This document shows positions 1 through 64,000 of a DNA stretch of 64,000 nucleotides, one piece after another. Source of the stretch: a bacterium (GTDB taxonomy: Bacteria; BMS3Abin14); the NCBI GenBank assembly GCA_029210545.1, contig JARGFV010000001.1, positions 1 to 64,000 on the forward strand, read 5' to 3'. How positions within the stretch are numbered: position 1 is the stretch's first letter; every line of letters begins with the position of its first letter. The notes under the pieces were generated by a model, which saw only the letters and a program-made list of their open reading frames with translations, searched no databases and was not told the origin of the DNA. A program made the position numbers and the translations under genes.

Positions 1-82
1 CTTACAAATCAATGACTTACGGAGCGAGTCATTGATTTGGGCGCCCCGCGCGGGGCGCGTTGATGGACTTTTTGCGAAGTCA
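1..82 (+). repeat. MITE-1 copy A (cut by window edge)
   Basis: Right-hand part of the dispersed multi-hairpin element MITE-1. It shows the three terminal hairpins in the same order as the complete copies: an AAATCAATGACTTAC stem, the GC hairpin around GCGCCCCGCGCGGGGCGC, and the terminal hairpin around GATGGACTTTTTGCGA. The left half lies outside the window, so target duplication cannot be tested. It lies just beyond the 3' end of the lipase gene. Confidence 0.8.
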
Positions 83-100
83 TCAATGTTTCTGTTTCAA

Positions 101-142
101 GTTCTTATTCTTCCTTCATCCTTCTTCATTCACTTTTCGGTT
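101..142 (+). repeat. Degenerate heptamer array
   Basis: Six 7-bp units in register (GTTCTTA, TTCTTCC, TTCATCC, TTCTTCA, TTCACTT, TTCGGTT). The array runs into the 3' end of the minus-strand lipase gene, whose stop codon lies inside it. Confidence 0.5.
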
Positions 143-854
143 TTTGAAATCGTCCTGTTTTCAAAAAGCTTATCACCTGATCTGCCGTCTCTTCATCGAA
201 CAGGATAAGGGTGTGGGTGCTCCTGATGACGACCATGTCCGATGCTCCGGACAGTTTCGTCTCTTCAACCGAAACGGTGCCATCGTCGTCGCCGGGGATG
301 AGGGGGTTGTAGCCGCCCTCTGTACCCAGCCCTCCCGCGATGATGCCGAAGGGGCACGGCGGTAAGGGCAGTTTTTCGAAAAACTGGATGTTCTGGGCAG
401 GCAATTCCTGGCCGGCGGGACCGAAGACCCACCGATAGATGTCCAGGTCATGGAGGCGCTGGGCCGCGAAGGATCCCCGGCTGGGCGGGGCGATCATGAC
501 CATCTTCCCCAGGTGTGGCAGCCCCCCCTCGAGGGCCTTGCGCGCCACCAGGTTTCCCATGCTGTGGGCAACGAAATGCACCGTGTCCTGACCTGCCAGA
601 GCGTCCACCTTTTGCCGGACCTCCCGGGCCGCATCCTCGATGGAGACGCGGGTACTCGGATACCCGAGGTTGTAGACAGTGTAACCGGCGCCCTTGAGAC
701 GGGACTCCAGGAACTTCATGGACAAGGGGATGTTGGCGATGCCATGCAGCAGAAAAACCGTTTCCCCTGCCCATACTCTCCTGGAACTCGTGAGGACAAG
801 CAAAATGATGAGGAGAACGATAAGTCTGCGGAAGCTGATAGCGCTCATTTGCAT
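126..854 (-). CDS. Secreted alpha/beta-hydrolase (lipase/esterase, PGAP1-like)
   Basis: 242 residues. The first 30 residues form a signal peptide (basic start, hydrophobic LIVLLIILLVL, Ala before GET), so the enzyme is probably periplasmic or secreted. The fold follows the lipase/PGAP1-like pattern: the oxyanion-region HGIA near residue 38, the nucleophile elbow AHSMGN near residue 97 with Ser as the likely nucleophile, an Asp in the GDDDGT stretch and a late His in RSTHT. This is a complete Ser-Asp-His set. The substrate is unknown; close relatives act on lipids or acyl esters. It is not obviously in an operon: thrC follows on the same strand upstream, separated by a repeat array. The start ATGCAAATG has no strong ribosome site, and the second ATG (third codon) is equally possible. 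Confidence 0.8.
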   Translation of the reverse strand: MQMSAISFRRLIVLLIILLVLTSSRRVWAGETVFLLHGIANIPLSMKFLESRLKGAGYTVYNLGYPSTRVSIEDAAREVRQKVDALAGQDTVHFVAHSMGNLVARKALEGGLPHLGKMVMIAPPSRGSFAAQRLHDLDIYRWVFGPAGQELPAQNIQFFEKLPLPPCPFGIIAGGLGTEGGYNPLIPGDDDGTVSVEETKLSGASDMVVIRSTHTLILFDEETADQVISFLKTGRFQKPKSE

Positions 855-880
855 GGCAGGGAAAACGGTTTTTCTGCTGC

Positions 881-973
881 AGTGGAAAGGTTAAAGTGGA
901 AAGGGGAAAGGGGAAAGGGGGATCACCGTAAGACCTTCATTCCACCTTCCACCTTCCACATTCTACCTTCTAT
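881..973. repeat. Inverted pair of heptamer arrays between thrC and lipase gene
   Basis: Left arm 881-915: five 7-bp units of the AGTGGAA/AGGGGAA type. Right arm 939-973: five units of the CTTCCAC type, the opposite strand of the same word. The arms can pair into a long imperfect hairpin. The right arm overlaps the last codons and stop of thrC. Confidence 0.6.
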
Positions 974-2373
974 CTCTTTTTAAGCTTCAAATACTCCGCC
1001 ACCTCGACGGCCTTGCCTTCCAGGGAAACCGGGGCGTTCCTGAGCTCATCCAGGGTGTTGACGCCGTACTCCGGCGGGAACGCGTCTTCGAAGTACATCC
1101 GCTGGAATTCGGAGAACTTGAGCTGGTGGGAGGTGGAATCCACGACAAAGGTGTCTCCTTCCCTGACCAGCCCCTGGTTTACCGCCTTCTTGAGACCGGC
1201 GATGGACTCTCCACCCTGGGTACAGACGACATGTCCGTGGCGGTTGGCGGTGAGCATCCCCTCCATGATCTCCCGCTCTGTGACCCTGACGGTGTAAAAG
1301 CGGTTATCGAAGTGCTCTTCCACCAGCTGCCTGACCTTGGGGAAGGAGACCGGGTCGCCGATCATGGCAGCCTGGGCGACACTCGGGGTGACTGACACCG
1401 GAGCGTATTTACCGGTCACGTTCCAGCGGTAGACCGGGTCGGCATGGTGGCTTTGGACGCCGATGATAGTGGGAAGCTGGTCCACGATACCGAGCCTGTG
1501 CAGGTCCAGAAACCCCTCCATCACGGCGGTGATGTTGCCGGCGTTGCCGATGGGGACCACGATAACGAGATCCGAAACTTTCCAGTCGAGCTGCTGGGCT
1601 ACCTCGTATGAGTAGCTCTTCTGACCGTTGATGCGTACCGGGTTCTTGCTGTTTAACAGGAATACGTCGTACTTTTCCGTCAGCTCTTCCACGATACGCA
1701 TGCAGTCGTCGAACACGCCTGGAAGCTCAATGACCGTAGCGCCGGAACCGAGGGGCTGTGACAGCTGCTGCGGGGTAACCTTGCCCTTGGGCAGGAGCAC
1801 CACCGACTTCACCTTTCCCTTGGGCAGGTAGGAAAGGTAAAGGGCCGCGGCGGCCGAGGTGTCCCCTGTGCTGGCGCAGATCCCCAGAACCTGGTCGAGA
1901 TCCCTCTTCTTGATAACGTGATTCAGGTAGCTGATGGCGCTGGCCATGCCCCGGTCCTTGAAGCTTGCCGAAGGGTTCAGCCCGTCATTCTTGACGTAGA
2001 AGGGAGAGCCCAGCCACCTGGTGAGATCATCGTTGGCCTTGACCATTGCCGTGTGGCCCTCCCCCAGGTAGATGACATCCTCGGGGGGGACGAAGGGCAT
2101 GATGAGTTCGTGGAAGAGGAAGATCCCCGACAGGGCCGGTTCGTTGGAACGGCGCCGGCCGTCGAAGATCTCCCGCCACCGGGAACCGGGAGTCTTGCGA
2201 AGAGTGTCGAAGGTCCGGTCTACCAGCTTGAGCAGGGCTCCGCAGGCAGGGCAGGTGTAGTGAAACTCCTCGATGGGGTACTGCCCGGCGCAGCTGATGC
2301 AGGTATAGGCGAGGTCGCCGCGGTAGTTCGGTTTGGATATACAGCTCGATGGAGTTGTTTTTTTAGATGGCAT
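970..2373 (-). CDS. thrC: Threonine synthase
   Basis: 467 residues, a PLP enzyme converting O-phosphohomoserine to threonine. The N-terminus carries a small zinc-ribbon-like segment (CISC near residue 25 and CPAC near 40) as in longer bacterial threonine synthases. The PLP lysine lies in NPSASFKDRG near residue 140, followed by ICASTGDTSAA, which cradles the phosphate. The PIGNAGN glycine loop and the rest of the fold-type II core follow. Length and motif order are normal. The start is preceded by a GGGGA ribosome site eight bases upstream. It is divergent from the ThrRS editing-domain gene. No threonine-codon leader or T-box could be recognised upstream. Confidence 0.93.
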   Translation of the reverse strand: MPSKKTTPSSCISKPNYRGDLAYTCISCAGQYPIEEFHYTCPACGALLKLVDRTFDTLRKTPGSRWREIFDGRRRSNEPALSGIFLFHELIMPFVPPEDVIYLGEGHTAMVKANDDLTRWLGSPFYVKNDGLNPSASFKDRGMASAISYLNHVIKKRDLDQVLGICASTGDTSAAAALYLSYLPKGKVKSVVLLPKGKVTPQQLSQPLGSGATVIELPGVFDDCMRIVEELTEKYDVFLLNSKNPVRINGQKSYSYEVAQQLDWKVSDLVIVVPIGNAGNITAVMEGFLDLHRLGIVDQLPTIIGVQSHHADPVYRWNVTGKYAPVSVTPSVAQAAMIGDPVSFPKVRQLVEEHFDNRFYTVRVTEREIMEGMLTANRHGHVVCTQGGESIAGLKKAVNQGLVREGDTFVVDSTSHQLKFSEFQRMYFEDAFPPEYGVNTLDELRNAPVSLEGKAVEVAEYLKLKKR

Positions 2374-2491
2374 ATTCTTTTTCCCCGTGATGTCTGTTTG
2401 ACCGATGGTCGATAATTTATAATTGTATCAAGGAAAGAAAGTAGTTTCTATATTCCGTGCTAGTTTCTACGTCGTACCAAAAAAACCGTTT

Positions 2492-2633
2492 GACTTGCCG
2501 ACGAAGCGACGGAGCGACTTGACGAAAAAACATCAAGATATCTATTCACAGGGTGCAATTACAAGTTGACAGGGTGTTGTTGGTTTGATCTTCTCCCTCA
2601 GTCCCTCAGTCCCTCAGTCCCTCAGTCGCTCAG
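2492..2633. repeat. Inverted pair of octamer arrays in the thrC upstream region
   Basis: Left arm 2492-2523: four 8-bp units GACTTGCC, GACGAAGC, GACGGAGC, GACTTGAC. Right arm 2594-2633: TCCCTCAG four times then TCGCTCAG, which on the other strand reads GACTGAGG/GACTGAGC, the same GAC-type octamer. The 297-bp divergent spacer between thrC and the editing-domain gene is otherwise AT-rich with no recognised RNA element. Confidence 0.65.
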
Positions 2634-2670
2634 TCTGCTGAATGACTTCGGCTGATAAAGGTAGCTGACC

Positions 2671-3081
2671 ATGAAACTGCTGCTTTTCTACATGCCATCC
2701 TTCTACTACTCGACCCACGCCAAGTCCCTCCCTTCCGCTCCCGATGTGCAGGAGGAAAGGGAGATCACCGGGTGCGTCGTGGCCCTCGTCCAGGCCGAGG
2801 AGGACGACCCCGGAAAGGGAAAGAAGGTCCTGGACAAGCTGCTCAAGAACGCCAAGTGGCTGTGCGGGAAGTTCCAGACGAAGAAGGTGGTCCTTCATTT
2901 CTTCTCCCACCTTTCGGAAAGCCGGGCCGACCCTGAATACGCACGGGACATCCTGGTGCGGGCCGCCGAACGGCTCGAGAGCGCCGGCTACGAGGCGCAC
3001 CTGACCCCCTTCGGGTACTTCTGCGAGATGAAGCTGCACATCGGGGGGGAATCCCTGGCGAAGGTGTACAAGGAGTTCTGA
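2671..3081 (+). CDS. Free-standing archaeal-type threonyl-tRNA synthetase editing domain
   Basis: 136 residues, alone and not joined to a synthetase. The whole length resembles the N-terminal editing domain of archaeal ThrRS (tRNA-Thr_ED family), a D-tyrosyl-tRNA deacylase-like fold that removes L-serine mischarged on tRNA-Thr. Visible family features: an MKLLLFYMPSF first strand, the central KKVVLHFFSHLSES strand-loop, and the C-terminal LTPFGYFCEMKLHIGG strand corresponding to the archaeal APFGWYKAFKI region. It is transcribed divergently from threonine synthase, which suggests a shared concern with threonine/serine balance. A role as trans-editing factor is inferred. An alternative is a DTD-like deacylase with another substrate. 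Confidence 0.78.
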   Translation: MKLLLFYMPSFYYSTHAKSLPSAPDVQEEREITGCVVALVQAEEDDPGKGKKVLDKLLKNAKWLCGKFQTKKVVLHFFSHLSESRADPEYARDILVRAAERLESAGYEAHLTPFGYFCEMKLHIGGESLAKVYKEF

Positions 3082-3132
3082 AAGAGGCAGTGCGGAGCAC
3101 GGGGAAGGCAGTCCCAGTCACAGACTCAGAAC

Positions 3133-3210
3133 ACTTTCCAATTTCCAATATTCCTTCTCACTTTTCCGCCGCAACGGTTCACTGTGAACCGCGAACCGTA
3201 TACTGTTCAC
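3133..3210 (+). repeat. Two adjacent heptamer arrays
   Basis: 3133-3167 holds ACTTTCC, AATTTCC, AATATTC, CTTCTCA, CTTTTCC. 3176-3210 holds GGTTCAC, TGTGAAC, CGCGAAC, CGTATAC, TGTTCAC, every unit ending in AC. The two words are unrelated to each other. They lie between the editing-domain and H1-like genes. Confidence 0.6.
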
Positions 3211-3293
3211 TTCCCTCCCCCTTGACCCCTACCACGCCCGTTGCTACTCTTTCCGGGTAACCGCACAATCCATCTCCCCATTGGAGGATCGAA

Positions 3294-3797
3294 ATGACAG
3301 AGAAAAAGAAGAGCGAAAAGGAAACGCGGAAGGGCATCAACGAGGACGTGGAAAATTTTTTCAGGGATGTCTGGGGCAAGGTGGTTGAGTATGCCTCCCT
3401 CGGGGCTGAAGAAGCTTCCAAGGTGTCGATGACCGCAAAGACCCGCGTCGACATCGAAACGCTGAAGTTCAAGAGGGGCAAGGTCGTCAAGATGCTCGGA
3501 GAGCGATACTGGGACCTGGTGGAAAAGGATCCGGCCCTTACCGTCGCCGGGACAGGAGAGCTCCTCCGCCAGATCAAGTCCATCGACCGGGAGATCGCCC
3601 AGCTGGAAAACGAACTGACCCAGAAGGCTGAAAAAAGCGCGGCCAAAAAGGCAGCCTCCAAAAAAACAGCCGCCAAAAAACCGGCGCCCAAAAAGCCGTC
3701 TGCCAAAAAGGCTCCGGCCAGGAAGCCCGCGGCCAGAAAAACCCCGGCGAAAAAATCCGCAGCCAAAACTGCTGGCGGCAAAGAAGTGGCGAAATAG
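3294..3797 (+). CDS. Histone-H1-like lysine/alanine-tailed protein
   Basis: 167 residues. Residues 1-115 are a charged helical, probably coiled-coil region resembling small stress- or phasin-like proteins. Residues 116-167 are a low-complexity Lys/Ala/Pro tail with repeated AAKK and PAKK words like eukaryotic H1 and bacterial AlgP/HctB tails. Such tails bind DNA or other polyanions, so a nucleoid-associated role is likely but unproven. It has a strong GGAGG ribosome site ten bases before ATG. The tRNA-Ala gene follows with its own promoter. It has no transmembrane segment or signal peptide. Confidence 0.72.
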   Translation: MTEKKKSEKETRKGINEDVENFFRDVWGKVVEYASLGAEEASKVSMTAKTRVDIETLKFKRGKVVKMLGERYWDLVEKDPALTVAGTGELLRQIKSIDREIAQLENELTQKAEKSAAKKAASKKTAAKKPAPKKPSAKKAPARKPAARKTPAKKSAAKTAGGKEVAK

Positions 3798-3866
3798 GAA
3801 GGTTCCTCAAGCCGGGGATGATCTGCTATCCCCGAAAATGGCCACTGACAGAGGCATGTTCGCAGG

Positions 3867-3895
3867 TTGACACCGCAAGGCATCGGGAGTATAAA
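3867..3895 (+). promoter_or_regulatory. Sigma-70 promoter of tRNA-Ala
   Basis: TTGACA (3867-3872), 17-bp spacer, TATAAA (3890-3895), ending 19 bases before the tRNA. This is a near-consensus promoter, as expected for a stable RNA. Confidence 0.85.
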
Positions 3896-3914
3896 AAACG
3901 TTCTCTAAAAATGT

Positions 3915-3990
3915 GGGGCTGTAGCTCAGCTGGGAGAGCGCTTGACTGGCAGTCAAGAGGTCGTCGGTTCGATCCCGATCAGCTCCACCA
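3915..3990 (+). tRNA. tRNA-Ala (anticodon GGC)
   Basis: 76 bases including encoded CCA. The acceptor arm GGGGCTG pairs with CAGCTCC, with one G-U pair. The D arm contains AGCTCAGCTGGGAGAGC. The anticodon stem is CTTGA/TCAAG with loop CTGGCAG, giving anticodon GGC. The T arm contains GGTTCGATCC. All arms pair cleanly. Confidence 0.95.
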
Positions 3991-4039
3991 CTTTAAAATG
4001 AAAACGACGCCTCTGGGCGTCGTTTATCATTTTAAAGTG
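3989..4039 (+). terminator. Long hairpin terminator of tRNA-Ala
   Basis: Arms of 23-24 bases pair with one bulge: CACTTTAAAATGA plus AAACGACGCC on the left, their complement on the right, with loop TCTG. The last two bases of the tRNA (CA of CCA) are the first paired bases of the hairpin, so processing and termination signals overlap. The run GTCGTTTATCATTTT acts as the T-rich side. Confidence 0.8.
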
Positions 4040-4260
4040 TCACGGCGAAGCTGGTCCGACAGGCGTTAGCGAAGACGGACGAAATCCATAAGTCTGGTCT
4101 TTTTTATTTTTTGCCGCAGCGTAGTTACGCTCCAGGCGTTAATGAAGACGGGCACAATCTTCGGGTCCCGATTTCCTCTTTTCCCTCCCTCGCTTTCCCG
4201 GCCGCACATGTAATATACTCACGCCCAGGCCGGTTACTCTGTATTTCAGGGAAAGGCACG

Positions 4261-4305
4261 ATGAAGTCAGGAAAAAATGACCCGTATCTCACACCCCCAT
4301 ATTGA
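4261..4305 (+). CDS. Possible 14-codon leader ORF overlapping the next gene
   Basis: ATG at 4261 follows an AGGGAAAGG stretch at normal ribosome spacing and reads 14 codons (MKSGKNDPYLTPPY) to TGA at 4305. It overlaps the DUF2723 gene start (4277) in another frame. It could couple translation or be fortuitous, since the same AGGA bases inside it serve as the ribosome site of the main gene. Confidence 0.25.
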   Translation: MKSGKNDPYLTPPY

Positions 4306-6205
4306 AACTTTGATAAGCAGGCTGATCCCGCTCGTCATTTTCCTGGTGTGCGGAGGCCTCTATTTAAACACCCTTTATCCGGGTATCGGAGGCAGGATAA
4401 ATTTCGGCGATTCGGTCAAATTCCAGTTCCTCACTCTTGTGGACGGGCTGCCACATTCGCCGGGGTTTCCACTGTATCTCATGCTTTCAAGAGCGGCGGG
4501 AAATACCTTCACCTTTTCCCCGCATCCGGAAAGGGTCGCTCTCCTGTCCGTACTTTTCGGGCTTCTGACCATTCTCCTGGTCTACTGTATAATTCGGAAC
4601 CTCACATCCAGCATTGTCGCTTCCCTGACAGTACCCCTGATCCTGGCTTTTTCCTTCACCTTCTGGACCCAGGCTACCGAGGCGGAAATTTATACGCTCA
4701 ACACCTTTTTTATTGCCGTCGTATGCTGGCTGTTCATCAGATATGAAAGAACCAGGCGGGCCTGTTACCTTTACGGTGGCTTGCTGTTGTACGCTGTCAG
4801 CTTTGGGAATCATCTTTCCATGATCGGTCTTCTCCCTGCCCTGCTGTATCTGATATGTTCAACCGATAAGCGCGTCTTTTTCAGTCGGAATTTTCTTTTT
4901 GTCGCCGTATTTTCCATTCTCCTGGGAATGTCCCAGTACCTGTACATCTGGAACATTGCCAACAGCCCCATGGCCTATTCCGAGTTCATAGGGCAAAATC
5001 CCTCTTTCAGCCGGTTTCTTCTTTATATTTCGGGGGCGCAATTTTATCAAAAAACGCTACCTTACGTCGGAACAGCGCTGTTGCTAAAGGGGCCTGCCCG
5101 CTTCATTGTCCAGATATTTCTTGAATTTGGCTATTTGGTACTCCCAGGTATTTTTTCATTGGGCCTCAGCCTCCGGAGGCGTGCCGGTCATGAAAGGAAA
5201 CCGGTGGAACGTTTCCTTCTGTTGGCCTTCGCGGGGATGACTTTAGTTACGATCTTTTACGATATTTACGATTACCAGGTATACTTTTTGCCGTCCTTTC
5301 TCATATTTACTTTATTTTTGGGTAACCTCATTAACGATATCCCCAGCCGTAGTGTGAAAAATTTATACCTGTCATTTCTGGTGATACTTTCCACAACCCT
5401 GGCGGTCCATAACTATACTGATGTCAAGGTAAAGGATAATCCTCTTCAGGCAGAGCTCACCTGGATCTTTGATCATTTACCCGATCAGGCCCGTATCTTA
5501 CTGTCACAACGTGGCTCCTTCTTCTATCATGGTTATTTGGGCGCACAGTATTTCAAGTTCTCCAGATGGAGCAATGGAGAGGATTGCACGATCCTCAGGA
5601 ATGTTAGCCGGCATGACAAGGAACCTTTCTATTCGACGGCCAGGGATCTGGACCTGTGGGCCGGTTTCCTGAAAAACGGCACCCACACAGGGTCACTGGT
5701 TAAAAACAGCTGGATATCACTGTCCGAACTTCTTCAAAGCCTTACTGACCGTCAGCTTGCCGTCATCACCTCTACGGAGTTTGCTGAGACGATCCCGACT
5801 GAAAGTCAATCCCTCTTCAGGGGGTTGAATACCGGACTCCTTCAGGGGAAAGGGAGGTATCTGGGTCTATATGCTGACGGTTTGATGATCCTGGAGCGAA
5901 AGGATATCGAAACACCGTTCCAGATCCATTTCGCAAGTGGTTCGGAACTGGAGGGATTCCGGTTTAGCAGGGACTTTTCCGTTAACAGCTTCTCAACAAC
6001 CATCGGGGAAGGGATAACGGTCGAAATAGGGGGCAGAAAACTGGTGACTCAAAAGGGAGGTCTTAATGTGTTCCTTTTAGACGAAAAGATGGAAGTATTT
6101 AATACTTATCGATTAAGTCCATATCTTCCTGGTATGGGCTTTCCGCAGACCGAGCCACCAATATACAAGGTCGAAATTCTGCACTCGGTTGACAATGAAA
6201 ACTGA
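4277..6205 (+). CDS. DUF2723 membrane protein (protein O-mannosyltransferase-like)
   Basis: 642 residues. The N-terminal half has about ten hydrophobic helices. The first loop carries the DUF2723 signature: TLYPGIGG, GDSVKFQ and a HSPGFPLY motif (residues 27-60). The acidic residue in GDS and the His-Ser-Pro-Gly segment match the GT-C fold glycosyltransferases that use polyprenyl-phosphate sugars. The C-terminal part (after about residue 370) is soluble and probably periplasmic. Known relatives include TMEM260-type O-mannosyltransferases and large bacterial proteins of unknown acceptor. An AGGA ribosome site lies five bases before ATG. The third positions are less GC-rich than in neighbours, which hints at a different origin. 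Confidence 0.78.
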   Translation: MTRISHPHIETLISRLIPLVIFLVCGGLYLNTLYPGIGGRINFGDSVKFQFLTLVDGLPHSPGFPLYLMLSRAAGNTFTFSPHPERVALLSVLFGLLTILLVYCIIRNLTSSIVASLTVPLILAFSFTFWTQATEAEIYTLNTFFIAVVCWLFIRYERTRRACYLYGGLLLYAVSFGNHLSMIGLLPALLYLICSTDKRVFFSRNFLFVAVFSILLGMSQYLYIWNIANSPMAYSEFIGQNPSFSRFLLYISGAQFYQKTLPYVGTALLLKGPARFIVQIFLEFGYLVLPGIFSLGLSLRRRAGHERKPVERFLLLAFAGMTLVTIFYDIYDYQVYFLPSFLIFTLFLGNLINDIPSRSVKNLYLSFLVILSTTLAVHNYTDVKVKDNPLQAELTWIFDHLPDQARILLSQRGSFFYHGYLGAQYFKFSRWSNGEDCTILRNVSRHDKEPFYSTARDLDLWAGFLKNGTHTGSLVKNSWISLSELLQSLTDRQLAVITSTEFAETIPTESQSLFRGLNTGLLQGKGRYLGLYADGLMILERKDIETPFQIHFASGSELEGFRFSRDFSVNSFSTTIGEGITVEIGGRKLVTQKGGLNVFLLDEKMEVFNTYRLSPYLPGMGFPQTEPPIYKVEILHSVDNEN

Positions 6206-6331
6206 TAATCACCGGTTATCATTTTCGAAATAAGGACGGGATTCAACTTTTACCTTGGCGGCTGGCGAAAGATCTGTTAACCGCAAACCACCTGCCGCGG
6301 ACCAGATCAAAAATGACATGGCCCTTTGGAA

Positions 6332-7939
6332 TCAGCCTGCCACCTTCCATGGCAGCGTAAAGGTTACCGAAGTCCCCTCTCCCGCGGTACTCTTGATCTC
6401 GACGGTTCCCTGGTGGCTGCGGACGATCCGGTTGACGGAAGCCAGGCCCACCCCGGTACCGGGGATATCTTCGACGGATGGGCCCCGCGTAAAGGGACGG
6501 AAGATATTGGGGAGGTAGTCGGATGGGATCCCCATTCCGTTGTCCGCCACGATAAACCGGTGAACCATCCGGCCGGAGCTTTCAGTAGGCTCGTAATCCA
6601 CGGTAACGCGGGGTTCGGCCTGGTTTCCCATGAACTTGAGGGCGTTGGAAAACAGGTTGGTAAAGATAAGCATAAGATGCCCGGGGTACCCGATGAAGTG
6701 GGGGACACCCTGGGGAAGGTCGACCCGGACCGGGGAGGTCCCCTCCACAAAGCCGGCCTCCACGAGAGCCTGCCCGATGACCTGTTCCGGGTTCACCTCG
6801 ACGGCCTCATCCTTCTCCTGCCCGAGGGAGACCCTGAAAACGTCCAGCAGGTCGTCGAACCTCCGGGATGTCTCCTTCGTTTTCCGGAAAATAATCTCGG
6901 CGAAATTGATCTTCTCCTCGACACTCAGCTTCTCTGCCTTCTTCATGAGCAGTGACGCGTATCCGCCAATGGTGGCCAGAGGGCTGCGCAGGTCGTGGGA
7001 GATGACCGACAGGAGCTCCTCGAGGTCCTGGTTCTGCTGCTGGAGGCGGACGTTGCTGTCCCTGAGCGCTCCGATGAGCCTGGTGTTTTCAAGGGCTATC
7101 CCCAGCTGGGATCCCAGGGTGACGAGGAACTCCATGTCCTCCTGGTTAAGAGAGTGAGGCGCTTGAGTGGTGACTGAAAGGACTCCGATAGCCCTGTCGC
7201 GGGACAGAAGGGGGATGAGCCCCAGGGACCTGGACCCGACCTCGTAATGGACGGCCTGTGGATCAGCGGATACGTCCTCGATGAGGATCGCCCCTTTCTC
7301 ACGGACCACTCTCCCCTCCAGGCAATCTTCCCAGGACGTCTCAATGTGATAGCGGTCCATCTCCTGGTAGGGAATATTGTAGCCCTCGAGAAGGGCAAGC
7401 TGTCCGGTGACGGAGTCGAGGAGGATCAGAAAGGCGTTTTTTACGGGCAGGAGGTCGGCTACGGCCTGCATGGCTTCCCGGGCCAGCTGGCGCGTGTCCC
7501 CGTAAACGCTGATGCGGGCGGCGATGCTGGCAAGGGCTCCGAGCCGGTCGTTGCGGGAGCGCAGGGTGTCAAGGGCTGACTGGTAGGGGGACAGGTCGGC
7601 GATCGTCCCCAGGACGATATCTGAACCGCCTCCAGGGTCGTGGAAGGTGGTTGTGGTCACCTGGCCGAGGAGTTCCTCTCCTTTGCCGGATCGAACATGG
7701 ACGGTTCCCTGCCAGCTGCCCGGGTCGATCGTGCCGATGCCGGGTGCCGCATCGGACCAGAGTGTGGACGCGGGCTGCCCCATGCACTCTTCCAGCGAAT
7801 ATCCGATGAGGGATTCCATTGCCGGGTTAATGAAGGTGAGCTTTCCCTCCGTGTCGGCAAGATAGCATGGGACCGGGCTGCCTTTAAGCAGGGACAGGTT
7901 GATGTGGTAGCAGTATTCATCTGCTCTGTTCAATGTCAT
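6332..7939 (-). CDS. PAS-GAF sensor histidine kinase (soluble)
   Basis: 535 residues, no membrane segment. Domains in order: PAS about 15-120 (YLADTEGKLTFINPA), GAF about 145-295 ending in the coiled linker LRDSNVRLQQQNQDLEE, HisKA about 305-375 with phosphorylatable His315 in SVISHDLRSP, and HATPase about 410-532 (N box FTNLFSNALKFM, G1 DNGMGIP, G2 GTGVGLA). All catalytic boxes are present, so it should autophosphorylate. No response regulator is adjacent, so it is an orphan kinase. It is convergent with the DUF2723 gene. A short AAGG ribosome site precedes ATG. Confidence 0.9.
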   Translation of the reverse strand: MTLNRADEYCYHINLSLLKGSPVPCYLADTEGKLTFINPAMESLIGYSLEECMGQPASTLWSDAAPGIGTIDPGSWQGTVHVRSGKGEELLGQVTTTTFHDPGGGSDIVLGTIADLSPYQSALDTLRSRNDRLGALASIAARISVYGDTRQLAREAMQAVADLLPVKNAFLILLDSVTGQLALLEGYNIPYQEMDRYHIETSWEDCLEGRVVREKGAILIEDVSADPQAVHYEVGSRSLGLIPLLSRDRAIGVLSVTTQAPHSLNQEDMEFLVTLGSQLGIALENTRLIGALRDSNVRLQQQNQDLEELLSVISHDLRSPLATIGGYASLLMKKAEKLSVEEKINFAEIIFRKTKETSRRFDDLLDVFRVSLGQEKDEAVEVNPEQVIGQALVEAGFVEGTSPVRVDLPQGVPHFIGYPGHLMLIFTNLFSNALKFMGNQAEPRVTVDYEPTESSGRMVHRFIVADNGMGIPSDYLPNIFRPFTRGPSVEDIPGTGVGLASVNRIVRSHQGTVEIKSTAGEGTSVTFTLPWKVAG

Positions 7940-8302
7940 GACCTTACTCTGCGCCTTTCGGTTCGGAGGCCGGGTTCGGGTGCGACGGCCTTTAGCGATT
8001 ATCGTTCCCGGTTCCTTGTCTGTAAAGACCCAAACCCGGGAACCTGTCGGAGACTCCCTGAAAGGTTCCCGGGTGTCGTATGCCGGAAAGTAATGAAAAA
8101 TGGCCTATGGCCATCAACAATTCCGGTTTGCGGATCTGGAGTGGCAACAACCAGGTGCGCATTAACCGGAAGACCCACGAATACTTTCTCCCTCCTCCCT
8201 CCTCCCTTTTACCTGCTTTTTCACACCAGGGACACTGGACTTGTAAAGGGACCGATGGTACTTTTGTTAGACCGTATACCTTGCTGATTACCGGAGGGTC
8301 CC
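7940..8302. other. Divergent intergenic region, 363 bp
   Basis: No gene recognised. It holds a strong hairpin (arms CCCGGGAACCT and AGGTTCCCGGG, 8035-8071) that could terminate or attenuate transcription. A short heptamer array lies at 8187-8207 (TCTCCCT then CCTCCCT twice). The ribosome site GGAGGG of the next gene is at its right end. It was checked for a c-di-GMP riboswitch and none was found. Confidence 0.5.
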
Positions 8303-9556
8303 ATGTCATTTTCAACGTATTTCAGAATGCTTCCCCTTTTATCCATATCCCTGCTGCTGGCTGCCGGGTGCGCCACTCCCATTCCCCCGAGCTACAGCAT
8401 GTCCGGGCAGCAACCTGACCTTCCGGGTCCCATCGCCGCCCTCGCCGCCGGAGACGGCCAGGTGGCGGCCGCCAACCCCGACGGCGTCTTCCTCAAGGCG
8501 GAGGGCAAAGGGTGGGAGCGCCTGGAGATCCCCGGCCTGAAGGATCCAGGCAAGGTGACGTGTCTCGCTTTTCAGGAAAACAGTCTCTTCGTGGGGACCG
8601 ACGGGGAGGGGCTGCACATCCTTTCAGACGGTCAGTGGGAGGTGGTCAGCCGCAAATACTCCGGACTCCCCGGTGACGGTGTGCTCTCCCTGGCCGTTGA
8701 CGGCAAGGACGACGACTTTCCCGGGACCTCCCTGTGGGTGGGCACCCGGGACGGGTTTGCGGTCCTGAGGGAGGGCACGTGGATCATGTACAGTCCGGAG
8801 GAAAAATGGCTGGATTCGCTGTCCGGGGAAAACATGGCAGAGGATGAGGCGGAGGTCTATCTGGGCCTGGGTTACGACCTTGTCCGTGGGTCCAGGATGG
8901 CGGACCTTTTCACCCCCCCCGTCACCGCTGTCGCCGTGGGGCCCGACCGGGTGGTCTTCGCCAACAACAAATCCCGCCTGGCCGTGGTGGGCGGCGGTTC
9001 GGTGGCTGTTGTGCACTTCTACGATGACCGGGCAGTCCGGTCCATCGTTGTCGACGAGAATGTTATCTGGGCCGGCACCGACAGAGGGCTGTTATGGGGA
9101 GGGGTCTCCGGGAAAGCCGCCGGCAGGCCCTGGCCCACCAACTATCCACAGGCCCAGTGGGGCGGGAGCCTTTCGGGGACAAGGGACACGCGGCCCTTCG
9201 AATACCGCTGGTTCCAGGTGGGGTACAGCACCGCAAACGTCAGCGACCTGGTCCGGGACGGAACTGCCCTTTGGGTGGCCCACACCGGCGGGAGCGGGCC
9301 TGGTCTTGACACCGTTCCGGCGGGCGGTACCAGGAGAGGGGCCGACCTCACCGATCCCATTATCGATCTGAGGCGCTACCTCAATATCGGGGAGTACATC
9401 GTGCGCAGGGAAAAGCCTGTTTTCGAGAGTTACGGGATGGACGACGGACTTAAGGGAGACACTCTGGCCGTTGCGCCGGTCCCTGAAAGGCGGGAAGTCT
9501 GGGTGGGAACAGAGCGGGGCCTTTACCGTTTTCAACGCCCCGGTCAGCGGCCGTAA
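8303..9556 (+). CDS. Propeller-repeat lipoprotein
   Basis: 417 residues. The signal peptide ends in the lipobox LAAGC (Cys near residue 23), so it is a lipid-anchored envelope protein. The rest is built of about 40-residue blades of the two-component-regulator-propeller type, for example SLFVGTDGEGLHIL, SLWVGTRDGFAVL, VIWAGTDRGLLWG and VWVGTERGLYRF at the C-terminus. The repeated (I/V)W(V/A)GT(D/E)xG core is the blade signature. Function is unknown; relatives act as sensor or ligand-binding domains. Ribosome site GGAGGG precedes ATG. Two much larger proteins with the same blades occur at 43.8-46.6 and 53.8-55.9 kb. Confidence 0.8.
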   Translation: MSFSTYFRMLPLLSISLLLAAGCATPIPPSYSMSGQQPDLPGPIAALAAGDGQVAAANPDGVFLKAEGKGWERLEIPGLKDPGKVTCLAFQENSLFVGTDGEGLHILSDGQWEVVSRKYSGLPGDGVLSLAVDGKDDDFPGTSLWVGTRDGFAVLREGTWIMYSPEEKWLDSLSGENMAEDEAEVYLGLGYDLVRGSRMADLFTPPVTAVAVGPDRVVFANNKSRLAVVGGGSVAVVHFYDDRAVRSIVVDENVIWAGTDRGLLWGGVSGKAAGRPWPTNYPQAQWGGSLSGTRDTRPFEYRWFQVGYSTANVSDLVRDGTALWVAHTGGSGPGLDTVPAGGTRRGADLTDPIIDLRRYLNIGEYIVRREKPVFESYGMDDGLKGDTLAVAPVPERREVWVGTERGLYRFQRPGQRP

Positions 9557-9591
9557 TAAACCGAATGCGGATTTCGGGCTGACCATCACCC

Positions 9592-9621
9592 TTGACGGGA
9601 TAACGCACTTGCTGGTTTAAT
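9592..9621 (+). promoter_or_regulatory. Candidate promoter of the carbonic anhydrase operon
   Basis: TTGACG (9592-9597), 18-bp spacer, TTTAAT (9616-9621), 45 bases before the start codon. The match to sigma-70 is good but not exact. Confidence 0.5.
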
Positions 9622-9666
9622 ACGAAATTGAACTGAATTGGAAAAACTCCTTCAAAGAAGGTATTT

Positions 9667-10263
9667 ATGAAAGGCCCGGAAGTGCTCGAAAAAGTTCTCG
9701 CGGGGAACCGGCGGTTCGTGACGGGGAAAAACAGAGCCCTGGGCGACCCGGTGAACCTCGGGGAAATGGTCCAGACTCAAAGCCCCATAGCGGCGGTCCT
9801 CAGCTGTTCGGATGCCCGTGTCCCCCCCCATCACGTGCTCGACAAGAAGATCGGAGAGATCTTCGTGGTGAGGGTTGCCGGCAAGGTGCCGGGTCCAAGC
9901 GTCATCGGCAGCCTTGAATATGCTGTTGCCCAGCTGAAGGTGCCTCTCCTTCTCGTGCTCGGGCACGAGGGGTGCGGTGCCGTCAAGGCGGCCATGGAGG
10001 GCGGCGCCGAGGGCGTCCTGGGCGAACTCGTAAAGGAGATCGAACTGGCGGTAAGGTCTGTCCTCGAGGAATCGGAAAATCACGAGGATGCCTTTTCCGA
10101 GGCAGTCAAGGCCAACACCCGGCAAACCATGAGAAAACTGATGGAACGGTCACCGGTTATCTCCGATGCGGTCCGCAACGGGGATCTCATCCTGGCGGGG
10201 GCGATCTATTCCCTCGAGACGGGGGAAGTCACTGTCCTGCCTGAGAAAGGTCGGGTGCTGTGA
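9667..10263 (+). CDS. Beta-class carbonic anhydrase
   Basis: 198 residues. It interconverts CO2 and bicarbonate with a zinc bound by Cys47 and His100/Cys103. The signatures CSDARV (47-52, with the Asp/Arg dyad) and GHEGCGAV (99-106) are intact. There is no signal peptide, so it is cytoplasmic, and its length is that of the short bacterial clade. AAGG precedes ATG. The stop overlaps the next gene's GTG by four bases (GTGA), and two further genes follow closely. This suggests one transcript with the small membrane protein and the 169-residue protein. Confidence 0.93.
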   Translation: MKGPEVLEKVLAGNRRFVTGKNRALGDPVNLGEMVQTQSPIAAVLSCSDARVPPHHVLDKKIGEIFVVRVAGKVPGPSVIGSLEYAVAQLKVPLLLVLGHEGCGAVKAAMEGGAEGVLGELVKEIELAVRSVLEESENHEDAFSEAVKANTRQTMRKLMERSPVISDAVRNGDLILAGAIYSLETGEVTVLPEKGRVL

Positions 10264-10490
10264 GCCGTCTGAAGAGAGGGTCCCTGCAGTTCCTGCAGAA
10301 CCTTGCGGCGTCCGTCTTTATCGGTATCGCCGTATATGGTGCCATCATCTACTGGGGCGGGGAGACGAACCAGAAGGTGCCAATGTGGGAATCGCTCTCT
10401 TTAGGAGCGCTGGCCGTGATCTGCGTCTGGGTCCTCGTTTACATCGGCGGGGTTCAGGACCGGATGGCTGCCCGTAAAGACAAAGAGTAA
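10260..10490 (+). CDS. Small two-helix membrane protein
   Basis: 76 residues with two hydrophobic stretches (about 15-33 and 46-65) separated by a short polar loop (GGETNQKVPMWE), and a basic C-terminal tail. It starts with GTG overlapping the carbonic anhydrase stop, the usual sign of translational coupling. No family recognised. A link to CO2/bicarbonate handling is suggested only by position. Confidence 0.65.
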   Translation: MSRLKRGSLQFLQNLAASVFIGIAVYGAIIYWGGETNQKVPMWESLSLGALAVICVWVLVYIGGVQDRMAARKDKE

Positions 10491-10499
10491 AAGCGGATC

Positions 10500-11009
10500 G
10501 TGAGTGATCTGAAGAAGCTTTTTCGCAAGGAGCACCCCTTCATCACAGAACCGGGCAGCTGGATCCTGGCTGGCCACAGCATGTCGGGAGATCCGCTGGA
10601 TCGCGTGCCCGTACAGGGGCGTATCCAGATCACCCACGAGGAGGGGAAGATCGTCAATCTTGGCGAGATGGGTTTCGTGTCCCGGTCGAACCCCGTGAAG
10701 TTCCAGACGTCCTATGAGCTGACCCCTGCTGAGGACGAGCTGGCCCTGGATTTTTTCCAGGCCAACGACGCGGTCGGGGACCTGAAGGGCCGTTTGGTGG
10801 CATTCGACGACAGGCTTGTCAGCAGTTACACTTCCGGGGATGGAAGCCTGACCGGATTCGAGGTTTTTTTCAGGACCGGTGACAATCGGTACGCGGTCAC
10901 CGGGACCCTGTTGAGTGGAGGTAAGATCATCAGCCTGTGGAAACTGGACATGGTCCGGCCCGCGGCTGAGGAGGCTCGGAAGGATAGCGAGCAGACCGGC
11001 GGGGAATGA
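10500..11009 (+). CDS. Conserved-looking hypothetical protein
   Basis: 169 residues, GTG start ten bases after the preceding stop. No signal peptide or membrane helix. Beta-rich with alternating strands (GRIQITHEEGKIVNLG, RYAVTGTLLSGGKIISLW) suggesting a small barrel or sandwich, and a charged tail. No family recognised. Operon position links it with the carbonic anhydrase and small membrane protein. Confidence that it is a real gene is high from spacing and codon use; function is unknown. Confidence 0.6.
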   Translation: MSDLKKLFRKEHPFITEPGSWILAGHSMSGDPLDRVPVQGRIQITHEEGKIVNLGEMGFVSRSNPVKFQTSYELTPAEDELALDFFQANDAVGDLKGRLVAFDDRLVSSYTSGDGSLTGFEVFFRTGDNRYAVTGTLLSGGKIISLWKLDMVRPAAEEARKDSEQTGGE

Positions 11010-11070
11010 GATGGAGGCCCTGGAGGTTCTCTCCCTGCCGGCGGGAAGAATAAACACGGAGGATCTGAGC

Positions 11071-12444
11071 ATGATCGGTAAACGGATAGCAGTCTGGGTG
11101 CTGGCAGGAGCGGTCCTGGTCACCCTGGGGATGCCGGGGATAGTCAAAGCCGACCCCGTGGCGGAGGCCCAGCAGCTCCAGGAGGGCGGCGATATCACCG
11201 GCGCCTACGAACTCCTCAAAAAGGCCAGCGCCGACCTGAGTGACCAACTTAAAAAGAACAAGGCTGAGTTGAAAACACAGGTTTCAGCCCTGTCGGGTGT
11301 CAAGAGCCAGGAAAAGATGGACGAGATCAGGAAAAAGAACGATGTTCTTCTGGCCGAGCGCAAAGAGCTCAAAGCTCAGCAGGACAAGGTGGACGGGGCC
11401 ATGAGCCAGATGACCTCCATCCTCGATTACGCGCCCTACCGGGAAAAGGATACCGCGGAAGCTTACGCCCAGTTCATCGAGAAGTTTCCGGAGAGTCCCA
11501 ACGTTGAAGAGGCTGCAACAAGGATGTATGAACTCCAGTTCACACCCTACGAGGAGGCAGCCACCACGGAAGGTTACGAGGAGTTCATCTCAAGGTATCC
11601 TGATAACCCCAACGTTCCCAAGGCCCAGGAGCTTCTGGGGGCGGCCGTCTTCAACCAGTTCAAGGACCAGGGTACGGCCGAGGCCATGCAGGCGTTCATC
11701 AACGAATACCCCGGCAGTCCCCACGTGGCGGAGGCAGAGGTCCTGATGGTCCAGCTGCAGTATTCTCCCTACAAGGAGCTGGATACCGCTGAAGGGTACG
11801 CCGAGTTCATTGCGGCCTATCCGGAAAACCCCAGCGTTGCCGAGGCTCAGGCGAGGATGGAGGAACTCCAGTTCCTTCCCTACAAGGAGCAGGACAGCAT
11901 CGACGGTTACACTGAATTCCTGGCTCTTTATCCGGACAACCCCGCCGCGGAGGAGGCTGCAACGAAGCTTGGCGACCTGCAGTACGCTCCCTACAAGGAG
12001 CAGAACACGGCTTCAGGTTACGCGGAATTCCTGGCCCGGTATCCGGAAAGCTCCTTTTCAGGGGAAGCGGCCGAGAGGATGAACTATCTCCAGTTCGTGG
12101 TCTACCAGGAGATGAACACTATCGACGGGTACGAAGAGTTCATCACCAGCTATCCTGAGAACAGCCACGTCGAGGAAGCCAGTTACCTTATCGAGGATCT
12201 CGAGTACGCTCCCTACCAGGAGGCCGGCACCATCGAGTCTCTCGAGGAGTTCATCGAGATGTTCCCCACGAACCGCCACGTCCAGGATGCCCGGACCGCC
12301 ATAGAAGAAAAAGAAGCAGCCTCCCTTTCAGCTGAAGGTGCGGAGGACCAGCCCGCCGGGGAAGGTGAAGGGTCAGCTCCCGCCCAAGAGGCTCCGGCCG
12401 GGGGGGGAGAACCCCCGGCTGAAGAGGCGCCACCTGAAAGTTGA
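11071..12444 (+). CDS. Secreted protein of eight 37-residue helical repeats
   Basis: 457 residues from ATG 11071, chosen for its CGGAGGATCT ribosome site and the signal peptide that begins there (hydrophobic VWVLAGAVLVTLGM, Ala before DPVAEA). The frame is open upstream but lacks these. After a coiled-coil region (about 40-115) come eight 37-residue repeats with the pattern PYxExxTxxGYxEFIxxYPxNPxVxEA. They resemble helix-turn-helix TPR/YfiO-like units that pack as a solenoid. The tail is rich in Glu, Pro and Ala. It is probably a periplasmic scaffold. Its stop codon lies inside a small hairpin (12441-12466) shared with the convergent Nudix gene. Confidence 0.72.
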   Translation: MIGKRIAVWVLAGAVLVTLGMPGIVKADPVAEAQQLQEGGDITGAYELLKKASADLSDQLKKNKAELKTQVSALSGVKSQEKMDEIRKKNDVLLAERKELKAQQDKVDGAMSQMTSILDYAPYREKDTAEAYAQFIEKFPESPNVEEAATRMYELQFTPYEEAATTEGYEEFISRYPDNPNVPKAQELLGAAVFNQFKDQGTAEAMQAFINEYPGSPHVAEAEVLMVQLQYSPYKELDTAEGYAEFIAAYPENPSVAEAQARMEELQFLPYKEQDSIDGYTEFLALYPDNPAAEEAATKLGDLQYAPYKEQNTASGYAEFLARYPESSFSGEAAERMNYLQFVVYQEMNTIDGYEEFITSYPENSHVEEASYLIEDLEYAPYQEAGTIESLEEFIEMFPTNRHVQDARTAIEEKEAASLSAEGAEDQPAGEGEGSAPAQEAPAGGGEPPAEEAPPES

Positions 12445-12466
12445 TGACTTTTCGCGAGGTCATCAA
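12441..12466. terminator. Shared hairpin at two convergent stop codons
   Basis: The palindrome TTGATGACTT...AGGTCATCAA resembles the terminal hairpin of MITE-1 (TTGATGGACTTTTTGCGAG...). The stop codons of the repeat protein (12442-12444) and of the Nudix gene (12463-12465) both fall within its arms. It is probably a remnant of a MITE-1 end, now acting as a bidirectional terminator. Confidence 0.5.
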
Positions 12467-13026
12467 TCTTGAATTGCCGAGTTGAGTCTTTCCAGGAACT
12501 CGGCGATTATCCTCGCTGTCAAACCCCAGACCGGTTGATCATCCACCGGGTAGACAGGCGGAGGCAGGTTGAAGGGGTTGTGTCCGGGCATGACCTCCCT
12601 CTGCAGGTGGCCGATCGTCGTGATGTGGGTTCCCTGGACCTCCTTTGGGTCGGGAACAAGGGTGCAGGGCCAGGGAATGATCCCGACATAGGGTTTGACC
12701 ACAAGCCCCGAAACGACGGTGGGCCTCAGGCTCAGTTCACCGATGATCCTGACCTCTCCGGGATCGAAGCCAAGTTCCTCCTCACTCTCCCGGAGTGCTG
12801 TCCGAAGCAGGTCCCCCCCATCTCCCGGGTTTGTCATTCCTCCCGGAAAACCCATCTGCCCGCTGTGCGGACCCCCGTCGCTTGATCTGTGGATCAGCAG
12901 CACTCCCGTGTCGCCGCGTCTTTCGAAAAGGGGAACCAGCACCGCTGAATTGGCCGCCAGACCGATGGGAAGGGGCTTGTCGAGGAAAGGGTCCGTACGG
13001 AGGGCCTTTTTGATAGCGTCAAGCAT
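12463..13026 (-). CDS. CoA-pyrophosphatase-type Nudix hydrolase
   Basis: 187 residues. The segment VLLIHRSSDGGPHSGQMGFP then GG corresponds to the UPF0035 signature of NudL-type CoA pyrophosphatases, which hydrolyse CoA to 3',5'-ADP and phosphopantetheine. The Nudix box follows as GGMTNPG and RESEEELGF (about residues 85-108). The metal-binding Glu residues of REXXEE are present. The first Glu of the classic Nudix box is absent, as is usual in this subfamily. The start is the only good ATG. Convergent with the preceding gene. Confidence 0.85.
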   Translation of the reverse strand: MLDAIKKALRTDPFLDKPLPIGLAANSAVLVPLFERRGDTGVLLIHRSSDGGPHSGQMGFPGGMTNPGDGGDLLRTALRESEEELGFDPGEVRIIGELSLRPTVVSGLVVKPYVGIIPWPCTLVPDPKEVQGTHITTIGHLQREVMPGHNPFNLPPPVYPVDDQPVWGLTARIIAEFLERLNSAIQD

Positions 13027-13168
13027 CCGAACATTGTACCGGGAGGCTGCCTGACCGTCACGGGAAAAGGCGACAGAAGCTTCTTAATGCCTGCCTGCAT
13101 GGTGTCTACTTCAAGATTATATTATTTTTTCCGGCGGGAAGGGAGTTGACGGAAAGCGTGGAACAGTT

Positions 13169-13196
13169 TAGCTATCAGCTGTCAGCTGGCGGCTTT
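13169..13196 (+). repeat. Short heptamer array upstream of serA
   Basis: TAGCTAT, CAGCTGT, CAGCTGG, CGGCTTT in 7-bp register, about 30 bases before serA. Confidence 0.4.
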
Positions 13197-13225
13197 CCGT
13201 TCAACCTCATGCACAGGAAAAAATA

Positions 13226-14845
13226 ATGAAAGTACTCATCACAGACACCATCGACCAGGAAGGGATCGACATCCTCACGGCCGAGGAGGGGATGGAAGTT
13301 GTCGAAGACTATTCCCTTAAGGGGAGCGGTCTGGCGGGGGCCATCGGTCCGTACCATGCCCTCATCACCAGGAGTGGGACCAATGTAACCGCCGACGTCA
13401 TCGACAAGGCCGACAACCTCAAGGTCATCGGCCGGGCCGGCGTGGGTGTCGACAACGTGGATATCGAGGCGGCATCCAGGAGGGGGATCATTGTCATGAA
13501 CGCCCCCACGGGCAACACCCTGGCGGCCACCGAACACACCCTCGCCATGATGCTTGCCGCTGTCCGAAAGCTGCCCTTTGCCCACAACTCCCTTGAAGGG
13601 GGCCAGTGGGACCGGAAGAAGTTCGTAGGGATCCAGCTCTACAAGAGAACACTGGGGATCGTGGGACTGGGACGTATCGGCAGCGAAGTGGCCAAGAGGG
13701 CGACTTCCTTCGGTATGAGGATCGTCGCTTACGACCCATACATCAAGCGGGAAAAAGCCGAAAAGATCGGTGTCGAGCTCGTGGACAATATTGAAGACCT
13801 CCTGGCTGTGTCCGACATCGTCACTTTCCACGTACCGCTCACCGACGAGACCACGAGCATGATCGGGACAAGGGAAGTGGCGCTCATGAAGGACCGTGTC
13901 GTCCTCGTCAACTGCGCCCGCGGCGGCATCATCGCCGAATCGGTCCTGGCGGACGCGTTAAAGAGCGGGAAGGTTTACATGGCCGCCGTGGACGTCTTTG
14001 CCGAAGAGCCCCTGCCGGCCGACTCACCGCTCCACGGCCTTCCAAACCTCATTGTCACACCGCACCTCGGCGCCAACACCGAGGAGGCCCAGAAGAACGT
14101 TTCCGTCATCATCGCCCAGCAGGTCGTCAATGTGCTGAAAGGGCGCTCCTATGAGAACGCCGTCAACCTGCCCTACGTCCGCGGAAAACTGGCCCCCGAA
14201 CTTCAGGCCTATTTCGACCTGGCCGAGAAGATGGGGCGACTTTTGTCCCAGTTTACCATCGGGCGGATCGAGGAGGTCCAGGTCACCCTTGTGGGGCCCC
14301 TTTTCGCGGAGGACGTTACGGAAAAGGTCTTCGACTGCCCCTTCAGATACCAGCCTTATACATTCGCCATGCTCAAGGGCCTTATCGAGCTCAGGCAGCA
14401 GGAGGGGGCCACCTACATCAGCGCCCCGTACTATGCCCGTGAGCGGGGGATGTCCATCGTGGAGGCCAAGGCGGACAGGGTCAAGAACTACAGCGATCTC
14501 ATCACCGTCAGGGTCATCACAGACCGGGGTGCCAACACGATGGAGGGAACCGTGTTCGCGGATCTCAAGGGACGGATCATCACCATCGACCAGTTCCGGG
14601 TGGACCTGGTAGCGGAAGGCACCTTCCTCTTCTTCTCCAACCAGGACAGGCCTGGCGTGATCGGCAAGGTGGGGACGATCCTGGGCGACAACCGGATCAA
14701 CGTGGCGGGGTTCAACCTGGGCAGGGAGAGTTACCAGGGAAGCGCCCTGGGGTTCGTGTCGCTCGACAGCAGGATCCCGGAGGGGGTGTTGGAGGAGATC
14801 AGAGGGTTACCCGAAATATTAGAGGCTAGAGAAATTATCCTTTAA
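13226..14845 (+). CDS. serA: D-3-phosphoglycerate dehydrogenase (long form)
   Basis: 539 residues. It oxidises 3-phosphoglycerate to 3-phosphohydroxypyruvate with NAD, the first step of serine synthesis. The substrate/cofactor segments are clear: GRAGVGVDN near 72, the Rossmann loop VGLGRIGSEVA near 147, the catalytic Arg in NCARGGI near 233, a Glu near 262 and the His in TPHLGANT near 281. The C-terminus holds the intervening ASB domain (about 320-450) and an ACT domain (about 460-539) for serine feedback. This is the ~525-residue type 1 layout. A weak AGGA site precedes ATG. Confidence 0.95.
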   Translation: MKVLITDTIDQEGIDILTAEEGMEVVEDYSLKGSGLAGAIGPYHALITRSGTNVTADVIDKADNLKVIGRAGVGVDNVDIEAASRRGIIVMNAPTGNTLAATEHTLAMMLAAVRKLPFAHNSLEGGQWDRKKFVGIQLYKRTLGIVGLGRIGSEVAKRATSFGMRIVAYDPYIKREKAEKIGVELVDNIEDLLAVSDIVTFHVPLTDETTSMIGTREVALMKDRVVLVNCARGGIIAESVLADALKSGKVYMAAVDVFAEEPLPADSPLHGLPNLIVTPHLGANTEEAQKNVSVIIAQQVVNVLKGRSYENAVNLPYVRGKLAPELQAYFDLAEKMGRLLSQFTIGRIEEVQVTLVGPLFAEDVTEKVFDCPFRYQPYTFAMLKGLIELRQQEGATYISAPYYARERGMSIVEAKADRVKNYSDLITVRVITDRGANTMEGTVFADLKGRIITIDQFRVDLVAEGTFLFFSNQDRPGVIGKVGTILGDNRINVAGFNLGRESYQGSALGFVSLDSRIPEGVLEEIRGLPEILEAREIIL

Positions 14846-14914
14846 GGGGTTTTGGCATAAAGGTCCGATTAATCGATTGTACAACTGATAGACTAAACGA
14901 CATTAAGAATGGGA

Positions 14915-15010
14915 GACGATACGACTGAGCGACTGAACGAGAAAAGCAAGGGAACTAGTGACAAAGCCCTTCTCGCTCCGTCGCTTCGGCGTACAGTCGT
15001 CAAGTCGAAC
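14915..15010. repeat. Inverted pair of octamer arrays between serA and the beta-barrel gene
   Basis: Left arm 14915-14946: GACGATAC, GACTGAGC, GACTGAAC, GAGAAAAG. Right arm 14971-15010: TCTCGCTC, CGTCGCTT, CGGCGTAC, AGTCGTCA, AGTCGAAC, the complement strand of the same GAC-type octamer. It is the same word family as at 2492-2633. Confidence 0.6.
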
Positions 15011-15061
15011 GGTTTATGCTCAAAGCTGAAAGCTGCTATATTTCCCCAAAGGAGGTCAACC

Positions 15062-15553
15062 ATGAAGATAAGACTCTTTGCCTTGTTTTTAATACTAGGA
15101 CTTGGACTGGGTCCAGGCCTGATCTTCCCTTCCCCCGCTCACGCTATCGTGGAGATCGGGGCCGGGTTCGGGCTCGTCTCCTTCGACGATGACCTTGACT
15201 GGGTGGACACGGATATGGGGACCACCCTGGAGGGGACCTTCGGGTCCGGCGGCATCCGGCTCATGGTCGCCATCCAGAATAGCTCCCACGACCATGGGGA
15301 CTACGAGGCTGTCATGGGCGGGCCCGCGTGGGTCATGGACCTGGGAGGGTTCTCCAGCCGGATCTACGCCCTCATCTCGGCACACGAGTTCGAGAATGTC
15401 GATGGCGCTGGGGTGACCCTGGGCGGCGGAATCGGCTGGCCCATCTTCCCGGCCGCGAGCCTGGGATTCGACGCCCACATAAGCCGGTGGGAGGGGGACG
15501 GCTACGATGTTGGGACAGGAACGCTTCAAATGCTTTTCAGAATAGGGTTCTGA
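15062..15553 (+). CDS. Small outer-membrane beta-barrel protein
   Basis: 163 residues from ATG 15062, preceded by a strong AAAGGAGG ribosome site; the longer upstream reading has no such site. A signal peptide of about 28 residues ends ...SPAHA. The mature part alternates polar and aromatic/hydrophobic residues with turn glycines (GAGFGLVSFDD, SRIYALISAHEF, LGFDAHISRWEGDG) and ends in Phe (LFRIGF), the usual C-terminal outer-membrane signal. About eight strands fit. Function unknown. A copy of MITE-1 begins 33 bases after its stop. Confidence 0.72.
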   Translation: MKIRLFALFLILGLGLGPGLIFPSPAHAIVEIGAGFGLVSFDDDLDWVDTDMGTTLEGTFGSGGIRLMVAIQNSSHDHGDYEAVMGGPAWVMDLGGFSSRIYALISAHEFENVDGAGVTLGGGIGWPIFPAASLGFDAHISRWEGDGYDVGTGTLQMLFRIGF

Positions 15554-15586
15554 AAAGCGATCCAAAAATTCAACATTCAACTTTGA

Positions 15587-15750
15587 TGACTTCGCAAAAA
15601 GTCATCAACGCCCCCCGCGCGGGGCGCCCAAATCAATGACTCACTCCGTAAGTCATTGATTTGTAAGGAAAGGGAAAACGACGCTTTTCCCTTTCCCCAG
15701 GACATTAATGAGCCAGGAAAAGTCCCGGATTGGACTTTTTGCGACTCTAT
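15587..15750 (-). repeat. MITE-1 copy B (164 bp, complete)
   Basis: Complete element in reverse orientation. It is flanked by an imperfect 9-bp duplication: CAACTTTGA at 15578-15586 and CAACCTTGA at 15751-15759. It contains four to five successive hairpins, including GGAAAGGGAAAA...TTTTCCCTTTCC and the AAATCAATGACT stem. It directly abuts the IS1182-like element. Confidence 0.85.
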
Positions 15751-15759
15751 CAACCTTGA

Positions 15760-17420
15760 TGGACCCGCAATTAGTCACGCTGCGGTTTTTTCTGGTAGTT
15801 GGTTACCAATGTACGATTGACGTATCATTTTTCTGAAATCGTCCATAGTTGACGACAACAGCTCTTTGACAGCATCAATAAGTCCCAAAACAAGCTGAGA
15901 ATGGGGTAAATAAGGCCCGTTGTCTTGGATTTTCCTGTTTCTGAACGTAGCGGCGCGCAGGATGTTGACACCTGTGGCCTTCAGGAAAACCGAGCAGGTC
16001 TCCTTGTCGAAGGCGGCGCTGTGGCGCTCCTTCTTGTGTTTGGTTCTCAACGGCGCATGGCCTTGAGGACAGGAGGTGACCTTCCCTCTCTTGGCCAGGG
16101 TGAAATCGGTGAGGCTTACACTCTTGTCCTTGCCGGGCTCCGGCCCCTTGACGGGCGAGACGACCTCGACGCTCATCTCGCTCGCTGCCTTCTCGACGTT
16201 CTCGTCGCCCCCATAGAGGGTGTCGGCCAGAACCTCCTCGGGACCCAGGTCCCGGTTCTTCGTATCCTCGATGAAGGGGATCAGGGCCTTGGCGTCACTC
16301 TTGTTGGCGGGTTCGACCGATATGTGGGTTATCAGGGAAGGCTGGCTCTTCTCCTCGCTGTTCTCGTAGGTCTCGGCGACCTGTACCTGGTAGCCCTTGC
16401 CCTTGTGCCCACTGTAGCCGGCGTCAGGGTCGGAAGGGCTTTGCAGGGAGTCGGAGGGAACGTCACGGTTGGGTTTGACCGAGGCCTTCCTCTTACCGGT
16501 CTCCCCGTCATCCTCGACAATGCACTGTTCCTTGAGAAGCCTCACCAGAAGCTGGTAGCTGGTCATGGAGGATATGCCGGGAAGTTTGCGGAACCGATCC
16601 ACCAGGTAAAACAGGTCATTGGCCAGAGTCTCAAGGGTCCTGGATGACTCGGACGGCTTGACCATGGAAAAAGCCGACTCGCCCTTTTTGGACATGTAAC
16701 GGTCGGTCAGTTCCTTGTCCAGAACATCAAACAGACCCTTGTGGTGACGCTTCAGGTTGCGCAGGAACTTCTTGATAGTGGCGACAAACAGGCCGACGCG
16801 GCCCAGATGACGCATGTTCGACTGTATGTGTACCGAGTCGATGCGCTGCTTGCTGGTGTCGACATTGAACACCACGGCAAGCTTGGCGGTCACGGACTCG
16901 AACAGGGGAAGGTAGAGGTTGTGTTCGGTAAGGATCTTCCGTATGCTCCACAGTGTTTTGGGACTGACATAGGCCTCCTCATCCGACTCACCGGTGATAT
17001 TCAAGGCGTAATGCCACTTTTTGTTGAAAGTAAACTGGTCAACCGCATCGTCATCGGTCAGATCGTGCATCTGCTGGAGGATCATCAGGCCCAGCATGGC
17101 GTATAGCTCCTTGGTGGGACGACCTTGAAGCTCGCTGTAGTGTAGGAGGAGCTTTTGAACCGGCAGTTCAGGAAGGACCTCCTCCCTGAACAGATGAGCC
17201 CAGGAGCTCTCCAGAAGCTTGCGGCGCCTGGGGCCTAAATGCTCGAAAGGATCGAACATGTCGAGGGTTTTGTAGTCTTTGGTATGGAACATGGCAACTC
17301 CTCGCAACTCATTGATTTCGTTGGCATATTCCACCATAAACCACGCCCCGTTAAAAGGAAAAACAACCTTTTATCCATGGTTTTCAAATAGTTGGAAGAA
17401 TGATACTTTTTGCGATGCCG
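15760..17420 (-). mobile_element. Defective IS1182-like insertion sequence
   Basis: The boundaries are inferred from end sequences resembling those of MITE-1. The left end reads TGGACCCGCAATTAGTC. The right end reads, on the other strand, CGGCATCGCAAAAAGTATC. MITE-1 ends have the core TCGCAAAAAGTCC. No clear target duplication is visible (AACCTTGA versus AATATTCA). It holds a single transposase gene with an internal deletion. Confidence 0.6.
15775..17292 (-). pseudogene. IS1182-family transposase with internal deletion
   Basis: 505 residues from ATG 17292, which has a GAGGAG ribosome site. The N-terminal DUF772-type region (SELQGRPTKELYAMLGLMIL) and the RNase-H-fold catalytic acids in RIDSVHIQSN and LADTLYGG are intact. 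In this family the Cys-rich FDKETC segment is normally followed by about 70 residues carrying the third catalytic residue (Glu in an IEG(T/A)-like motif) before the LKATGVNILRAA motif. Here FDKETCSVF runs directly into LKATGVNIL (junction near 15985), in frame. The loss of the Glu predicts an inactive enzyme although the frame is open. The full-length family size is about 550-580 residues. Confidence 0.75.
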
Positions 17421-17427
17421 TCAATAT

Positions 17428-17778
17428 TCAGCCTGTGCGGCTTTTGACGTAGTCGGCGATGAGGTCCTCAATATCCCCTGGAAGATCGACGAAGGCAATA
17501 CCAGCACCCGTGAGCAGTGCCCGCTCAGCCGTGTTCGAGTTCCACCTGACCACTCCCCTGACCACCATACTGTCATCTACCGGAGGCACGGAGAAGGTGA
17601 GCTCGACATTCTTTCCTACTTCCGGGACCGGCTCAATGGCAACATACACACCCAGGACGGAGATGTTGAGGATCCTGCAGACATGGCCCTTCGATCCGAT
17701 GTTCACGATACAGCCTATGTCCGTGGGTACCCTTGGCTGTTTTCGAGCGGTTATTCCGAGCACCTTGATTTTTCTCAT
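17428..17778 (-). CDS. PilZ-domain c-di-GMP-binding protein
   Basis: 116 residues from ATG 17778 (GGGGGA seven bases upstream; an upstream TTG would add five residues). It is a single PilZ domain: R12-xxx-R16 in ARKQPRV and N38-I-S40-V-L-G43 form the two c-di-GMP-binding motifs, both intact. It is therefore a likely stand-alone receptor. It starts divergently from a truncated PAS-GGDEF gene, and a second PilZ protein lies 700 bases on. The partner is unknown. Confidence 0.85.
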   Translation of the reverse strand: MRKIKVLGITARKQPRVPTDIGCIVNIGSKGHVCRILNISVLGVYVAIEPVPEVGKNVELTFSVPPVDDSMVVRGVVRWNSNTAERALLTGAGIAFVDLPGDIEDLIADYVKSRTG

Positions 17779-17897
17779 TCTGATTTCCCCCAACCCCGGG
17801 ATCGCGATCGAATTCGGGGTTTATGAAAAAACCTTGTTGACGATGCACGTTACGTTAACCGAGGGAACTTCCCGCAACAACCCAGCAAGGTGTGGGA

Positions 17898-18293
17898 ATG
17901 ATAACCAATAAGGAGATCATGAACCTTCTTCCGGAAATGCTGCTGGAGATCGTCGATACCGGATCCGAGCAGCTCATCGTCTGGGCCAACGACAAGGCAC
18001 TGGGCCGATATGGTTCAGGAATCATCGACAGCCGCATAACTAACCTTGTCCCTCCCATGAAGTGGGCGGAAATTTACACCACGCTTTTCAGGAGCGGGAA
18101 GGTCGAGGATGTCAGGTTCCGAAACGATGAGGGTGTATTTGAATTCTCGGGTTTCTACATCAGGATGGACAAGGCCGGGATGCAGGGACGCATCCAGCTG
18201 ATCATGCGGGACATCACGGAGGAGGTGATGCTCGCCACCACGGATTCGCTGACGGGCATCTACAACCGGAGGCACATCAACGAAAATTCGTGA
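17898..18293 (+). pseudogene. Truncated PAS-GGDEF diguanylate cyclase
   Basis: 131 residues from ATG 17898 (AAGG site seven bases upstream). A PAS-like domain (about 10-110: VWANDKALGRYG, EFSGFYIRMDK, IQLIMRDITEE) leads into the linker and the first residues of a GGDEF domain (TTDSLTGIYNRRHINE). It then stops at TGA 18291-18293. The remaining ~150 residues, including the GGDEF active site, are absent; downstream is a pyrimidine-rich heptamer array. It reads as a 3' deletion. The PAS domain might still be made. Confidence 0.75.
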
Positions 18294-18312
18294 ACTGTGA
18301 GCCTGCCCTTTT

Positions 18313-18354
18313 ACTTTCCACTCGACCTTCCTTTTCCCTTTTCCCCTTTTCCCC
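18313..18354 (+). repeat. Pyrimidine-rich heptamer array after the truncated PAS-GGDEF gene
   Basis: Units ACTTTCC, ACTCGAC, CTTCCTT, TTCCCTT, TTCCCCT, TTTCCCC in 7-bp register, starting about 20 bases after the premature stop. Confidence 0.45.
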
Positions 18355-18447
18355 CCTTCCACGCCCATTGCAGGTGGGCCTTTTCCCGGCTCAACCCTTG
18401 CATACATCATTTTTCAGGAAAGGTGCGAAACCTGAAAGGAGGAGGCA

Positions 18448-19149
18448 ATGAAATGGGTCCTGGTGATCGAGGCGTCTGAGATGGACAGGGAATACCTGGA
18501 GAGGGTGATCGGCAGGCTGGGGTATCAGATCTACTCCGCGATCAGCGGTGAGGAAGCCATCCACTTCATGAACCAGAGCCTGCCCCACGCCCTCGTCGTG
18601 GGAGAACGGATCCCGGATTGCGATCCCCTGGATCTGGGCCGGACGATCAGGAAGGACCGTATCCTTTCGGGCCCTCCCATGCTCCTCATGAGTTCCAGAA
18701 AGGACCACCTGTTTAATGAAAAAGCCCGGCAGGCGGGGTTCGCCGAGATCGTGCACCGGCCCATGTCCATCCGGAAGTTCTTTACCAGCCTTGAACTGTG
18801 CCTCTCCAACAACCGCAGGATCTATATCCGCGCTCCCATGGCCATTCCCGTCCTGTTGAGGAGCGCCGCCTCAAAGCTGTCCCTGACGACCCACAATTTT
18901 GGGGAAGGAGGCATGTATATCCAGACAGTGAACCCGCTGCCTTCCGGGACCGAGGTAGATCTTGATTTCAACCTTCCCGGACTTCGCAACAGTTTCAGTT
19001 TCCGGAGCCAGGTAATGCACACCCAGTCAAGGGGCACAGACGAACTGCCCGCCGGGATGGGGCTCAGGTTCCTGGATATCAAACCGGCTATCGAGACGAT
19101 CTTCAGAATCTTCATGGAGAACTTCCTGGCCAAACGGATGGCAGCGTGA
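18448..19149 (+). CDS. Receiver-like plus PilZ protein lacking the phospho-acceptor Asp
   Basis: 233 residues with a strong GGAGGAGG ribosome site. Residues 1-115 have the CheY fold (WVLVIEASEMDREYLERVI start), but the phosphorylated Asp is replaced by Gly52 (VVGERIP), the acidic pocket is reduced to one Glu, and the conserved Lys is Arg104 (VHRP). It probably cannot be phosphorylated. Residues 120-230 are a PilZ domain with R124-xxx-R128 and N150-x-G152-xx-G155, the usual Ser being Gly. A c-di-GMP-responsive output without phosphorelay control is the best guess. It is next to two other c-di-GMP-type genes. Confidence 0.8.
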   Translation: MKWVLVIEASEMDREYLERVIGRLGYQIYSAISGEEAIHFMNQSLPHALVVGERIPDCDPLDLGRTIRKDRILSGPPMLLMSSRKDHLFNEKARQAGFAEIVHRPMSIRKFFTSLELCLSNNRRIYIRAPMAIPVLLRSAASKLSLTTHNFGEGGMYIQTVNPLPSGTEVDLDFNLPGLRNSFSFRSQVMHTQSRGTDELPAGMGLRFLDIKPAIETIFRIFMENFLAKRMAA

Positions 19150-19153
19150 TGTT

Positions 19154-19345
19154 ACAGGGTCGCAAAAATGTCCAGGCGGGACTACTGTTAACCGCCAAAG
19201 TCCGTGCGGGCCTTCGGCTCAAGGGAAGGCGAAAAGCGTCGTTTCCGCCTTCCTCACCGAGACTGCTGATAATCACCGACATGTTTGCCGGTCACTGATC
19301 TATGCGCCCCGCGCGGGGCGCATAGATGGACTTTCTGCATGTCCA
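19154..19345 (+). repeat. MITE-1 copy C (diverged)
   Basis: Starts with ACAGGGTCGCAAAAATGTCC and ends ...GGACTTTCTGCATGTCCA. The central GC hairpin TGCGCCCCGCGCGGGGCGCA is present. The other stems are decayed, and no target duplication is visible. It occupies most of the gap before the binding-protein gene. Confidence 0.7.
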
Positions 19346-19521
19346 TCAACTTTGCAGACCCGCCCGGTGTTGCGGACCGTGCCCGCACACGAAAGTGGGC
19401 AACTGTACACTTTTGTGTGCAGCGAACCAGGGGATCGGCCTGAGCAAAGTGAAAAGTGATGGAAGGACCGTTCCTGGTTCCCGGGTATAAGGCTCCAGGT
19501 CCAGGAACCAGTCACGACCTT

Positions 19522-19556
19522 CTCCTTTCTCCTTTCTCCTTTCTCCTTTCTGCCTT
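19522..19556 (+). repeat. CTCCTTT heptamer array
   Basis: Four perfect CTCCTTT units followed by CTGCCTT. The rest of the 19346-19695 interval shows no gene. Confidence 0.7.
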
Positions 19557-19695
19557 CTCTCACACCCTGGCCAACCCGACAGTCCTTTCAAACCGTAGGC
19601 TGGCTAAATAAGGTTATCGTGATTAACTGTTATCAAGTTCTTATTGCGGGGCCGCTCCATTTAGCACGGCCCCCCCCGGGCGAGAGGCTGTCATC

Positions 19696-20862
19696 ATGAA
19701 AAAGTCCCTCCTTTTCTTCCTTGCTGTCTTCGCCCTGATCCAGATATCGGCCCGAGCTGCTGAACCTGTCCGGATCGGCCTGACCCTCGGGCTCACGGGA
19801 AAGTACACCGAGATGTCGGCCATGCAGATGAAAGGGTACCGGTTATGGAAAAAGCAGGTGAACGACCGGGGCGGGATTGCCGGCCGACCTGTAGAACTTA
19901 TCATCCGGGACGACGGGAGCGACGGCCCGGCCGCGGCCGGCCTGTATGAGGAGATGATGGGGAGCCGCAAAGTAGACCTCGTCTTCGGGCCCTACGCCAG
20001 CGCCATCACCGCTGCCATCCTCCCCGCAGCCGAACGGCACGGCTACCCCGTCCTGGTAGGCGGCGCGTTCTCGGACCAGCCTTGGTCCCAGGGGCGCCGC
20101 AATGTTTTCGGGGTTTACACACCGGCGAGCCGGTACACCGTGGGGTTTCTGGAAATGCTGGTGGCCAGCGGCGTCGACCGCCTGGCTATCCTGGCCACTG
20201 ATGATGTTTTCTCACAGAGCGCTGCCGATGGTGCCGCCAAATGGGCCGGGCGCTACGGACTTGAGGTCGTTTACCGGGAAACGTTCCCCAAGGACAAGCA
20301 GGAACTCGACGACGAGATCGGCCGGGCCCGGGAATCCGGCGCCAGCCTCCTGATCATGTGCGGTCATCTCCAGGAGGCCGTCTCGGGCAGGGAAGCCCTG
20401 TCCCGCGCCGGGTGGCAACCCGCCGCCTATTACGCCACCGTAGGACCGGTGCTGCAAGAATACGCGGACCGGCTCGGTCCGCTGGCCGAGGGGACATTCT
20501 CGTCCTCGCAGTGGGAACCCGACCCGGACCTGGATTTCCCGGGATCACGCCAGTTCCTGGAGGAGTTCACGGCCACCTACTCAACGGCGCCGTCCTACCA
20601 CGCCGCCACCGCTTTCGCAACAGGGACCATCCTCGAACAGGCCGTCCACAGGGCAGGGGGTATCGACCGGGAAAAACTCACCGAAGCGCTGTTCACCCTG
20701 GATACCATGAGCATCATCGGCCGGTATGGCGTCGATCGCACGGGGATGCAGATCCGTCAGTTCCCCGTGATCACCCAGTGGCAGGAAGGACGCAAAGAGA
20801 TCACCTGGCCCGAGGAGATCAAGACCGCAGACCCCGTATTCGGACGGACGGATCATGATTAA
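19696..20862 (+). CDS. Periplasmic branched-chain-amino-acid-type binding protein
   Basis: 388 residues, signal peptide about 1-21 (LLFFLAVFALIQISARA then AEP). The type-1 periplasmic binding fold of the LivJ/Peripla_BP_6 class is evident: VRIGLTLGLTGKYTEMS at the N-terminus, GGIAGRPVELIIRDDGSD near 60, LVFGPYASAITAAILPAAE near 100. There are no ABC permease genes beside it; instead it overlaps a sensor kinase by eight bases (stop TAA 20860-20862, kinase ATG 20855). It therefore probably serves as the ligand receptor of that kinase, not a transporter. Ligand unknown. Confidence 0.87.
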   Translation: MKKSLLFFLAVFALIQISARAAEPVRIGLTLGLTGKYTEMSAMQMKGYRLWKKQVNDRGGIAGRPVELIIRDDGSDGPAAAGLYEEMMGSRKVDLVFGPYASAITAAILPAAERHGYPVLVGGAFSDQPWSQGRRNVFGVYTPASRYTVGFLEMLVASGVDRLAILATDDVFSQSAADGAAKWAGRYGLEVVYRETFPKDKQELDDEIGRARESGASLLIMCGHLQEAVSGREALSRAGWQPAAYYATVGPVLQEYADRLGPLAEGTFSSSQWEPDPDLDFPGSRQFLEEFTATYSTAPSYHAATAFATGTILEQAVHRAGGIDREKLTEALFTLDTMSIIGRYGVDRTGMQIRQFPVITQWQEGRKEITWPEEIKTADPVFGRTDHD

Positions 20863-22975
20863 CATGCGCCGTTTCACCAGCAGCCTGAACTTCCGGATCA
20901 CCCTGCCGGTGGTCCTGCTGGTGTTCTTCATGTGGCTGGGACTCAACATGTCGGTGTTCAGAGCCGTGGATGAGTTCCAGACAAGCAGGATCGCGGAGGA
21001 CATGGAGTGGGCATCCCGGTTCACCTACAACATTATCAACAAGGACTTTTACGACCTGACCCTCTCGGAGGGCCGTGGTAAAGAAAGGCACCTGAGGATC
21101 GTCCAGGGGAGGTCCTTTGGCGCCCTGGAGGAGTTCGCCAGGCAGAAGGGATTTGTCGCGGCCGTCTACTCCCATGAAAAGGAACGCCTCCTGCTTGACG
21201 GCAGCCTGCCCCTGAAGTTCATCCAGGCTATTCAGCGCAAGCACCAGGAAAATCACCTAGGGCTGGTTTCCAACGACGGTCGGGAATATTACCTTTATCA
21301 TTTCGAGTTCGAACCGTGGGGCTGGCGCATCTTCCTGCTCAAGGAGGTGGCCTCCTACGCGGCCTTCGTAAGCAAGGAGCGCAGTATCCAGGTGGGCACG
21401 GGCGTGGTCGTCCTGCTGGCCGCTTTCCTTCTGTACTTTTCGCTACGGTGGAACATCCACCGGCCCATCCGGCAGATCATCGACTCCCTGGCATGGCAGA
21501 CGCCCCCCCGGTACACGGGCGTGGGCGAGTTCGAGTACCTGAGTGCCCGCATCGGGTCCATGGTGTCGTCCCTGGAAGAGAGGGAGCAGTTCCTGGCAAG
21601 CGTGTTCGACAGCATCCAGGACGGGATCAGCATCCTGGATGCCGACCTGAACGTCGTGCGCGTCAACAGGACCATGGAGAAATGGTATTCACATATCCCT
21701 TCCCTGGTGGGGAAAAAGTGCTACGAGGTCTACCACGGCAGGGAGGCCGTGTGCGACAACTGCCCTTCAATAAGGACCATGGAAACGGGGAGCATGGCGG
21801 TGGAGCTGGTCCCCAGGATCGGCGCCGACGGGGAGATAACCGGGTGGCTGGAGCTGCACACCTTCCCACTCCTCGACCGGCAAACCGGGGTCCAGGAAGG
21901 AGTCATCGAGTATGTCCGGGACGTCACAAAGCAAAGAGCCACAGCAGGAGCCCTGGAGGAGACCAGGGAGCGGTTCCAGGTCGCCTTTCATGCCGGCCCG
22001 GACCCCATGGTCATCGTCAGGCTGTCGGACCGGACCGTGGTGGACGTGAACACGGGGTTTGTGGAGAGCACCGGATACGCCGCTGACCAGGTGGTTGGCA
22101 AACGTTCCGAGGAAACCCCCTACTGGAAGGACGACGAGAGCAGGGACCGCCTTTACGACGCGATACGGGACCATGGACTGGCGGACAACATGGAGATGGA
22201 GTTCAGGCTCGTCTCAGGCGAGCTCAGGCCCGGCCTGCTTTCGGCCAGGATCATGGCCCTGGCCGGCGAACCCCACCTGCTGGTCCTGGTCAAGGACATT
22301 TCCCAGCTCAAAAACGCTGAAGCGCGGCTGAAAAATTCCCTGAGCGAAAAAGAGGTCCTGCTCAAGGAGATCCATCACCGGGTCAAGAACAACCTCCAGG
22401 TCATCTCCGGGCTCCTCAACCTCCAGGCCCACCACATCAGCGATCCGGTGGGCCGATCGATCTACAAGGAAAGCCAGAACCGGGTCATCACCATGGCGCT
22501 GATCCATGAGGATCTTTACCGGTCGGCCGACCTGTCCAGCGTGAACCTCGAAGGCTATATCAAGAATCTGGCGGAGAACCTGTTCAGATCCTACCAGGTC
22601 GGCCATGGCCGGGTGAAGCTGGAGCTCGACGTGGAGCACACCGAGATGGTGGTGGATACGGCTATCCCGTGCGGGCTTATCATGAACGAGCTCATCTCCA
22701 ACGCCCTCAAACACGCGTTCCCGGGTGACCGCGCCGGCACATTGACCGTCCGGTTCCGTTCAACAAGTGAAAGGCAATATTACCTCGAGGTATCCGACGA
22801 TGGCGTCGGTCTGCCGCCGGGAATGGACTTTGCCGACACCACGACCCTGGGGATGCAGCTGGTGAAGGTGATCGTGGAGCAGCTCGCCGGCACAATGGAG
22901 ATCGACGGGGATCATGGGACGACGTTCAGGATATCCTTTGCCGAATACCTGGAGGCGGGCACCGTCCTGTATTGA
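20855..22975 (+). CDS. HisKA_2 sensor histidine kinase with two PAS domains
   Basis: 706 residues. Transmembrane helix 13-36, periplasmic region about 37-175, second helix 178-197, and a HAMP-like linker. PAS 1 (about 245-355) carries a C-x10-C-x2-C cluster (Cys289, 300, 303) that could bind metal or sense redox. PAS 2 covers about 365-485. The HisKA_2 dimerisation helix has the EIHHRVKNNLQ motif (His507/508) and HATPase covers about 590-700 (NELISNALKHAF, DDGVGLPPG). The family often signals to stand-alone receivers. The start overlaps the binding-protein gene, implying coupled translation and a two-protein sensor. No regulator is adjacent. Confidence 0.9.
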   Translation: MINMRRFTSSLNFRITLPVVLLVFFMWLGLNMSVFRAVDEFQTSRIAEDMEWASRFTYNIINKDFYDLTLSEGRGKERHLRIVQGRSFGALEEFARQKGFVAAVYSHEKERLLLDGSLPLKFIQAIQRKHQENHLGLVSNDGREYYLYHFEFEPWGWRIFLLKEVASYAAFVSKERSIQVGTGVVVLLAAFLLYFSLRWNIHRPIRQIIDSLAWQTPPRYTGVGEFEYLSARIGSMVSSLEEREQFLASVFDSIQDGISILDADLNVVRVNRTMEKWYSHIPSLVGKKCYEVYHGREAVCDNCPSIRTMETGSMAVELVPRIGADGEITGWLELHTFPLLDRQTGVQEGVIEYVRDVTKQRATAGALEETRERFQVAFHAGPDPMVIVRLSDRTVVDVNTGFVESTGYAADQVVGKRSEETPYWKDDESRDRLYDAIRDHGLADNMEMEFRLVSGELRPGLLSARIMALAGEPHLLVLVKDISQLKNAEARLKNSLSEKEVLLKEIHHRVKNNLQVISGLLNLQAHHISDPVGRSIYKESQNRVITMALIHEDLYRSADLSSVNLEGYIKNLAENLFRSYQVGHGRVKLELDVEHTEMVVDTAIPCGLIMNELISNALKHAFPGDRAGTLTVRFRSTSERQYYLEVSDDGVGLPPGMDFADTTTLGMQLVKVIVEQLAGTMEIDGDHGTTFRISFAEYLEAGTVLY

Positions 22976-22983
22976 GGGATTTT

Positions 22984-23004
22984 AGTTCACGGTTCGCGGT
23001 TCAC
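22984..23004 (+). repeat. Heptamer array after the sensor kinase
   Basis: AGTTCAC, GGTTCGC, GGTTCAC; similar words to those at 3176-3210. Confidence 0.45.
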
Positions 23005-23037
23005 AGCCAAGGCTTTCGATCTCATCCGACCCGTCAA

Positions 23038-23466
23038 CTAGGAATCTGTCGGAGAACCTCCCTGTTTTTAACAGGGAGGGCACAGACTCCTAGCTGGAGT
23101 TTGTCGGAACATATTTTTTTGAGTCTTTTTTTATATAATACCTTGTGTTAACAATGACTTGCAATCTTCACCCGCAACTTTGACAGGGTCGCAAAAAGTC
23201 CAATCCGGGACTTTTCGCTCCACGGAAAGGGAAAAGCGTCATTTTCCCTTTCCTCACGGATCGCTGACATGATTTCCGGTCATCGATCCGGGCGCCCTTC
23301 CCAAGCGCGGCTAGTCATTGATTTGGGCGCCCCGCGCGGGGCGCGTTGATGACTTTTTGCGGGTCCATCAACTTTATCACCTGTTGATCTGAAGGCAAAA
23401 AGCATTAGAAAAGTCGTTCCGACAAACTTTTACGCAGCGTGTCAGGGTTTTCCGACACGCTGCTAG
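23038..23466 (+). mobile_element. MITE-2 copy 1, interrupted by a MITE-1
   Basis: The left end begins CTAGGAATCTGTCGGAGAAC and the right end is the hairpin around GTGTCAGGGTTTTCCGACAC ending GCTGCTAG. Both ends match the other MITE-2 copies. The internal pair GTTTGTCGGAA / TTCCGACAAAC is also kept. A complete MITE-1 (23182-23367) lies inside, so the MITE-1 insertion is the younger event. Confidence 0.75.
23182..23367 (+). repeat. MITE-1 copy D (186 bp), nested in MITE-2
   Basis: Complete element from GACAGGGTCGC to GCGGGTCCA. Flanks GCAACTTT (23174-23181) and TCAACTTT (23368-23375) match at 7 of 8 positions, a target duplication. It is longer than the 153-bp copies because of an altered third hairpin. 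Confidence 0.85.
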
Positions 23467-23739
23467 CGTGACGAAGACGGACCTGTCACGCCATAGCTCG
23501 TAGAGCGACAGCGGAAGCCATTAGCGACGCCCCAAAGCTAAGACGGAAGACGCAGGCAATCTGGAGCCTTTCGAGGATCACAAGAGTGCACCAGATACGA
23601 GGCTCGACTGAGGAGCCAACTGGAGGCGTATATGGAACATACTTCGAGGTTGCCGACGATGGAGTACGAAGCCCATTAGGGTCCCGAGCGAAGTCGAGGG
23701 ATAGATGGCGTGCTATTGGGAGCCGTTATTACCCCCCCC
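23467..23739. other. Intergenic segment with dispersed-repeat fragment
   Basis: No gene recognised. The segment CAAGAGTGCACCAGATACGA (23581-23600) recurs on the other strand at 62853-62875 with 19 of 23 bases alike. It belongs to a third dispersed repeat family. It lies beyond the 3' end of rodA. Confidence 0.45.
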
Positions 23740-24822
23740 TCACCTCCGCCTTTTATATCCGGCGATGATCCCAAACCCCAGCCACGTGACGACCAGGCTC
23801 GACCCCCCATAACTCAAAAGCGGCATCGGCAAACCCACCACCGGCAAAAGCCCCGCGGCCATGGCCACGTTGATGGCCGCCTGCATGGCGAAAGCAAAGG
23901 TGATGCCCACCACCACCAGGAGGGAAAACCTCGTCCTGGTGAACTCCACAAAACTCAACAGGTAAAGGGAAAGGAAAAGGACCAGCCCGAGCACCAGGAG
24001 GACCCCGAGGAACCCGAACTCCTCGGCAAGGACCGAGATGATGAAATCGGTGTGCTGTTCGGGGATGAACCGGAGCTGGGACTGGGTCCCCTGCTGGAAC
24101 CCCTTTCCGAGAAGCCCGCCTGATCCGATGGCGATCTTCGACTGGACAACGTGATAGCCGGTGCCGAGGGGGTCCCTCTCGGGACTCAGAAAGTTGAGGA
24201 TCCGGTTCCTCTGGTACTCCTTCAGTGCGAAAAAGAGGGAAGGCACTGCTGCCGCTGCCACAAGGGAAAGGGTGAGAATGGTCGACCAGCGAACTCCCAC
24301 GAACAGGATCATGGCGGCGGAAATAAGGACCAGGAACATGGCGGTACCCAGGTCAGGCTGGGCGGCGACAGGGACAGCGTAGCCGGCAACCATCAGCAGC
24401 GGGATGGCGATCCCCTCCAGGCCGTAGGGCGGCTGAGCCTTCTGCCTGTTGAAGTAGCGGGCCAGCGCAAGGATAAGGATGATCTTGGCCATTTCTGAGG
24501 GCTGGAACGTCAGCCCTCCGGCATGGACCCACCTCTGCACCCCTCCCGACCACTTCCCCGCCACCGCGAGTCCGACGAGGACGGCAAACATCATACCGTA
24601 GAGCACATATGCTCCGCGCTGTAGATGCCGGCGGTCGGCGAAGTAGCCGAGAAAAAAAGCAGCCAAACCGATGGCAAGCCAGTATGCCTGACGGCCGCCG
24701 TAATGTTGGAAGGGCCCGCCCCGGGTGGCCGAACGGATGACCATGATGCCGATTCCCGACAGGGCAACGGCACACCCTACCAGGATCGCATCCACCCGCA
24801 TGGGGTTCCACAAACCTCTCAC
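23740..24822 (-). CDS. rodA: Rod-shape SEDS glycosyltransferase RodA
   Basis: 360 residues with about ten membrane helices. It polymerises lipid II into glycan strands for side-wall growth, working with PBP2. Family marks: the WVHAGGLTFQPSEMAKI segment (near 98-115, with the PSE motif), the large loop containing GTGYHVVQSKIAIGSGG, and the C-terminal PLLSYGGSSLV. Its ATG overlaps the PBP2 stop by four bases. It is the last gene of the mreB-mreC-mreD-mrdA-rodA operon. Confidence 0.95.
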   Translation of the reverse strand: MRGLWNPMRVDAILVGCAVALSGIGIMVIRSATRGGPFQHYGGRQAYWLAIGLAAFFLGYFADRRHLQRGAYVLYGMMFAVLVGLAVAGKWSGGVQRWVHAGGLTFQPSEMAKIILILALARYFNRQKAQPPYGLEGIAIPLLMVAGYAVPVAAQPDLGTAMFLVLISAAMILFVGVRWSTILTLSLVAAAAVPSLFFALKEYQRNRILNFLSPERDPLGTGYHVVQSKIAIGSGGLLGKGFQQGTQSQLRFIPEQHTDFIISVLAEEFGFLGVLLVLGLVLFLSLYLLSFVEFTRTRFSLLVVVGITFAFAMQAAINVAMAAGLLPVVGLPMPLLSYGGSSLVVTWLGFGIIAGYKRRR

Positions 24823-26690
24823 CGCGCTCCCCCTGCTTCCACCGCTCCGGAAATGTTTTCAGGATAATACTCGGCGTACCGCTTGAACATCCGCGCCACG
24901 ATGGGCGCGGCAGCCGAAGAACCGTGCCCTCCATGTTCGACCACCACTGCCGCAGCCACCCGGGGCCTGTCCACCGGGGCGAAGGCCGCGAACCACGCGT
25001 GGTCTTTCAGTTCATAGGGGATATTTCCCTCACCCCCGGCCACCGATTCCTGGAGTCTCACGACCTGGGAGGTGCCGGTCTTCCCCGCTACCGGGATGCC
25101 TGAGATGCGGGCGATCCGTCCCGTTCCCCTGTCGTCGGAAACCACCCCCTCGAGAGCTTTCACGATCCGATCCCACACCTCCTGTCCGATCTCCGACTCT
25201 CTCCTGACTGCAGGGTCCCTGCGGTACAGTTCCTGCCCCTTAACATCCTCACACCGGCTCACAATGAACGGGTCCATCTGGACACCCCGCCTGGCCACCG
25301 TGGCGTAAAGGGCCGCCAGCTGAAGAGGCGTCACCAGCACGTAACCCTGGCCGATGGCCGCGGACAGGGTCTCCCCTGGAAACCACACCTCGCCCCTGGA
25401 GTTCAACTTCCAGTCCGGGGAGGGAACGAGGCCCACAGCCTCGCCCGGGATGTCGATCCCCGTTTTCCGCCCCAGTCCGAGGGCCGAAGCCCAGCGTGCC
25501 ATGGCATCGATCCCCATCCTCTCCCCGACCTGGTAGAAATAGACATCGCACGACTCCACCACGGCACGCTGCAGGTCCACCTTTCCATGCCCCTGCGGTT
25601 TCCAGTCCCTGTAGACCCTTTTTCCGTAGCTGTACCCGCCGGAACAGAGGAGGCGTTCATCAGGGTCTATAGCGCCTTCCATGAGAGCGGCAATGGCAGT
25701 GACGACCTTGAAGGTGGAACCGGGCGGGTACATCCCCTGCACAGCCCTGCTCTGCAGGGGGTGGCCGGGGTCGAGGATGATCTCGTTCCACCGCTCATCA
25801 GTAAGACGAAGGGAAAATTCATTGGGGTCGAAGGCCGGCGTGCTCACCATGGCCAGGACTTCTCCCGTGGTCGCATCGAGGAAAACGCCGGCCCCTCTCA
25901 TCCCGGAAAGTTCCTGCTCCAGAGCCTTCTGGAGGCGAAGGTCGATAGTCAGGGTCAGGTTCGCGCCAGGGACAGGCTCTGTGGCTCCCAGGATATTGAG
26001 TTCCCTTCCACGGGCGTCTACCTCGACCTGCCGCCCGCCATCGCGCCCCGTGAGAAAACGGTCATAGGCAAGCTCCAGGGCGTACTTTCCTACCGTGTCC
26101 CCCTTGCGAATCCCCTCATAACGGCCCGAGTCCAGCTGAGCCCTCGAGATCTCGCCAACATAACCGAGGAGATGTGCCGCCACCTGACCGTAAGGATAAT
26201 ACCTTCGCGGAACCACGACCAGGCGGGATCCCGGGAACCTCTCCTGGTCGGCTTCGAAAAGGGCGACCTCAACATCCTCCAGGTGCTCGAATATCCGGAC
26301 GGCCCGGTAGGGCGCTCCCGAGGAACTGCCCTTGAAAAGAGCGACCGCCTCCTTCGGGTCCCTTCCCAGCAAACGGGCAAGGGAGAGGATCTGACCTTCC
26401 CTGTCCTTGTCCATGTCCTCGGGAATGAGAGCGATCGAGTATTCAGGGCTGCTGTCGGCGAGGATCACACCGTTGCGGTCGGTGATGATCCCCCTGGTGG
26501 CCTTCATCTCGACGAGGCGGATCCGGTTGTTGTCAGCCAGTTTCTGGTAGCGGGAGTGCTGAAGGACCTGCAGATGCCAGAAGTAGAGGAGGATCAGGAG
26601 AAAGACCAGGGTGATGACGCCCATGGTGACGGCCAACCTGCGCTCGATACCCTGCAGCGTCTCACCGGGTCGCTTTGAGAACGAACCCAT
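24819..26690 (-). CDS. mrdA: Penicillin-binding protein 2 (elongasome transpeptidase)
   Basis: 623 residues. Single N-terminal membrane anchor (about 20-42), pedestal/dimerisation domain, then the transpeptidase domain. The nucleophile is Ser325 in YPPGSTFK, the second motif is Ser380-Cys-Asp382, and the third is Lys537-Thr-Gly in AGKTGTSQ. All are intact, so it should cross-link peptidoglycan. Length is normal. It overlaps rodA by four bases and follows mreD after two bases. Confidence 0.95.
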   Translation of the reverse strand: MGSFSKRPGETLQGIERRLAVTMGVITLVFLLILLYFWHLQVLQHSRYQKLADNNRIRLVEMKATRGIITDRNGVILADSSPEYSIALIPEDMDKDREGQILSLARLLGRDPKEAVALFKGSSSGAPYRAVRIFEHLEDVEVALFEADQERFPGSRLVVVPRRYYPYGQVAAHLLGYVGEISRAQLDSGRYEGIRKGDTVGKYALELAYDRFLTGRDGGRQVEVDARGRELNILGATEPVPGANLTLTIDLRLQKALEQELSGMRGAGVFLDATTGEVLAMVSTPAFDPNEFSLRLTDERWNEIILDPGHPLQSRAVQGMYPPGSTFKVVTAIAALMEGAIDPDERLLCSGGYSYGKRVYRDWKPQGHGKVDLQRAVVESCDVYFYQVGERMGIDAMARWASALGLGRKTGIDIPGEAVGLVPSPDWKLNSRGEVWFPGETLSAAIGQGYVLVTPLQLAALYATVARRGVQMDPFIVSRCEDVKGQELYRRDPAVRRESEIGQEVWDRIVKALEGVVSDDRGTGRIARISGIPVAGKTGTSQVVRLQESVAGGEGNIPYELKDHAWFAAFAPVDRPRVAAAVVVEHGGHGSSAAAPIVARMFKRYAEYYPENISGAVEAGGAR

Positions 26691-26692
26691 GA

Positions 26693-27208
26693 CTAGTCTC
26701 CCAGCCTGATCTCCTCCTCTGGCCGGATCCCGAAGGAGGTTTCAAACCGATCGAGGAGAATATGGATGAACAAGGCTGCGGCAGTGTTGCCCGTAAGGGC
26801 CCAGAGGAACTCGGCAGACAGCAGGGGAGGGTAAGGCTGCGCGAACAGGACCAGGGTGGAGATCTTGACGAGGAGAAAGGCAAGAACCGCTCCCGCGATG
26901 GAGATCGATCTGTGTGCGGTGCTGCGAACGAAAAATTTTTCCCTCAACAACCCTCCCGTAAACCCGGCCACGACCATGGCCATTCCGTTGAACCCCAGGA
27001 CCCCTCCACTCAGGGCGTCCTGGAGATAACCGAGGATCAGACCCGACACCATCCCGGAACTCTTGCCCCGGGTCAAGGCGATGTGAACCACGATCACGAG
27101 GGGAAGGTCGACACCCTGGGTCACCCACTGCGGGAAGATCATCGGGATCCCGGCAGACTGGAGCAGGAGGGCCAGGGCAAAGAGTAAGGGCAGGTACAGG
27201 AACCTCAT
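26693..27208 (-). CDS. mreD: Rod-shape-determining membrane protein MreD
   Basis: 171 residues with about five hydrophobic helices, e.g. FLYLPLLFALALLLQS and the central LILGYLQDALSGGVLGFNG, whose Gx2QDx4 pattern is typical of MreD. It overlaps the mreC stop by four bases. It is a membrane component of the elongasome. Confidence 0.87.
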   Translation of the reverse strand: MRFLYLPLLFALALLLQSAGIPMIFPQWVTQGVDLPLVIVVHIALTRGKSSGMVSGLILGYLQDALSGGVLGFNGMAMVVAGFTGGLLREKFFVRSTAHRSISIAGAVLAFLLVKISTLVLFAQPYPPLLSAEFLWALTGNTAAALFIHILLDRFETSFGIRPEEEIRLGD

Positions 27209-28059
27209 TCCCCGATCTCCACCGGTTGGGGTCGAATGATGAGGACATCCTCGAGACGTGTCAGAGGCGCTTTGGGCAGCATCTTGGCATACTGGTAGAG
27301 CCCGTAATTCTTCTTCAGGACCTGGGTGATCTTCCCGATCTCGATTCCCCTGGGGTAAACCCCCGCCAGACCGCTGGTGATGACGGTATCCTCCTCCCGC
27401 ACATCCTCGGTACGGTCGAGATACTTAAGCTGGCAGGTACCCGAGTTCTCTCCTTCCAGGACAGCCCGGGCTCTTGAACGGCTCGCCAGTACGGGGACCC
27501 TGGAAGAACGGTCGATGATAAGCCTGACAATGGAGCTGTGAGGGGCGACAGCCATGACCCTTCCCACCAGTCCGTCCGGCACGACGACGGGCATGCCCCT
27601 TTCGACCCCCTCTTCGGATCCCCGGTTGACGACGATGGTCCTGGTCCATGGATCGGGAGACTCACCGATGACCCGGGCCGCCATCCCTGTCAAACCGGCC
27701 TCCGACCGGTAGATCGCAAACTCTTCCAGGCGCCCGGCACGGTAAAGTTCCTCCCTCACCTCCTGGATCTCGCTCCGGAGCCGGTTGATCTCCTCCCTGA
27801 GAAGCTCGTTCTCGGTCCTGGTGTCTACGAGGAACAGGTAATCGTTCCAGAATCCGTTGACACCGCCCACAACCGCGCCAAGGGCCGCCTGAAAGGGGGA
27901 GATGACGGTGATAACGCTCCGCCGGAAATAGCTCATACCGGTGGGATCACGAACCTGCCTTGAGATGGCGATCAGGGAAAGGATGACCAGGACCGCCAGA
28001 AGCAGCCCTTCCCTGTGGCGCGTCAGGAAATCGCGCATGGGGCTGCCCGGGGCCGGCAT
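27205..28059 (-). CDS. mreC: Rod-shape-determining protein MreC
   Basis: 284 residues: a short cytoplasmic tail, one membrane helix (about 14-32), a coiled coil (about 70-110, NELLREEINRLRSEIQEVR), then the periplasmic double beta-barrel domain with GESPDPWTRTIVVNRG and the late VITSGLAGVYPRGI segment that defines the family. It starts four bases after the mreB stop; an in-frame ATG seven codons on is possible. It links MreB to PBP2 in the wall-elongation complex. Confidence 0.92.
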   Translation of the reverse strand: MPAPGSPMRDFLTRHREGLLLAVLVILSLIAISRQVRDPTGMSYFRRSVITVISPFQAALGAVVGGVNGFWNDYLFLVDTRTENELLREEINRLRSEIQEVREELYRAGRLEEFAIYRSEAGLTGMAARVIGESPDPWTRTIVVNRGSEEGVERGMPVVVPDGLVGRVMAVAPHSSIVRLIIDRSSRVPVLASRSRARAVLEGENSGTCQLKYLDRTEDVREEDTVITSGLAGVYPRGIEIGKITQVLKKNYGLYQYAKMLPKAPLTRLEDVLIIRPQPVEIGE

Positions 28060-28063
28060 GGGA

Positions 28064-29110
<1,047 letters not shown>

Positions 29111-29227
29111 TCAAGATCACTCCCCGTACAGGCCGGGGGGAAGAAAAATCGTAAAAAATTACGGTGGAAACCGGGATTATGGGTCAGCGGTGGATGCGAC
29201 AGGATCACCCGGCCCTTGAATCTGCGA

Positions 29228-29256
29228 ATACTAGCAGAACAGTCCTGCCATTTCAA
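29228..29256 (-). promoter_or_regulatory. Promoter of the mre operon
   Basis: On the minus strand TTGAAA (29256-29251), 17-bp spacer, TAGTAT (29233-29228), about 125 bases before mreB. The rest of the 29102-29647 interval holds a heptamer array and the ppiD promoter, and no gene. Confidence 0.65.
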
Positions 29257-29480
29257 TGTCCACAACGCCCCAAGAGCCCATTTTTTATCTTTTTCCGCGA
29301 AACTCACACCGCAATCGCGCCAGGAGTTTCATGGATAATAAATCCTTCGTCCTGATTTCCGGAATGATGGAAGAGATTTGCTTCCTCGCCGGTTGTCGTT
29401 TCTCCCTTTCTCTCCCTCACCCGCTCTCCCACTCGGGTCTTTTCTCCGTGTCCCCCTTTCCCGCCCGCGCCCAGCTTTTT

Positions 29481-29508
29481 CCTCCCTCCTCCCTCCTGCC
29501 TCCTCCCT
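29481..29508 (+). repeat. CCTCCCT heptamer array
   Basis: CCTCCCT, CCTCCCT, CCTGCCT, CCTCCCT in register. Looser 7-bp periodicity of pyrimidine words extends upstream to about 29400. Confidence 0.6.
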
Positions 29509-29521
29509 GCCCTTCCCCCAC

Positions 29522-29559
29522 TTGCAATCGGTATTCTTTTCCTTATAATGTCCGATTGC
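29522..29559 (+). promoter_or_regulatory. Promoter with flanking inverted repeat, ppiD-like gene
   Basis: TTGCAA (29522-29527), 16-bp spacer, perfect TATAAT (29544-29549). The inverted repeat GCAATCGG (29524-29531) and CCGATTGC (29552-29559) brackets the spacer and -10 box, a plausible operator. Confidence 0.6.
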
Positions 29560-29647
29560 CCGGCCATGTATCAACCCGGGTCCGCACGACAGCCACTTCG
29601 GACGAAGTTGCCGGGGGATTCCGGGTACACCAACGGAGGGAATACCG

Positions 29648-31552
29648 ATGCTCGAGTTCATGAGAAAAAACGCCGGATCGTGGGTCATCAAGATCCTGCT
29701 CTTCGGTATCGTGATCGTCTTTGCATTCTGGGGGGTTGGTTCATACTCGAACCGGGACGCCAACACGGTCCTGACAATCGGCGACGTCCGGGTTCCCTAC
29801 AACGAGTATCGAGACATGTACAACACCCTGGTCGAAACCTACCGGGGAATCTACGAGAACCTGGATTCGGCCACCCTGGATTTCCTTGATATCAGGGGAC
29901 AGGCCGTGGAGAAGCTCAAGGAGCGATACCTGCTTCTGGAAGCGGCCCGCCGCCTTGACGTGGACGTTGCGGGTGAGGAGGTAGCGGCCCGGATAGCCAA
30001 CACACCGGCTTTTCAGGAGAATGGGGGGTTCTCCCCGCGGAGGTACCAGCTTTTTCTGGACATTAACCGGATGACCCCCGAGGCCTATGAATCGTCCCTT
30101 GCCAGGGAGATCGCTATTGGCAAGGTCACAACTCTTATCCGCTCCACGGCAGTTATCACTCCCCAGGAGGTGAATGACAACCTCCATCTCCTGACGCGCA
30201 AGGCCAGAACCAGGATCCTCCGGTTCGACCCAAACGATTTTGTTCGCGACCTCCCCGAACCTGTCGAAGAGGAACTGATGGACTTTTTCGAGGTGAACAT
30301 CGAATCGTACCGGATCCCGGAAATGTTCCGGCAGAACATAGCCATCATCGACCCCGCACAGGCCGAACCTGACGCTGCAGTGACCGTGGAGGAGATCGAG
30401 GACTGGTATGAGGACCAGGAAGCGGAGTACACCGAACCGGCCGCCTACAGGATCAGCCACATCCTCTTCGCCCTACCCCGCGATGCCTCAGCCGAGAGCA
30501 TCAGTGCCGTCAGGGTCCGGGCTGAGGAAGTTGTCGGGAGGATCAGGGATGGCAAGATCGATTTTGCCAGCGCGGTCCGGCAATACTCGGATGACGTGGC
30601 ATCCTCCGGAAAGGGAGGCAACCTGGGGCTTTTCAAGGAAGGCGAGATGGACCGCTCCATCAGGGACGCCGTCAGCGGCCTTGAGACTGATGAAGTCACC
30701 GATCCGATCCCGACTTCCAGCGGATTCGAGGTGATCCGGCTCGACAGTTTCCGCGAGAGCAGGCTCATCCCCTTCGATGAGGTCCGCAACGCCATCGAGA
30801 AACAGATTCGGAAGGAAAAGGCTTTCGAGATCTCATACGACCTGGCTGACGATCTCCTGGATGAGGTGCTCGGTTCGGACGAGTCCCTCGATAAACTGGC
30901 CAAAGCCAGGGGACTCATGACCATCACCACGCCCCTTTTCAGCCGGGATTCCGCTCTGGAGACAATGGAATTGCCCGCTGAGCTGCTGAAAGCTGCCTTT
31001 GACACCGAGGTGGATGAGGTCGGAGACATCTACGAGCGGGGAGGCAAACTGTACCTGTTCCAGACCATTGAGAGGAACCCATCCTACCTGCCTGAACTGG
31101 ACAAGGTCAGGGATAATGTACTGGGAAGCTTTCTTGTCAGCAAAGCCATGGACCTGGCCCTTGCCAGGGCTCAGGAGTTCCGTGAGGCTCTCGAGGGCGG
31201 CCGTTCTCTTGCCTCCATGGCAAGGGATATGAAAAGGCAGCCCATCGAACCGGAACCGTTCACCATCCTGGACGCCTCCATCGCCGGGGTCGACGATGCC
31301 GAACCTGTCATCCACACCGCCTTCGCCATCGGTCAGCCCGGAGGATCAGCTGTCGCCTCCGGACGTCAGGCCCACTACCTAGTGATCCTTGACGGGTTCG
31401 TGGACGCCGATGAAGCGGAGCTTGCCGAAAAACGGGCCACTGTTGAGGAGTCCCTCAGGTCCCAGCGGGAACTGGACCTTCTCAACGGCTACATCCAGGC
31501 CCTCAAGGATGAGATGGCGGACCAGATCGTGGTAAACGAACAACTGCTTTAA
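29648..31552 (+). CDS. ppiD: PpiD-like membrane-anchored periplasmic chaperone/peptidyl-prolyl isomerase
   Basis: 634 residues. N-terminal anchor helix (about 12-33, IKILLFGIVIVFAFWGVG) followed by a SurA_N-type helical chaperone domain. A parvulin (PpiC-type rotamase) domain runs about 260-360: AYRISHILFALP, FASAVRQYSDD, GGNLGLFKEGEM, IPTSSGFEVIRL. A second, degenerate C-terminal chaperone region follows. Layout and length match PpiD, which guards newly exported proteins at the inner membrane. Ribosome site GGAGGG. A strong terminator follows. Confidence 0.88.
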   Translation: MLEFMRKNAGSWVIKILLFGIVIVFAFWGVGSYSNRDANTVLTIGDVRVPYNEYRDMYNTLVETYRGIYENLDSATLDFLDIRGQAVEKLKERYLLLEAARRLDVDVAGEEVAARIANTPAFQENGGFSPRRYQLFLDINRMTPEAYESSLAREIAIGKVTTLIRSTAVITPQEVNDNLHLLTRKARTRILRFDPNDFVRDLPEPVEEELMDFFEVNIESYRIPEMFRQNIAIIDPAQAEPDAAVTVEEIEDWYEDQEAEYTEPAAYRISHILFALPRDASAESISAVRVRAEEVVGRIRDGKIDFASAVRQYSDDVASSGKGGNLGLFKEGEMDRSIRDAVSGLETDEVTDPIPTSSGFEVIRLDSFRESRLIPFDEVRNAIEKQIRKEKAFEISYDLADDLLDEVLGSDESLDKLAKARGLMTITTPLFSRDSALETMELPAELLKAAFDTEVDEVGDIYERGGKLYLFQTIERNPSYLPELDKVRDNVLGSFLVSKAMDLALARAQEFREALEGGRSLASMARDMKRQPIEPEPFTILDASIAGVDDAEPVIHTAFAIGQPGGSAVASGRQAHYLVILDGFVDADEAELAEKRATVEESLRSQRELDLLNGYIQALKDEMADQIVVNEQLL

Positions 31553-31563
31553 TAAAAGTATCC

Positions 31564-31684
31564 AGTAGTCAGTAAACAGAGGTCAGTAGAAAAAGCAAAG
31601 ACCCGGTTGCCGTTGGCGACCGGGTCTTATTACCTTTACTGATCAATGCCTACCGGATACTGATTACTGCCTACTGATTACTTT
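31564..31684. repeat. Inverted heptamer arrays around the ppiD terminator
   Basis: Left arm 31564-31591: AGTAGTC, AGTAAAC, AGAGGTC, AGTAGAA. Right arm 31636-31684: TTACTGA, TCAATGC, CTACCGG, ATACTGA, TTACTGC, CTACTGA, TTACTTT, largely the complement of the left word. The right arm enters the 3' end of the convergent methyltransferase pseudogene. Confidence 0.7.
31597..31631 (+). terminator. Hairpin terminator of ppiD-like gene
   Basis: Stem GACCCGGTTGCC paired with GGCGACCGGGTC (one mismatch), loop GTTG, bracketed by AA and TTATTA. It sits at the centre of the inverted heptamer arrays. Confidence 0.8.
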
Positions 31685-32659
31685 TCTCAGCACCCACATC
31701 CCCTTCTCATCTGTGTAGCTTTGCACTCTTCCATCCACAACCTCGACCTGGAGCTGCTTTCCGATGCCGGGTGAGGCCTCGAGAAACCTTTCCTCCAGAG
31801 CCTTCACACCTTTATCTTCCAGTCCGACCCTCCGTGCCCACTCCTCGAAGGGATGGGTACGGCTGAACAGATCAAAAGAGACGACCTCCAGACCAGCCTG
31901 GGCGATCAACCCTGCCCACCCATTGACCGTATCCGACCTGACGTGACTCGGATCACGCTGTCGCTCCACCTCGTTGAGGAACCTGTCACATTCCGGGTCA
32001 TCTGGAACGATACTGTCGATGATCACGGCACAGCCATCCCTGGCCAGGACACGCCTGACCTCGCGCAGGAAATTTTTCAGGGAGGGGAAATGATGTGGCG
32101 CGACGCGGCAGGTCAGAAGCTGGATACAACCGTTACCTAGGAGCCTGTCGGAGAACCCCATGCAGGCTCCTAGATATAGTTTTTCGGAAGTAGCATTTAG
32201 ACCGAAAAAAACAAATATATGGCACATTTGGTAATTCACCGGAGTTATTTACCGGTTTAATGCTCTTGTTTTCAAGAAAAGACCCAAAAAAGGGCTTTCC
32301 GAAAAACCTACAGCAGCGTGTCAAGAGGTTTTCCGACACGCTGCCAGGGGCAGGTTCTCGGCCGACGACTGGACCAGCATCAGGTCCGTGATCCCGATCC
32401 CGGCAAGGTGTGTCCTCGTCACCTGGAGCATCTCCATGGTCAGGTCCAGCCCAATGCAGCGGCCCGACAGGGGAGCCGCCGCTCTTAACGCATGTCCGGC
32501 TCCCGTCGCGACATCCACGGTCAATGCCGGGCAATGCTCATACGCCACCTTCCGGATAAGGGCAAGGTCCGGTCCCGTTCCATGATCGGAACTCGAAAGA
32601 TATCTGTCGGCACTTGCCGAGAAGGTATTCCGCGGATCACTGCTCCGGGCGGAGGTCAC
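31664..32659 (-). pseudogene. Class I SAM-dependent methyltransferase split by MITE-2
   Basis: The 5' part (32659-32348) starts with GTG overlapping the upstream rRNA methyltransferase stop by four bases and reads about 104 residues. It has the SAM-binding VDVATGAGH motif and IGLDLTMEML, and breaks off in SAENLP. The 3' part (32136-31664) resumes with GNGCIQLLTCRVAPHHF and continues to the normal C-terminus. In intact Methyltransf_11 proteins these two segments are contiguous (AENLPF-DGSFD-then-C-x-A-HHF pattern). The 211-bp insert brings an in-frame stop and a frame change. Joined, the protein would be about 260 residues, normal for the family (UbiE/arsM-like, substrate unknown). Confidence 0.85.
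32137..32347 (-). mobile_element. MITE-2 copy 2 inside a methyltransferase gene (211 bp)
   Basis: Ends: CTAGGAGCCTGTCGGAGAAC at the left and, on the other strand, CTGGCAGCGTGTCGGAAAAC at the right, an imperfect terminal inverted repeat of about 20 bp. Each end also forms its own hairpin (CTAGGAGCCTG...CAGGCTCCTAG and GCAGCGTGTC...GACACGCTGC). The AT-rich middle has no coding capacity. Confidence 0.85.
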
Positions 32660-33951
32660 AGCCCCAGCTCCAGTACGGTGATCGATTCGACATGGGATGT
32701 CTGTGGGAACATATCCAGAAGTTCCATGGTCCGGATACCGTAACCCGCCGCTGTCAGGCGCGCAAGGTCGCGAGCTAGGGTCGCAGGTTCGCACGAAACA
32801 TATACGATTAGCGGGGGGGAGATCCTTGCGAGCTTTTCTACCAGCGGAGCGGGGAGCCCCGTACGGGGAGGATCCGCCACGACCACGTCCCACCGATCGA
32901 AGGAGCCTGACAGGTACTCTGCCGCATCCGCAGTTACGAACCGGCACCCATCAGGAGCGGCATCCATGGCATCCCTGACCGCACCGGGGGAAGATTCCAC
33001 ACCGAGGACCCTGAACCCCGCGGCGGCCGCCGGTATGCTCAAGTTGCCGTTGCCGCAGTAAAGATCCAGGAGGAGGCGTCCATCGCCGGGTCCGAGGTGA
33101 TGCTCGACCCTCTCCACCAGGATCTCGTTCACAGCCGGATTGACCTGGAGAAACGTCCCCGGAGAGGCCTTCACTGGTTTCCCGCGCACCTTGAAATGCA
33201 GACCGCCCCCCCTGTCCGCAACGACCTTTCCCCTGTTCGCGATACTGACCCCCTGGCCTGCGAGAGGGATACCGGCAGAAAGGAGGGCGGATTCAACGTT
33301 ATCGAGGACCGCAGATCCCATCGACCGGCGGCGGCCCGGTTCGAAGACCCACATGGCGGTCATGCTTTCTGCCGCCGGGTCCGCCGCTAGCTCCAGGTCC
33401 CTCAAGCGCCCATCCACACCTCTCCCGTCCAGGGCCTCGCGAAGGACCTCAACGGTCCGGTTCAGGAGATCGGGCAGCAGCAGGCACTTCTCCCACGAGA
33501 CCACGGCCCTTGAACTTCTCCGGTAAAAACCGAACCGCTTCCCATCGTACTTGAGCCTGATCCGATGCCGGTAGCCGAACTCGGCGGGAGAGCTGTGGAC
33601 TTTAACCGGAACCACCTCCGGCAAACCGGCGATCCTCCCCACCGTCTCCGAATAAACGGTCCTCTTCCACTGAAGCTGGGCAGGGTAGGGCAGATGCATC
33701 CACTGGCAACCGCCGCATTTCCCGAACCACGGGCACGGCGCTTCCCGTCTTTCACCTGACCGGCTGATGACAGAGCTGTCCCGGGCGAAAAGGACCCCGC
33801 GCGCCTTTCGAACCTCCTTCGGGATGACGACATCGCCTGGAGCTGTTAAAGGAACAAAAACAGGGTAGCCATCCAGGTGGCCCAGTCCATCACCACCGGA
33901 TACGAGTTTTTCTATGAGAACCTTACATTTTGAGGACACCGGCTTATTCAT
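32656..33951 (-). CDS. 23S rRNA (uracil-5)-methyltransferase, RlmD/TrmA family
   Basis: 431 residues from ATG 33951; the frame extends further upstream but the TRAM domain begins naturally here (VLIEKLVSGGDGLGHLDGYP). A [4Fe-4S] cluster motif CPWFGKCGGC with a later Cys (WEKC) follows. The SAM site is LLLDLYCGNGNLSI, the substrate motif VVADPPRTGLP, and the catalytic Cys lies in YVSCEPATLARDL. All family residues are present, predicting m5U formation in 23S rRNA. Which of U1939 or U747 cannot be told. It is translationally coupled to the now-broken methyltransferase gene downstream. Confidence 0.9.
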   Translation of the reverse strand: MNKPVSSKCKVLIEKLVSGGDGLGHLDGYPVFVPLTAPGDVVIPKEVRKARGVLFARDSSVISRSGERREAPCPWFGKCGGCQWMHLPYPAQLQWKRTVYSETVGRIAGLPEVVPVKVHSSPAEFGYRHRIRLKYDGKRFGFYRRSSRAVVSWEKCLLLPDLLNRTVEVLREALDGRGVDGRLRDLELAADPAAESMTAMWVFEPGRRRSMGSAVLDNVESALLSAGIPLAGQGVSIANRGKVVADRGGGLHFKVRGKPVKASPGTFLQVNPAVNEILVERVEHHLGPGDGRLLLDLYCGNGNLSIPAAAAGFRVLGVESSPGAVRDAMDAAPDGCRFVTADAAEYLSGSFDRWDVVVADPPRTGLPAPLVEKLARISPPLIVYVSCEPATLARDLARLTAAGYGIRTMELLDMFPQTSHVESITVLELGL

Positions 33952-34054
33952 GACAGCTTTCCGACAGATACACAGTAAAAAGTTGTCTTTTATGGCACCT
34001 TGGCTTACGCTATCACGGTCGTTACTGGTGGCAAATGACGGAGATTTATTGATA

Positions 34055-34954
34055 ATGAGTGATCGACGAGACAAAGAGCTTCAGGCATTATGTGTCCTTG
34101 AGCCCGGCGAAGGAACCGAATCGATCCTTGCATACCTTCAAAGCCGAAACGTACAGTGCCGGCTGTCCGACAAGATCCCTGCTTCCGGGACCGGTAGTTG
34201 TGATCAGGAATGGGATCTCATCCTCATCGATGCCGACATTGAGCACGGGGACATCATGGGGTTCTTCGAATATTGCCGAACGATCCATAATGCCTCACCG
34301 CTGGTCGCCCTTCACCGCGGGGGGCGTGGAAGCAGGGACGCAGCCCTCATCCGCATGGGCGCCTACGACGCTTTTCCCAGGAACATTGACCGGTGGAACA
34401 CGGAAGTCTACCTGGACCGTGCCATTTCACAGGCCCACCAGGCAAAGGCCCTCCTTTCCATGTCCCGGACCGACCACGTAACAGGCCTGTATAATCAGAG
34501 GTTCATGTACGAAAACCTGGGGCGGGAAATTCGCAGATCCTCAAGGACAGGCAAGGATCTCACGGTCGCCCTTCTGGACCTTGACAACTTCAAGGCTTAC
34601 AACGACACCTATGGTCACCTCATGGGGGATAAGGCTCTTGGCGAGATCGCGAATATTCTGTTGAACTCCATACGAAAGGGAGTTGACAGCGCATACCGTT
34701 ACGGAGGTGACGAGTTCACCCTCATCCTGCCGGAGACCGACTTGCCCCAGGCGGTCAAGACCCTGGACAGGGTGCTGACAAAACTGGCCCGGCAAACCCC
34801 CGGAGAGTTGACTTTCAGTGTGGGGCTGGCCCTCATGAGTTCCTGCGAGAACGTCGAACAGGTTCTCCGCACCGCCGACGAGGCGATGTACGAGGCCAAG
34901 GAAGCCGGGGGCAACGGGGTCGTGACGAAGGTATGTGGGGAAAAGCAGAACTAA
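34055..34954 (+). CDS. Diguanylate cyclase with receiver-like N-terminus
   Basis: 299 residues from ATG 34055. The frame is open to 33914, but that part lies over the divergent rRNA methyltransferase start; CGGAG lies 11 bases before 34055. Residues 1-125 resemble a receiver-type fold (LILIDADIEHGD). Residues 138-295 are a GGDEF domain: DHVTGLYNQRF start, LDLDNFKAYNDTYGH, and the active-site RYGGDEF loop. The inhibitory RxxD site is not in its usual place. It makes c-di-GMP from two GTP. It is convergent with the DUF3467 gene; its stop lies in a heptamer array. Confidence 0.87.
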   Translation: MSDRRDKELQALCVLEPGEGTESILAYLQSRNVQCRLSDKIPASGTGSCDQEWDLILIDADIEHGDIMGFFEYCRTIHNASPLVALHRGGRGSRDAALIRMGAYDAFPRNIDRWNTEVYLDRAISQAHQAKALLSMSRTDHVTGLYNQRFMYENLGREIRRSSRTGKDLTVALLDLDNFKAYNDTYGHLMGDKALGEIANILLNSIRKGVDSAYRYGGDEFTLILPETDLPQAVKTLDRVLTKLARQTPGELTFSVGLALMSSCENVEQVLRTADEAMYEAKEAGGNGVVTKVCGEKQN

Positions 34955-35050
34955 GTACTATGTACTTGGTGCTGGGTGCTGGGTGCCAAGAAATATCCAT
35001 GCACCAGAATTCAGGAAATCCCTTAGCTCTAAGTACTTAGTACCTCGTAC
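34952..35050. repeat. Inverted heptamer arrays between convergent genes
   Basis: Left arm 34952-34986: TAAGTAC, TATGTAC, TTGGTGC, TGGGTGC, TGGGTGC; the cyclase stop TAA is its first three bases. Right arm 35030-35050: TAAGTAC, TTAGTAC, CTCGTAC. Both arms share ACTAAGTACT in inverted orientation. Confidence 0.65.
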
Positions 35051-35055
35051 TGCCC

Positions 35056-35340
35056 TTAATTCATACTCCCCGAAAACTCTACCTCTGCCCTGGCGACCTC
35101 TATCTGACCGTAGATCTTTTCGAACCTCGCCACATTTTCGGCAAGAGCGGTGGCAAGCTGCTTTGCGTGAGCCGGAGAGGTGACGATCCTGGAGACCACC
35201 TTCCGCCGATCTCCGGGCAGGAGCATGATAAAATCGACGATGAATTCAGTCGTCGAGTGCATGATGGTGGCGGCGTTCGCATAGCGGCCGGTTTCTTCGG
35301 CCGGGTCAATGTGGATGATGGCTTTGCGATCTTCGGGCAT
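35056..35340 (-). CDS. DUF3467 protein
   Basis: 94 residues. It matches the DUF3467 pattern throughout: RYANAATIMHSTTEFIVDF in the first half, then the SRIVTSPAHAKQLATAL segment and the terminal YGQIE. It is a small soluble protein of unknown function, common in deltaproteobacteria and some other bacteria and often near chaperone or protease genes. No operon partner is evident here. Confidence 0.8.
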   Translation of the reverse strand: MPEDRKAIIHIDPAEETGRYANAATIMHSTTEFIVDFIMLLPGDRRKVVSRIVTSPAHAKQLATALAENVARFEKIYGQIEVARAEVEFSGSMN

Positions 35341-35360
35341 AGGGAATACCTCCAGGGGGA

Positions 35361-35395
35361 AGTTTACAGTTTACAGTTTACAGTTCATGGTTCAG
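35361..35395 (+). repeat. AGTTTAC heptamer array
   Basis: AGTTTAC three times, then AGTTCAT and GGTTCAG, directly upstream of the DUF3467 gene. Confidence 0.7.
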
Positions 35396-35445
35396 GAAGT
35401 CATGTACCCCCTGCAAAGCCGGGGGATTTCCCTAAGTATTAATTA

Positions 35446-35937
35446 CTATCCGCTCCTGAAGAACGTGTTGGCGAGAATCCCGGCTAACGGCGCCATGAAC
35501 CAGGTGCAGGCGATGCGGACGGCCGTGAAGCGCCAACCGAGGATCCCGACCTCCATGGGAAGGCGGGCGACAGAAAGGAGGGACCAGGCCGTGATGTAGG
35601 CCACCATGGTGCCCACTCCTGCCCCGGCCCGGAAAAAACCGGCCACCATGGGAAGGGACACGAAGGGTCCTCCCGGAGTCAGGCTTCCCGCAGCCGTGCC
35701 GATAACGATCCCCCTCCATCCGGATTCCGCTCCCACCCAGGAAGCCACAACCTCCCGGGGCAACAGAACCTGCACCATTCCGGCCACAATGAACGCGAGG
35801 ATGAGAAGAGGCAGGATCTGGACAAGGATGGTAAACCCCGCCTTGAGGCCCGCGATGTGCTGGCCCTCACCGCGATAATAACCGATAGCCAGCAGGATTG
35901 CCGCCAGGACGGCGAATATAACGGTCGCTGCAAGCAT
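35446..35937 (-). CDS. Small permease (UPF0718/DUF318-like half transporter)
   Basis: 163 residues from ATG 35937 (AAAAGGGA upstream); the longer frame upstream runs through a repeat array. Four to five membrane helices. The segment VLLPREVVASWVGAESGWRG followed by GSLTPGGPFVSLPM is characteristic of the UPF0718/ArsP-like permease fold, in which two such halves normally form one protein. Here only one half is present, so it probably works as a homodimer or with a partner elsewhere. Substrate unknown. Confidence 0.68.
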   Translation of the reverse strand: MLAATVIFAVLAAILLAIGYYRGEGQHIAGLKAGFTILVQILPLLILAFIVAGMVQVLLPREVVASWVGAESGWRGIVIGTAAGSLTPGGPFVSLPMVAGFFRAGAGVGTMVAYITAWSLLSVARLPMEVGILGWRFTAVRIACTWFMAPLAGILANTFFRSG

Positions 35938-35993
35938 GCCTTTGTCCCTTTTCCTCAATCTTTCCTTCCTCCCTGGAAGGAGATTGAGGGAAT

Positions 35994-36130
35994 ATGGAAT
36001 GTGGAAGGTAGAAGGTAGAAGGTGGAAGAAGAGAAAAAGAACGACACCCATGCTTTTCTTCCCTATTCCCTATTCCTCATTCCCTGTTCCGATTTCTCCC
36101 TTCCCTATTCCCTATTCCCCCTTCCCCATT
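35994..36130. repeat. Long heptamer arrays, purine arm and pyrimidine arm
   Basis: 35994-36028: ATGGAAT, GTGGAAG, GTAGAAG, GTAGAAG, GTGGAAG. 36054-36130: eleven units in unbroken 7-bp register, mostly CCCTATT, with CCTCATT, CCCTGTT, CTCCCTT and similar. The second arm covers the last eight codons and the stop of the sigma-54 activator gene. Confidence 0.7.
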
Positions 36131-38897
36131 CTTTTTTTAACCCCACGGTCTTGTACATGAAATTCCTGAACCTGGTCATCGCCTCCCCCTCCTCGCGGCT
36201 GTCTGCAGGCAGGGCGCCGAGATGGCGGGCGGCCCCTCTCACCCCTCCCCCCTCGGCAAGGGCCAGCCTGTAAATTTCCAGGACAGTCCCGCGAGTCAGG
36301 TCCCGGGACATGAATGGGATGTGGACGAGCTCCCAGAAATCGCCCGCTCCCTTGCGGATCTGCCCGTAGATCGCCGCGGCGTCTCCCTGGACATTCTTGC
36401 CGTCAAGGGTGGAGAGGGAAAGAAACCTCTGGATCTCGTCCACCCCCACGATCCCGTCATCGCTTTCGAAGAGAGCTCCCTGCAGGATGGTCACAAGCTG
36501 GCGGATATTTCCGGGGAAGTCGAGATGGGAGATAAACTCCTCGGCCTCCGGCGTGATGACGGGCGGCGCGCCCCCGGCTGAATAACTCGCATGGAGACGA
36601 CCCAGGAAGTGTTTGGCCAGATCGGGGATGTCCTCCCGCCTGTCCCTGAGGGAGGGAACCCGGAGGGTCATCTCGCTGAGCCGATGGTAAAGATCCTCCC
36701 GGAAGGCACCCCTTGCGATCTCCCTTGCCAGGTCCCGGTTGGTGGCGGCGACAAAAACGACCCTGCTGAGCCGGACCTTGGTTCCTCCCAGCCGTGAAAA
36801 CTCTCCCGAATCCAGGAAGCGCAGCAGCTGGACCTGGGTCTTGAGATCAGCGTCGCCGATCTCATCGAGGAAGACCACCCCTCCGTCCGCCTCCTCGAGG
36901 ATTCCCGTCCGGTCGACATGGGCACCTGTATAGGCCCCCTTCTGGTGCCCGAACAGTTCAGTAAAGGTGAGATCTCCACTGAAAGCGGCGATATTGGTTT
37001 TGCGCAGGGGCAGTTCCAAAGCACCCCCGCCCAACTTTCTGAACTTTTCGTTGACCAGGCTGTACAGGTTGTTGAACACGAACTCCTTGCCGGCCCCCGT
37101 CTCCCCCGTTATGAGAAGGGTCGGCAGCCCCAGCTCCAGTTCCTTCTCTTTACCGCGGCTCCAGTTAAGGAGCCTGTTGGTCAAAGGTTCGGCCAGCCTG
37201 CTGATCCGCTTGACCAGGAGCTGCGAGTGGGCGCTCTTGCCGATGATATTCCCGAGCAGGTAGGAACTGACACCGGGGTCCTTGTAGGAGACCTCCTTGC
37301 GCAGCCTCGCCACCTTTCCCTCGAGTTCACTGATCTTCAGATGGTCGGCGATGCGGTTGGCGATGAGGCGGGATATGAGAAGGAGGATGCGCTGGTGTTC
37401 GACAGTGAAATAGGCCCGACGGTGGCTGTCCAGGTTGACCACTCCGAGGACCGATTCACCTAACCTGATGGGGACCGCGAGTTCCGAAGCCACGTCAGCG
37501 GCAAGGTTCCGGTAGAACCCTCCCCTGGCCGTTTCGGCATCCGTATCCGGACAAAGGTACGGTTTTCCCGTGAAAGCCACATACCCCGTCAGAGAGCGTT
37601 CCTCGGCAGGGAGTTCCTCACCACCCACCCTCAGATCGGGGATCTTCGCCTTTCTCCAGTCACGGGATTTGCCCCCCACCAGCCGCCCTTCGGCGTCATC
37701 GACGACAAGCCACTTCTCCTGGTTCCGTTCGGTCACCAAAGCGATGGAGCCCGATTCGGCGCCTACCAACTCCACAGCGCGGGAGGCGACCTTGCCCAGG
37801 AAGACCGGCATGGGAGCGTCCTCGGCGAGAAGCTCCTCGATCTCCGAAAGGACACGTATTTCGAGGTGTCCCACCGCGAAGTCAGTGATACCTGCCGCCA
37901 GGGAACTCGAATGGCTCATGAGGAGTTTGAGTTCCGGCTCGGTGAACCTGTGGGGGCGCTTCGTAAAATAGTTGATGACGCAAGTCACCTCGCCCCCCTC
38001 CCCGGAGACGGGGATCATGAGGAGGGTGCGCAGGGAAAGCCTCTTGAACACCTCCCACCGCTCGAACTCCTCTGCCAGGATATCCTCGAAAAAAAGGACC
38101 TGGGGGGCACCCGGGCGCCGGAGGACGCGGTCGCCATCGGGCATGACCAGGCGGGAAAGGAGGCTTTTGCCCTCGAGGAGGCTGATTCTCTCGAGGGTCT
38201 CGTAGATCTGGAGATCCGACGGGTCCCGGGAGGCGGCAGCCAGGATCTCCATGTACCCCCCTCTCTCCCGCTTGAGGACTTCGGGCACCGGAGACTGCGC
38301 CGATATCAGGACCGATGTCATATCGATGGCAAGGTCGATCTCGAAGGCACCTTTGAGAAGTATCCTGGCGGCATCCCTTTTCCTGGACCGGTCCAGCTGC
38401 CGGCTGAGCATGATCCGCCTGTTGAACCGGTGGGCCCTGGCGAGAATGGGCATGATCCTATTGAGGAGCTGCCGCAGTTCCTGCTTCATGTCCGACAAGA
38501 GGGCATGACTCTCGGCGGCGTCCACGGTCAGGGCACCGATGCAGTTGCCTGCATCCACGAGGGGGAAAACCGTCGCCACAGACAGGCCGCGCCGTTCGTA
38601 CCACTCCCGGTGGAGTTCGTCACTGCCCTCCCCGAGGGGGGCATCCGTCACGATCTTCGATTCCAGGAACGACCGGACGAGGGGGTTCTCCCGTCTCTGG
38701 ATAGGGATACGGGCTCCCTTCCTCTCCAGTTCTCCCTCCGGCGTGTAAAGGCACAGGAGAGCGCCCTCCCGCATATCCTCCAGGTAGACACGGATCGAGG
38801 GTACCCCGGTTCTCAGGGTCACCTCCTTGACCAGGTAGTGAAGGATGTCGAGAAGGTTCTCCTTGTCGAAGGAAAGGATCTGGTCAACGAAGGACAT
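36105..38897 (-). CDS. Sigma-54-dependent activator with three GAF domains
   Basis: 930 residues from ATG 38897 (GGGGGAG six bases upstream; ATG 38903 is the alternative). GAF-type sensory domains at about 1-150, 170-345 and 350-520, then a short coiled coil. The AAA+ domain (about 550-800) has Walker A GETGAGKE (598-605), the sigma-54 contact loop GAYTGA (654-659, Tyr for the usual Phe) and Walker B VVFLDEIGD (674-682). The Fis-type C-terminus is weak. It starts within the M23 peptidase gene end. The lack of a receiver domain suggests direct ligand or partner sensing. Targets are unknown. Confidence 0.87.
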   Translation of the reverse strand: MSFVDQILSFDKENLLDILHYLVKEVTLRTGVPSIRVYLEDMREGALLCLYTPEGELERKGARIPIQRRENPLVRSFLESKIVTDAPLGEGSDELHREWYERRGLSVATVFPLVDAGNCIGALTVDAAESHALLSDMKQELRQLLNRIMPILARAHRFNRRIMLSRQLDRSRKRDAARILLKGAFEIDLAIDMTSVLISAQSPVPEVLKRERGGYMEILAAASRDPSDLQIYETLERISLLEGKSLLSRLVMPDGDRVLRRPGAPQVLFFEDILAEEFERWEVFKRLSLRTLLMIPVSGEGGEVTCVINYFTKRPHRFTEPELKLLMSHSSSLAAGITDFAVGHLEIRVLSEIEELLAEDAPMPVFLGKVASRAVELVGAESGSIALVTERNQEKWLVVDDAEGRLVGGKSRDWRKAKIPDLRVGGEELPAEERSLTGYVAFTGKPYLCPDTDAETARGGFYRNLAADVASELAVPIRLGESVLGVVNLDSHRRAYFTVEHQRILLLISRLIANRIADHLKISELEGKVARLRKEVSYKDPGVSSYLLGNIIGKSAHSQLLVKRISRLAEPLTNRLLNWSRGKEKELELGLPTLLITGETGAGKEFVFNNLYSLVNEKFRKLGGGALELPLRKTNIAAFSGDLTFTELFGHQKGAYTGAHVDRTGILEEADGGVVFLDEIGDADLKTQVQLLRFLDSGEFSRLGGTKVRLSRVVFVAATNRDLAREIARGAFREDLYHRLSEMTLRVPSLRDRREDIPDLAKHFLGRLHASYSAGGAPPVITPEAEEFISHLDFPGNIRQLVTILQGALFESDDGIVGVDEIQRFLSLSTLDGKNVQGDAAAIYGQIRKGAGDFWELVHIPFMSRDLTRGTVLEIYRLALAEGGGVRGAARHLGALPADSREEGEAMTRFRNFMYKTVGLKKEWGRGNRE

Positions 38898-40218
38898 CAG
38901 CATCTCCCCCGTTTTCAGCGACCTGCCCGGCAAGACCACCCGGAAGCTGCTGATCAAGTTCCCGGACAACGGCCTTGAACTGTTCAAGATCCGCCCCTGG
39001 CACACTTGTGGCTCTCGGTACGCTGATCCTCCGGGGGTCCACATATTTGTTGTTCCGGTACATGGCGAAGTGAAGGTGAGGGCCGGTTGCGCGCCCGGAG
39101 CTCCCGACGTACCCGATGACCTGCCCCTGCCGCACCTGGGTGCCCACTTTCATACCTGACGCGAAGCTGTTCATATGGGCATAGGCTGAGGAGTACACCG
39201 AGTTGTGCCGGATCTTGATGATCCGGCCGTTGGCTTCATCCCGCTTTATCATGACCACCTTCCCGTCACCGATAGACATGATCGGTGTCCCGGTGGGTGC
39301 CGCGTAATCCACACCCAGGTGGGGCACTACCTTGCCGGTCACAGGATGAAGCCGACGGGCGGAGAACCCGGAACTGATCCTTTGGAACCGGAGGGGTACC
39401 TTGAGGAACTGTTTTCTGAGGCTGCCCCCTTCCTCATCGAAATAATCTTCCAGCCCGCTCCCCGGACTGTAAAGGAACGCCCTGTGAGTGGTTTTGTTGT
39501 TGACGAACCTGGCGGCCTCGATCCTTCCGTACCTGACGAATTCACCGTCCCGGTAGTATTTGTCGACCACAACCGCAAAGGAATCTCCGTTCCTCAAGTC
39601 CCTGAAAAAATCCACCTGCCACGCGAATATATCTGCGAGGTCCATAGCCAGGGCCGGCTTCTCACCGATGGATTCCACCGCGGCGAACAGGGAATCCTCG
39701 ATAACCCCGGAGATGGGCTCCCGGACGATTTCATACGGTATGGGTTCGATCGAGATCACCGGGTCTCCCTCACCGAACGCCACCCTTATGAACCTCATGT
39801 CATCCGGTTCGTACTGATATTCGACAAGCTGCTCCTCTTCGTAATGGAGCCGGTAGGTTCGACCGGCCACGAGACTCGACGGCCTGATGCCATCGACCCT
39901 GGTCCCGGCGATCTGGAGGATCTCAGGATCCGGAACACCGTCGGCCTTGAGGATGTCGTAAAGAGTGTCTCCTCTGCGGACCACCTTGTTCGTCACCGAT
40001 ATGACGGGTTCCGGTTCGGCGGCGGAGGGAGCCTCCCCGGCTACAACGTCGGTGATAAGGGGGCCGGAAGGCTGCATGATACGGGCCTGGGGAGAAAAGG
40101 CCGGCCTGCTCACACACAGAACGCCAAGACCGAGAACAGCCAGCACGAGATAACGGGAACGGACCCGGGGCCGGTCCCTCAGGTGGGTATTGCGTTTGGG
40201 CAGCGGGTTATGGATCAC
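38884..40218 (-). CDS. M23 murein endopeptidase with LysM/OapA-like region
   Basis: 444 residues. N-terminal hydrophobic anchor (about 22-41) and a region with an RRGDTLYDIL LysM-like start near 82. The lysostaphin-type zinc peptidase domain (about 285-395) has the first ligand pair in HLGVDYAAPTGTP and the HLHF motif in GPHLHFAMYRN. It cleaves peptide cross-bridges in peptidoglycan (MepM-type). Its ATG directly abuts the stop of the upstream gene, and its stop overlaps the sigma-54 activator start, so all three are probably cotranscribed. Confidence 0.9.
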   Translation of the reverse strand: MIHNPLPKRNTHLRDRPRVRSRYLVLAVLGLGVLCVSRPAFSPQARIMQPSGPLITDVVAGEAPSAAEPEPVISVTNKVVRRGDTLYDILKADGVPDPEILQIAGTRVDGIRPSSLVAGRTYRLHYEEEQLVEYQYEPDDMRFIRVAFGEGDPVISIEPIPYEIVREPISGVIEDSLFAAVESIGEKPALAMDLADIFAWQVDFFRDLRNGDSFAVVVDKYYRDGEFVRYGRIEAARFVNNKTTHRAFLYSPGSGLEDYFDEEGGSLRKQFLKVPLRFQRISSGFSARRLHPVTGKVVPHLGVDYAAPTGTPIMSIGDGKVVMIKRDEANGRIIKIRHNSVYSSAYAHMNSFASGMKVGTQVRQGQVIGYVGSSGRATGPHLHFAMYRNNKYVDPRRISVPRATSVPGADLEQFKAVVRELDQQLPGGLAGQVAENGGDADVLR

Positions 40219-40505
40219 TATTCCCAGACCTTTTCGGCCACGAACAGGGCGACGATGGTTTCCCGGTCCCCGTCGTCTTTATCCTGGAGGTACCCGTAGA
40301 AAACCTCTTCCAGCTCCCTTAACGCCATATCGTGGACCTTCACGATGGGATAAAAACCGGGCGTGGCCTCGGGGAGGGTCACGGAGAGCATGTTCCGGAC
40401 TGCCAGGCCGCGGATGGCCCCGATGGCGTAGTCCCGGCCGTACCCCGCCAGTATCTCTCGTACCGACCGCAGGAGTTCATCGCGCCCTCCCTTAATTTGC
40501 GCCAC
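40218..40505 (-). CDS. Hypothetical small protein
   Basis: 95 residues from GTG 40505, overlapping the upstream lipoprotein gene by 14 bases. It is soluble with no signal peptide; an N-terminal helical segment (GGRDELLRSVREILAGYGRDY) is followed by TLPEATPGFYPIVKVHDM. The pattern is reminiscent of small regulatory or Na-translocating DUF-type proteins, but no family can be named. The arrangement between lipoprotein and peptidase genes suggests an envelope-related operon. Confidence 0.5.
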   Translation of the reverse strand: MAQIKGGRDELLRSVREILAGYGRDYAIGAIRGLAVRNMLSVTLPEATPGFYPIVKVHDMALRELEEVFYGYLQDKDDGDRETIVALFVAEKVWE

Positions 40506-41517
40506 CGTCTTCCCCTTTGATCCTTTCCAGGCTCTCAAGGCGCGCATCCACTTCCTTCAGGTAGGTTCCCAGCTTTTTGTTTCCAGGATCAAGGTCATAG
40601 GCTGCCTCCCACACATCCCTTGCCTTGACGAGTTTGCCGGCTGAAAAAAGCTTCACGCCCAGGAGCCTTGCAAACTCCACTACTTCGGGAGTGGTACCGT
40701 CATCCGGCCTTGAAAGGACGAGAACGTAACGGACATGACCGGCGGCCACATCGATGTCGCCCTTCTGCTCGGCCTCACGGGCAACCAAGAACCTCTGGGC
40801 GACGAGATCGAGCCTTCGCCGGCCAACCTGCTCGAGCATCTCCTCCCCCCGGGTCCCGAGGCTTGTAGAGGCGCCGCTCTCGGTAAGGAGCTTTTCGGCA
40901 TCATCGAACCGGCCGGCCTTCATATGCTCCTCGGCCTGGGCCAGGACCTTCCTGACGTCGAGCTCCTGGCGGGCTTCCCCCATGGCAACCTGGAGCCTGT
41001 CGGCCTCGGCTTGAAGCGCCTTGTCATCAGGCGCCAGCGCCTGTGCCTCACCGATCCGTTTCAGGGCGCCGTCAAGGTCCCCAAGCGATTCCAGGTACTG
41101 GGCTTCACCCTTCAGGCCGTTGATCCCTGCCTCAATGACATTGTCCAGGTTTTTCATGAGGTTCTGGACCCAGTAATATCTGGGGTAGATCTGGAGGGCC
41201 TTTTCCAGGTTGGCCCGGGCCGAGAGGAGGTTCCCCTCTTTCCTTCTCTTGAAAGCTTTCCGGACAAAGTTGTCGGCACGATCCACCTTGGAGCGGGAGT
41301 AAGAGACCCTCTGGGCAATATTCTCCTGGCATGTCCGGTCAGACCGCACCAGTTCGTCGTAGGCATCGGCGGCAGGCTTGTGCTCACCAGTGCGGGAGAG
41401 GGTCAAGATGCGGCTGCACTCTGACCGGCGTCCCGCACCGGCGCCAACGAGGGCGCAACCCGTTGCCGAGAGAAGGAAGACGGCCGCCACCGCCGCGATC
41501 AGCAGCTTCTGGCTCAT
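40492..41517 (-). CDS. TPR-containing lipoprotein
   Basis: 341 residues from ATG 41517 (GGGAGGTGGG upstream; it overlaps the stop of the preceding gene). The signal peptide ends in lipobox LSATGC. The mature part is all-helical with TPR-like repeats (LLSARANLEKALQIYPRY, DLDGALKRIGEAQALAPDD, AGKLVKARDVWEAAYDLDPG). It is likely a lipid-anchored scaffold at the outer or inner membrane. It shares an operon with HD-GYP, M23 peptidase and sigma-54 activator genes. Confidence 0.75.
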   Translation of the reverse strand: MSQKLLIAAVAAVFLLSATGCALVGAGAGRRSECSRILTLSRTGEHKPAADAYDELVRSDRTCQENIAQRVSYSRSKVDRADNFVRKAFKRRKEGNLLSARANLEKALQIYPRYYWVQNLMKNLDNVIEAGINGLKGEAQYLESLGDLDGALKRIGEAQALAPDDKALQAEADRLQVAMGEARQELDVRKVLAQAEEHMKAGRFDDAEKLLTESGASTSLGTRGEEMLEQVGRRRLDLVAQRFLVAREAEQKGDIDVAAGHVRYVLVLSRPDDGTTPEVVEFARLLGVKLFSAGKLVKARDVWEAAYDLDPGNKKLGTYLKEVDARLESLERIKGEDGGAN

Positions 41518-42878
41518 CCCACCTCCCGGCATATGTCCTCAACGATCCCCTCGCCGTCGAGCTGACTGAAAAGCTCCACAAGATGGGGGTCGAACTGTTT
41601 TCCCTTTCCCTCATCGATCCGGAACAACGCTTGGGCCTTGGTAAGAGCCTTCCGGTACGGCCTTGTCGTAGTCATGGCATCGAAGGCGTCGACCAGGAGG
41701 ATGATGCGGGCAGGCAGGGGGATCTCATCTGCCTTTAAACCGTCAGGATAACCGGACCCGTCGAAATGTTCGTGGTGGTGCCGGACATACAGTCCGACCT
41801 TGTGCAGGGATGACAGGGGGTTGAGGATCCTGGCTCCGATCTCGGGATGGCCCTTCATCTGGAGGGTCTCTCCAGCGGTGAGGGGGCCGACCTTTCCCAC
41901 GACACCCGCCTCGACCCCTATCTTGCCGACGTCGTGGAGGATGGCCGCCAGCTCCAGTTCCCCGAGCTGGACCTCGTCCATATCCAGGCGCTCACCCATG
42001 GCGACAGAGATCCGCCCCACCCTGTCACAATGACCTCTTGTATAAGCATCCTTGGCTTCCACAGCAGCGGCCAGAGCGCTTATGGTCTCCTTGAAATTGC
42101 GCTCGATCTGGCGTCTTGCGGTATGCAGCTGGCCGACCATCTCGTTAAAGTGCCTCGAAAGACGGCCGACCTCATCATGGCTGATGTCCTGCACCCGGAC
42201 GGTCAGATCCCCCGATCCAAGTGCCCTCACTGCTTCCTCCAGCCTCTCCACTCTTTTGACGTGAACCCCTGTAAGGAAAAAGGTCCCCACAACACCAAAC
42301 GCGGTCCCCAGGCTCAGCGGGAAAAGCAGCCCGATGGCGGTGCTCCTCATCGCTTGCCGGATGTGGCCGGCGCCCAGGGCGACCACCGCTGTTCCCACCC
42401 GCACATCTTCGACCATAATGGGCATCGATGACTGGATGATATCCGTCCCGGGGTGGGAGACCCCTTGATCCAGCACCTCTCCCGTCCGTGCGGGGTTGGA
42501 ATGGTAAAGGATCTTGCCCTGATGATCGGTGAGGTAGGCGTAGGAGACATCCCTGTCGAGGGTGACTGACTCAACGATGGGCCCGAACCTCAGATCGTCC
42601 TGCGCGAGAAGAGGATCGCGCGCGTTGACTGCCAGGTTTGCGGCAAGGGAGCGGGCTCTCTTGTCCCCTTCGCGGGCCAGGAAAACCCACTGGTAACGGA
42701 GGAGAGCCAGGAAAACGAGACCGGTTACAAGGAAAAGCAGAACGGAAAAAGATAGTGCCACCTTCCATCTCAAGGAGAAAACGAGGCCCCTGGAAATCTG
42801 GCCGGGGGGACTGAACTGATCTGCCGAACCGGGCGGCATGAAACCTGTCCTGTCCATGAGGTTCTTTTTCTCGACCAA
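41514..42878 (-). CDS. HD-GYP c-di-GMP phosphodiesterase, membrane sensor
   Basis: 454 residues from TTG 42878, which has GAGGAGG at ideal spacing; ATG 42857 lacks one. Membrane helix about 38-60, periplasmic sensor about 61-175, second helix about 178-203, HAMP about 205-255 (SGDLTVRVQDISHDEVGRL). The HD-GYP domain (about 265-450) has His315-Asp316 in ILHDVGKIG and HFDGSGYPDG (371-380), so both signatures are intact. It should hydrolyse c-di-GMP in response to an external cue. It overlaps the TPR lipoprotein start by four bases. Confidence 0.9.
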   Translation of the reverse strand: MVEKKNLMDRTGFMPPGSADQFSPPGQISRGLVFSLRWKVALSFSVLLFLVTGLVFLALLRYQWVFLAREGDKRARSLAANLAVNARDPLLAQDDLRFGPIVESVTLDRDVSYAYLTDHQGKILYHSNPARTGEVLDQGVSHPGTDIIQSSMPIMVEDVRVGTAVVALGAGHIRQAMRSTAIGLLFPLSLGTAFGVVGTFFLTGVHVKRVERLEEAVRALGSGDLTVRVQDISHDEVGRLSRHFNEMVGQLHTARRQIERNFKETISALAAAVEAKDAYTRGHCDRVGRISVAMGERLDMDEVQLGELELAAILHDVGKIGVEAGVVGKVGPLTAGETLQMKGHPEIGARILNPLSSLHKVGLYVRHHHEHFDGSGYPDGLKADEIPLPARIILLVDAFDAMTTTRPYRKALTKAQALFRIDEGKGKQFDPHLVELFSQLDGEGIVEDICREVG

Positions 42879-42905
42879 CCCACCCTCCTCGATCTGTTCT
42901 TATCC

Positions 42906-42939
42906 CCTCGAAAAACGTTTCTTCGAACCATTTTACGAG
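42906..42939. repeat. Palindromic repeat, copy 1 (upstream of HD-GYP gene)
   Basis: CCTCGAAAAACG...CATTTTACGAG, 34 bases, imperfectly palindromic, 28 bases before the HD-GYP start. A closely similar 33-base copy is at 49651-49683. The rest of the 42879-43129 gap contains two more hairpins (CCCTCTCC...GGAGAGGG at 42974-42996 and TCACGCC...GGCGTGA at 43007-43023). Confidence 0.5.
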
Positions 42940-43129
42940 ACGGGGCTAATGTAGCCGTTCTTCTCCTCACTGTCCCTCTCCACGGCGTGGGAGAGGGTCG
43001 GAGTAATCACGCCATCGGCGTGACTACCTCTGGTCCTTCCCCATCAAGGGGGAGGAAAAACAGGGAAGATTGACTATTCTGACCCCCACCCAAGGATGCA
43101 CGCTTTGCGCATAACCCGATTGATGAACT

Positions 43130-43708
43130 CTATTCGAGGCCATCAATCTTCCCTCTGATCACGGTCTCCAGGGTGGTGTTGCCCACCGTGAAGCGGTCTC
43201 CGGTTCCAAGCTTTACGGTCATGACCCTTTTTCCCTGGTAAAAGGTCCCGTTGGTGCTCCCAAGGTCCTCGATAACAAAACGGTCCCCGAAAACCCGGAC
43301 ATGGCAATGCCGACGGGAGACTTCGGGATCGTTCAGGTTGATGTCGTTACCGGTCCGCCCCACCGTAACCCGGGGCGCCGTGAGAAGGAACTCTTCTCCC
43401 GTCTGGACATCCCTGAAAAGCGCTTCGTCCTCCCCCCGGATGAACGGGTCGGTTCCTGACACCTCTTCCAGAAGCGCTGACACTTCTGAGCCGCTCTGGT
43501 CGACCTCGGAGAAATCGTAAGCAATGGTCTGGCCGAAATCGGCACCAGACGACCTGGTCAGGGGAACCGAGGCACCCGGGCTGCTTCCCCTGGGAGGGAT
43601 AAGGATGACCTGGCCGCAGTTGGGGCAGTTCGCCCTTGCCCCCGAGGGGGGGATTTTCTCGTCGGCGATCCTGTAGCTCGTGTTACAGGTGGGGCATGTG
43701 AGTTTCAA
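43130..43708 (-). CDS. Zinc-ribbon plus FHA-domain protein
   Basis: 192 residues. The first 40 are an MJ0042-type zinc ribbon (CPTC at 5-8, CPNC at 29-32). A linker follows, then an FHA domain (about 105-185) with the phosphothreonine-binding residues VGRTGNDI, SRRH and GSTNGTF. Such proteins read Ser/Thr phosphorylation; no kinase is in the window. It is monocistronic by spacing. The C-terminus is close to a degraded MITE-1-end-like hairpin (43118-43146). Confidence 0.87.
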   Translation of the reverse strand: MKLTCPTCNTSYRIADEKIPPSGARANCPNCGQVILIPPRGSSPGASVPLTRSSGADFGQTIAYDFSEVDQSGSEVSALLEEVSGTDPFIRGEDEALFRDVQTGEEFLLTAPRVTVGRTGNDINLNDPEVSRRHCHVRVFGDRFVIEDLGSTNGTFYQGKRVMTVKLGTGDRFTVGNTTLETVIRGKIDGLE

Positions 43709-43723
43709 ACGCGCCTCCCGCGA

Positions 43724-43810
43724 CAGTTAATGGTTTACAGTTTACTGTTCACCGTTGTTTTCTTTTAACAAACACGCTCTGACTGTAAACCGTATACCGT
43801 GAACTGTTAA
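43724..43810. repeat. Inverted heptamer arrays upstream of the FHA gene
   Basis: Left arm 43724-43758: CAGTTAA, TGGTTTA, CAGTTTA, CTGTTCA, CCGTTGT. Right arm 43783-43810: CTGTAAA, CCGTATA, CCGTGAA, CTGTTAA, the complement strand of the same word. Confidence 0.65.
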
Positions 43811-43816
43811 CTTGAC

Positions 43817-46606
43817 TTACCTGTAAATCTCGGTAGTCGATTTCGTAAAAGTCCGGCCGTCGAACTTGTACACTCCTGCCTCGGTCCCGAACCACTTGTT
43901 GTCGGCAAGATCCAGGGCCACCACGTTGACCGTCACTTTGGGCATCCCCTGGGCATCCGAGAAACGGACCCACTTGCTGCCGTCGAACCGGGCCGTTCCC
44001 TGCCCAAGGGTCCCCACCCAGACGTTCCAGCGTCCATCCACAGCCACTGACAGGACATGGTCGGAGGGCAGGCCGTCAGCGGTAGTGAAAATCCGGGTCT
44101 TTTTCCCTTCCTGTCTCAGGAGACCGGCATCCGTCCCGATCCAGAACACGCCGTTGGCGTCCATCGTCATGGAGGTCACGTTGTTGCTGGGCAGCCCCTG
44201 CTGCATTGTCCGCACGGTGAACTTGCTTCGGTCATAAAGAGCCAGTCCCTTGTCCGTACCGAACCAGATGTTGTCGAGAGGGTCGACGTACACCGAATTG
44301 ATCACATTGCTTGGAAGACCGTCACTGTAATCGTATGTCACCCAGTTGTTCTTCCCGTCGAACTGGGAAACTCCGCGGTCGGTTCCCAACCAGATGAAAC
44401 CGAGGCGATCAACCGCAAGCGCCTTGACCGTGTTACTTATGAGGCCCTTGGCGGAGGTGTAGTTCTTACGGCTTTTGCTTTCGATATCCACCCTGAAAAG
44501 CCCCTCCGTTCCGCCGACCCACAGGTAGTCACCCTGGATGACACTTGGGTGGATGAAAACGCCGTTGGAATTGTCCCGCCAGATCCCGCTGGAGAGCCGG
44601 TACGCTGCCGTTTTTACCTTCTCCCGATTTCCCGCCTTGTCCACAGCGAAATATTTCACCGTGATATCGTCGTTGAGAGAGAGGGGCTTTGTGTAGGCGG
44701 GTGCCTGGTCTGACGGCTGCGAACCGTCCAGGGTATAGCGAATCCTTGCGCCCTCCTCGGATTTCAACTCCAGGATAATGGGTGGGTTGTATTCCCCGGG
44801 AGCAGGAAATGGCAACGTAAACGGCGCTATCGTGTCGATGAAATATTCAGCGACCTGAGCCGGCTCCTTGTTCCCGGCGCTATCCACCGAATAATAGGAG
44901 AGCTTCTCCGTGCGGTCTACCACAAAAGGTCCCGCATAGGCTGTAAAATCGTTCACCCCGGCCCGGCGGACAAATATGGTGCCCTGCTTCTCCGAAACGA
45001 GGGTGACGCTCACCGGACGGTTGAAGTAACCGGGGTCCGGCTCGATGCGTGTGGAGGGCGGCGTCGTGTCGAAGCTGTACCGCTCGACCTGGATCTCCTC
45101 ACGGTTGCCTGAATCGTCGGTCCCGTAGAACTTGAGGACCGTATCCTTTGTGATACGGACGGGACCCCGGTATCTCGGGGAAGCTTCTGTGGGTGAGATC
45201 CCGTCTGTAGTGTACCGGATCACAGCACCCTCTTCACCGACAAGACTGACTGTGACCTCGCCCGAGAAAGTGCCTCCAGGCGGCTGTGCGGCGGTATCCG
45301 GCGGTGTGCTGTCCAGAACGTATTCCTGGCTCCGGGGCTGGCTCCGGTTACCGACCCTGTCCACTGCGAGATAGGTCAGAACTGTATTTTTCTCGATGGT
45401 TATCGGACCCTGGTAAGGGGACGACCTGTCGGAAGGAGTGGTGCCGTCAAGGGTGTAGAAGATCTCCGCCGGTTCAGACGCCTCTATCTTGACCCTGATC
45501 CTGCCCGAATAGTCACCCCCCGGGGGACGGGGCTGGACGGTTGGGGGCTGCGTGTCGATGACATATTGGGCCGTCACAACGGGACTTCGGTTCCCGGCGG
45601 CATCCACGGCCATAAAAGAAACCACAGTATCCGCTGCCAGCCTGAGGGGGGACCGGTAAACAGGGGAGGACAGCGTGGCCTCCCGGCCATCCATCTCGTA
45701 ATGGATCTGTCCCCTTTCGCTGGAGGTCAGTGTGACCACGGTCGGTTTTCCGAACGCTCCTGCCGGCGGCTTGGCAATCACAGTGGGAGGCTGGCTGTCA
45801 ATGACGTAGTTCTCCTCGCGCACATCTTCCCGGTTGCCTGCCTCGTCGATGGCGAAGAACCGCAGGACACCGCTGCGGACGAACTGCAGCGGGCCGGAGT
45901 ACCGCGGCGAACCTGTGGACGGCCTGCTGCCGTTGATGGTGAAGTGGATGGTAGTGCCCTCTTCGCCGGACAGGGACACCGTGACGGGAGAATTGAAAAG
46001 CCCACCTGACGGTTCCGCGAGGGTCACGGGCTTTGTGGAATCGAGGGTGATGAGGTACGTTTCCTTGCGGGCCTCTTCCCGGTTGCCCGCTTCGTCCGTA
46101 GCGAAGAAACGCAGGGTCGTGTCCCTTCTCATGGCTACGGGGGAAGTGTAAGTCGATGATCCGGGGCCGGGTTCGGTGCCGTCTGTCGTGTAGGAGATGA
46201 CGGCTCCCTCCTCGGACTTGAGCCGAACGGACACGGGGTGGAAGAACTTCCCTCCTGACGGCAGGGCCGTGGTCACAGGCGGTTCTGTGTCAAGGCGGAC
46301 GGCGTAACTGGCAGACTGGACAGTTGACCTGTTACCGAACCTGTCCTCGGCGAAATAGCCCACCCTTGTGTCCCGCTTGATCCGAACAGGGGAAAGGTAT
46401 GGCATGGGCTGCCCATCATCCAGTGCGATGAAGACCGATGCTCCCGGTTCACTGGACAAGACGACGGATATGACCTCGTGGTACTTTCCCGGAACGGGCT
46501 GGATCTGGACCTGGGGAGGAGTCCGATCGATGGGCCAGAGCCAGGCCAGAACTGCCAGGAGAGCAAACAGAATGGCCAGAGACAGGTAACTTTTGCCTTT
46601 CATCAA
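43817..46606 (-). CDS. Giant exported protein: eight beta-sandwich repeats plus propeller
   Basis: 929 residues, N-terminal hydrophobic signal/anchor (about 8-25). Residues about 28-690 contain eight tandem ~84-residue chitobiase/beta-hexosaminidase C-terminal-type domains. Each opens with PP or P and a P-GGxF/Y motif, then a YTxDGxxP core, and closes with (F/Y)xAxDxAGNRE. Residues about 700-929 form propeller blades such as VFWIGTDAGLLR and IWLGTDRGVSQF. It is probably a surface protein, perhaps binding polysaccharide. It overlaps the actin-like gene by four bases. Its paralogue is at 53787-55889. Confidence 0.8.
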   Translation of the reverse strand: MMKGKSYLSLAILFALLAVLAWLWPIDRTPPQVQIQPVPGKYHEVISVVLSSEPGASVFIALDDGQPMPYLSPVRIKRDTRVGYFAEDRFGNRSTVQSASYAVRLDTEPPVTTALPSGGKFFHPVSVRLKSEEGAVISYTTDGTEPGPGSSTYTSPVAMRRDTTLRFFATDEAGNREEARKETYLITLDSTKPVTLAEPSGGLFNSPVTVSLSGEEGTTIHFTINGSRPSTGSPRYSGPLQFVRSGVLRFFAIDEAGNREDVREENYVIDSQPPTVIAKPPAGAFGKPTVVTLTSSERGQIHYEMDGREATLSSPVYRSPLRLAADTVVSFMAVDAAGNRSPVVTAQYVIDTQPPTVQPRPPGGDYSGRIRVKIEASEPAEIFYTLDGTTPSDRSSPYQGPITIEKNTVLTYLAVDRVGNRSQPRSQEYVLDSTPPDTAAQPPGGTFSGEVTVSLVGEEGAVIRYTTDGISPTEASPRYRGPVRITKDTVLKFYGTDDSGNREEIQVERYSFDTTPPSTRIEPDPGYFNRPVSVTLVSEKQGTIFVRRAGVNDFTAYAGPFVVDRTEKLSYYSVDSAGNKEPAQVAEYFIDTIAPFTLPFPAPGEYNPPIILELKSEEGARIRYTLDGSQPSDQAPAYTKPLSLNDDITVKYFAVDKAGNREKVKTAAYRLSSGIWRDNSNGVFIHPSVIQGDYLWVGGTEGLFRVDIESKSRKNYTSAKGLISNTVKALAVDRLGFIWLGTDRGVSQFDGKNNWVTYDYSDGLPSNVINSVYVDPLDNIWFGTDKGLALYDRSKFTVRTMQQGLPSNNVTSMTMDANGVFWIGTDAGLLRQEGKKTRIFTTADGLPSDHVLSVAVDGRWNVWVGTLGQGTARFDGSKWVRFSDAQGMPKVTVNVVALDLADNKWFGTEAGVYKFDGRTFTKSTTEIYR

Positions 46607-47628
46607 GCCTCCCTTTCAGGTGGTCCGTCATAATAGTAACGGCCGTACTTGACGTAACCCGACACGTTTCCCAGTCGGGGATCATCCTGTGTCTTGAGGA
46701 GCGCCAGTTCTCCGCGGATCAGGGGCTGAAGATATTCGAAGAGGGCCTCTCCCCCTCCGCCGGCGAGAAGGACCACATCCAGGTCCCAGTCATCGACCCA
46801 GATCCTCTCCATGTCGCTCACAACGGCCGTCGCCAGCCTGCCGAACACCTCGTTCTTGACCTTGGTCAGGTCGTATTCGGCCCCCCTGATCTTGATACTT
46901 CCCTCCCGGACAGCGTCGTATAGCCGGTAGATCTCAACGTTCACACCGCTCATCTCGTTGAGAGCCTCGGAGATGAACTGGAACCCCTTGGAGATGCCGG
47001 TATCGGTTGTCCGGCTGCCCCTCTCGGAGTGCCTGAGCCCCTTGCATACGGTAAAATCGGTTGTTTTGAACCCGATATCGACGACCCCTATCTTCTGCCG
47101 GGCCATGTCCGGTCTCAGGAGGGTACCGTCCTCACGGAAAAGGTAGTCGACGAGGCTGCCATAAGGCTGGGGGATCACCTTCACGCGGTTGACGGACAGT
47201 GCCATCTCCCGGCTTTCAGAGCCGTTGTGAACCTTCAGTTCATGTTCACCGGAAAGGGCAGCCGTCAGCTTGTCCTTGTACTCCATGTAGTAGCCCACGG
47301 GAAGGCCGGTCACGACGTTAACCGGGACCCTGCTCGGGGCGATCTTGGCCAGCCCGGCCAGAGCGAGGGTCTTGAACTGCTGGGTGACCATCTGTGCCTG
47401 ATCGAGGGTGAACTGCCGGACCCGGGACTCCGACTCGGCAAGATCCCCCACGAAAAAAGAGCGGTCCCCCAGGCTCATGTGCAGGCCGGAAACACCTTCC
47501 CCCGAAAAAAAGTTCTCGTCCATGGACCTCGGCTGAGGCTCACCTATTATCGACTTGAACAAGACGGTAGTCTCACCGTCCGTGGCCTTGGTGAAACCGA
47601 AACCGACGTCAATTCCTACCATCAGCAT
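46603..47628 (-). CDS. ParM/Alp-type actin-like ATPase
   Basis: 341 residues from ATG 47628 (GGGAGG six bases upstream; the start overlaps the upstream gene by 20 bases). The actin fold is visible: phosphate-1 VGIDVGFGFTKA at the N-terminus, VVTGLPVGYY near 105, phosphate-2 GVVDIGFKTTDF near 180, and the adenosine motif VLLAGGGGEALF near 290. This pattern fits the plasmid-type ParM/Alp7/archaeal Ta0583 branch, not MreB or FtsA. There is no partition adaptor or centromere-like array alongside. Its operon partners are an unrecognised 623-residue protein and a giant exported protein. A filament in envelope assembly or an unknown machine is possible. Confidence 0.83.
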   Translation of the reverse strand: MLMVGIDVGFGFTKATDGETTVLFKSIIGEPQPRSMDENFFSGEGVSGLHMSLGDRSFFVGDLAESESRVRQFTLDQAQMVTQQFKTLALAGLAKIAPSRVPVNVVTGLPVGYYMEYKDKLTAALSGEHELKVHNGSESREMALSVNRVKVIPQPYGSLVDYLFREDGTLLRPDMARQKIGVVDIGFKTTDFTVCKGLRHSERGSRTTDTGISKGFQFISEALNEMSGVNVEIYRLYDAVREGSIKIRGAEYDLTKVKNEVFGRLATAVVSDMERIWVDDWDLDVVLLAGGGGEALFEYLQPLIRGELALLKTQDDPRLGNVSGYVKYGRYYYDGPPEREA

Positions 47629-49480
47629 AAGTGCCCTCCCCGGATCCGGCGCTGCGAACCGTGTCCATGACATCGTCACTGATCCTGTACTGCTGCTGGA
47701 ATTCCCTCTCCAGTTCCTCGATCCTCATCATGTCGATGCCGCTGCTGTCGATGAACTCGTCCCTGGCTGACGCGTCCCTGGACTTGATCGCCCGGGGAAG
47801 GACCGAACCGAAATAGATCCGCTCCGTCTTCAGGTCCTCGAGGGTCTGGCGGAAGAAGATCTCCGGAACATCCGGCCTCACCAGTCCCCTCGAGACAAGC
47901 ATCTTGCGGACATCCGCGATAAAGGAAGTTTCCTCCTCGAATCCCTTGAGAGAACGTCCGAACTTCTTCAGCCACCTGTCCATTGCGGTCTTGACGATCC
48001 TGTATTCACGTTCCTCGCGAACAAGGTCCTCCATGAAGATGGTGACATCCTGGAGGGAACGGTCGCCTGTTTCAATGCTGGAGACCCCCTCGAATAGAAA
48101 TTCGACCTTTTTCCGCCCGTACTGCGGGAGGTAGAGGTTCTTCATGACCGGAACGATGAAAAGATCATGAAAAAGGTTTTCCTGGACCTCGTCGAAGATT
48201 TTTTTATTCAGGAGAAGGCTGCGCAGCTTGTCTTCCGGCAGTTTCTCCTCTTCGTGGAACGCGAGCCGGTTCACGGTATGATAGACGTTGTCGAAACGGT
48301 CGAAGAAAGTGACGATGTTACCGAACTCCTCCAGGCTGTCGGTGCTGCCCGTCTCCATGCTGAGTTCGTCGCACTCCTTTCCCACCTCGATGAGGATGCG
48401 GTCAAAAGCCGACTCCCGCTGTTCAAGAGCAAGGAGCTTGGACTTGAGGAGCTTGAGGAGATCCTCTTTTTCAATGCGCTCACCAACCTGCCTGGCCTGG
48501 ATAAGGATCGCTTCCAGAACCGCGCGGACCTCCACGAGGTAAGCCGGTTCGTCAACAGCGAGGATCTCGCGGTCGCCGATGAGCTTTTCATCCAGGGAGT
48601 TGAGCAGGTTGACGGGGATCCCCTTTCGAAGCGCCACCGTCCTGATCCGCGAGATGCGGGCGCGGTCGTCAAAGAGAACCTCGTCCCTGCCCCTGATCTG
48701 GACGAGGACCGAACGGTACTCCTCAACCACCTGCCTGTTTCCCGGGGACCTGTACATGACGTCGATCTTCATCCGTTCCTGGGAATAGGGATCGATAGCC
48801 AGGCTGGCGGCCAGGTCTTCCAGGGCGGCAGTCTCCTCATCGCCTATGGTCTGTGACGCCGCGTACAGATCCTCGATCTTGCGGTAAAAAAGCAGGTGGG
48901 AACGGTTGACGAACTTCATGAGGAAGAAAACCGATGCCAGCTTTGACCAGTGTGTCCTGAGTTCGTCAACGATCCGGGAGTCATCCTCATCCTTGTTAAG
49001 GGGAAACCGCTTCAACGAACGCCCGAGAATGCGGAGGATCTCTTCCTGCTGTTTTTTCAGGGGGGCCGGGGAAAGGAACTGGACGAAGAAGTAATAATTG
49101 AAGACCGCATGACCGCGCAGGAATATATGCCGGTAATCGACCCGGGCCGTGGTGTCGTCGGAAAAGATGATCTTTCCGGGATCATCGTGCCGCACGCCGA
49201 AAACCACCAGACGGTTGATCACATCCTGCTTGACCAGATCTTCAATGGGCTCATCCACACCGAACATGTAGGGGCAAAAGGTCCCTCCATTGCCCGTATG
49301 GACAAGGGTCTCCGGACCGAGAAGGAACTCGTTGCCGCCAAGGAAAAACCTGTGGTGGGCCACGCCTTCTCTCTCCACCAGTTCGTGGAAATAGCGGCCG
49401 TCCAACCCTTCGCCGGACAAGGTCGCGAAGAACTCCTTGTCGCCGCCCACTTCGCCGTGGATCCTGAGATCTTTTATCAT
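47609..49480 (-). CDS. Unrecognised 623-residue protein of the actin-like operon
   Basis: Start taken at ATG 49480 (MIKDLRIHGEV); the frame is open to 49552 and no site decides. Charged, soluble, no signal peptide. An N-terminal mixed alpha/beta part (LSGEGLDGRYFHELVEREG, FRFFLGG-like strand) is followed by a long helical region (about 170-620) with heptad-like stretches such as KEDLLKLLKSKLLALEQRE. The tail ends in a predicted coiled coil (RIEELEREFQQQYR). It overlaps the actin-like gene by 20 bases, a strong sign of joint synthesis. It could be an adaptor or regulator of the filament. I do not recognise the family. Confidence 0.6.
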   Translation of the reverse strand: MIKDLRIHGEVGGDKEFFATLSGEGLDGRYFHELVEREGVAHHRFFLGGNEFLLGPETLVHTGNGGTFCPYMFGVDEPIEDLVKQDVINRLVVFGVRHDDPGKIIFSDDTTARVDYRHIFLRGHAVFNYYFFVQFLSPAPLKKQQEEILRILGRSLKRFPLNKDEDDSRIVDELRTHWSKLASVFFLMKFVNRSHLLFYRKIEDLYAASQTIGDEETAALEDLAASLAIDPYSQERMKIDVMYRSPGNRQVVEEYRSVLVQIRGRDEVLFDDRARISRIRTVALRKGIPVNLLNSLDEKLIGDREILAVDEPAYLVEVRAVLEAILIQARQVGERIEKEDLLKLLKSKLLALEQRESAFDRILIEVGKECDELSMETGSTDSLEEFGNIVTFFDRFDNVYHTVNRLAFHEEEKLPEDKLRSLLLNKKIFDEVQENLFHDLFIVPVMKNLYLPQYGRKKVEFLFEGVSSIETGDRSLQDVTIFMEDLVREEREYRIVKTAMDRWLKKFGRSLKGFEEETSFIADVRKMLVSRGLVRPDVPEIFFRQTLEDLKTERIYFGSVLPRAIKSRDASARDEFIDSSGIDMMRIEELEREFQQQYRISDDVMDTVRSAGSGEGTYADGRN

Positions 49481-49650
49481 GGGTTCAGATCCATGTTGTT
49501 TACGGGATTCAAGACCATTCGCACCCGAGCCAGACCTCATTTCATTGAGCACCAGTGGCCGGAACAGTCAAATTCCGACCTCCTTCGACAGGCCCGGGGG
49601 TCGTTTCCAGCCTCCACCTGATCGGCTGCATTCAAGTGGCTATTAGAGAA

Positions 49651-49683
49651 CCTCGTAAAAGCCTCTTCGAGCCATTTTACGAG
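49651..49683. repeat. Palindromic repeat, copy 2
   Basis: CCTCGTAAAAGCC...CATTTTACGAG, imperfect palindrome with arms CTCGTAAAA and TTTTACGAG. It lies between the divergent actin operon and the response-regulator gene, and is similar to 42906-42939. Confidence 0.5.
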
Positions 49684-49845
49684 CCCATAAAACTTTTCTG
49701 ATGTTATATCATTTTCGGGTGGAAGTCTTGAGGTTAAATCCCGCCCGGATGGTTGCCGCACTTGACATGGCACCGGTTCATGATAGTAATATCTCCACCC
49801 GTTTGCCGCAGGGGAAAATGCACATAACGTGGAAAGGCTGCCCTT

Positions 49846-50232
49846 ATGCTCGACCGGCCCCAAAAAAAGATCCTCGTCATCGAGGATGACCCTGATATCA
49901 GGAGCCTGACAGGATTCATTCTCCGGGACGACTACGAGGTGATCTCCAGCGAGGACGGGCGCAAGGGGATGGAAAAGGCCAGGGAGGAAAGGCCTGACCT
50001 TGTTCTCCTGGACATCTACATGGCCGGGTTATCCGGGTTCGAGGTTTGCCGTATGCTCAAGGAGGAACCGGAAACGGCCTCGATCCCGGTCATCATGCTG
50101 ACCGCCGGGGCACAGAAAGATGAGGTGTCGGAAGGGTACGCCTCGGGAGCCGACGATTACATCATCAAACCTTTTGAACCGGGAGAGCTGATTGAAAGGA
50201 TCGAAAAACTACTTTTGAGATCCAGGATCTAA
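49846..50232 (+). CDS. Stand-alone response regulator receiver
   Basis: 128 residues, a single CheY-type receiver. The acidic pair lies in EDDPDIR, the phospho-acceptor Asp in LVLLDIYMAG (near 56), Thr in MLTAGA and Lys in IIKPFEPGE. All functional residues are present. There is no output domain. It could be the partner of the orphan HisKA_2 kinase or feed a phosphorelay; no kinase is adjacent. The last codons and stop lie within a heptamer array shared with the convergent speB. Confidence 0.9.
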   Translation: MLDRPQKKILVIEDDPDIRSLTGFILRDDYEVISSEDGRKGMEKAREERPDLVLLDIYMAGLSGFEVCRMLKEEPETASIPVIMLTAGAQKDEVSEGYASGADDYIIKPFEPGELIERIEKLLLRSRI

Positions 50233-50339
50233 AATCCAGGATCCGGAAGACCACTCCCCACAAAATCAAAGACATACCTATCCAGACTGATCCCATGGGA
50301 TGCCCTGGATCTTGGATCTTAGATCCTGGGCCTTGGATG
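50217..50339. repeat. Inverted heptamer arrays joining two convergent gene ends
   Basis: Left arm 50217-50244: GAGATCC, AGGATCT, AAAATCC, AGGATCC. Right arm 50305-50339: CTGGATC, TTGGATC, TTAGATC, CTGGGCC, TTGGATG. CCAGGATCTAAAATCCAGGA (left) matches the complement of the right arm at 18 of 20 bases. The left arm contains the receiver stop codon, and the right arm contains the speB stop. Confidence 0.75.
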
Positions 50340-51185
50340 GGAACTTTCCGCTATCAGGAAAACAAGATCACGAACCACCTTTGCCGCCACCGCCCCCGAC
50401 GGACCCCCCATCCCCGCCAGCGGACAGTATTCCACCACGTCAGCGCCAACGATCCTGGCACCCCTCAGGGGCATCAGGGCATCGCGCAGCTGAGGATAGC
50501 TCAGACCGCCGGGCTCAGGTGTCCCGGTTTCGGCCATGACAGAAGGATCCAGGACGTCAAGGTCCACGCTGAGGTAAACAGGCCGCTGACCGACGATTCC
50601 GGCAAGGTCACCGGCATCGGCGAGAAGCATTCCGTGCTTCCTGGAAAAAAACCATTCTTCCCTGGTTCCGGACCGGATACCGTACTGACAAAGGCCCCCC
50701 GGTCCCACCAGGTCGAACACTCTCCTCATGACAGTGGCATGGGAGTGCTTCCGCCCTTCGTAATCGTTCCTGAGGTCCATGTGCGCATCCATCTGGATAA
50801 CCACGAGGTCAGGACAGGTTGCGAGACACCCCTCCACCGCCGGAAGGGTAACGAGGTGTTCACCCCCCATAAGGAGAGGGGATTGCCCGGCGGCCACAGC
50901 CGCACCTACAGTTTTTCTGACACATTCCGAAACCGCGGTCCAGGCGGATGCGGGAGCGACAATGTCCCCGGCATCCGCCAGGCTTAACTCCTCCAGGTCG
51001 GCATCGAACACGGGGCAGTAGCTCTCCAGGACAGCAGACCACATCCTGATGGCCCCCGGGGCAAACCTGGCTCCCGGACGGAAGGAGGCCGTCTGGTCGA
51101 AAGGCACACCCATGAGAACGATATGAGAGCTGTCCACAGCCCCGTCGGCGGACAGGTAACCGGAAAGGCCCGTACGCAATGTCAT
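50319..51185 (-). CDS. speB: Agmatinase
   Basis: 288 residues of the ureohydrolase family. It hydrolyses agmatine to putrescine and urea with a dinuclear manganese site. Ligands: His in MGGEHLVTLP, the DAHMD motif near 133-137, and Asp pairs in SVDLDVLDP near 205. It begins by overlapping speE by four bases. Context decides between agmatinase and arginase: pdaD, which makes agmatine, is in the same operon. Confidence 0.92.
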   Translation of the reverse strand: MTLRTGLSGYLSADGAVDSSHIVLMGVPFDQTASFRPGARFAPGAIRMWSAVLESYCPVFDADLEELSLADAGDIVAPASAWTAVSECVRKTVGAAVAAGQSPLLMGGEHLVTLPAVEGCLATCPDLVVIQMDAHMDLRNDYEGRKHSHATVMRRVFDLVGPGGLCQYGIRSGTREEWFFSRKHGMLLADAGDLAGIVGQRPVYLSVDLDVLDPSVMAETGTPEPGGLSYPQLRDALMPLRGARIVGADVVEYCPLAGMGGPSGAVAAKVVRDLVFLIAESSHPRPRI

Positions 51186-52027
51186 TTCCCGGAAATCTCC
51201 TTCCCGAGAGCATCCAGGACGAACCTCGGGAGGGCGAAACTCGCCAGATGGATATCCCCGTTGTAGTACCTGGTCAGGATCTCTTTCCTGCCGCGGTAGA
51301 CCGGGAGTGAATCCTCACCTTTCGCTCCCATGAGAAAACTCCAGGTCCCTCCAGGATAGGTGGTCACCGATGCCAGATAGAAGCCGGATACCGGATAGAC
51401 CCCCCTGATCCGTTCATGAACGTCGACCATGAACGGCAGGTGATAAAAAGGCGATTCGGACTGGGAGACAAAAACGCCTCCCGGGCCGACAGCCTGCTCA
51501 CAGCTTCGGAAAAACCCCTCCGTGAACAGGGCTTCGGCAGGACCCACCGGGTCCGTGGAATCTATCAGGATAACATCGTAGCTTCCCGGCGGCGCCTCGG
51601 CCACGAAACGGACACCGTCATCGTAGACGATCCTCGTCCGGGGATCGCCAAGACCCGCGCTGATATCGGGCAGGTATTCGAGGGCCGCTTCGACCACCAT
51701 CCGGTCGATCTCGACCAGGGTGACCTCTTCCACTTCCGGGTGTTTCAACACCTCGCGAACCGTTCCGCCATCGCCGCCGCCAATGATGAGGACCCGCCTG
51801 GGATCCCGGTGGGTGTTGAGGGGGATGTGAGCCAGCATCTCGTGGTAGACGAACTCGTCACGTTCGGTGAGCATGACCAGACCGTCCAGAAGCATCATCC
51901 TTCCGAACTCGTGTGTATCCAGGATGTCCAGGGTCTGGTACTCGCTTGCCCCGTGGTAGAGAGTCTTTTTGACCTCCATGGTGATCCCGGAATGGGGGGT
52001 ATGCTTTTCCGTATACCAGATACTCAC
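51182..52027 (-). CDS. speE: Spermidine synthase (aminopropyltransferase)
   Basis: 281 residues. It transfers the aminopropyl group of decarboxylated SAM to putrescine. N-terminal beta domain, then the nucleotide fold with [16 protein letters not shown] near 85, the [11 protein letters not shown] strand and the catalytic [13 protein letters not shown] near 155. The gate-keeping aspartates are present. Transfer to agmatine instead of putrescine, as in some thermophiles, cannot be excluded. It overlaps pdaD by four bases and speB by four. Confidence 0.93.
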
Positions 52028-52506
52028 TTGAGCCTCTCCGAACTCCAGAGCACGACCGCCGCAAAGACCGCACCGGTATTTTCCACGTGATGGGATGCAG
52101 CGGCACTCTCGATATGCTTGACCTCAAGCCCTCTCATTTTCAGGCCTTCTGACGCCATGTCGCGACAAATCTGTTCGATCTCTTCAGACGGACCTGTAGC
52201 GCTGTACTCCATGATAAGACCGGGCATAGCCGGATCCGACGGAAAGGCGGCAGCCACGGCGGCAGAGATCGTCTGCCCCCTGATACTGCTGCCCATGGAG
52301 GCGTAGGCGACCGGGACCAGGGCACCAAGGGGCAGGGAAACCGGTTCGATGCGCTCGGCTCCCGGCGGCACGATACTGCTCATCTTGACCAGGTTGGTGT
52401 TGCCGATCCCGGAGGCGAGCAGGGCTCCGTCGAAAGCGTTGAGGGGCATGGTCCCTTCCGACGAGCCGCTGGCGAAGAAATAAACATCAGGGGTCCTGGT
52501 GATCAT
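52024..52506 (-). CDS. pdaD: Pyruvoyl-dependent arginine decarboxylase
   Basis: 160 residues. It converts arginine to agmatine using a pyruvoyl group made by self-cleavage. The cleavage site is the Ser-Ser pair Ser43-Ser44 in [11 protein letters not shown]. The [10 protein letters not shown] and [10 protein letters not shown] segments are typical of the archaeal-type PdaD family, also found in some bacteria. It is the entry step of the polyamine operon. A SD-like AGGAG precedes the start, and 42 bases separate it from speH. Confidence 0.93.
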
Positions 52507-52548
52507 GCGGACTCCTCCCGGGTTGTTTGTGATGAACAGGAAAGCAGG

Positions 52549-52953
52549 TTAAAGGATGGCCCCCAGGCTGCCGGGAGGTTTGTGACAGGCATTCTCACCC
52601 AGAACGCGCAGTTCGCCTCGCGGGATCTCCCTGCACTCTGAATCTCCCGCCTTGAACACCTCCGCAAGGTGGTCGTGAGCGACCCAAGGGTCCACCTTTT
52701 CTCCGCAGGTGAAAAGGTCCACCGCCGCGTAACTGTATTCCGGCCAGGTGTGGATAGCCAGGTGGGACTCGGCTATGACCACGACACCGCTGATCCCGTG
52801 TGGGGCAAACCTTCTGAACACCGCGTCCACGATAGTGGATCCCGCCTTCACGGCAGCCTCTTTCATGGACCGCTCGACGAGATGAAGGTCATTCAGGACT
52901 TCGGCGTCGCAGTTGTAGAACTCGACGAGAAGGTGCTTTCCCAATGCTTTCAT
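52549..52953 (-). CDS. speH: S-adenosylmethionine decarboxylase (prokaryotic class)
   Basis: 134 residues from ATG 52953, chosen for its GGAGGAG ribosome site; the frame is open far upstream over the regulator gene. It supplies decarboxylated SAM for spermidine. The proenzyme cleaves before Ser63 in [14 protein letters not shown] to form its pyruvoyl group; catalytic His68 and Cys83 (LFTCG) are in place. It is the first enzyme gene after the XRE regulator, from which it is separated by a hairpin (52969-52998). Confidence 0.94.
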
Positions 52954-52968
52954 GATCTGTCTCCTCCA

Positions 52969-52998
52969 GCAGCGTGTCGGGGCACTTCGACACGCTGC
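52969..52998 (-). promoter_or_regulatory. Hairpin between regulator and speH (MITE-2-end remnant)
   Basis: Arms GCAGCGTGTCG and CGACACGCTGC pair perfectly. They are identical to the terminal hairpin of MITE-2 except in the loop. On the transcript the hairpin ends just before the speH ribosome site, so it could protect, attenuate or separate expression of the regulator and enzyme genes. Confidence 0.55.
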
Positions 52999-53002
52999 GG
53001 AA

Positions 53003-53554
53003 TTAATGAAAAACGGGAGGCGACACAACCCAGAGGATGGTCGCCGTCCTTTTACCCAGGTTCTCGATCGTATGCGGCCTGTCAGACTTGAAATAGAAAC
53101 TTTCTCCCTTGCGCACCCGATGGACGGTTTTGCTTCCTTCCATCCTGAGCTGGACCGTTCCGGAAAGGAGCATGCCGAACTCTTCCCCCTCGTGCCCGCT
53201 GTCGATGGAGGCCTTGCCTGGTTCAATGGTCACCAGGACAGGGTCCATCAGGTTCTTCTGGGCTCCGGGGATCAGGAGTTCGATGGTCTCTTCATCGTGA
53301 TCTCCCTCCAGGACGACCCTGTCCTTTTCCCCGAACACGATCTTCTGCTCTCCCAGCTCCATCACCTTGAAAAACTCCGACAACGGTATCCCGAGAACTT
53401 CAAGGATCTGGCTGAGGGCCTCGATGGAGATCGATGTGAGATCCCTTTCGAGCTGGGAGATAAAACCTTTCGTCAGGTCGGCCCTCTGGGCAAGTTCGTC
53501 CTGGGTCAGGTCGTTGGCGATGCGAAGCCGCTTGATCCTCTGGCCTATCTTCAA
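53003..53554 (-). CDS. XRE-cupin transcriptional regulator (PuuR-like)
   Basis: 183 residues from TTG 53554, which has the strong site GGAAGGAGAGG; no ATG is nearby. Helix-turn-helix at about 1-62 ([21 protein letters not shown]), cupin domain at about 105-180 ([39 protein letters not shown]). This layout is that of PuuR-type polyamine sensors. It is the first gene of the polyamine operon and has direct-repeat operators over its own promoter, so autoregulation by polyamine level is likely. The ligand is inferred. Confidence 0.88.
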
Positions 53555-53570
53555 GGCCTCTCCTTCCGGT

Positions 53571-53636
53571 GTTTAATATACTGTGCTAAAAAGTTTAATA
53601 AAGTGTGTTTATAAGAAGATATATCGAGGAAGTCAA
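53571..53636 (-). promoter_or_regulatory. Polyamine-operon promoter with two operator repeats
   Basis: Minus strand: TTGACT (53636-53631), 17-bp spacer, TATAAA (53613-53608). Just downstream, over and beyond the start point, lie two direct repeats GTTTAATATACTGTG (53571-53585) and GTTTAATAAAGTGTG (53593-53607). They are 22 bp apart, about two helical turns, with 12 of 15 bases alike. This is a likely binding site for the XRE regulator. Confidence 0.75.
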
Positions 53637-53677
53637 GCCACAAAATAATGCCCCGGGAGGGGCATTATTTTGTGGCT
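53636..53677 (-). terminator. Perfect 19-bp hairpin after the propeller-protein gene
   Basis: Arms of 19 bases, AGCCACAAAATAATGCCCC and its exact complement, loop GGGA. It ends the minus-strand surface-protein transcript. The -35 box of the polyamine promoter begins at its last base. Confidence 0.75.
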
Positions 53678-53786
53678 GGAAGCCGGTAGCTGCGGCACAT
53701 GAAAAGCAGGCAGAACCGACAACAAAGAGCTAAGAAAACAATCAAAAAGAAAAGACTCCCCGTAAGACGGAGCAGCTGTTAGCTTC

Positions 53787-55889
53787 CTATGGCGGAGTCT
53801 CCACAATCCACTTCCCGTCGGAATAGCGTGTCACTCCCGTCCTCGTAGCGATCCAGACCTCACCATCCGGATCGGGGGCGATGAGAACGATCCCGGTCCC
53901 TGGAATGCCATCCTCTTTCGTATACGTTTTCCACTTTTCCCGGTCGTAGACGGAAACACCTTTGGGAGTGCCCACCCAGGTGTTCCAGTCTGAATCCACG
54001 GCAACCGTCCTGATCTCGTCGTCGACCATACCGCTTTCCTTTGTAAAGATATGCCACTCCCTCGCGGGAGTATATTTGGCAAGCCCTTTCCGGGTCCCGA
54101 ACCACCGGTTCCCGGCGTAATCCACAGCGATGCACAAGACCGTATCGCCGGGCAGACCATCCTTTGCCGTCAGCTTTTCCCTAACGGCTCCGTCCTTGAT
54201 GCGGACGACCCCCTTTTCCGTGCCCGCCCAGATAGAACCGTCCCGGTCAACACCCAGGCCGAGCACTTCCCTGGCCGGCAACCCCTCGTCCCTCGTGAAA
54301 GTGACGAACCCTTCCCCTTCCCTGAAGCGGTTAAGCCCCTCGTCGGTGGCGGCCCACAGGTCACCGGCCTCATCGATGACCATATCGTTGACAACGGTCC
54401 CCAGAAGTCCCTCCGTATCACCCACGAAGCTCCTGTCCCCCGACCCGACCCGATACAGGGCCAGACCGGACTCTGTCCCCATCCAGAACGTCTTGCCGTC
54501 GGTCACGCTCGGGAGGAGGAAGACACCCCTGGCGTACTTGCGCCAGACTCCGTTGACCAGGGTATACCTGTGGGTCTGTATCCTCTCCATGTTTCCTGTA
54601 CGATCAATGGAAAAGAACTTGAGGGTAGTGGGCCTGATGAATGTAAAACCGGAAAAGTAGGTGGGGCTTTCGGTATCCGGGTCGTAGCCGTCGAGGGTAT
54701 AATGGATCCGGGCGCCTTCCTCGGTCCTCAGGGTCACCCTGATGGGCGGGGGGTACTCACCACCCAACGGATCGGCTACAGTCACCGGCGCTTCATCATC
54801 GAAAAGGTAGGTCTCCTCGTGGACATCTTCACTGTTACCGGACTGGTCGGAGGAAAAGAACTTCAGGACCGTATCGTTCCTCAGGACGAGAGGGTCCTTG
54901 TAGACGGGAGACTGCTCGCCAGGCTCGGTACCGTTGAGGGTGTAGAAGACGATGGCCTCCTCGTCGGAAACCGTTATCCTGACCGTCAGGGGAGGCGTGT
55001 AAAAGCCTGTGCCCGGATAAGCTTCTGAAAGGGGCGGTTCCTGATCCAGCCTGTAGAACTCATCGTAAACCCTGCTCCGGTTTCCCCCACGGTCTATCGC
55101 CAGGAATTTGAGCCGTGTGCTTTCGGTAAGCCAGAACGGCCCCTCGTAAAGCTGCGACATCTCTGTAGGATCCGACCCGTCAAGCGAGTAATAGATATCG
55201 GCTTCCTCGTCTGCGAAAAGCCTGAGGAGGTCGCCCGACCTGTAATTGGCGGGCAACGGGCTGACGCTGGCTTTGGGGGGAGTCGTATCCACGAGCCGGT
55301 CCGCGAGCCTGAACATGTACGACTCTTCCCGGATCGGCTCGCGGGAACCGTCCCTGTCAACGGCAAAGAACTTCAGCCTGGTGTCCACGGCAATGCTCAG
55401 GGATGTACGGTAGATATCGCTGTCGGTGGAAGGGTCTGAACCGTCCATGGTGAAGTAAATGGTGGCATCCTTCCGGGTAGAAAGAGACACCCTGACCTTC
55501 TGGTTATAGATCCCTCCCGGTGGGTGCGCTACGGTTCGCAACGCATCGGCGGACGGAGATTTCATCCGGATCCTGTAGAACGCCTCCTGGACGCTGCCCC
55601 GGCTCCCGTCCCTGTACACCACGAAGTAACGGATAACGGTATTGTCTGCGACCCTGATGGGATCTTTGAATACGGGAGAGCCCATGCTGGGTTCCGAACC
55701 ATCGAGGGTAAAGTAAACCTGGCGGGAAGGGTCGGTCTCGAAACGGACCTCGATGGAATCAGGATATTCACCGGGGGCCGGCGTCAGGGGGACCTCCTGG
55801 GCCACCGCCGGGAGAGGCGCCAGCCAGAGAAATACCGCTGCAGCCACAACGGTGGTTATCTGCAAAACGGTTCGTTTTGAAAGGTTCAA
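53787..55889 (-). CDS. Exported protein: five beta-sandwich repeats plus propeller
   Basis: 700 residues from TTG 55889, with GGGAGG six bases upstream; the frame extends further without such a site. Signal peptide about 1-30 (ITTVVAAAVFLWLAPLPAVAQ region). Residues about 35-480 hold five chitobiase-C-terminal-type domains (YFTLDGSEPSMGSPV, YYSLDGSDPTEMSQL). Residues about 490-700 form propeller blades (SIWAGTEKGVVRI, RWFGTRKGLAKY, TWVGTPKGVSVY). It is a paralogue of the 929-residue protein of the actin operon, with the same domain order and fewer repeats. It is alone on its transcript. Confidence 0.8.
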   Translation of the reverse strand: MNLSKRTVLQITTVVAAAVFLWLAPLPAVAQEVPLTPAPGEYPDSIEVRFETDPSRQVYFTLDGSEPSMGSPVFKDPIRVADNTVIRYFVVYRDGSRGSVQEAFYRIRMKSPSADALRTVAHPPGGIYNQKVRVSLSTRKDATIYFTMDGSDPSTDSDIYRTSLSIAVDTRLKFFAVDRDGSREPIREESYMFRLADRLVDTTPPKASVSPLPANYRSGDLLRLFADEEADIYYSLDGSDPTEMSQLYEGPFWLTESTRLKFLAIDRGGNRSRVYDEFYRLDQEPPLSEAYPGTGFYTPPLTVRITVSDEEAIVFYTLNGTEPGEQSPVYKDPLVLRNDTVLKFFSSDQSGNSEDVHEETYLFDDEAPVTVADPLGGEYPPPIRVTLRTEEGARIHYTLDGYDPDTESPTYFSGFTFIRPTTLKFFSIDRTGNMERIQTHRYTLVNGVWRKYARGVFLLPSVTDGKTFWMGTESGLALYRVGSGDRSFVGDTEGLLGTVVNDMVIDEAGDLWAATDEGLNRFREGEGFVTFTRDEGLPAREVLGLGVDRDGSIWAGTEKGVVRIKDGAVREKLTAKDGLPGDTVLCIAVDYAGNRWFGTRKGLAKYTPAREWHIFTKESGMVDDEIRTVAVDSDWNTWVGTPKGVSVYDREKWKTYTKEDGIPGTGIVLIAPDPDGEVWIATRTGVTRYSDGKWIVETPP

Positions 55890-56108
55890 ACGGGCCTCCC
55901 GGGGCGAAAAATTGATGGTCCAGATGAGGTCGACGTTGCGCCATATTAGGGAATCCACCGGCAAATGGCAACGGGAACCCGAAACCAGGGCCTGGTTTCG
56001 GGTATGACTCCTCCGGAGAAAAACCGTAATGCGAGGTTATCCTGTAAATAGCTCTGCGATTCGACACTTAAACCGCCGAATCGCAGAGAACCTGCTATAA
56101 TCTTTGCC

Positions 56109-57224
56109 ATGACAAGCCAGACCACGAAAGCTCTCGCCTATTTCCCGGCGGAAGGGGCTGTCCGCATCATCGATGTGCCGGTGCCTTCCCTGGAAGCGGA
56201 TGAAGTCCTGGTGAGGATCACCCGGACCGCTTTTTTCCGGAGAGATCGTCTGCTCCTCGAGAGCAGGGATGCCGTGCTCCCGGATGGCGATAAATTCATT
56301 ATCCCCGGTCACATCGCTTCAGGAAGGGTGGTTGAGATCGGCTCCCTGGTCCGTGAACTTGAGCCGGGAGATCTCGTAGTCCCCACCATCCGGCGGGACT
56401 GTGACAGGTGTATCGACGCCAGGAGCGACCTGTGCCCGCACCCTGAACGGTACAGCGACTCGGGTCTCAAGGGAGCACACGGGTTTGCCCGGGAGCTTCT
56501 GGTGGTCAAGAGCCGATACCTGGTCAAGATCCCGGAATACCTGGAGGATCTTGCCCTTCTCCTCACCCCCTTGAGCATAGCGGAAAAGGCTCATCACGAG
56601 GCGGTCCAGGTGAACCGACGGTACAACTTTTACTGCTACCACGAGTTAGAGGGCACCGCTCCCAGGGCCCTTGTCACCGGCATGGGGCCAGTGGGGATCA
56701 TGGCCGCATTTCTTTTGTCCCTTTACAATTACCGGTTGACCTTTTTCTGCAGAAGGGAATCGGATGATCTGCGGTCGAAAATATTCGACCCCCTCGAACT
56801 CGAATACATCAACACCTGCCGCGTTCCTATCGAACGACTGGAAAAGGCAGGCTACACCTTCGGGCAGATCTTCGAGACCACGGGCGACCCGGCCTACATT
56901 GTCCGGGTGATGCCGTTCATGGCCCCCAACGCCGTCATGGTCCTCATGGGCACCCCCGAAAAACTTTCCCGGGAAAACCTCCTCGAAATGGAAGCGAGCT
57001 ACCTGTTTTCCCGGATGGTCATGGGCAACCAGATCATGGTCGGCAGCATCAAGGCCGGCCGGGACGCCTTCGACTCGGCGGTGAAACATCTCATGGAGCT
57101 TGCCGACCTGCACCACGACTCCCTGGCCGCCCTCATGACCCATTCCATCCCCCTGGAAGAGTACCGGCAGCTCCTGGAACTGACCTCGAGGGAGGCCATC
57201 CTTCCGGTTTTGGAGCTGACTTAA
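56109..57224 (+). CDS. MDR-family dehydrogenase (glucose-dehydrogenase-like)
   Basis: 371 residues with a GroES-like N-terminal domain (about 1-160) and a Rossmann domain with TGMGPVGIMAA near 195. The structural-zinc lobe is partly kept (RDCDRC, then DLC near 100-112). The usual catalytic-zinc Cys is replaced: the segment reads ITRTAFFRRDR, while GHIASGRV keeps the His. It may therefore lack the catalytic zinc. C-terminal features (SIKAGRDAF) resemble glucose 1-dehydrogenase-like archaeal enzymes. Substrate unknown. Monocistronic. Confidence 0.72.
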   Translation: MTSQTTKALAYFPAEGAVRIIDVPVPSLEADEVLVRITRTAFFRRDRLLLESRDAVLPDGDKFIIPGHIASGRVVEIGSLVRELEPGDLVVPTIRRDCDRCIDARSDLCPHPERYSDSGLKGAHGFARELLVVKSRYLVKIPEYLEDLALLLTPLSIAEKAHHEAVQVNRRYNFYCYHELEGTAPRALVTGMGPVGIMAAFLLSLYNYRLTFFCRRESDDLRSKIFDPLELEYINTCRVPIERLEKAGYTFGQIFETTGDPAYIVRVMPFMAPNAVMVLMGTPEKLSRENLLEMEASYLFSRMVMGNQIMVGSIKAGRDAFDSAVKHLMELADLHHDSLAALMTHSIPLEEYRQLLELTSREAILPVLELT

Positions 57225-57271
57225 AACCTCTCCTCAAAAAACGGAGCGGTTTTAAGTAAAATTCCAAATTT

Positions 57272-57424
57272 GATAGGGTCGCGAAAAGTCCAATCCGGGA
57301 CTTTTCGCTCCACGGAAAGGGGAAAGCGTGGTTTTCCCTTTCCTTATAAATCAATGACTTACAGTGTGAGTCATTGATTTGGGCGCCCCGCGCGGGGCGC
57401 GTTGATGGACTTTTTGCGAGTCCA
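57272..57424 (+). repeat. MITE-1 copy E (153 bp, complete)
   Basis: From GATAGGGTCGCG to GCGAGTCCA, all five hairpins in order. Flanks CCAAATTT (57264-57271) and TCAAATTT (57425-57432) match at 7 of 8 positions. It lies 47 bases after the MDR gene. Confidence 0.9.
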
Positions 57425-57432
57425 TCAAATTT

Positions 57433-58090
57433 CGGTTCATCACAATAATGCGTACCTGTGTGTTGTCACTCCAGGACTCTTAAAGGCGATCACCACGGAG
57501 CACACAAAGAAAGCCTGAACCTGGGGGAAGACTCAGGCGCGCACCGCAAAACCCCTGAACCCTGGCGCGAAGCGCCCTTCGATCACGCCGTTGGCGTGAT
57601 AAAGCCGGGCGGAGCGGCCTTTAGCTGACCGCGCTCCCCAGAATCTCGATTGAATTGATTTTCGAGATTCTGGGGATAAAAAAACCCCATTGGCGTGGTA
57701 AGTTACGTTTCAAGCTTGAAACGACCCATGACACAATGACAGCCCATGCCGGTCTGGCCCGGGCGAGTTCGCGGAAGGGAGCAGGCTTCCCTTTCTGGTG
57801 GACCGTCACCTGCCGTTGCCCGGCAGCGGGGCCGGTTATCGTCCGTCGGAGTTCGTGATGCCATACCCGAAATTCGCCGAAAGCGCCCTTTCGGTCGGGG
57901 CTGGACGGTCAACGAGTGACGTAGGGCGGCAAGTTCAACAGCAACACGGCTCCATGCAAAAAATAGCCCCCTCAATGCCCCGACCGGAGGCCAGCCAAAA
58001 CCAATCGCGGATTTCGGGTGGTTAGTTGGCTTTTTCCTGCAATAGCGTTAATAACTGTTTTTTAGCTGTTAGCTGCCTGTTGGAGATCCA
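57433..58090. other. Intergenic region with several palindromes
   Basis: No gene recognised. It contains ATCACGCCGTTGGCGTGAT, a long hairpin with arms CCCCAGAATCTCGA and its complement (57636-57675), a perfect 18-bp palindrome CGTTTCAAGCTTGAAACG (57706-57723), and two TTAGCTG heptamers (58062-58075) just before the next gene. Open frames here have no family resemblance. Confidence 0.4.
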
Positions 58091-59329
58091 TTGAATCCGG
58101 AAGAGCCCATCCATAAAAAACCGGGCACCAGCAAGGCTGCCTTAGCCACTACTCTGGCTACAGGAGCGGTCGCCGTGGCTGTGGCGGGAGCCATGGTCAT
58201 GGGTATTTTGGAGCGGCTCACACCTACACCACCGGTTCAGGTGGAGGTGCTCCGGTCAGCCCTTCCCGACGGGGCGCGTTTTCAGGACCGGTCCGATCCC
58301 CTGCCCCACTTTCCAGGTATCGATGGAAATGGGGAGAAAATCGGTGCGGTCATCCTCACCGATGAGCTGGCCCCCTCCGTACAGGGTTATCTCGGCCAGG
58401 TGGGAACCGCCGTGGGCCTCACCCCGGACGGACGGATCGCCGCCGTTCGGCCTTTCCGCCACAAGGAGACCCCATACTACATGGAGATGGTGATAACCTC
58501 GGGTCTCCTGGATGAGATTGCCGGGATCGACATGGCAAAACCGTTCCCCGACCTAGACGCCGTGTCGGGAGCCACGATAACTTCCCGTGCCCTCATCGAG
58601 GATGTCAGGCTCTCCGCCGCCAGGGCCGCACAGGCTCTCTACTCCATCCAGGTCCCCGAACCGGAGGCAAGACAGCGTGGACCGGTACCGTTCTGGAAAG
58701 AGAGTCTCCTCGCAGTGACCCTGCTCCTCTCTTTCACAGCCGGCTTTTTGGGAAACGGGTGGTTCAAAAGATACGGGATGGGGCTGCTCACCCTGGCTGT
58801 AGTGGGCCTGATCCTCAACACACCCCTCACCCTGTCGGCTATTTCGCGCATCCTGCAGACGAACCTGCCCGGTACCGGCAACTGGGCCTTGCTGCTCCTT
58901 GTCCTCTACATCCTCATCTCGTCACCTTTTCAGGGAAGGGCCTACTGCCGCCACGTCTGTCCCTTCGGGACGCTCCAGGTGCTGCTCCATCGCCTTTCAC
59001 CCATGCAGGTCAGGGTGCCTTCCGGTGTCAACGTCTGGCTGCCGGCTATTAAACGGGCCTTTGCCGCCCTGCTGATCTGTATCGGTATCTGGGGCGGGAT
59101 GGGAGGGTTTACGGAAATCGAGCCCTTTTTCAGCCTTTTTTCCTTCAACCTGACACCCCTCCTGTGGATGATGGTGATATTCGTACTTGCGGTTTCGATT
59201 TTCTGGAGACGGTTCTGGTGCAACACCCTGTGTCCGACGGGCACCCTGCTGGCCCTTTATTGCAGGGCCACCCGGCACGGGAAGGGGAAAAGGGATGAAA
59301 CGATCCAGGAGTCTGCTGAAGAGATATAA
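58091..59329 (+). CDS. NosR/RnfG-like FMN-binding and Fe-S membrane protein
   Basis: 412 residues from TTG 58091 (GGAG five bases upstream). N-terminal membrane helix (about 16-38), then a periplasmic FMN-binding domain ending in SGATITSRAL near 160-170, the RnfG/NqrC/NosR motif where FMN is attached to Thr. The C-terminal half has about five helices and two CxxxCP motifs, YCRHVCPFG (near 285) and WCNTLCPTG (near 380), as in NosR/NapH electron-transfer proteins. The terminal soluble ferredoxin domain of NosR is absent. It likely moves electrons across the membrane. It precedes the AmmeMemoRadiSam genes. Its last eight codons lie in a decayed MITE-2. Confidence 0.85.
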   Translation: MNPEEPIHKKPGTSKAALATTLATGAVAVAVAGAMVMGILERLTPTPPVQVEVLRSALPDGARFQDRSDPLPHFPGIDGNGEKIGAVILTDELAPSVQGYLGQVGTAVGLTPDGRIAAVRPFRHKETPYYMEMVITSGLLDEIAGIDMAKPFPDLDAVSGATITSRALIEDVRLSAARAAQALYSIQVPEPEARQRGPVPFWKESLLAVTLLLSFTAGFLGNGWFKRYGMGLLTLAVVGLILNTPLTLSAISRILQTNLPGTGNWALLLLVLYILISSPFQGRAYCRHVCPFGTLQVLLHRLSPMQVRVPSGVNVWLPAIKRAFAALLICIGIWGGMGGFTEIEPFFSLFSFNLTPLLWMMVIFVLAVSIFWRRFWCNTLCPTGTLLALYCRATRHGKGKRDETIQESAEEI

Positions 59330-59504
59330 TAGATTCTTGAATATCGTTTGTCGGAAAACCATGAACGACTGGACTCACGCCAGCATAATTTTAAATGAGT
59401 TTCAAATTGTAATAAAAAAACTCGAGAGAAACTTAAGATGAAAAAACGCATTTCCCGACAAATTTTCAAGCAGCGTGCCGAGGTTTCCAGGCACGCTGCT
59501 CGGG
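59305..59504 (+). mobile_element. MITE-2 copy 3 (diverged, about 200 bp)
   Basis: Left end CCAGGAGTCTGCTGAAGAG, internal GTTTGTCGGAAAA and TTCCCGACAAATTTT, right hairpin GCAGCGTGCC...GGCACGCTGC. It overlaps the end of the FMN/Fe-S gene and the start of the following small gene, so both reading frames now use element sequence. Confidence 0.65.
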
Positions 59505-59728
59505 AACTGTCCGGAGGGTGGGCGGTGTTACTGCTGATCATCACAGTACTCATGGCCCTGGCCGTCGGCTGGCACCGCGAGATCGCCTCCAGATACCCGA
59601 TATCGGACCTGCCCTTCGTGGATCTTCAGCGTCTTTCAAATCAGATCGAATCGGGCAACGTCGGTAAAACAGGAGCGCTGTATTACAGGAAAAGTGATGC
59701 TGGGGCTGATACCACCGAGATCCGTTGA
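59438..59728 (+). CDS. Small membrane protein with MITE-derived N-terminus
   Basis: 96 residues. Residues 1-22 (MKKRISRQIFKQRAEVSRHA) are encoded by the right end of MITE-2. Residues 26-45 form a hydrophobic helix (GWAVLLLIITVLMALAVGW), followed by a short periplasmic part. The stop overlaps the amrS start. Ribosome site is weak. No family recognised. The gene is either a genuine coupled partner of amrS whose start was replaced by the element, or a decaying remnant. Confidence 0.5.
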   Translation: MKKRISRQIFKQRAEVSRHAARELSGGWAVLLLIITVLMALAVGWHREIASRYPISDLPFVDLQRLSNQIESGNVGKTGALYYRKSDAGADTTEIR

Positions 59729-60686
59729 GTGCACCTTGTGCCCGAAATTGTGCCGCCTGGCCGAGGGCCAGCGCGGGGATTGCCGGGTACGGTACAACGA
59801 CGGGGGGAACCTTTACTCCCTTGTCTACGGGAAAGTGTGCTCGGTCCATGTCGATCCTGTGGAAAAGAAACCGATGTACCATTTCCTCCCGGGCTCCGGG
59901 GCCTTTTCCGTTGCCACCGCCGGATGCAACCTCCACTGCCTGTTCTGCCAGAATTGGGAGATATCCCAGGCCGATCCGGAGGATCTCAACAATTCCGATC
60001 TGCCTCCGGAAAAAGCCGTAACCCTGGCTGCCAAAGCCGGTTGCGCTTCCATCGCCTATACCTATTCGGAACCTGTGATCTTTTACGAATATCTGGAGGA
60101 TACCGCCGCCCTGGCCCGGGAAAGGGGCATCCGCAACATCATGGTCACCGCGGGGTTCATCAACCGGGACCCCCTCCGCCGCCTCTGCAAGATCGTGGAC
60201 GGCGCCAACGTGGACCTGAAGGGGTTCACGGAAAAATATTACAGGGAAGTCTGTTTCGGGAACCTGCGCACCGTCCTGGACACCCTGGTCACCATGCGGA
60301 AAGAGGGTGTCGTCCTTGAAGTGACCAACCTCATCGTTCCCACCCTCAACGACGGGATGAACACCATCAGCCAGATGTGCCGGTGGATTGTGTCCGAACT
60401 GGGAGACGAGGTGCCCCTTCATTTTTCCCGCTTCTCACCCATGTACCGGCTCAAGGACCTTCCGCCCACCCCCGTCCAGACCCTGAGAAGGGCACGGGAG
60501 ACCGCCCTGGAGGCGGGGCTGAAGTACGTGTACACGGGCAACGTGCCCGGGGACCCCGGGGAGGACACCTTCTGTCCCTCCTGCGGGAAGATGGTCATCG
60601 ACCGCCACGGGTACCGCATCCTGAAGTACGACGTGGTGGACGGGAAGTGTAAATATTGCGGCCAAAAAATCTACGGATTATTTTAG
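59697..60686 (+). CDS. amrS: AmmeMemoRadiSam radical SAM enzyme
   Basis: 329 residues from ATG 59697 (AGGA six bases upstream; GTG 59694 is possible). The radical SAM cluster motif is Cys77-xxx-Cys81-xx-Cys84 (AGCNLHCLFCQNW). An N-terminal Cys set (Cys12, 15, 19, 29) and a C-terminal zinc-ribbon (CPSC and CKYC) flank the barrel. The SYTYSEP-like segment AYTYSEPVIFYEY and NIMVTAGFIN are characteristic of AmrS. The family is always found with AMMECR1 and MEMO-type proteins, here fused in the next gene. The reaction is not established to my knowledge. Confidence 0.93.
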   Translation: MLGLIPPRSVECTLCPKLCRLAEGQRGDCRVRYNDGGNLYSLVYGKVCSVHVDPVEKKPMYHFLPGSGAFSVATAGCNLHCLFCQNWEISQADPEDLNNSDLPPEKAVTLAAKAGCASIAYTYSEPVIFYEYLEDTAALARERGIRNIMVTAGFINRDPLRRLCKIVDGANVDLKGFTEKYYREVCFGNLRTVLDTLVTMRKEGVVLEVTNLIVPTLNDGMNTISQMCRWIVSELGDEVPLHFSRFSPMYRLKDLPPTPVQTLRRARETALEAGLKYVYTGNVPGDPGEDTFCPSCGKMVIDRHGYRILKYDVVDGKCKYCGQKIYGLF

Positions 60687-60692
60687 GCCGCA

Positions 60693-61038
60693 GCACGAAG
60701 CGCAAAGTTCGAAGAACGAAGGAAGATGGACTCGCAAAAAGTCCATCAACGCACCCCGCGCGGGGTGCCCAAATCAATGACCTGTACCGTAAGTCATTGA
60801 TTTGTAAGGAAAGGGAAAACGACGCTTTTCCCTTTCCGTTGAGCAAAAAGTCCCGGATCGGACTTTTTGCGACCCTGTCAAGGAAGAGCTTGCAAAAAAG
60901 TCCTTCCATTGAATCATTCCCTTTGTTCTTAAGTAACATGAGGGCAACCTAAAATGAAACATAACGCGTCAAATCCGGACAAAAAAAGCAAAGGAAATAG
61001 CAGCGACCTCCCTTCGCGCTTCGCTCTTCGCGCTTCGT
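60693..61038. repeat. Inverted heptamer arrays flanking a MITE-1
   Basis: Left arm 60693-60720: GCACGAA, GCGCAAA, GTTCGAA, GAACGAA. Right arm 61011-61038: CCTTCGC, GCTTCGC, TCTTCGC, GCTTCGT, the complement of the left word. MITE-1 copy F was inserted at the edge of the left arm. Confidence 0.65.
60727..60879 (-). repeat. MITE-1 copy F (153 bp, complete, exact target duplication)
   Basis: Reverse orientation, TGGACTCGCAAAAAGTCC to GCGACCCTGTC. Perfect 8-bp duplication AAGGAAGA at 60719-60726 and 60880-60887. This is the clearest proof that MITE-1 is mobile with an 8-bp target site. It sits between amrS and the AmrB-AmrA gene. Confidence 0.95.
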
Positions 61039-61041
61039 GCT

Positions 61042-61159
61042 GTCCTGACTTTACGAAGGGTATACAGATAATATCGAGAAGGGACCTGATTCGTATGTTC
61101 GCAGGTCTTTCAATAATTGCACTCGTCCCATTCCGCTGGTCGGTTCGTAAAGTCAGGAC
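61042..61159 (+). repeat. 118-bp element with perfect 16-bp inverted ends
   Basis: GTCCTGACTTTACGAA (61042-61057) and its exact complement (61144-61159). The interior is in frame with the AmrB-AmrA gene and reads ISRRDLIRMFAGLSIIALVP, which looks like a twin-arginine signal. The right end supplies AGGA six bases before the GTG start at 61164. Confidence 0.7.
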
Positions 61160-61163
61160 TTCC

Positions 61164-62624
61164 GTGAGCCGGAAGGAAGCGTCCTTTTACAGGAAGCTGG
61201 TCGTCGCCGGGGTCTGCCTCCTCCCACTGGCCCTCACCCCTTCCATTGCTTCCGCAAAATCAGTGTTTGAGCCCGTTGTCGCTGGCGGGTTCTACCCGGC
61301 CGACGCGGCAAAGCTGCGAGCCCTGGTGCGCTCCTGCATCGACAGCGCCGGCCTGCCGTCGGTCAAGGGGGAGATCCTGGGCCTCGTCGCCCCCCATGCC
61401 GGTTACGTCTATTCCGGGCCGGTGGCCGGGTACGCCTACAGGGAGCTCAAGGGCAGGAAGTACGACATCGTTGTCATCATGGCCCCGTCCCACACCGCCC
61501 CCCTGAACGGGGTGTCCATCCTGGATGTGGACGCCTACCGCACACCGCTGGGGGAGGTTCCTGTCGACAGGAAATCGGTGCGGGCCCTCATCGACCAGAT
61601 CCCATGGATCAGCCACGTCCCGGCCCTTTTCACCCGGGAGCACTCCATGGAGGTCCAGCTGCCGTTCCTCCAGGTGGCCCTCGAGCCGGGCTTTTCCATC
61701 GTCCCTGCCGTCATGGGAACGGCGGACCCCGACCTTGCCACCGCCTTCGCCACTGTACTGGCCCGCCAGTTCCGGGGCCGGAAAGTCCTTTTCGTGGCCA
61801 GTTCCGACATGTCCCACTATCTGGAGTACGATGCGGCCAAAATCAAAGACACCGGAACCCTGAAGATCATCGGCAACGGGGAGATCGACACATTATATCG
61901 CCGGTGTTCCACCCGGGAATCGGAGCTGTGCGGCCTGGGCCCGGTGCAGACGGTCATGCACCTCGCCGAAAAGATGGGGATCGAGGGGGGGACACTGCTC
62001 AGGTACTCCAACTCCGGTGACACCGCGGGAAACCGGACAAGGGTGGTGGGGTACGGCTCCTTCGCTTTCGTGAACCCGGCAGGGGAGCTGGCCCTGGCCG
62101 ACAAGCAGGCCCTTTTGGTCCTGGCCCGGAATACCCTGGAGCAGTACGTGCGGACCGGCAAACGTCCCGACATCGTGCCCGGCTCATCGGCACTAAAGGA
62201 ACCAGGGGCTGCTTTTGTCACCCTGAAGCGCCGGGGTGAGCTGCGTGGCTGCATCGGCCAGCTGAGGCCCACCATGCCCCTCTATCAGTCCGTGGTGGAG
62301 ATGGCGGTCTCCTCGTGCAGCAGGGACATGCGCTTTACGCCGGTCAAGGCTGAAGAGCTTCCCGATATCCGGGTCGAGGTCTCGGTGATGTCGCCCTTCA
62401 TGAAGGTGGGCGGCGTCGAGGAGGTCGAGGTGGGGCGGGACGGCCTTTACCTGACCTGGCATGGAAGGAGCGGCGTGCTCCTGCCACAGGTCCCGGGAGA
62501 GCAGGGGTGGGACAGGGGGGAGTATCTCAAGGCGATCTGCAGGAAGGCGGGGCTGCCGGATAAGACATGGGAGAAACCTGGCGCAGAGCTTTACAGGTTT
62601 AGCGCCCAGGTGTTCAGTGAGTAA
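61164..62624 (+). CDS. AmmeMemoRadiSam protein: MEMO1 (AmrB) fused to AMMECR1 (AmrA)
   Basis: 486 residues from GTG 61164; the frame is open to 60954 through a repeat element, so a longer start is possible. A signal/anchor (about 10-30, VVAGVCLLPLALTPSIASA) suggests export, unlike most family members. The MEMO1 domain (about 35-310) has its family residues in APHAGYVYSGP, PSHTAPL and SSDMSHY, resembling class III dioxygenase metal sites. The AMMECR1 domain (about 315-485) has the LRGCIGQL signature. The two are separate proteins in many genomes. The neighbours are amrS and an FMN/Fe-S membrane protein. Its biochemical role is unresolved. Confidence 0.9.
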   Translation: MSRKEASFYRKLVVAGVCLLPLALTPSIASAKSVFEPVVAGGFYPADAAKLRALVRSCIDSAGLPSVKGEILGLVAPHAGYVYSGPVAGYAYRELKGRKYDIVVIMAPSHTAPLNGVSILDVDAYRTPLGEVPVDRKSVRALIDQIPWISHVPALFTREHSMEVQLPFLQVALEPGFSIVPAVMGTADPDLATAFATVLARQFRGRKVLFVASSDMSHYLEYDAAKIKDTGTLKIIGNGEIDTLYRRCSTRESELCGLGPVQTVMHLAEKMGIEGGTLLRYSNSGDTAGNRTRVVGYGSFAFVNPAGELALADKQALLVLARNTLEQYVRTGKRPDIVPGSSALKEPGAAFVTLKRRGELRGCIGQLRPTMPLYQSVVEMAVSSCSRDMRFTPVKAEELPDIRVEVSVMSPFMKVGGVEEVEVGRDGLYLTWHGRSGVLLPQVPGEQGWDRGEYLKAICRKAGLPDKTWEKPGAELYRFSAQVFSE

Positions 62625-63434
62625 AGCGCCCGAGAACCGTTTTATAACGGCCACCAATAGCACATCATCTGTCCCTCGACTTCGCTCGCGGTTCGACAAA
62701 GCTCACCGTCCTGAGTTTATCGAAGGAGGACCCTGAGCCTGTCGAACGGGCTGCGTTCTCACCCCTCGGAAACCCTCGAAGTACCCGGCAACGGACGTCT
62801 TCCGCCTTCGCTAAAGCTACGGCGTGACAAGCCGGTTTCCTCGGGGTTCTGGCCTTGCATCTGACGCACTCTTGGCGGCCTCACTTTAAATGAGGTGCGT
62901 ACTTTCTGATATTCGGGAACGGCACTGTACCGGTTTGCCGCTCAGGTTTTTCCGGGATGATCCAAAATCCTGATTTCACCGGAGAGAACGCGAAAGAGGT
63001 CGTACTGTGGTAAGTTAGCCTTTGACCTCCTTTGTAAGCTTTGCCATTCACCTAGGAGTCTGTCGGAGAACCTCATACAGACTCCTAGCTGGAGTTTATC
63101 GGAAAATGGCATGTTTAAAAAAACCAAGCAATTCGGATAGTTACAACCGACTTTAATAAAAAGAATCATCTTCCGACAAACATATCTAGCAGCGTATCGG
63201 GGTTTTCCGACACGCTGCTAGGGTGTCATTCAAATCATATAGTAACGTTAAATATCCTTCCTGTGTCCGATCCAGAGAACCACTACCTCAGCCTTTCCCT
63301 GACCCCACAGTCTACCCGACGTACAGTTTTTCCCTTGCATGGATTCCCCTAAAAAGAGGTTGGACCGCGACTTGCAAACTCAGGGGTGAAATCAGTGATT
63401 TGCGACGGTTCGAATTCGAAAAAAGGAGGAAGTG
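62625..63434. other. Repeat-filled intergenic region, 810 bp
   Basis: No gene recognised. 62680-62760 has tandem palindromic words of the widespread CCTGAGCCTGTCGAACGG type. 62853-62875 matches 23581-23603 on the opposite strand (third dispersed repeat). 63052-63221 is a complete MITE-2. The ribosome site AGGAGGA of the last gene is at the right end. Confidence 0.5.
63052..63221 (+). mobile_element. MITE-2 copy 4 (170 bp, best preserved)
   Basis: Left CTAGGAGTCTGTCGGAGAAC, right on the other strand CTAGCAGCGTGTCGGAAAAC. Both terminal hairpins and the internal GTTTATCGGAA / TTCCGACAAAC pair are present. The AT-rich core differs from other copies. No obvious target duplication. Confidence 0.85.
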
Positions 63435-64000
63435 ATGAAAAAAGTAATAATGTTTTCGACACTCGTGATCCTTGTGCTGATCTACCGGCCAGCCGGAGCG
63501 GGATGGCTTGGCGACACACTGAACAGCGCAATAAAGGGGGCTGGAAAGGACATCGTTTACGATGCGGTGGATTCCGCTTCCGGCAGCGCTTATCGGAAGG
63601 TGAAGAATAACCTTGCGGGGGAAGCGTCCGGAAACCCGGACACCGCTGTCCGGCCCGACGCGGAGGCGGCTGCCGGGGTACCGGCTTTCAATTCGCCCGA
63701 AGGCACCATTCGGGGAGAGGAAAGGTACAGCCGGTTCGATTTCATCCCGGGATCCAAGGTCCTTTTCTTTGACGATTTTTCCGACACTGAGGTGGGCGGG
63801 TTCCCCATGCGATGGACCCTCGAAGGGCCAAACGGCGGGGGCAACACCCTGGATGTGATCTCCTGGGCCGGGAGCCATTATTTCCGGAGTCGACCAGCGG
63901 GAGAGGGAAACGGCCAAAGTTGCACCGGTTCCTATCTGCGGTTGAAAGGTCTGAAAGATCTTCCCCAGCGGTTCACAATCGAGTTCGACGCCATCCTTGC
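63435..64000 (+). CDS. Exported protein, C-terminus beyond window
   Basis: At least 188 residues, open at the window edge. Perfect AGGAGGA ribosome site five bases before ATG. Signal peptide about 1-22 (VIMFSTLVILVLIYRPAGA). An amphipathic early region (LGDTLNSAIKGAGKDI) is followed by a beta-rich domain opening FFDDFSDTEVGGFPMRW and containing YLRLKGLKDLPQRFTIEFD. That resembles the concanavalin-like domain found before OmpA domains in some envelope proteins. The C-terminal domain cannot be seen, so an OmpA-family assignment is only a guess. Confidence 0.65.
   Translation, partial: MKKVIMFSTLVILVLIYRPAGAGWLGDTLNSAIKGAGKDIVYDAVDSASGSAYRKVKNNLAGEASGNPDTAVRPDAEAAAGVPAFNSPEGTIRGEERYSRFDFIPGSKVLFFDDFSDTEVGGFPMRWTLEGPNGGGNTLDVISWAGSHYFRSRPAGEGNGQSCTGSYLRLKGLKDLPQRFTIEFDAIL

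Follow-up and report, generated by a model that had tools for sequence, protein, structure and literature searches.

Among the longer simple repeats, heptamers are reported to be the most frequent kind in the majority of the prokaryotic genomes examined (cited in PMC4679880). In Xanthomonas and Nostoc, the heptamers GGGAATC and GGGGA(C/T)T form intergenic tandem arrays (Rehm et al. 2015, PMC4692102). They are oriented outward and lie just after stop codons, often over the stop codon itself, or before starts on the other strand; Xanthomonas has 70-75 close opposite-strand pairs per genome, and both length and sequence vary between relatives. These arrays were read as quadruplexes (PMC4692102). 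The cyanobacterial STRR sequences include three heptamer words reported in Calothrix (PMC4692102). Geobacter metallireducens has paired opposite-strand tandem octanucleotides (GTTGCTYN and TCTCCGTS), a fivefold heptanucleotide class (MTYCTGA) and a fourfold GGGACCG heptamer (PMC2700814). They belong to a few families of 16-49 sites with a shared consensus, many of them intergenic, and were read as binding sites of global regulators (IHF/HU); sites of classes 1 and 2 are paired at variable distance, and the description includes neither locus-specific words nor turnover (PMC2700814). In marine Beggiatoaceae, intergenic direct repeats of TAACTGA face start codons, and inverted pairs are almost absent, with one case (PMC4679880).

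The window studied here comprises the opening 64,000 nucleotides of contig C1 in a 2.72-Mb genome (241 contigs, 97% complete) from BMS3Abin14, a phylum represented in the genome set used by one family (12 genomes, 8 genera). Its proteins are similar to those of Geobacter/Pelobacter-type Deltaproteobacteria, among them a TIGR04442 protein and a GPMC-type regulator (score under its cut-off); the best named relatives of MreB are Deltaproteobacteria MAGs (74% identity). Genome-wide figures come from samples of 446-864 kb per genome, about 16-37% of each, with genes called by a simple, uncurated hexamer model. The genomes are mostly MAGs; the relative G001 is a single contig and has a period spectrum like the others. 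Array and pair counts vary with the threshold, and identical thresholds were applied to the controls.

An earlier note on this DNA claimed a window-wide system of degenerate tandem arrays with a 7- or 8-bp period, and the system is real. With at least 17 of 21 matches required at a given lag, the window contains 11 runs at lag 7 and two at lag 8; the remaining lags between 2 and 13 have none, and lags 14 and 15 have 4 and 1. Scored segments of at least 10 at lag 7 yield 14 arrays, located at most of the coordinates given in that note (starts at 893, 940, 8188, 13170, 18330, 19520, 29480, 34947, 35361, 35989, 36059, 36101, 50306 and 61012), and Tandem Repeats Finder (TRF) returns about 20 period-7 rows. 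The comparison with shuffled sequence that the note had proposed gave the same answer on 464 kb, where intergenic runs number 73, 22 and 6 at lags 7, 8 and 9 and about 1-4 at most of the others; Markov shuffles produce 0.7 runs, and coding DNA of the same sample contains 13 at lag 7. In 864 kb, we found 163, 68 and 12 intergenic arrays with periods of 7, 8 and 9 bp, respectively, and 1-5 arrays for each of the lags 4-6 and 10-13. The arrays keep register and are not low-complexity tracts that lack one. Counts at lags 7 and 8 in relatives are 156 and 34 (G003), 173 and 41 (G001), and 70 and 33 (G002); 150 kb of E. coli K-12 has 0 lag-7 arrays. The identity of units falls with their distance apart (0.84, 0.78, 0.73, 0.68); stepwise duplication would predict closer units to be more alike, as measured.

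The window contains the following arrays and facing pairs.

893-975: facing pair of an AAAGTGG/AAAGGGG array (893-920) and a TTCCACC array (940-975) in the gap 855-969; arms 893-915 and 940-962, inverted score 13, degenerate start at 881
2594-2635: 8-bp array TCCCTCAG, on the other strand CTGAGGGA; 5.2 units, lag-8 score 31.5, 97% matches in TRF
2499-2518 and 14922-14940: weaker 8-bp relatives of the 2594-2635 array
8188-8207: CTCCCTC heptamer array, unpaired
13170-13194: AGCTGTC heptamer array, unpaired
18330-18360: CCTTTTC array, 7- and 8-bp steps mixed
19520-19558: TTCTCCT heptamer array, unpaired; 5.6 units, score 27, the top heptamer score in the window
29480-29508: TCCTCCC heptamer array, unpaired, between mreB and a peptidylprolyl isomerase gene
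31557-31682: facing pair in a convergent gap; arms 31557-31579 (AGTAATC type) and 31660-31682, 83% complementary; sequence order AGTATCCAGTAGTCAGTAAACAG, GC-rich hairpin, CTGATTACTGCCTACTGATTACT
34947-35051: facing pair AGTACTA in a convergent gap; arms 34947-34973 and 35025-35051, inverted score 15; overlaps the stop codon at 34954
35361-35394: AGTTTAC heptamer array; at least 4 units, score 19.5, no partner above threshold
35989-36131: facing pair of a GGAAGGT array (35989-36028) and TTCCCTA arrays (36059-36083 and 36101-36131); inverted score 17
43733-43812: facing pair of a GTTTACA array (43733-43756) and an ACTGTAA array (43782-43812) in a 108-bp gap; inverted scores 12-16
50226-50325: facing pair GATCCAA in a convergent gap; arms 50226-50244 and 50307-50325
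60692-61041: facing pair of an AGCGCGA arm ending near 60721 (coordinates derived from the distance between arms) and a CTTCGCG array (61012-61041), about 290 bp apart, with a copy of a dispersed 160-nt element between the arms

The arrays that the earlier note placed at 31564 and 43783 exist but are degenerate (scores 8-10), and its GGTTCAC array at 3176 is a weak inverted GTTCAC/GTGAAC cluster. Its 8-bp family of the GACTGAGC type is clear at 2594-2635 and weak at 2499 and 14922. The facing inverted pairs, their fixed polarity and the joint turnover of their arms had escaped it. An Rfam search of the window at gathering score found only a tRNA and no other structured RNA.

The dispersed element of about 160 nt contains several hairpins and occurs at 57262-57437 and 60716-60885 in opposite orientation, with further copies or parts near 15565-15757, 23186 and 65. 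At least 71 copies of about 90-97% identity are present in the source genome; the element was found in 11 of the 12 family genomes and is absent from G001. Its RNA fold has an energy of -90 kcal/mol (z -9.6); the element matches no Rfam family and has the appearance of a MITE-like repeat or a structured RNA repeat. One copy lies immediately beside an IS1182-type transposase gene (15775-17337; window 15565-17430). The gene is followed by TTTTTGCGATGCCGTCAA, which is similar to the end of the 160-nt element, and this IS may therefore be what moves it. The window also encodes a fusion of the AmmeMemoRadiSam A and B families (AMMECR1-like and MEMO1-like) in one protein (60954-62624), and a large OmpL47-domain protein (43817-46603) adjoining a ParM-like actin (46603-47628) and the TIGR04442 protein (47609-49480), in an order kept in the relatives G003 and G011. 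Outside the family, private-word facing heptamer pairs were seen at L070 4527-4698, L073 782-842 and L072 13698-13772, on contigs labelled Desulfobacteraceae and Geobacteraceae.

More arrays than expected face a partner of the same word. A reverse-complement array scoring at least 10 lies within 150 bp for 37% of 193 arrays in the BMS3Abin14 genome sample, against 8% in a control that compares arrays with other gaps; the corresponding values for G003 are 37% and 13%. Same-orientation partners reach 19% against 9% in the source genome and 16% against 11% in G003, and the excess in G001 consists of same-orientation clusters, which outweigh inverted pairs. Many arrays are unpaired. The lead of lag 7 (31 vs 1-8) and inverted partners of 13 of 30 arrays in 80 named contigs, mostly deltaproteobacterial, indicate that the phenomenon is not confined to the BMS3Abin14 family. 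The arms enclose ordinary gap sequence, such as a leader or, often, a terminator. Complementarity drops to background (about 0.25-0.35) directly outside the arms on both sides, and no mirrored order of variant units between arms was found (0.789 observed vs 0.767 permuted). The arms have a common word, not a common history as blocks.

Gaps with a pair in four genomes number 142 (106 codirectional, 21 convergent and 15 divergent), which roughly matches the orientations of gaps at large (177 codirectional, 32 convergent and 41 divergent in the first sample). The arrays had been said to sit at gene ends. This is so in the source genome, where 54% lie within 30 bp of a gene end (36% expected), and in G003 (52% vs 35%); G001 and G002 have no excess within 30 bp. 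In the pooled placement within 30 bp, the excess is confined to the stop side (28% vs 17%), with none on the start side (13% vs 16%). Unpaired arrays also have the outward polarity described below for paired words (73:22 near stops, 35:12 near starts), and in this respect, as in their opposite-strand pairs, the arrays resemble those of Xanthomonas and Nostoc.

The words themselves are numerous. In 143 gaps there are 87 distinct words, against about 163 expected from letter-shuffled words, and vocabularies differ from genome to genome. The earlier claim of a separate word at each locus is right in that the words are degenerate and locus-specific, but they recur and are not unique. The commonest ones (AAACTGT, AATCAGT, AAATCTC and AGATCTC) have no G run. 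Where Xanthomonas and Nostoc have one G-rich family per genome, dozens of words occur here and both arms are replaced jointly. The analogy with the heptamers of filamentous cyanobacteria drawn in the note is correct, both being intergenic tandem heptanucleotides; in contrast to the few fixed STRR words in perfect copies, 87 words are present here and neighbouring units are about 0.84 identical. The statement that nothing of the kind was described in this kind of bacterium was too strong, as G. metallireducens, a bacterium of related kind, has tandem 7/8-mers in opposite-strand pairs (PMC2700814). Unlike those sites, the present words have no consensus alignable across the genome, only a degenerate core.

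This core has a nearly fixed polarity. Paired loci with the same word agree in polarity in 166 comparisons and disagree in 4 (58:3 across genomes); these comparisons are pairwise and not independent, and distinct words were therefore taken as units. The 61 distinct paired words align to a 5'-arm core AG(T/A)NNNC, read into the gap, in which about two of seven positions are common to the words. Their 5' arms contain AG in 48 cases and CT in 6, and CAG in 21 and CTG in 0. The polarity alignment scores 178, compared with 146 (SD 5) under random polarity, and dissimilar words correctly predict which way a given word points in 52 of 61 cases, or in 46 of 61 when similar words are excluded more strictly. 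A strand-free motif search shows a small excess (3.79 bits vs 3.45 for shuffled words). Background composition was rejected as the source of the polarity: array-free gaps have this tendency in a weak form, with AG/CT ratios of 1.32 after stops and 0.91 before starts, compared with 48:6 in the distinct paired words. In the 80 named contigs from other taxa, 12 cases follow the AG/CT rule and 6 go against it. The Beggiatoaceae word TAACTGA, read outward as TCAGTTA (AGTTATC), fits AG(T/A)NNNC; in contrast to that single-word system, many words occur here, pairs dominate and no start-side excess is seen.

At homologous loci of relatives, a comparison that the note had asked for, the word itself usually differs, and does so in both arms. 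In 11 comparisons of 9 matched pair-bearing gaps, the word is different in 10. After the best rotation, differing words match at 2-5 of 7 positions, about chance level, and the two arms within a genome agree at 72-94% at the matched gaps. The GATCCAA pair of the window gap 50233-50318 is a CAGAACG pair in G003 and an AGTCCAG pair in G011; the pair at 31557-31682 corresponds to an AGCACGC pair in G003 and an AGAACGC pair in G011; and the CCAAAGT pair at L024 3085-3198 is an ATCTCAA pair in G003 with similar arm positions. In the gap between mreB and the peptidylprolyl isomerase gene, G003 has a CTGTTCA array instead of TCCTCCC. Different words in both arms at the same gap point to joint renewal of the arms. 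At L159 8193-8641, another clear case of changed words, arms about 380 bp apart surround an alignable terminator and leader, and the sequence between them is the ancestral gap sequence. In length-matched gaps, array presence is common to the source genome and G003 (9/2/3/14, Fisher p=0.0015), and no significant sharing with G002 was found (4/11/3/26, p=0.21). Tandem heptamers, inverted pairs and outward polarity have already been described for single words; what is new is a vocabulary that is large and changes, together with the replacement of both arms jointly.

We tentatively propose that the arrays are mainly a by-product of replication, in which fold-back slippage transfers units from one arm to the other where the gap is under weak constraint. 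Slippage by about 7 nt at a time would lengthen a heptamer. A strand exposed as single-stranded DNA could then fold back, with the arms pairing in any 7-nt register, and polymerase would copy a unit or two of one arm into the other before the strand unfolds. A new word would thus spread through both arms unit by unit, with unit order lost and flanks and loop untouched, and arrays would persist where constraint is weak, above all immediately downstream of stop codons. Judging by the polarity rule, AG-type heptamers in the 5' arm may be favoured at some step of replication or repair. The E. coli DnaG primase initiates at CTG-type sites, and primase initiation at such sites in the 3' arm is a candidate for this step.

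Evidence for a replication by-product includes the intergenic excess of period 7 with little in coding DNA, the frequency of facing same-word arrays, the change of word in both arms between relatives, the greater likeness of neighbouring units, the ancestral sequence between the arms at L159 and the occurrence of pairs in every gap orientation; the mRNA strand is not biased, as detailed below. Exchange by units rather than by blocks is indicated by the non-complementary flanks and by the unit order, which is not mirrored. Whole-arm gene conversion or template switching was rejected, as neither flanks nor unit order are common to the arms. At L159, the best case, the arms still enclose the old gap sequence, which makes the insertion of an element unlikely. 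The remaining options are unit-wise exchange between arms or selection on DNA-level structure, and we lean, with reserve, towards exchange. Several observations count against fold-back copying. The step size of 7 is not accounted for by the observations, the fixed polarity demands an extra sequence preference, and same-orientation clusters outweigh inverted pairs in G001; at L159 and at window 60692-61041, exchange would have to reach across 300-400 bp, which strains the model.

Plain polymerase slippage with a 7-nt preference, the inverted pairs being chance or leftovers of terminator stems, seems to us unlikely. Slippage was proposed for the long simple sequence repeats of prokaryotes, and the 7-nt period was attributed to the DNA stretch held by polymerase (Mrazek 2007, as cited in PMC4679880 and PMC4692102). 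It is consistent with the prevalence of the 7-bp period across many unrelated genomes (PMC4679880 and the 80 named contigs), with the decay of unit identity with distance and with the near absence of arrays from coding DNA. However, it yields neither the 37% vs 8% of inverted partners nor the 48:6 polarity of distinct words and does not account for the joint word change of both arms, so that it is already strained by the pairing data.

Alternatively, selection could act on the facing arrays as a structure, either a cruciform in the DNA or a stem in the RNA, with a role in insulating neighbouring genes, terminating transcripts or protecting mRNA. In favour of such selection are the maintenance of pairing where relatives have different words in a given gap, the stop-side placement and the arms that often flank a terminator. 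On the other hand, the 106 codirectional pairs show no preference for G-U over A-C on the mRNA strand (102 G-T vs 126 A-C mismatches), folding energy of the sense strand is not below that of the antisense strand (p=0.37), pairs are present between divergent genes too, and many arrays are unpaired. Selection for an mRNA hairpin was set aside: the A-C excess hinted at by a small first sample was not a significant bias in the 106 codirectional pairs. We consider a selected structure rather improbable, and the same holds for its corollary that words drift while compensatory change maintains pairing.

Another reading, put forward for the paired repeats of G. metallireducens (IHF/HU), is that a nucleoid protein or a regulator binds the arrays. 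Such binding would fit the paired opposite-strand layout (PMC2700814) and the degenerate AG(T/A)NNNC core with its fixed polarity; this is very unlikely, since only about two of seven positions are common and the words otherwise vary by locus and by relative. Least probable is a mobile or enzyme-written element, with words placed by a Y1 (REP-type) transposase or a reverse transcriptase: genome-specific vocabularies and Y1_Tnp genes in 8 of 12 relatives would suit it, but the sequence between the arms in L159 is the conserved gap, and G011 (91% complete) has 12 lag-7 arrays in 33 kb and no Y1_Tnp match. REP/REPIN elements have a fixed palindromic unit of 20-25 nt that a Y1 transposase moves; the arrays have no fixed unit, but Y1_Tnp genes do occur in those 8 genomes. 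The reverse transcriptase was dropped as word writer in the absence of RVT_1 from the source genome, and a search of a plasmid collection found no similar DNA.

It is conceivable, if doubtful, that a general, word-independent bacterial process keeps facing arrays in the same word, rewrites both periodically and fixes their polarity. If so, the single-word systems known from Xanthomonas, Nostoc, Geobacter and Beggiatoaceae would be particular instances of it, and their layout would have a cause other than those given in the quadruplex, IHF and translational readings. Why tandem repeats of 7 nt prevail between bacterial genes has usually been answered word by word. Dozens of words with a common layout, polarity and joint turnover make the layout separable from any particular sequence and point to a common generating process. 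They caution against reading every heptamer family as a regulatory site, and they make the facing arrays of these bacteria fast-evolving, self-paired markers.
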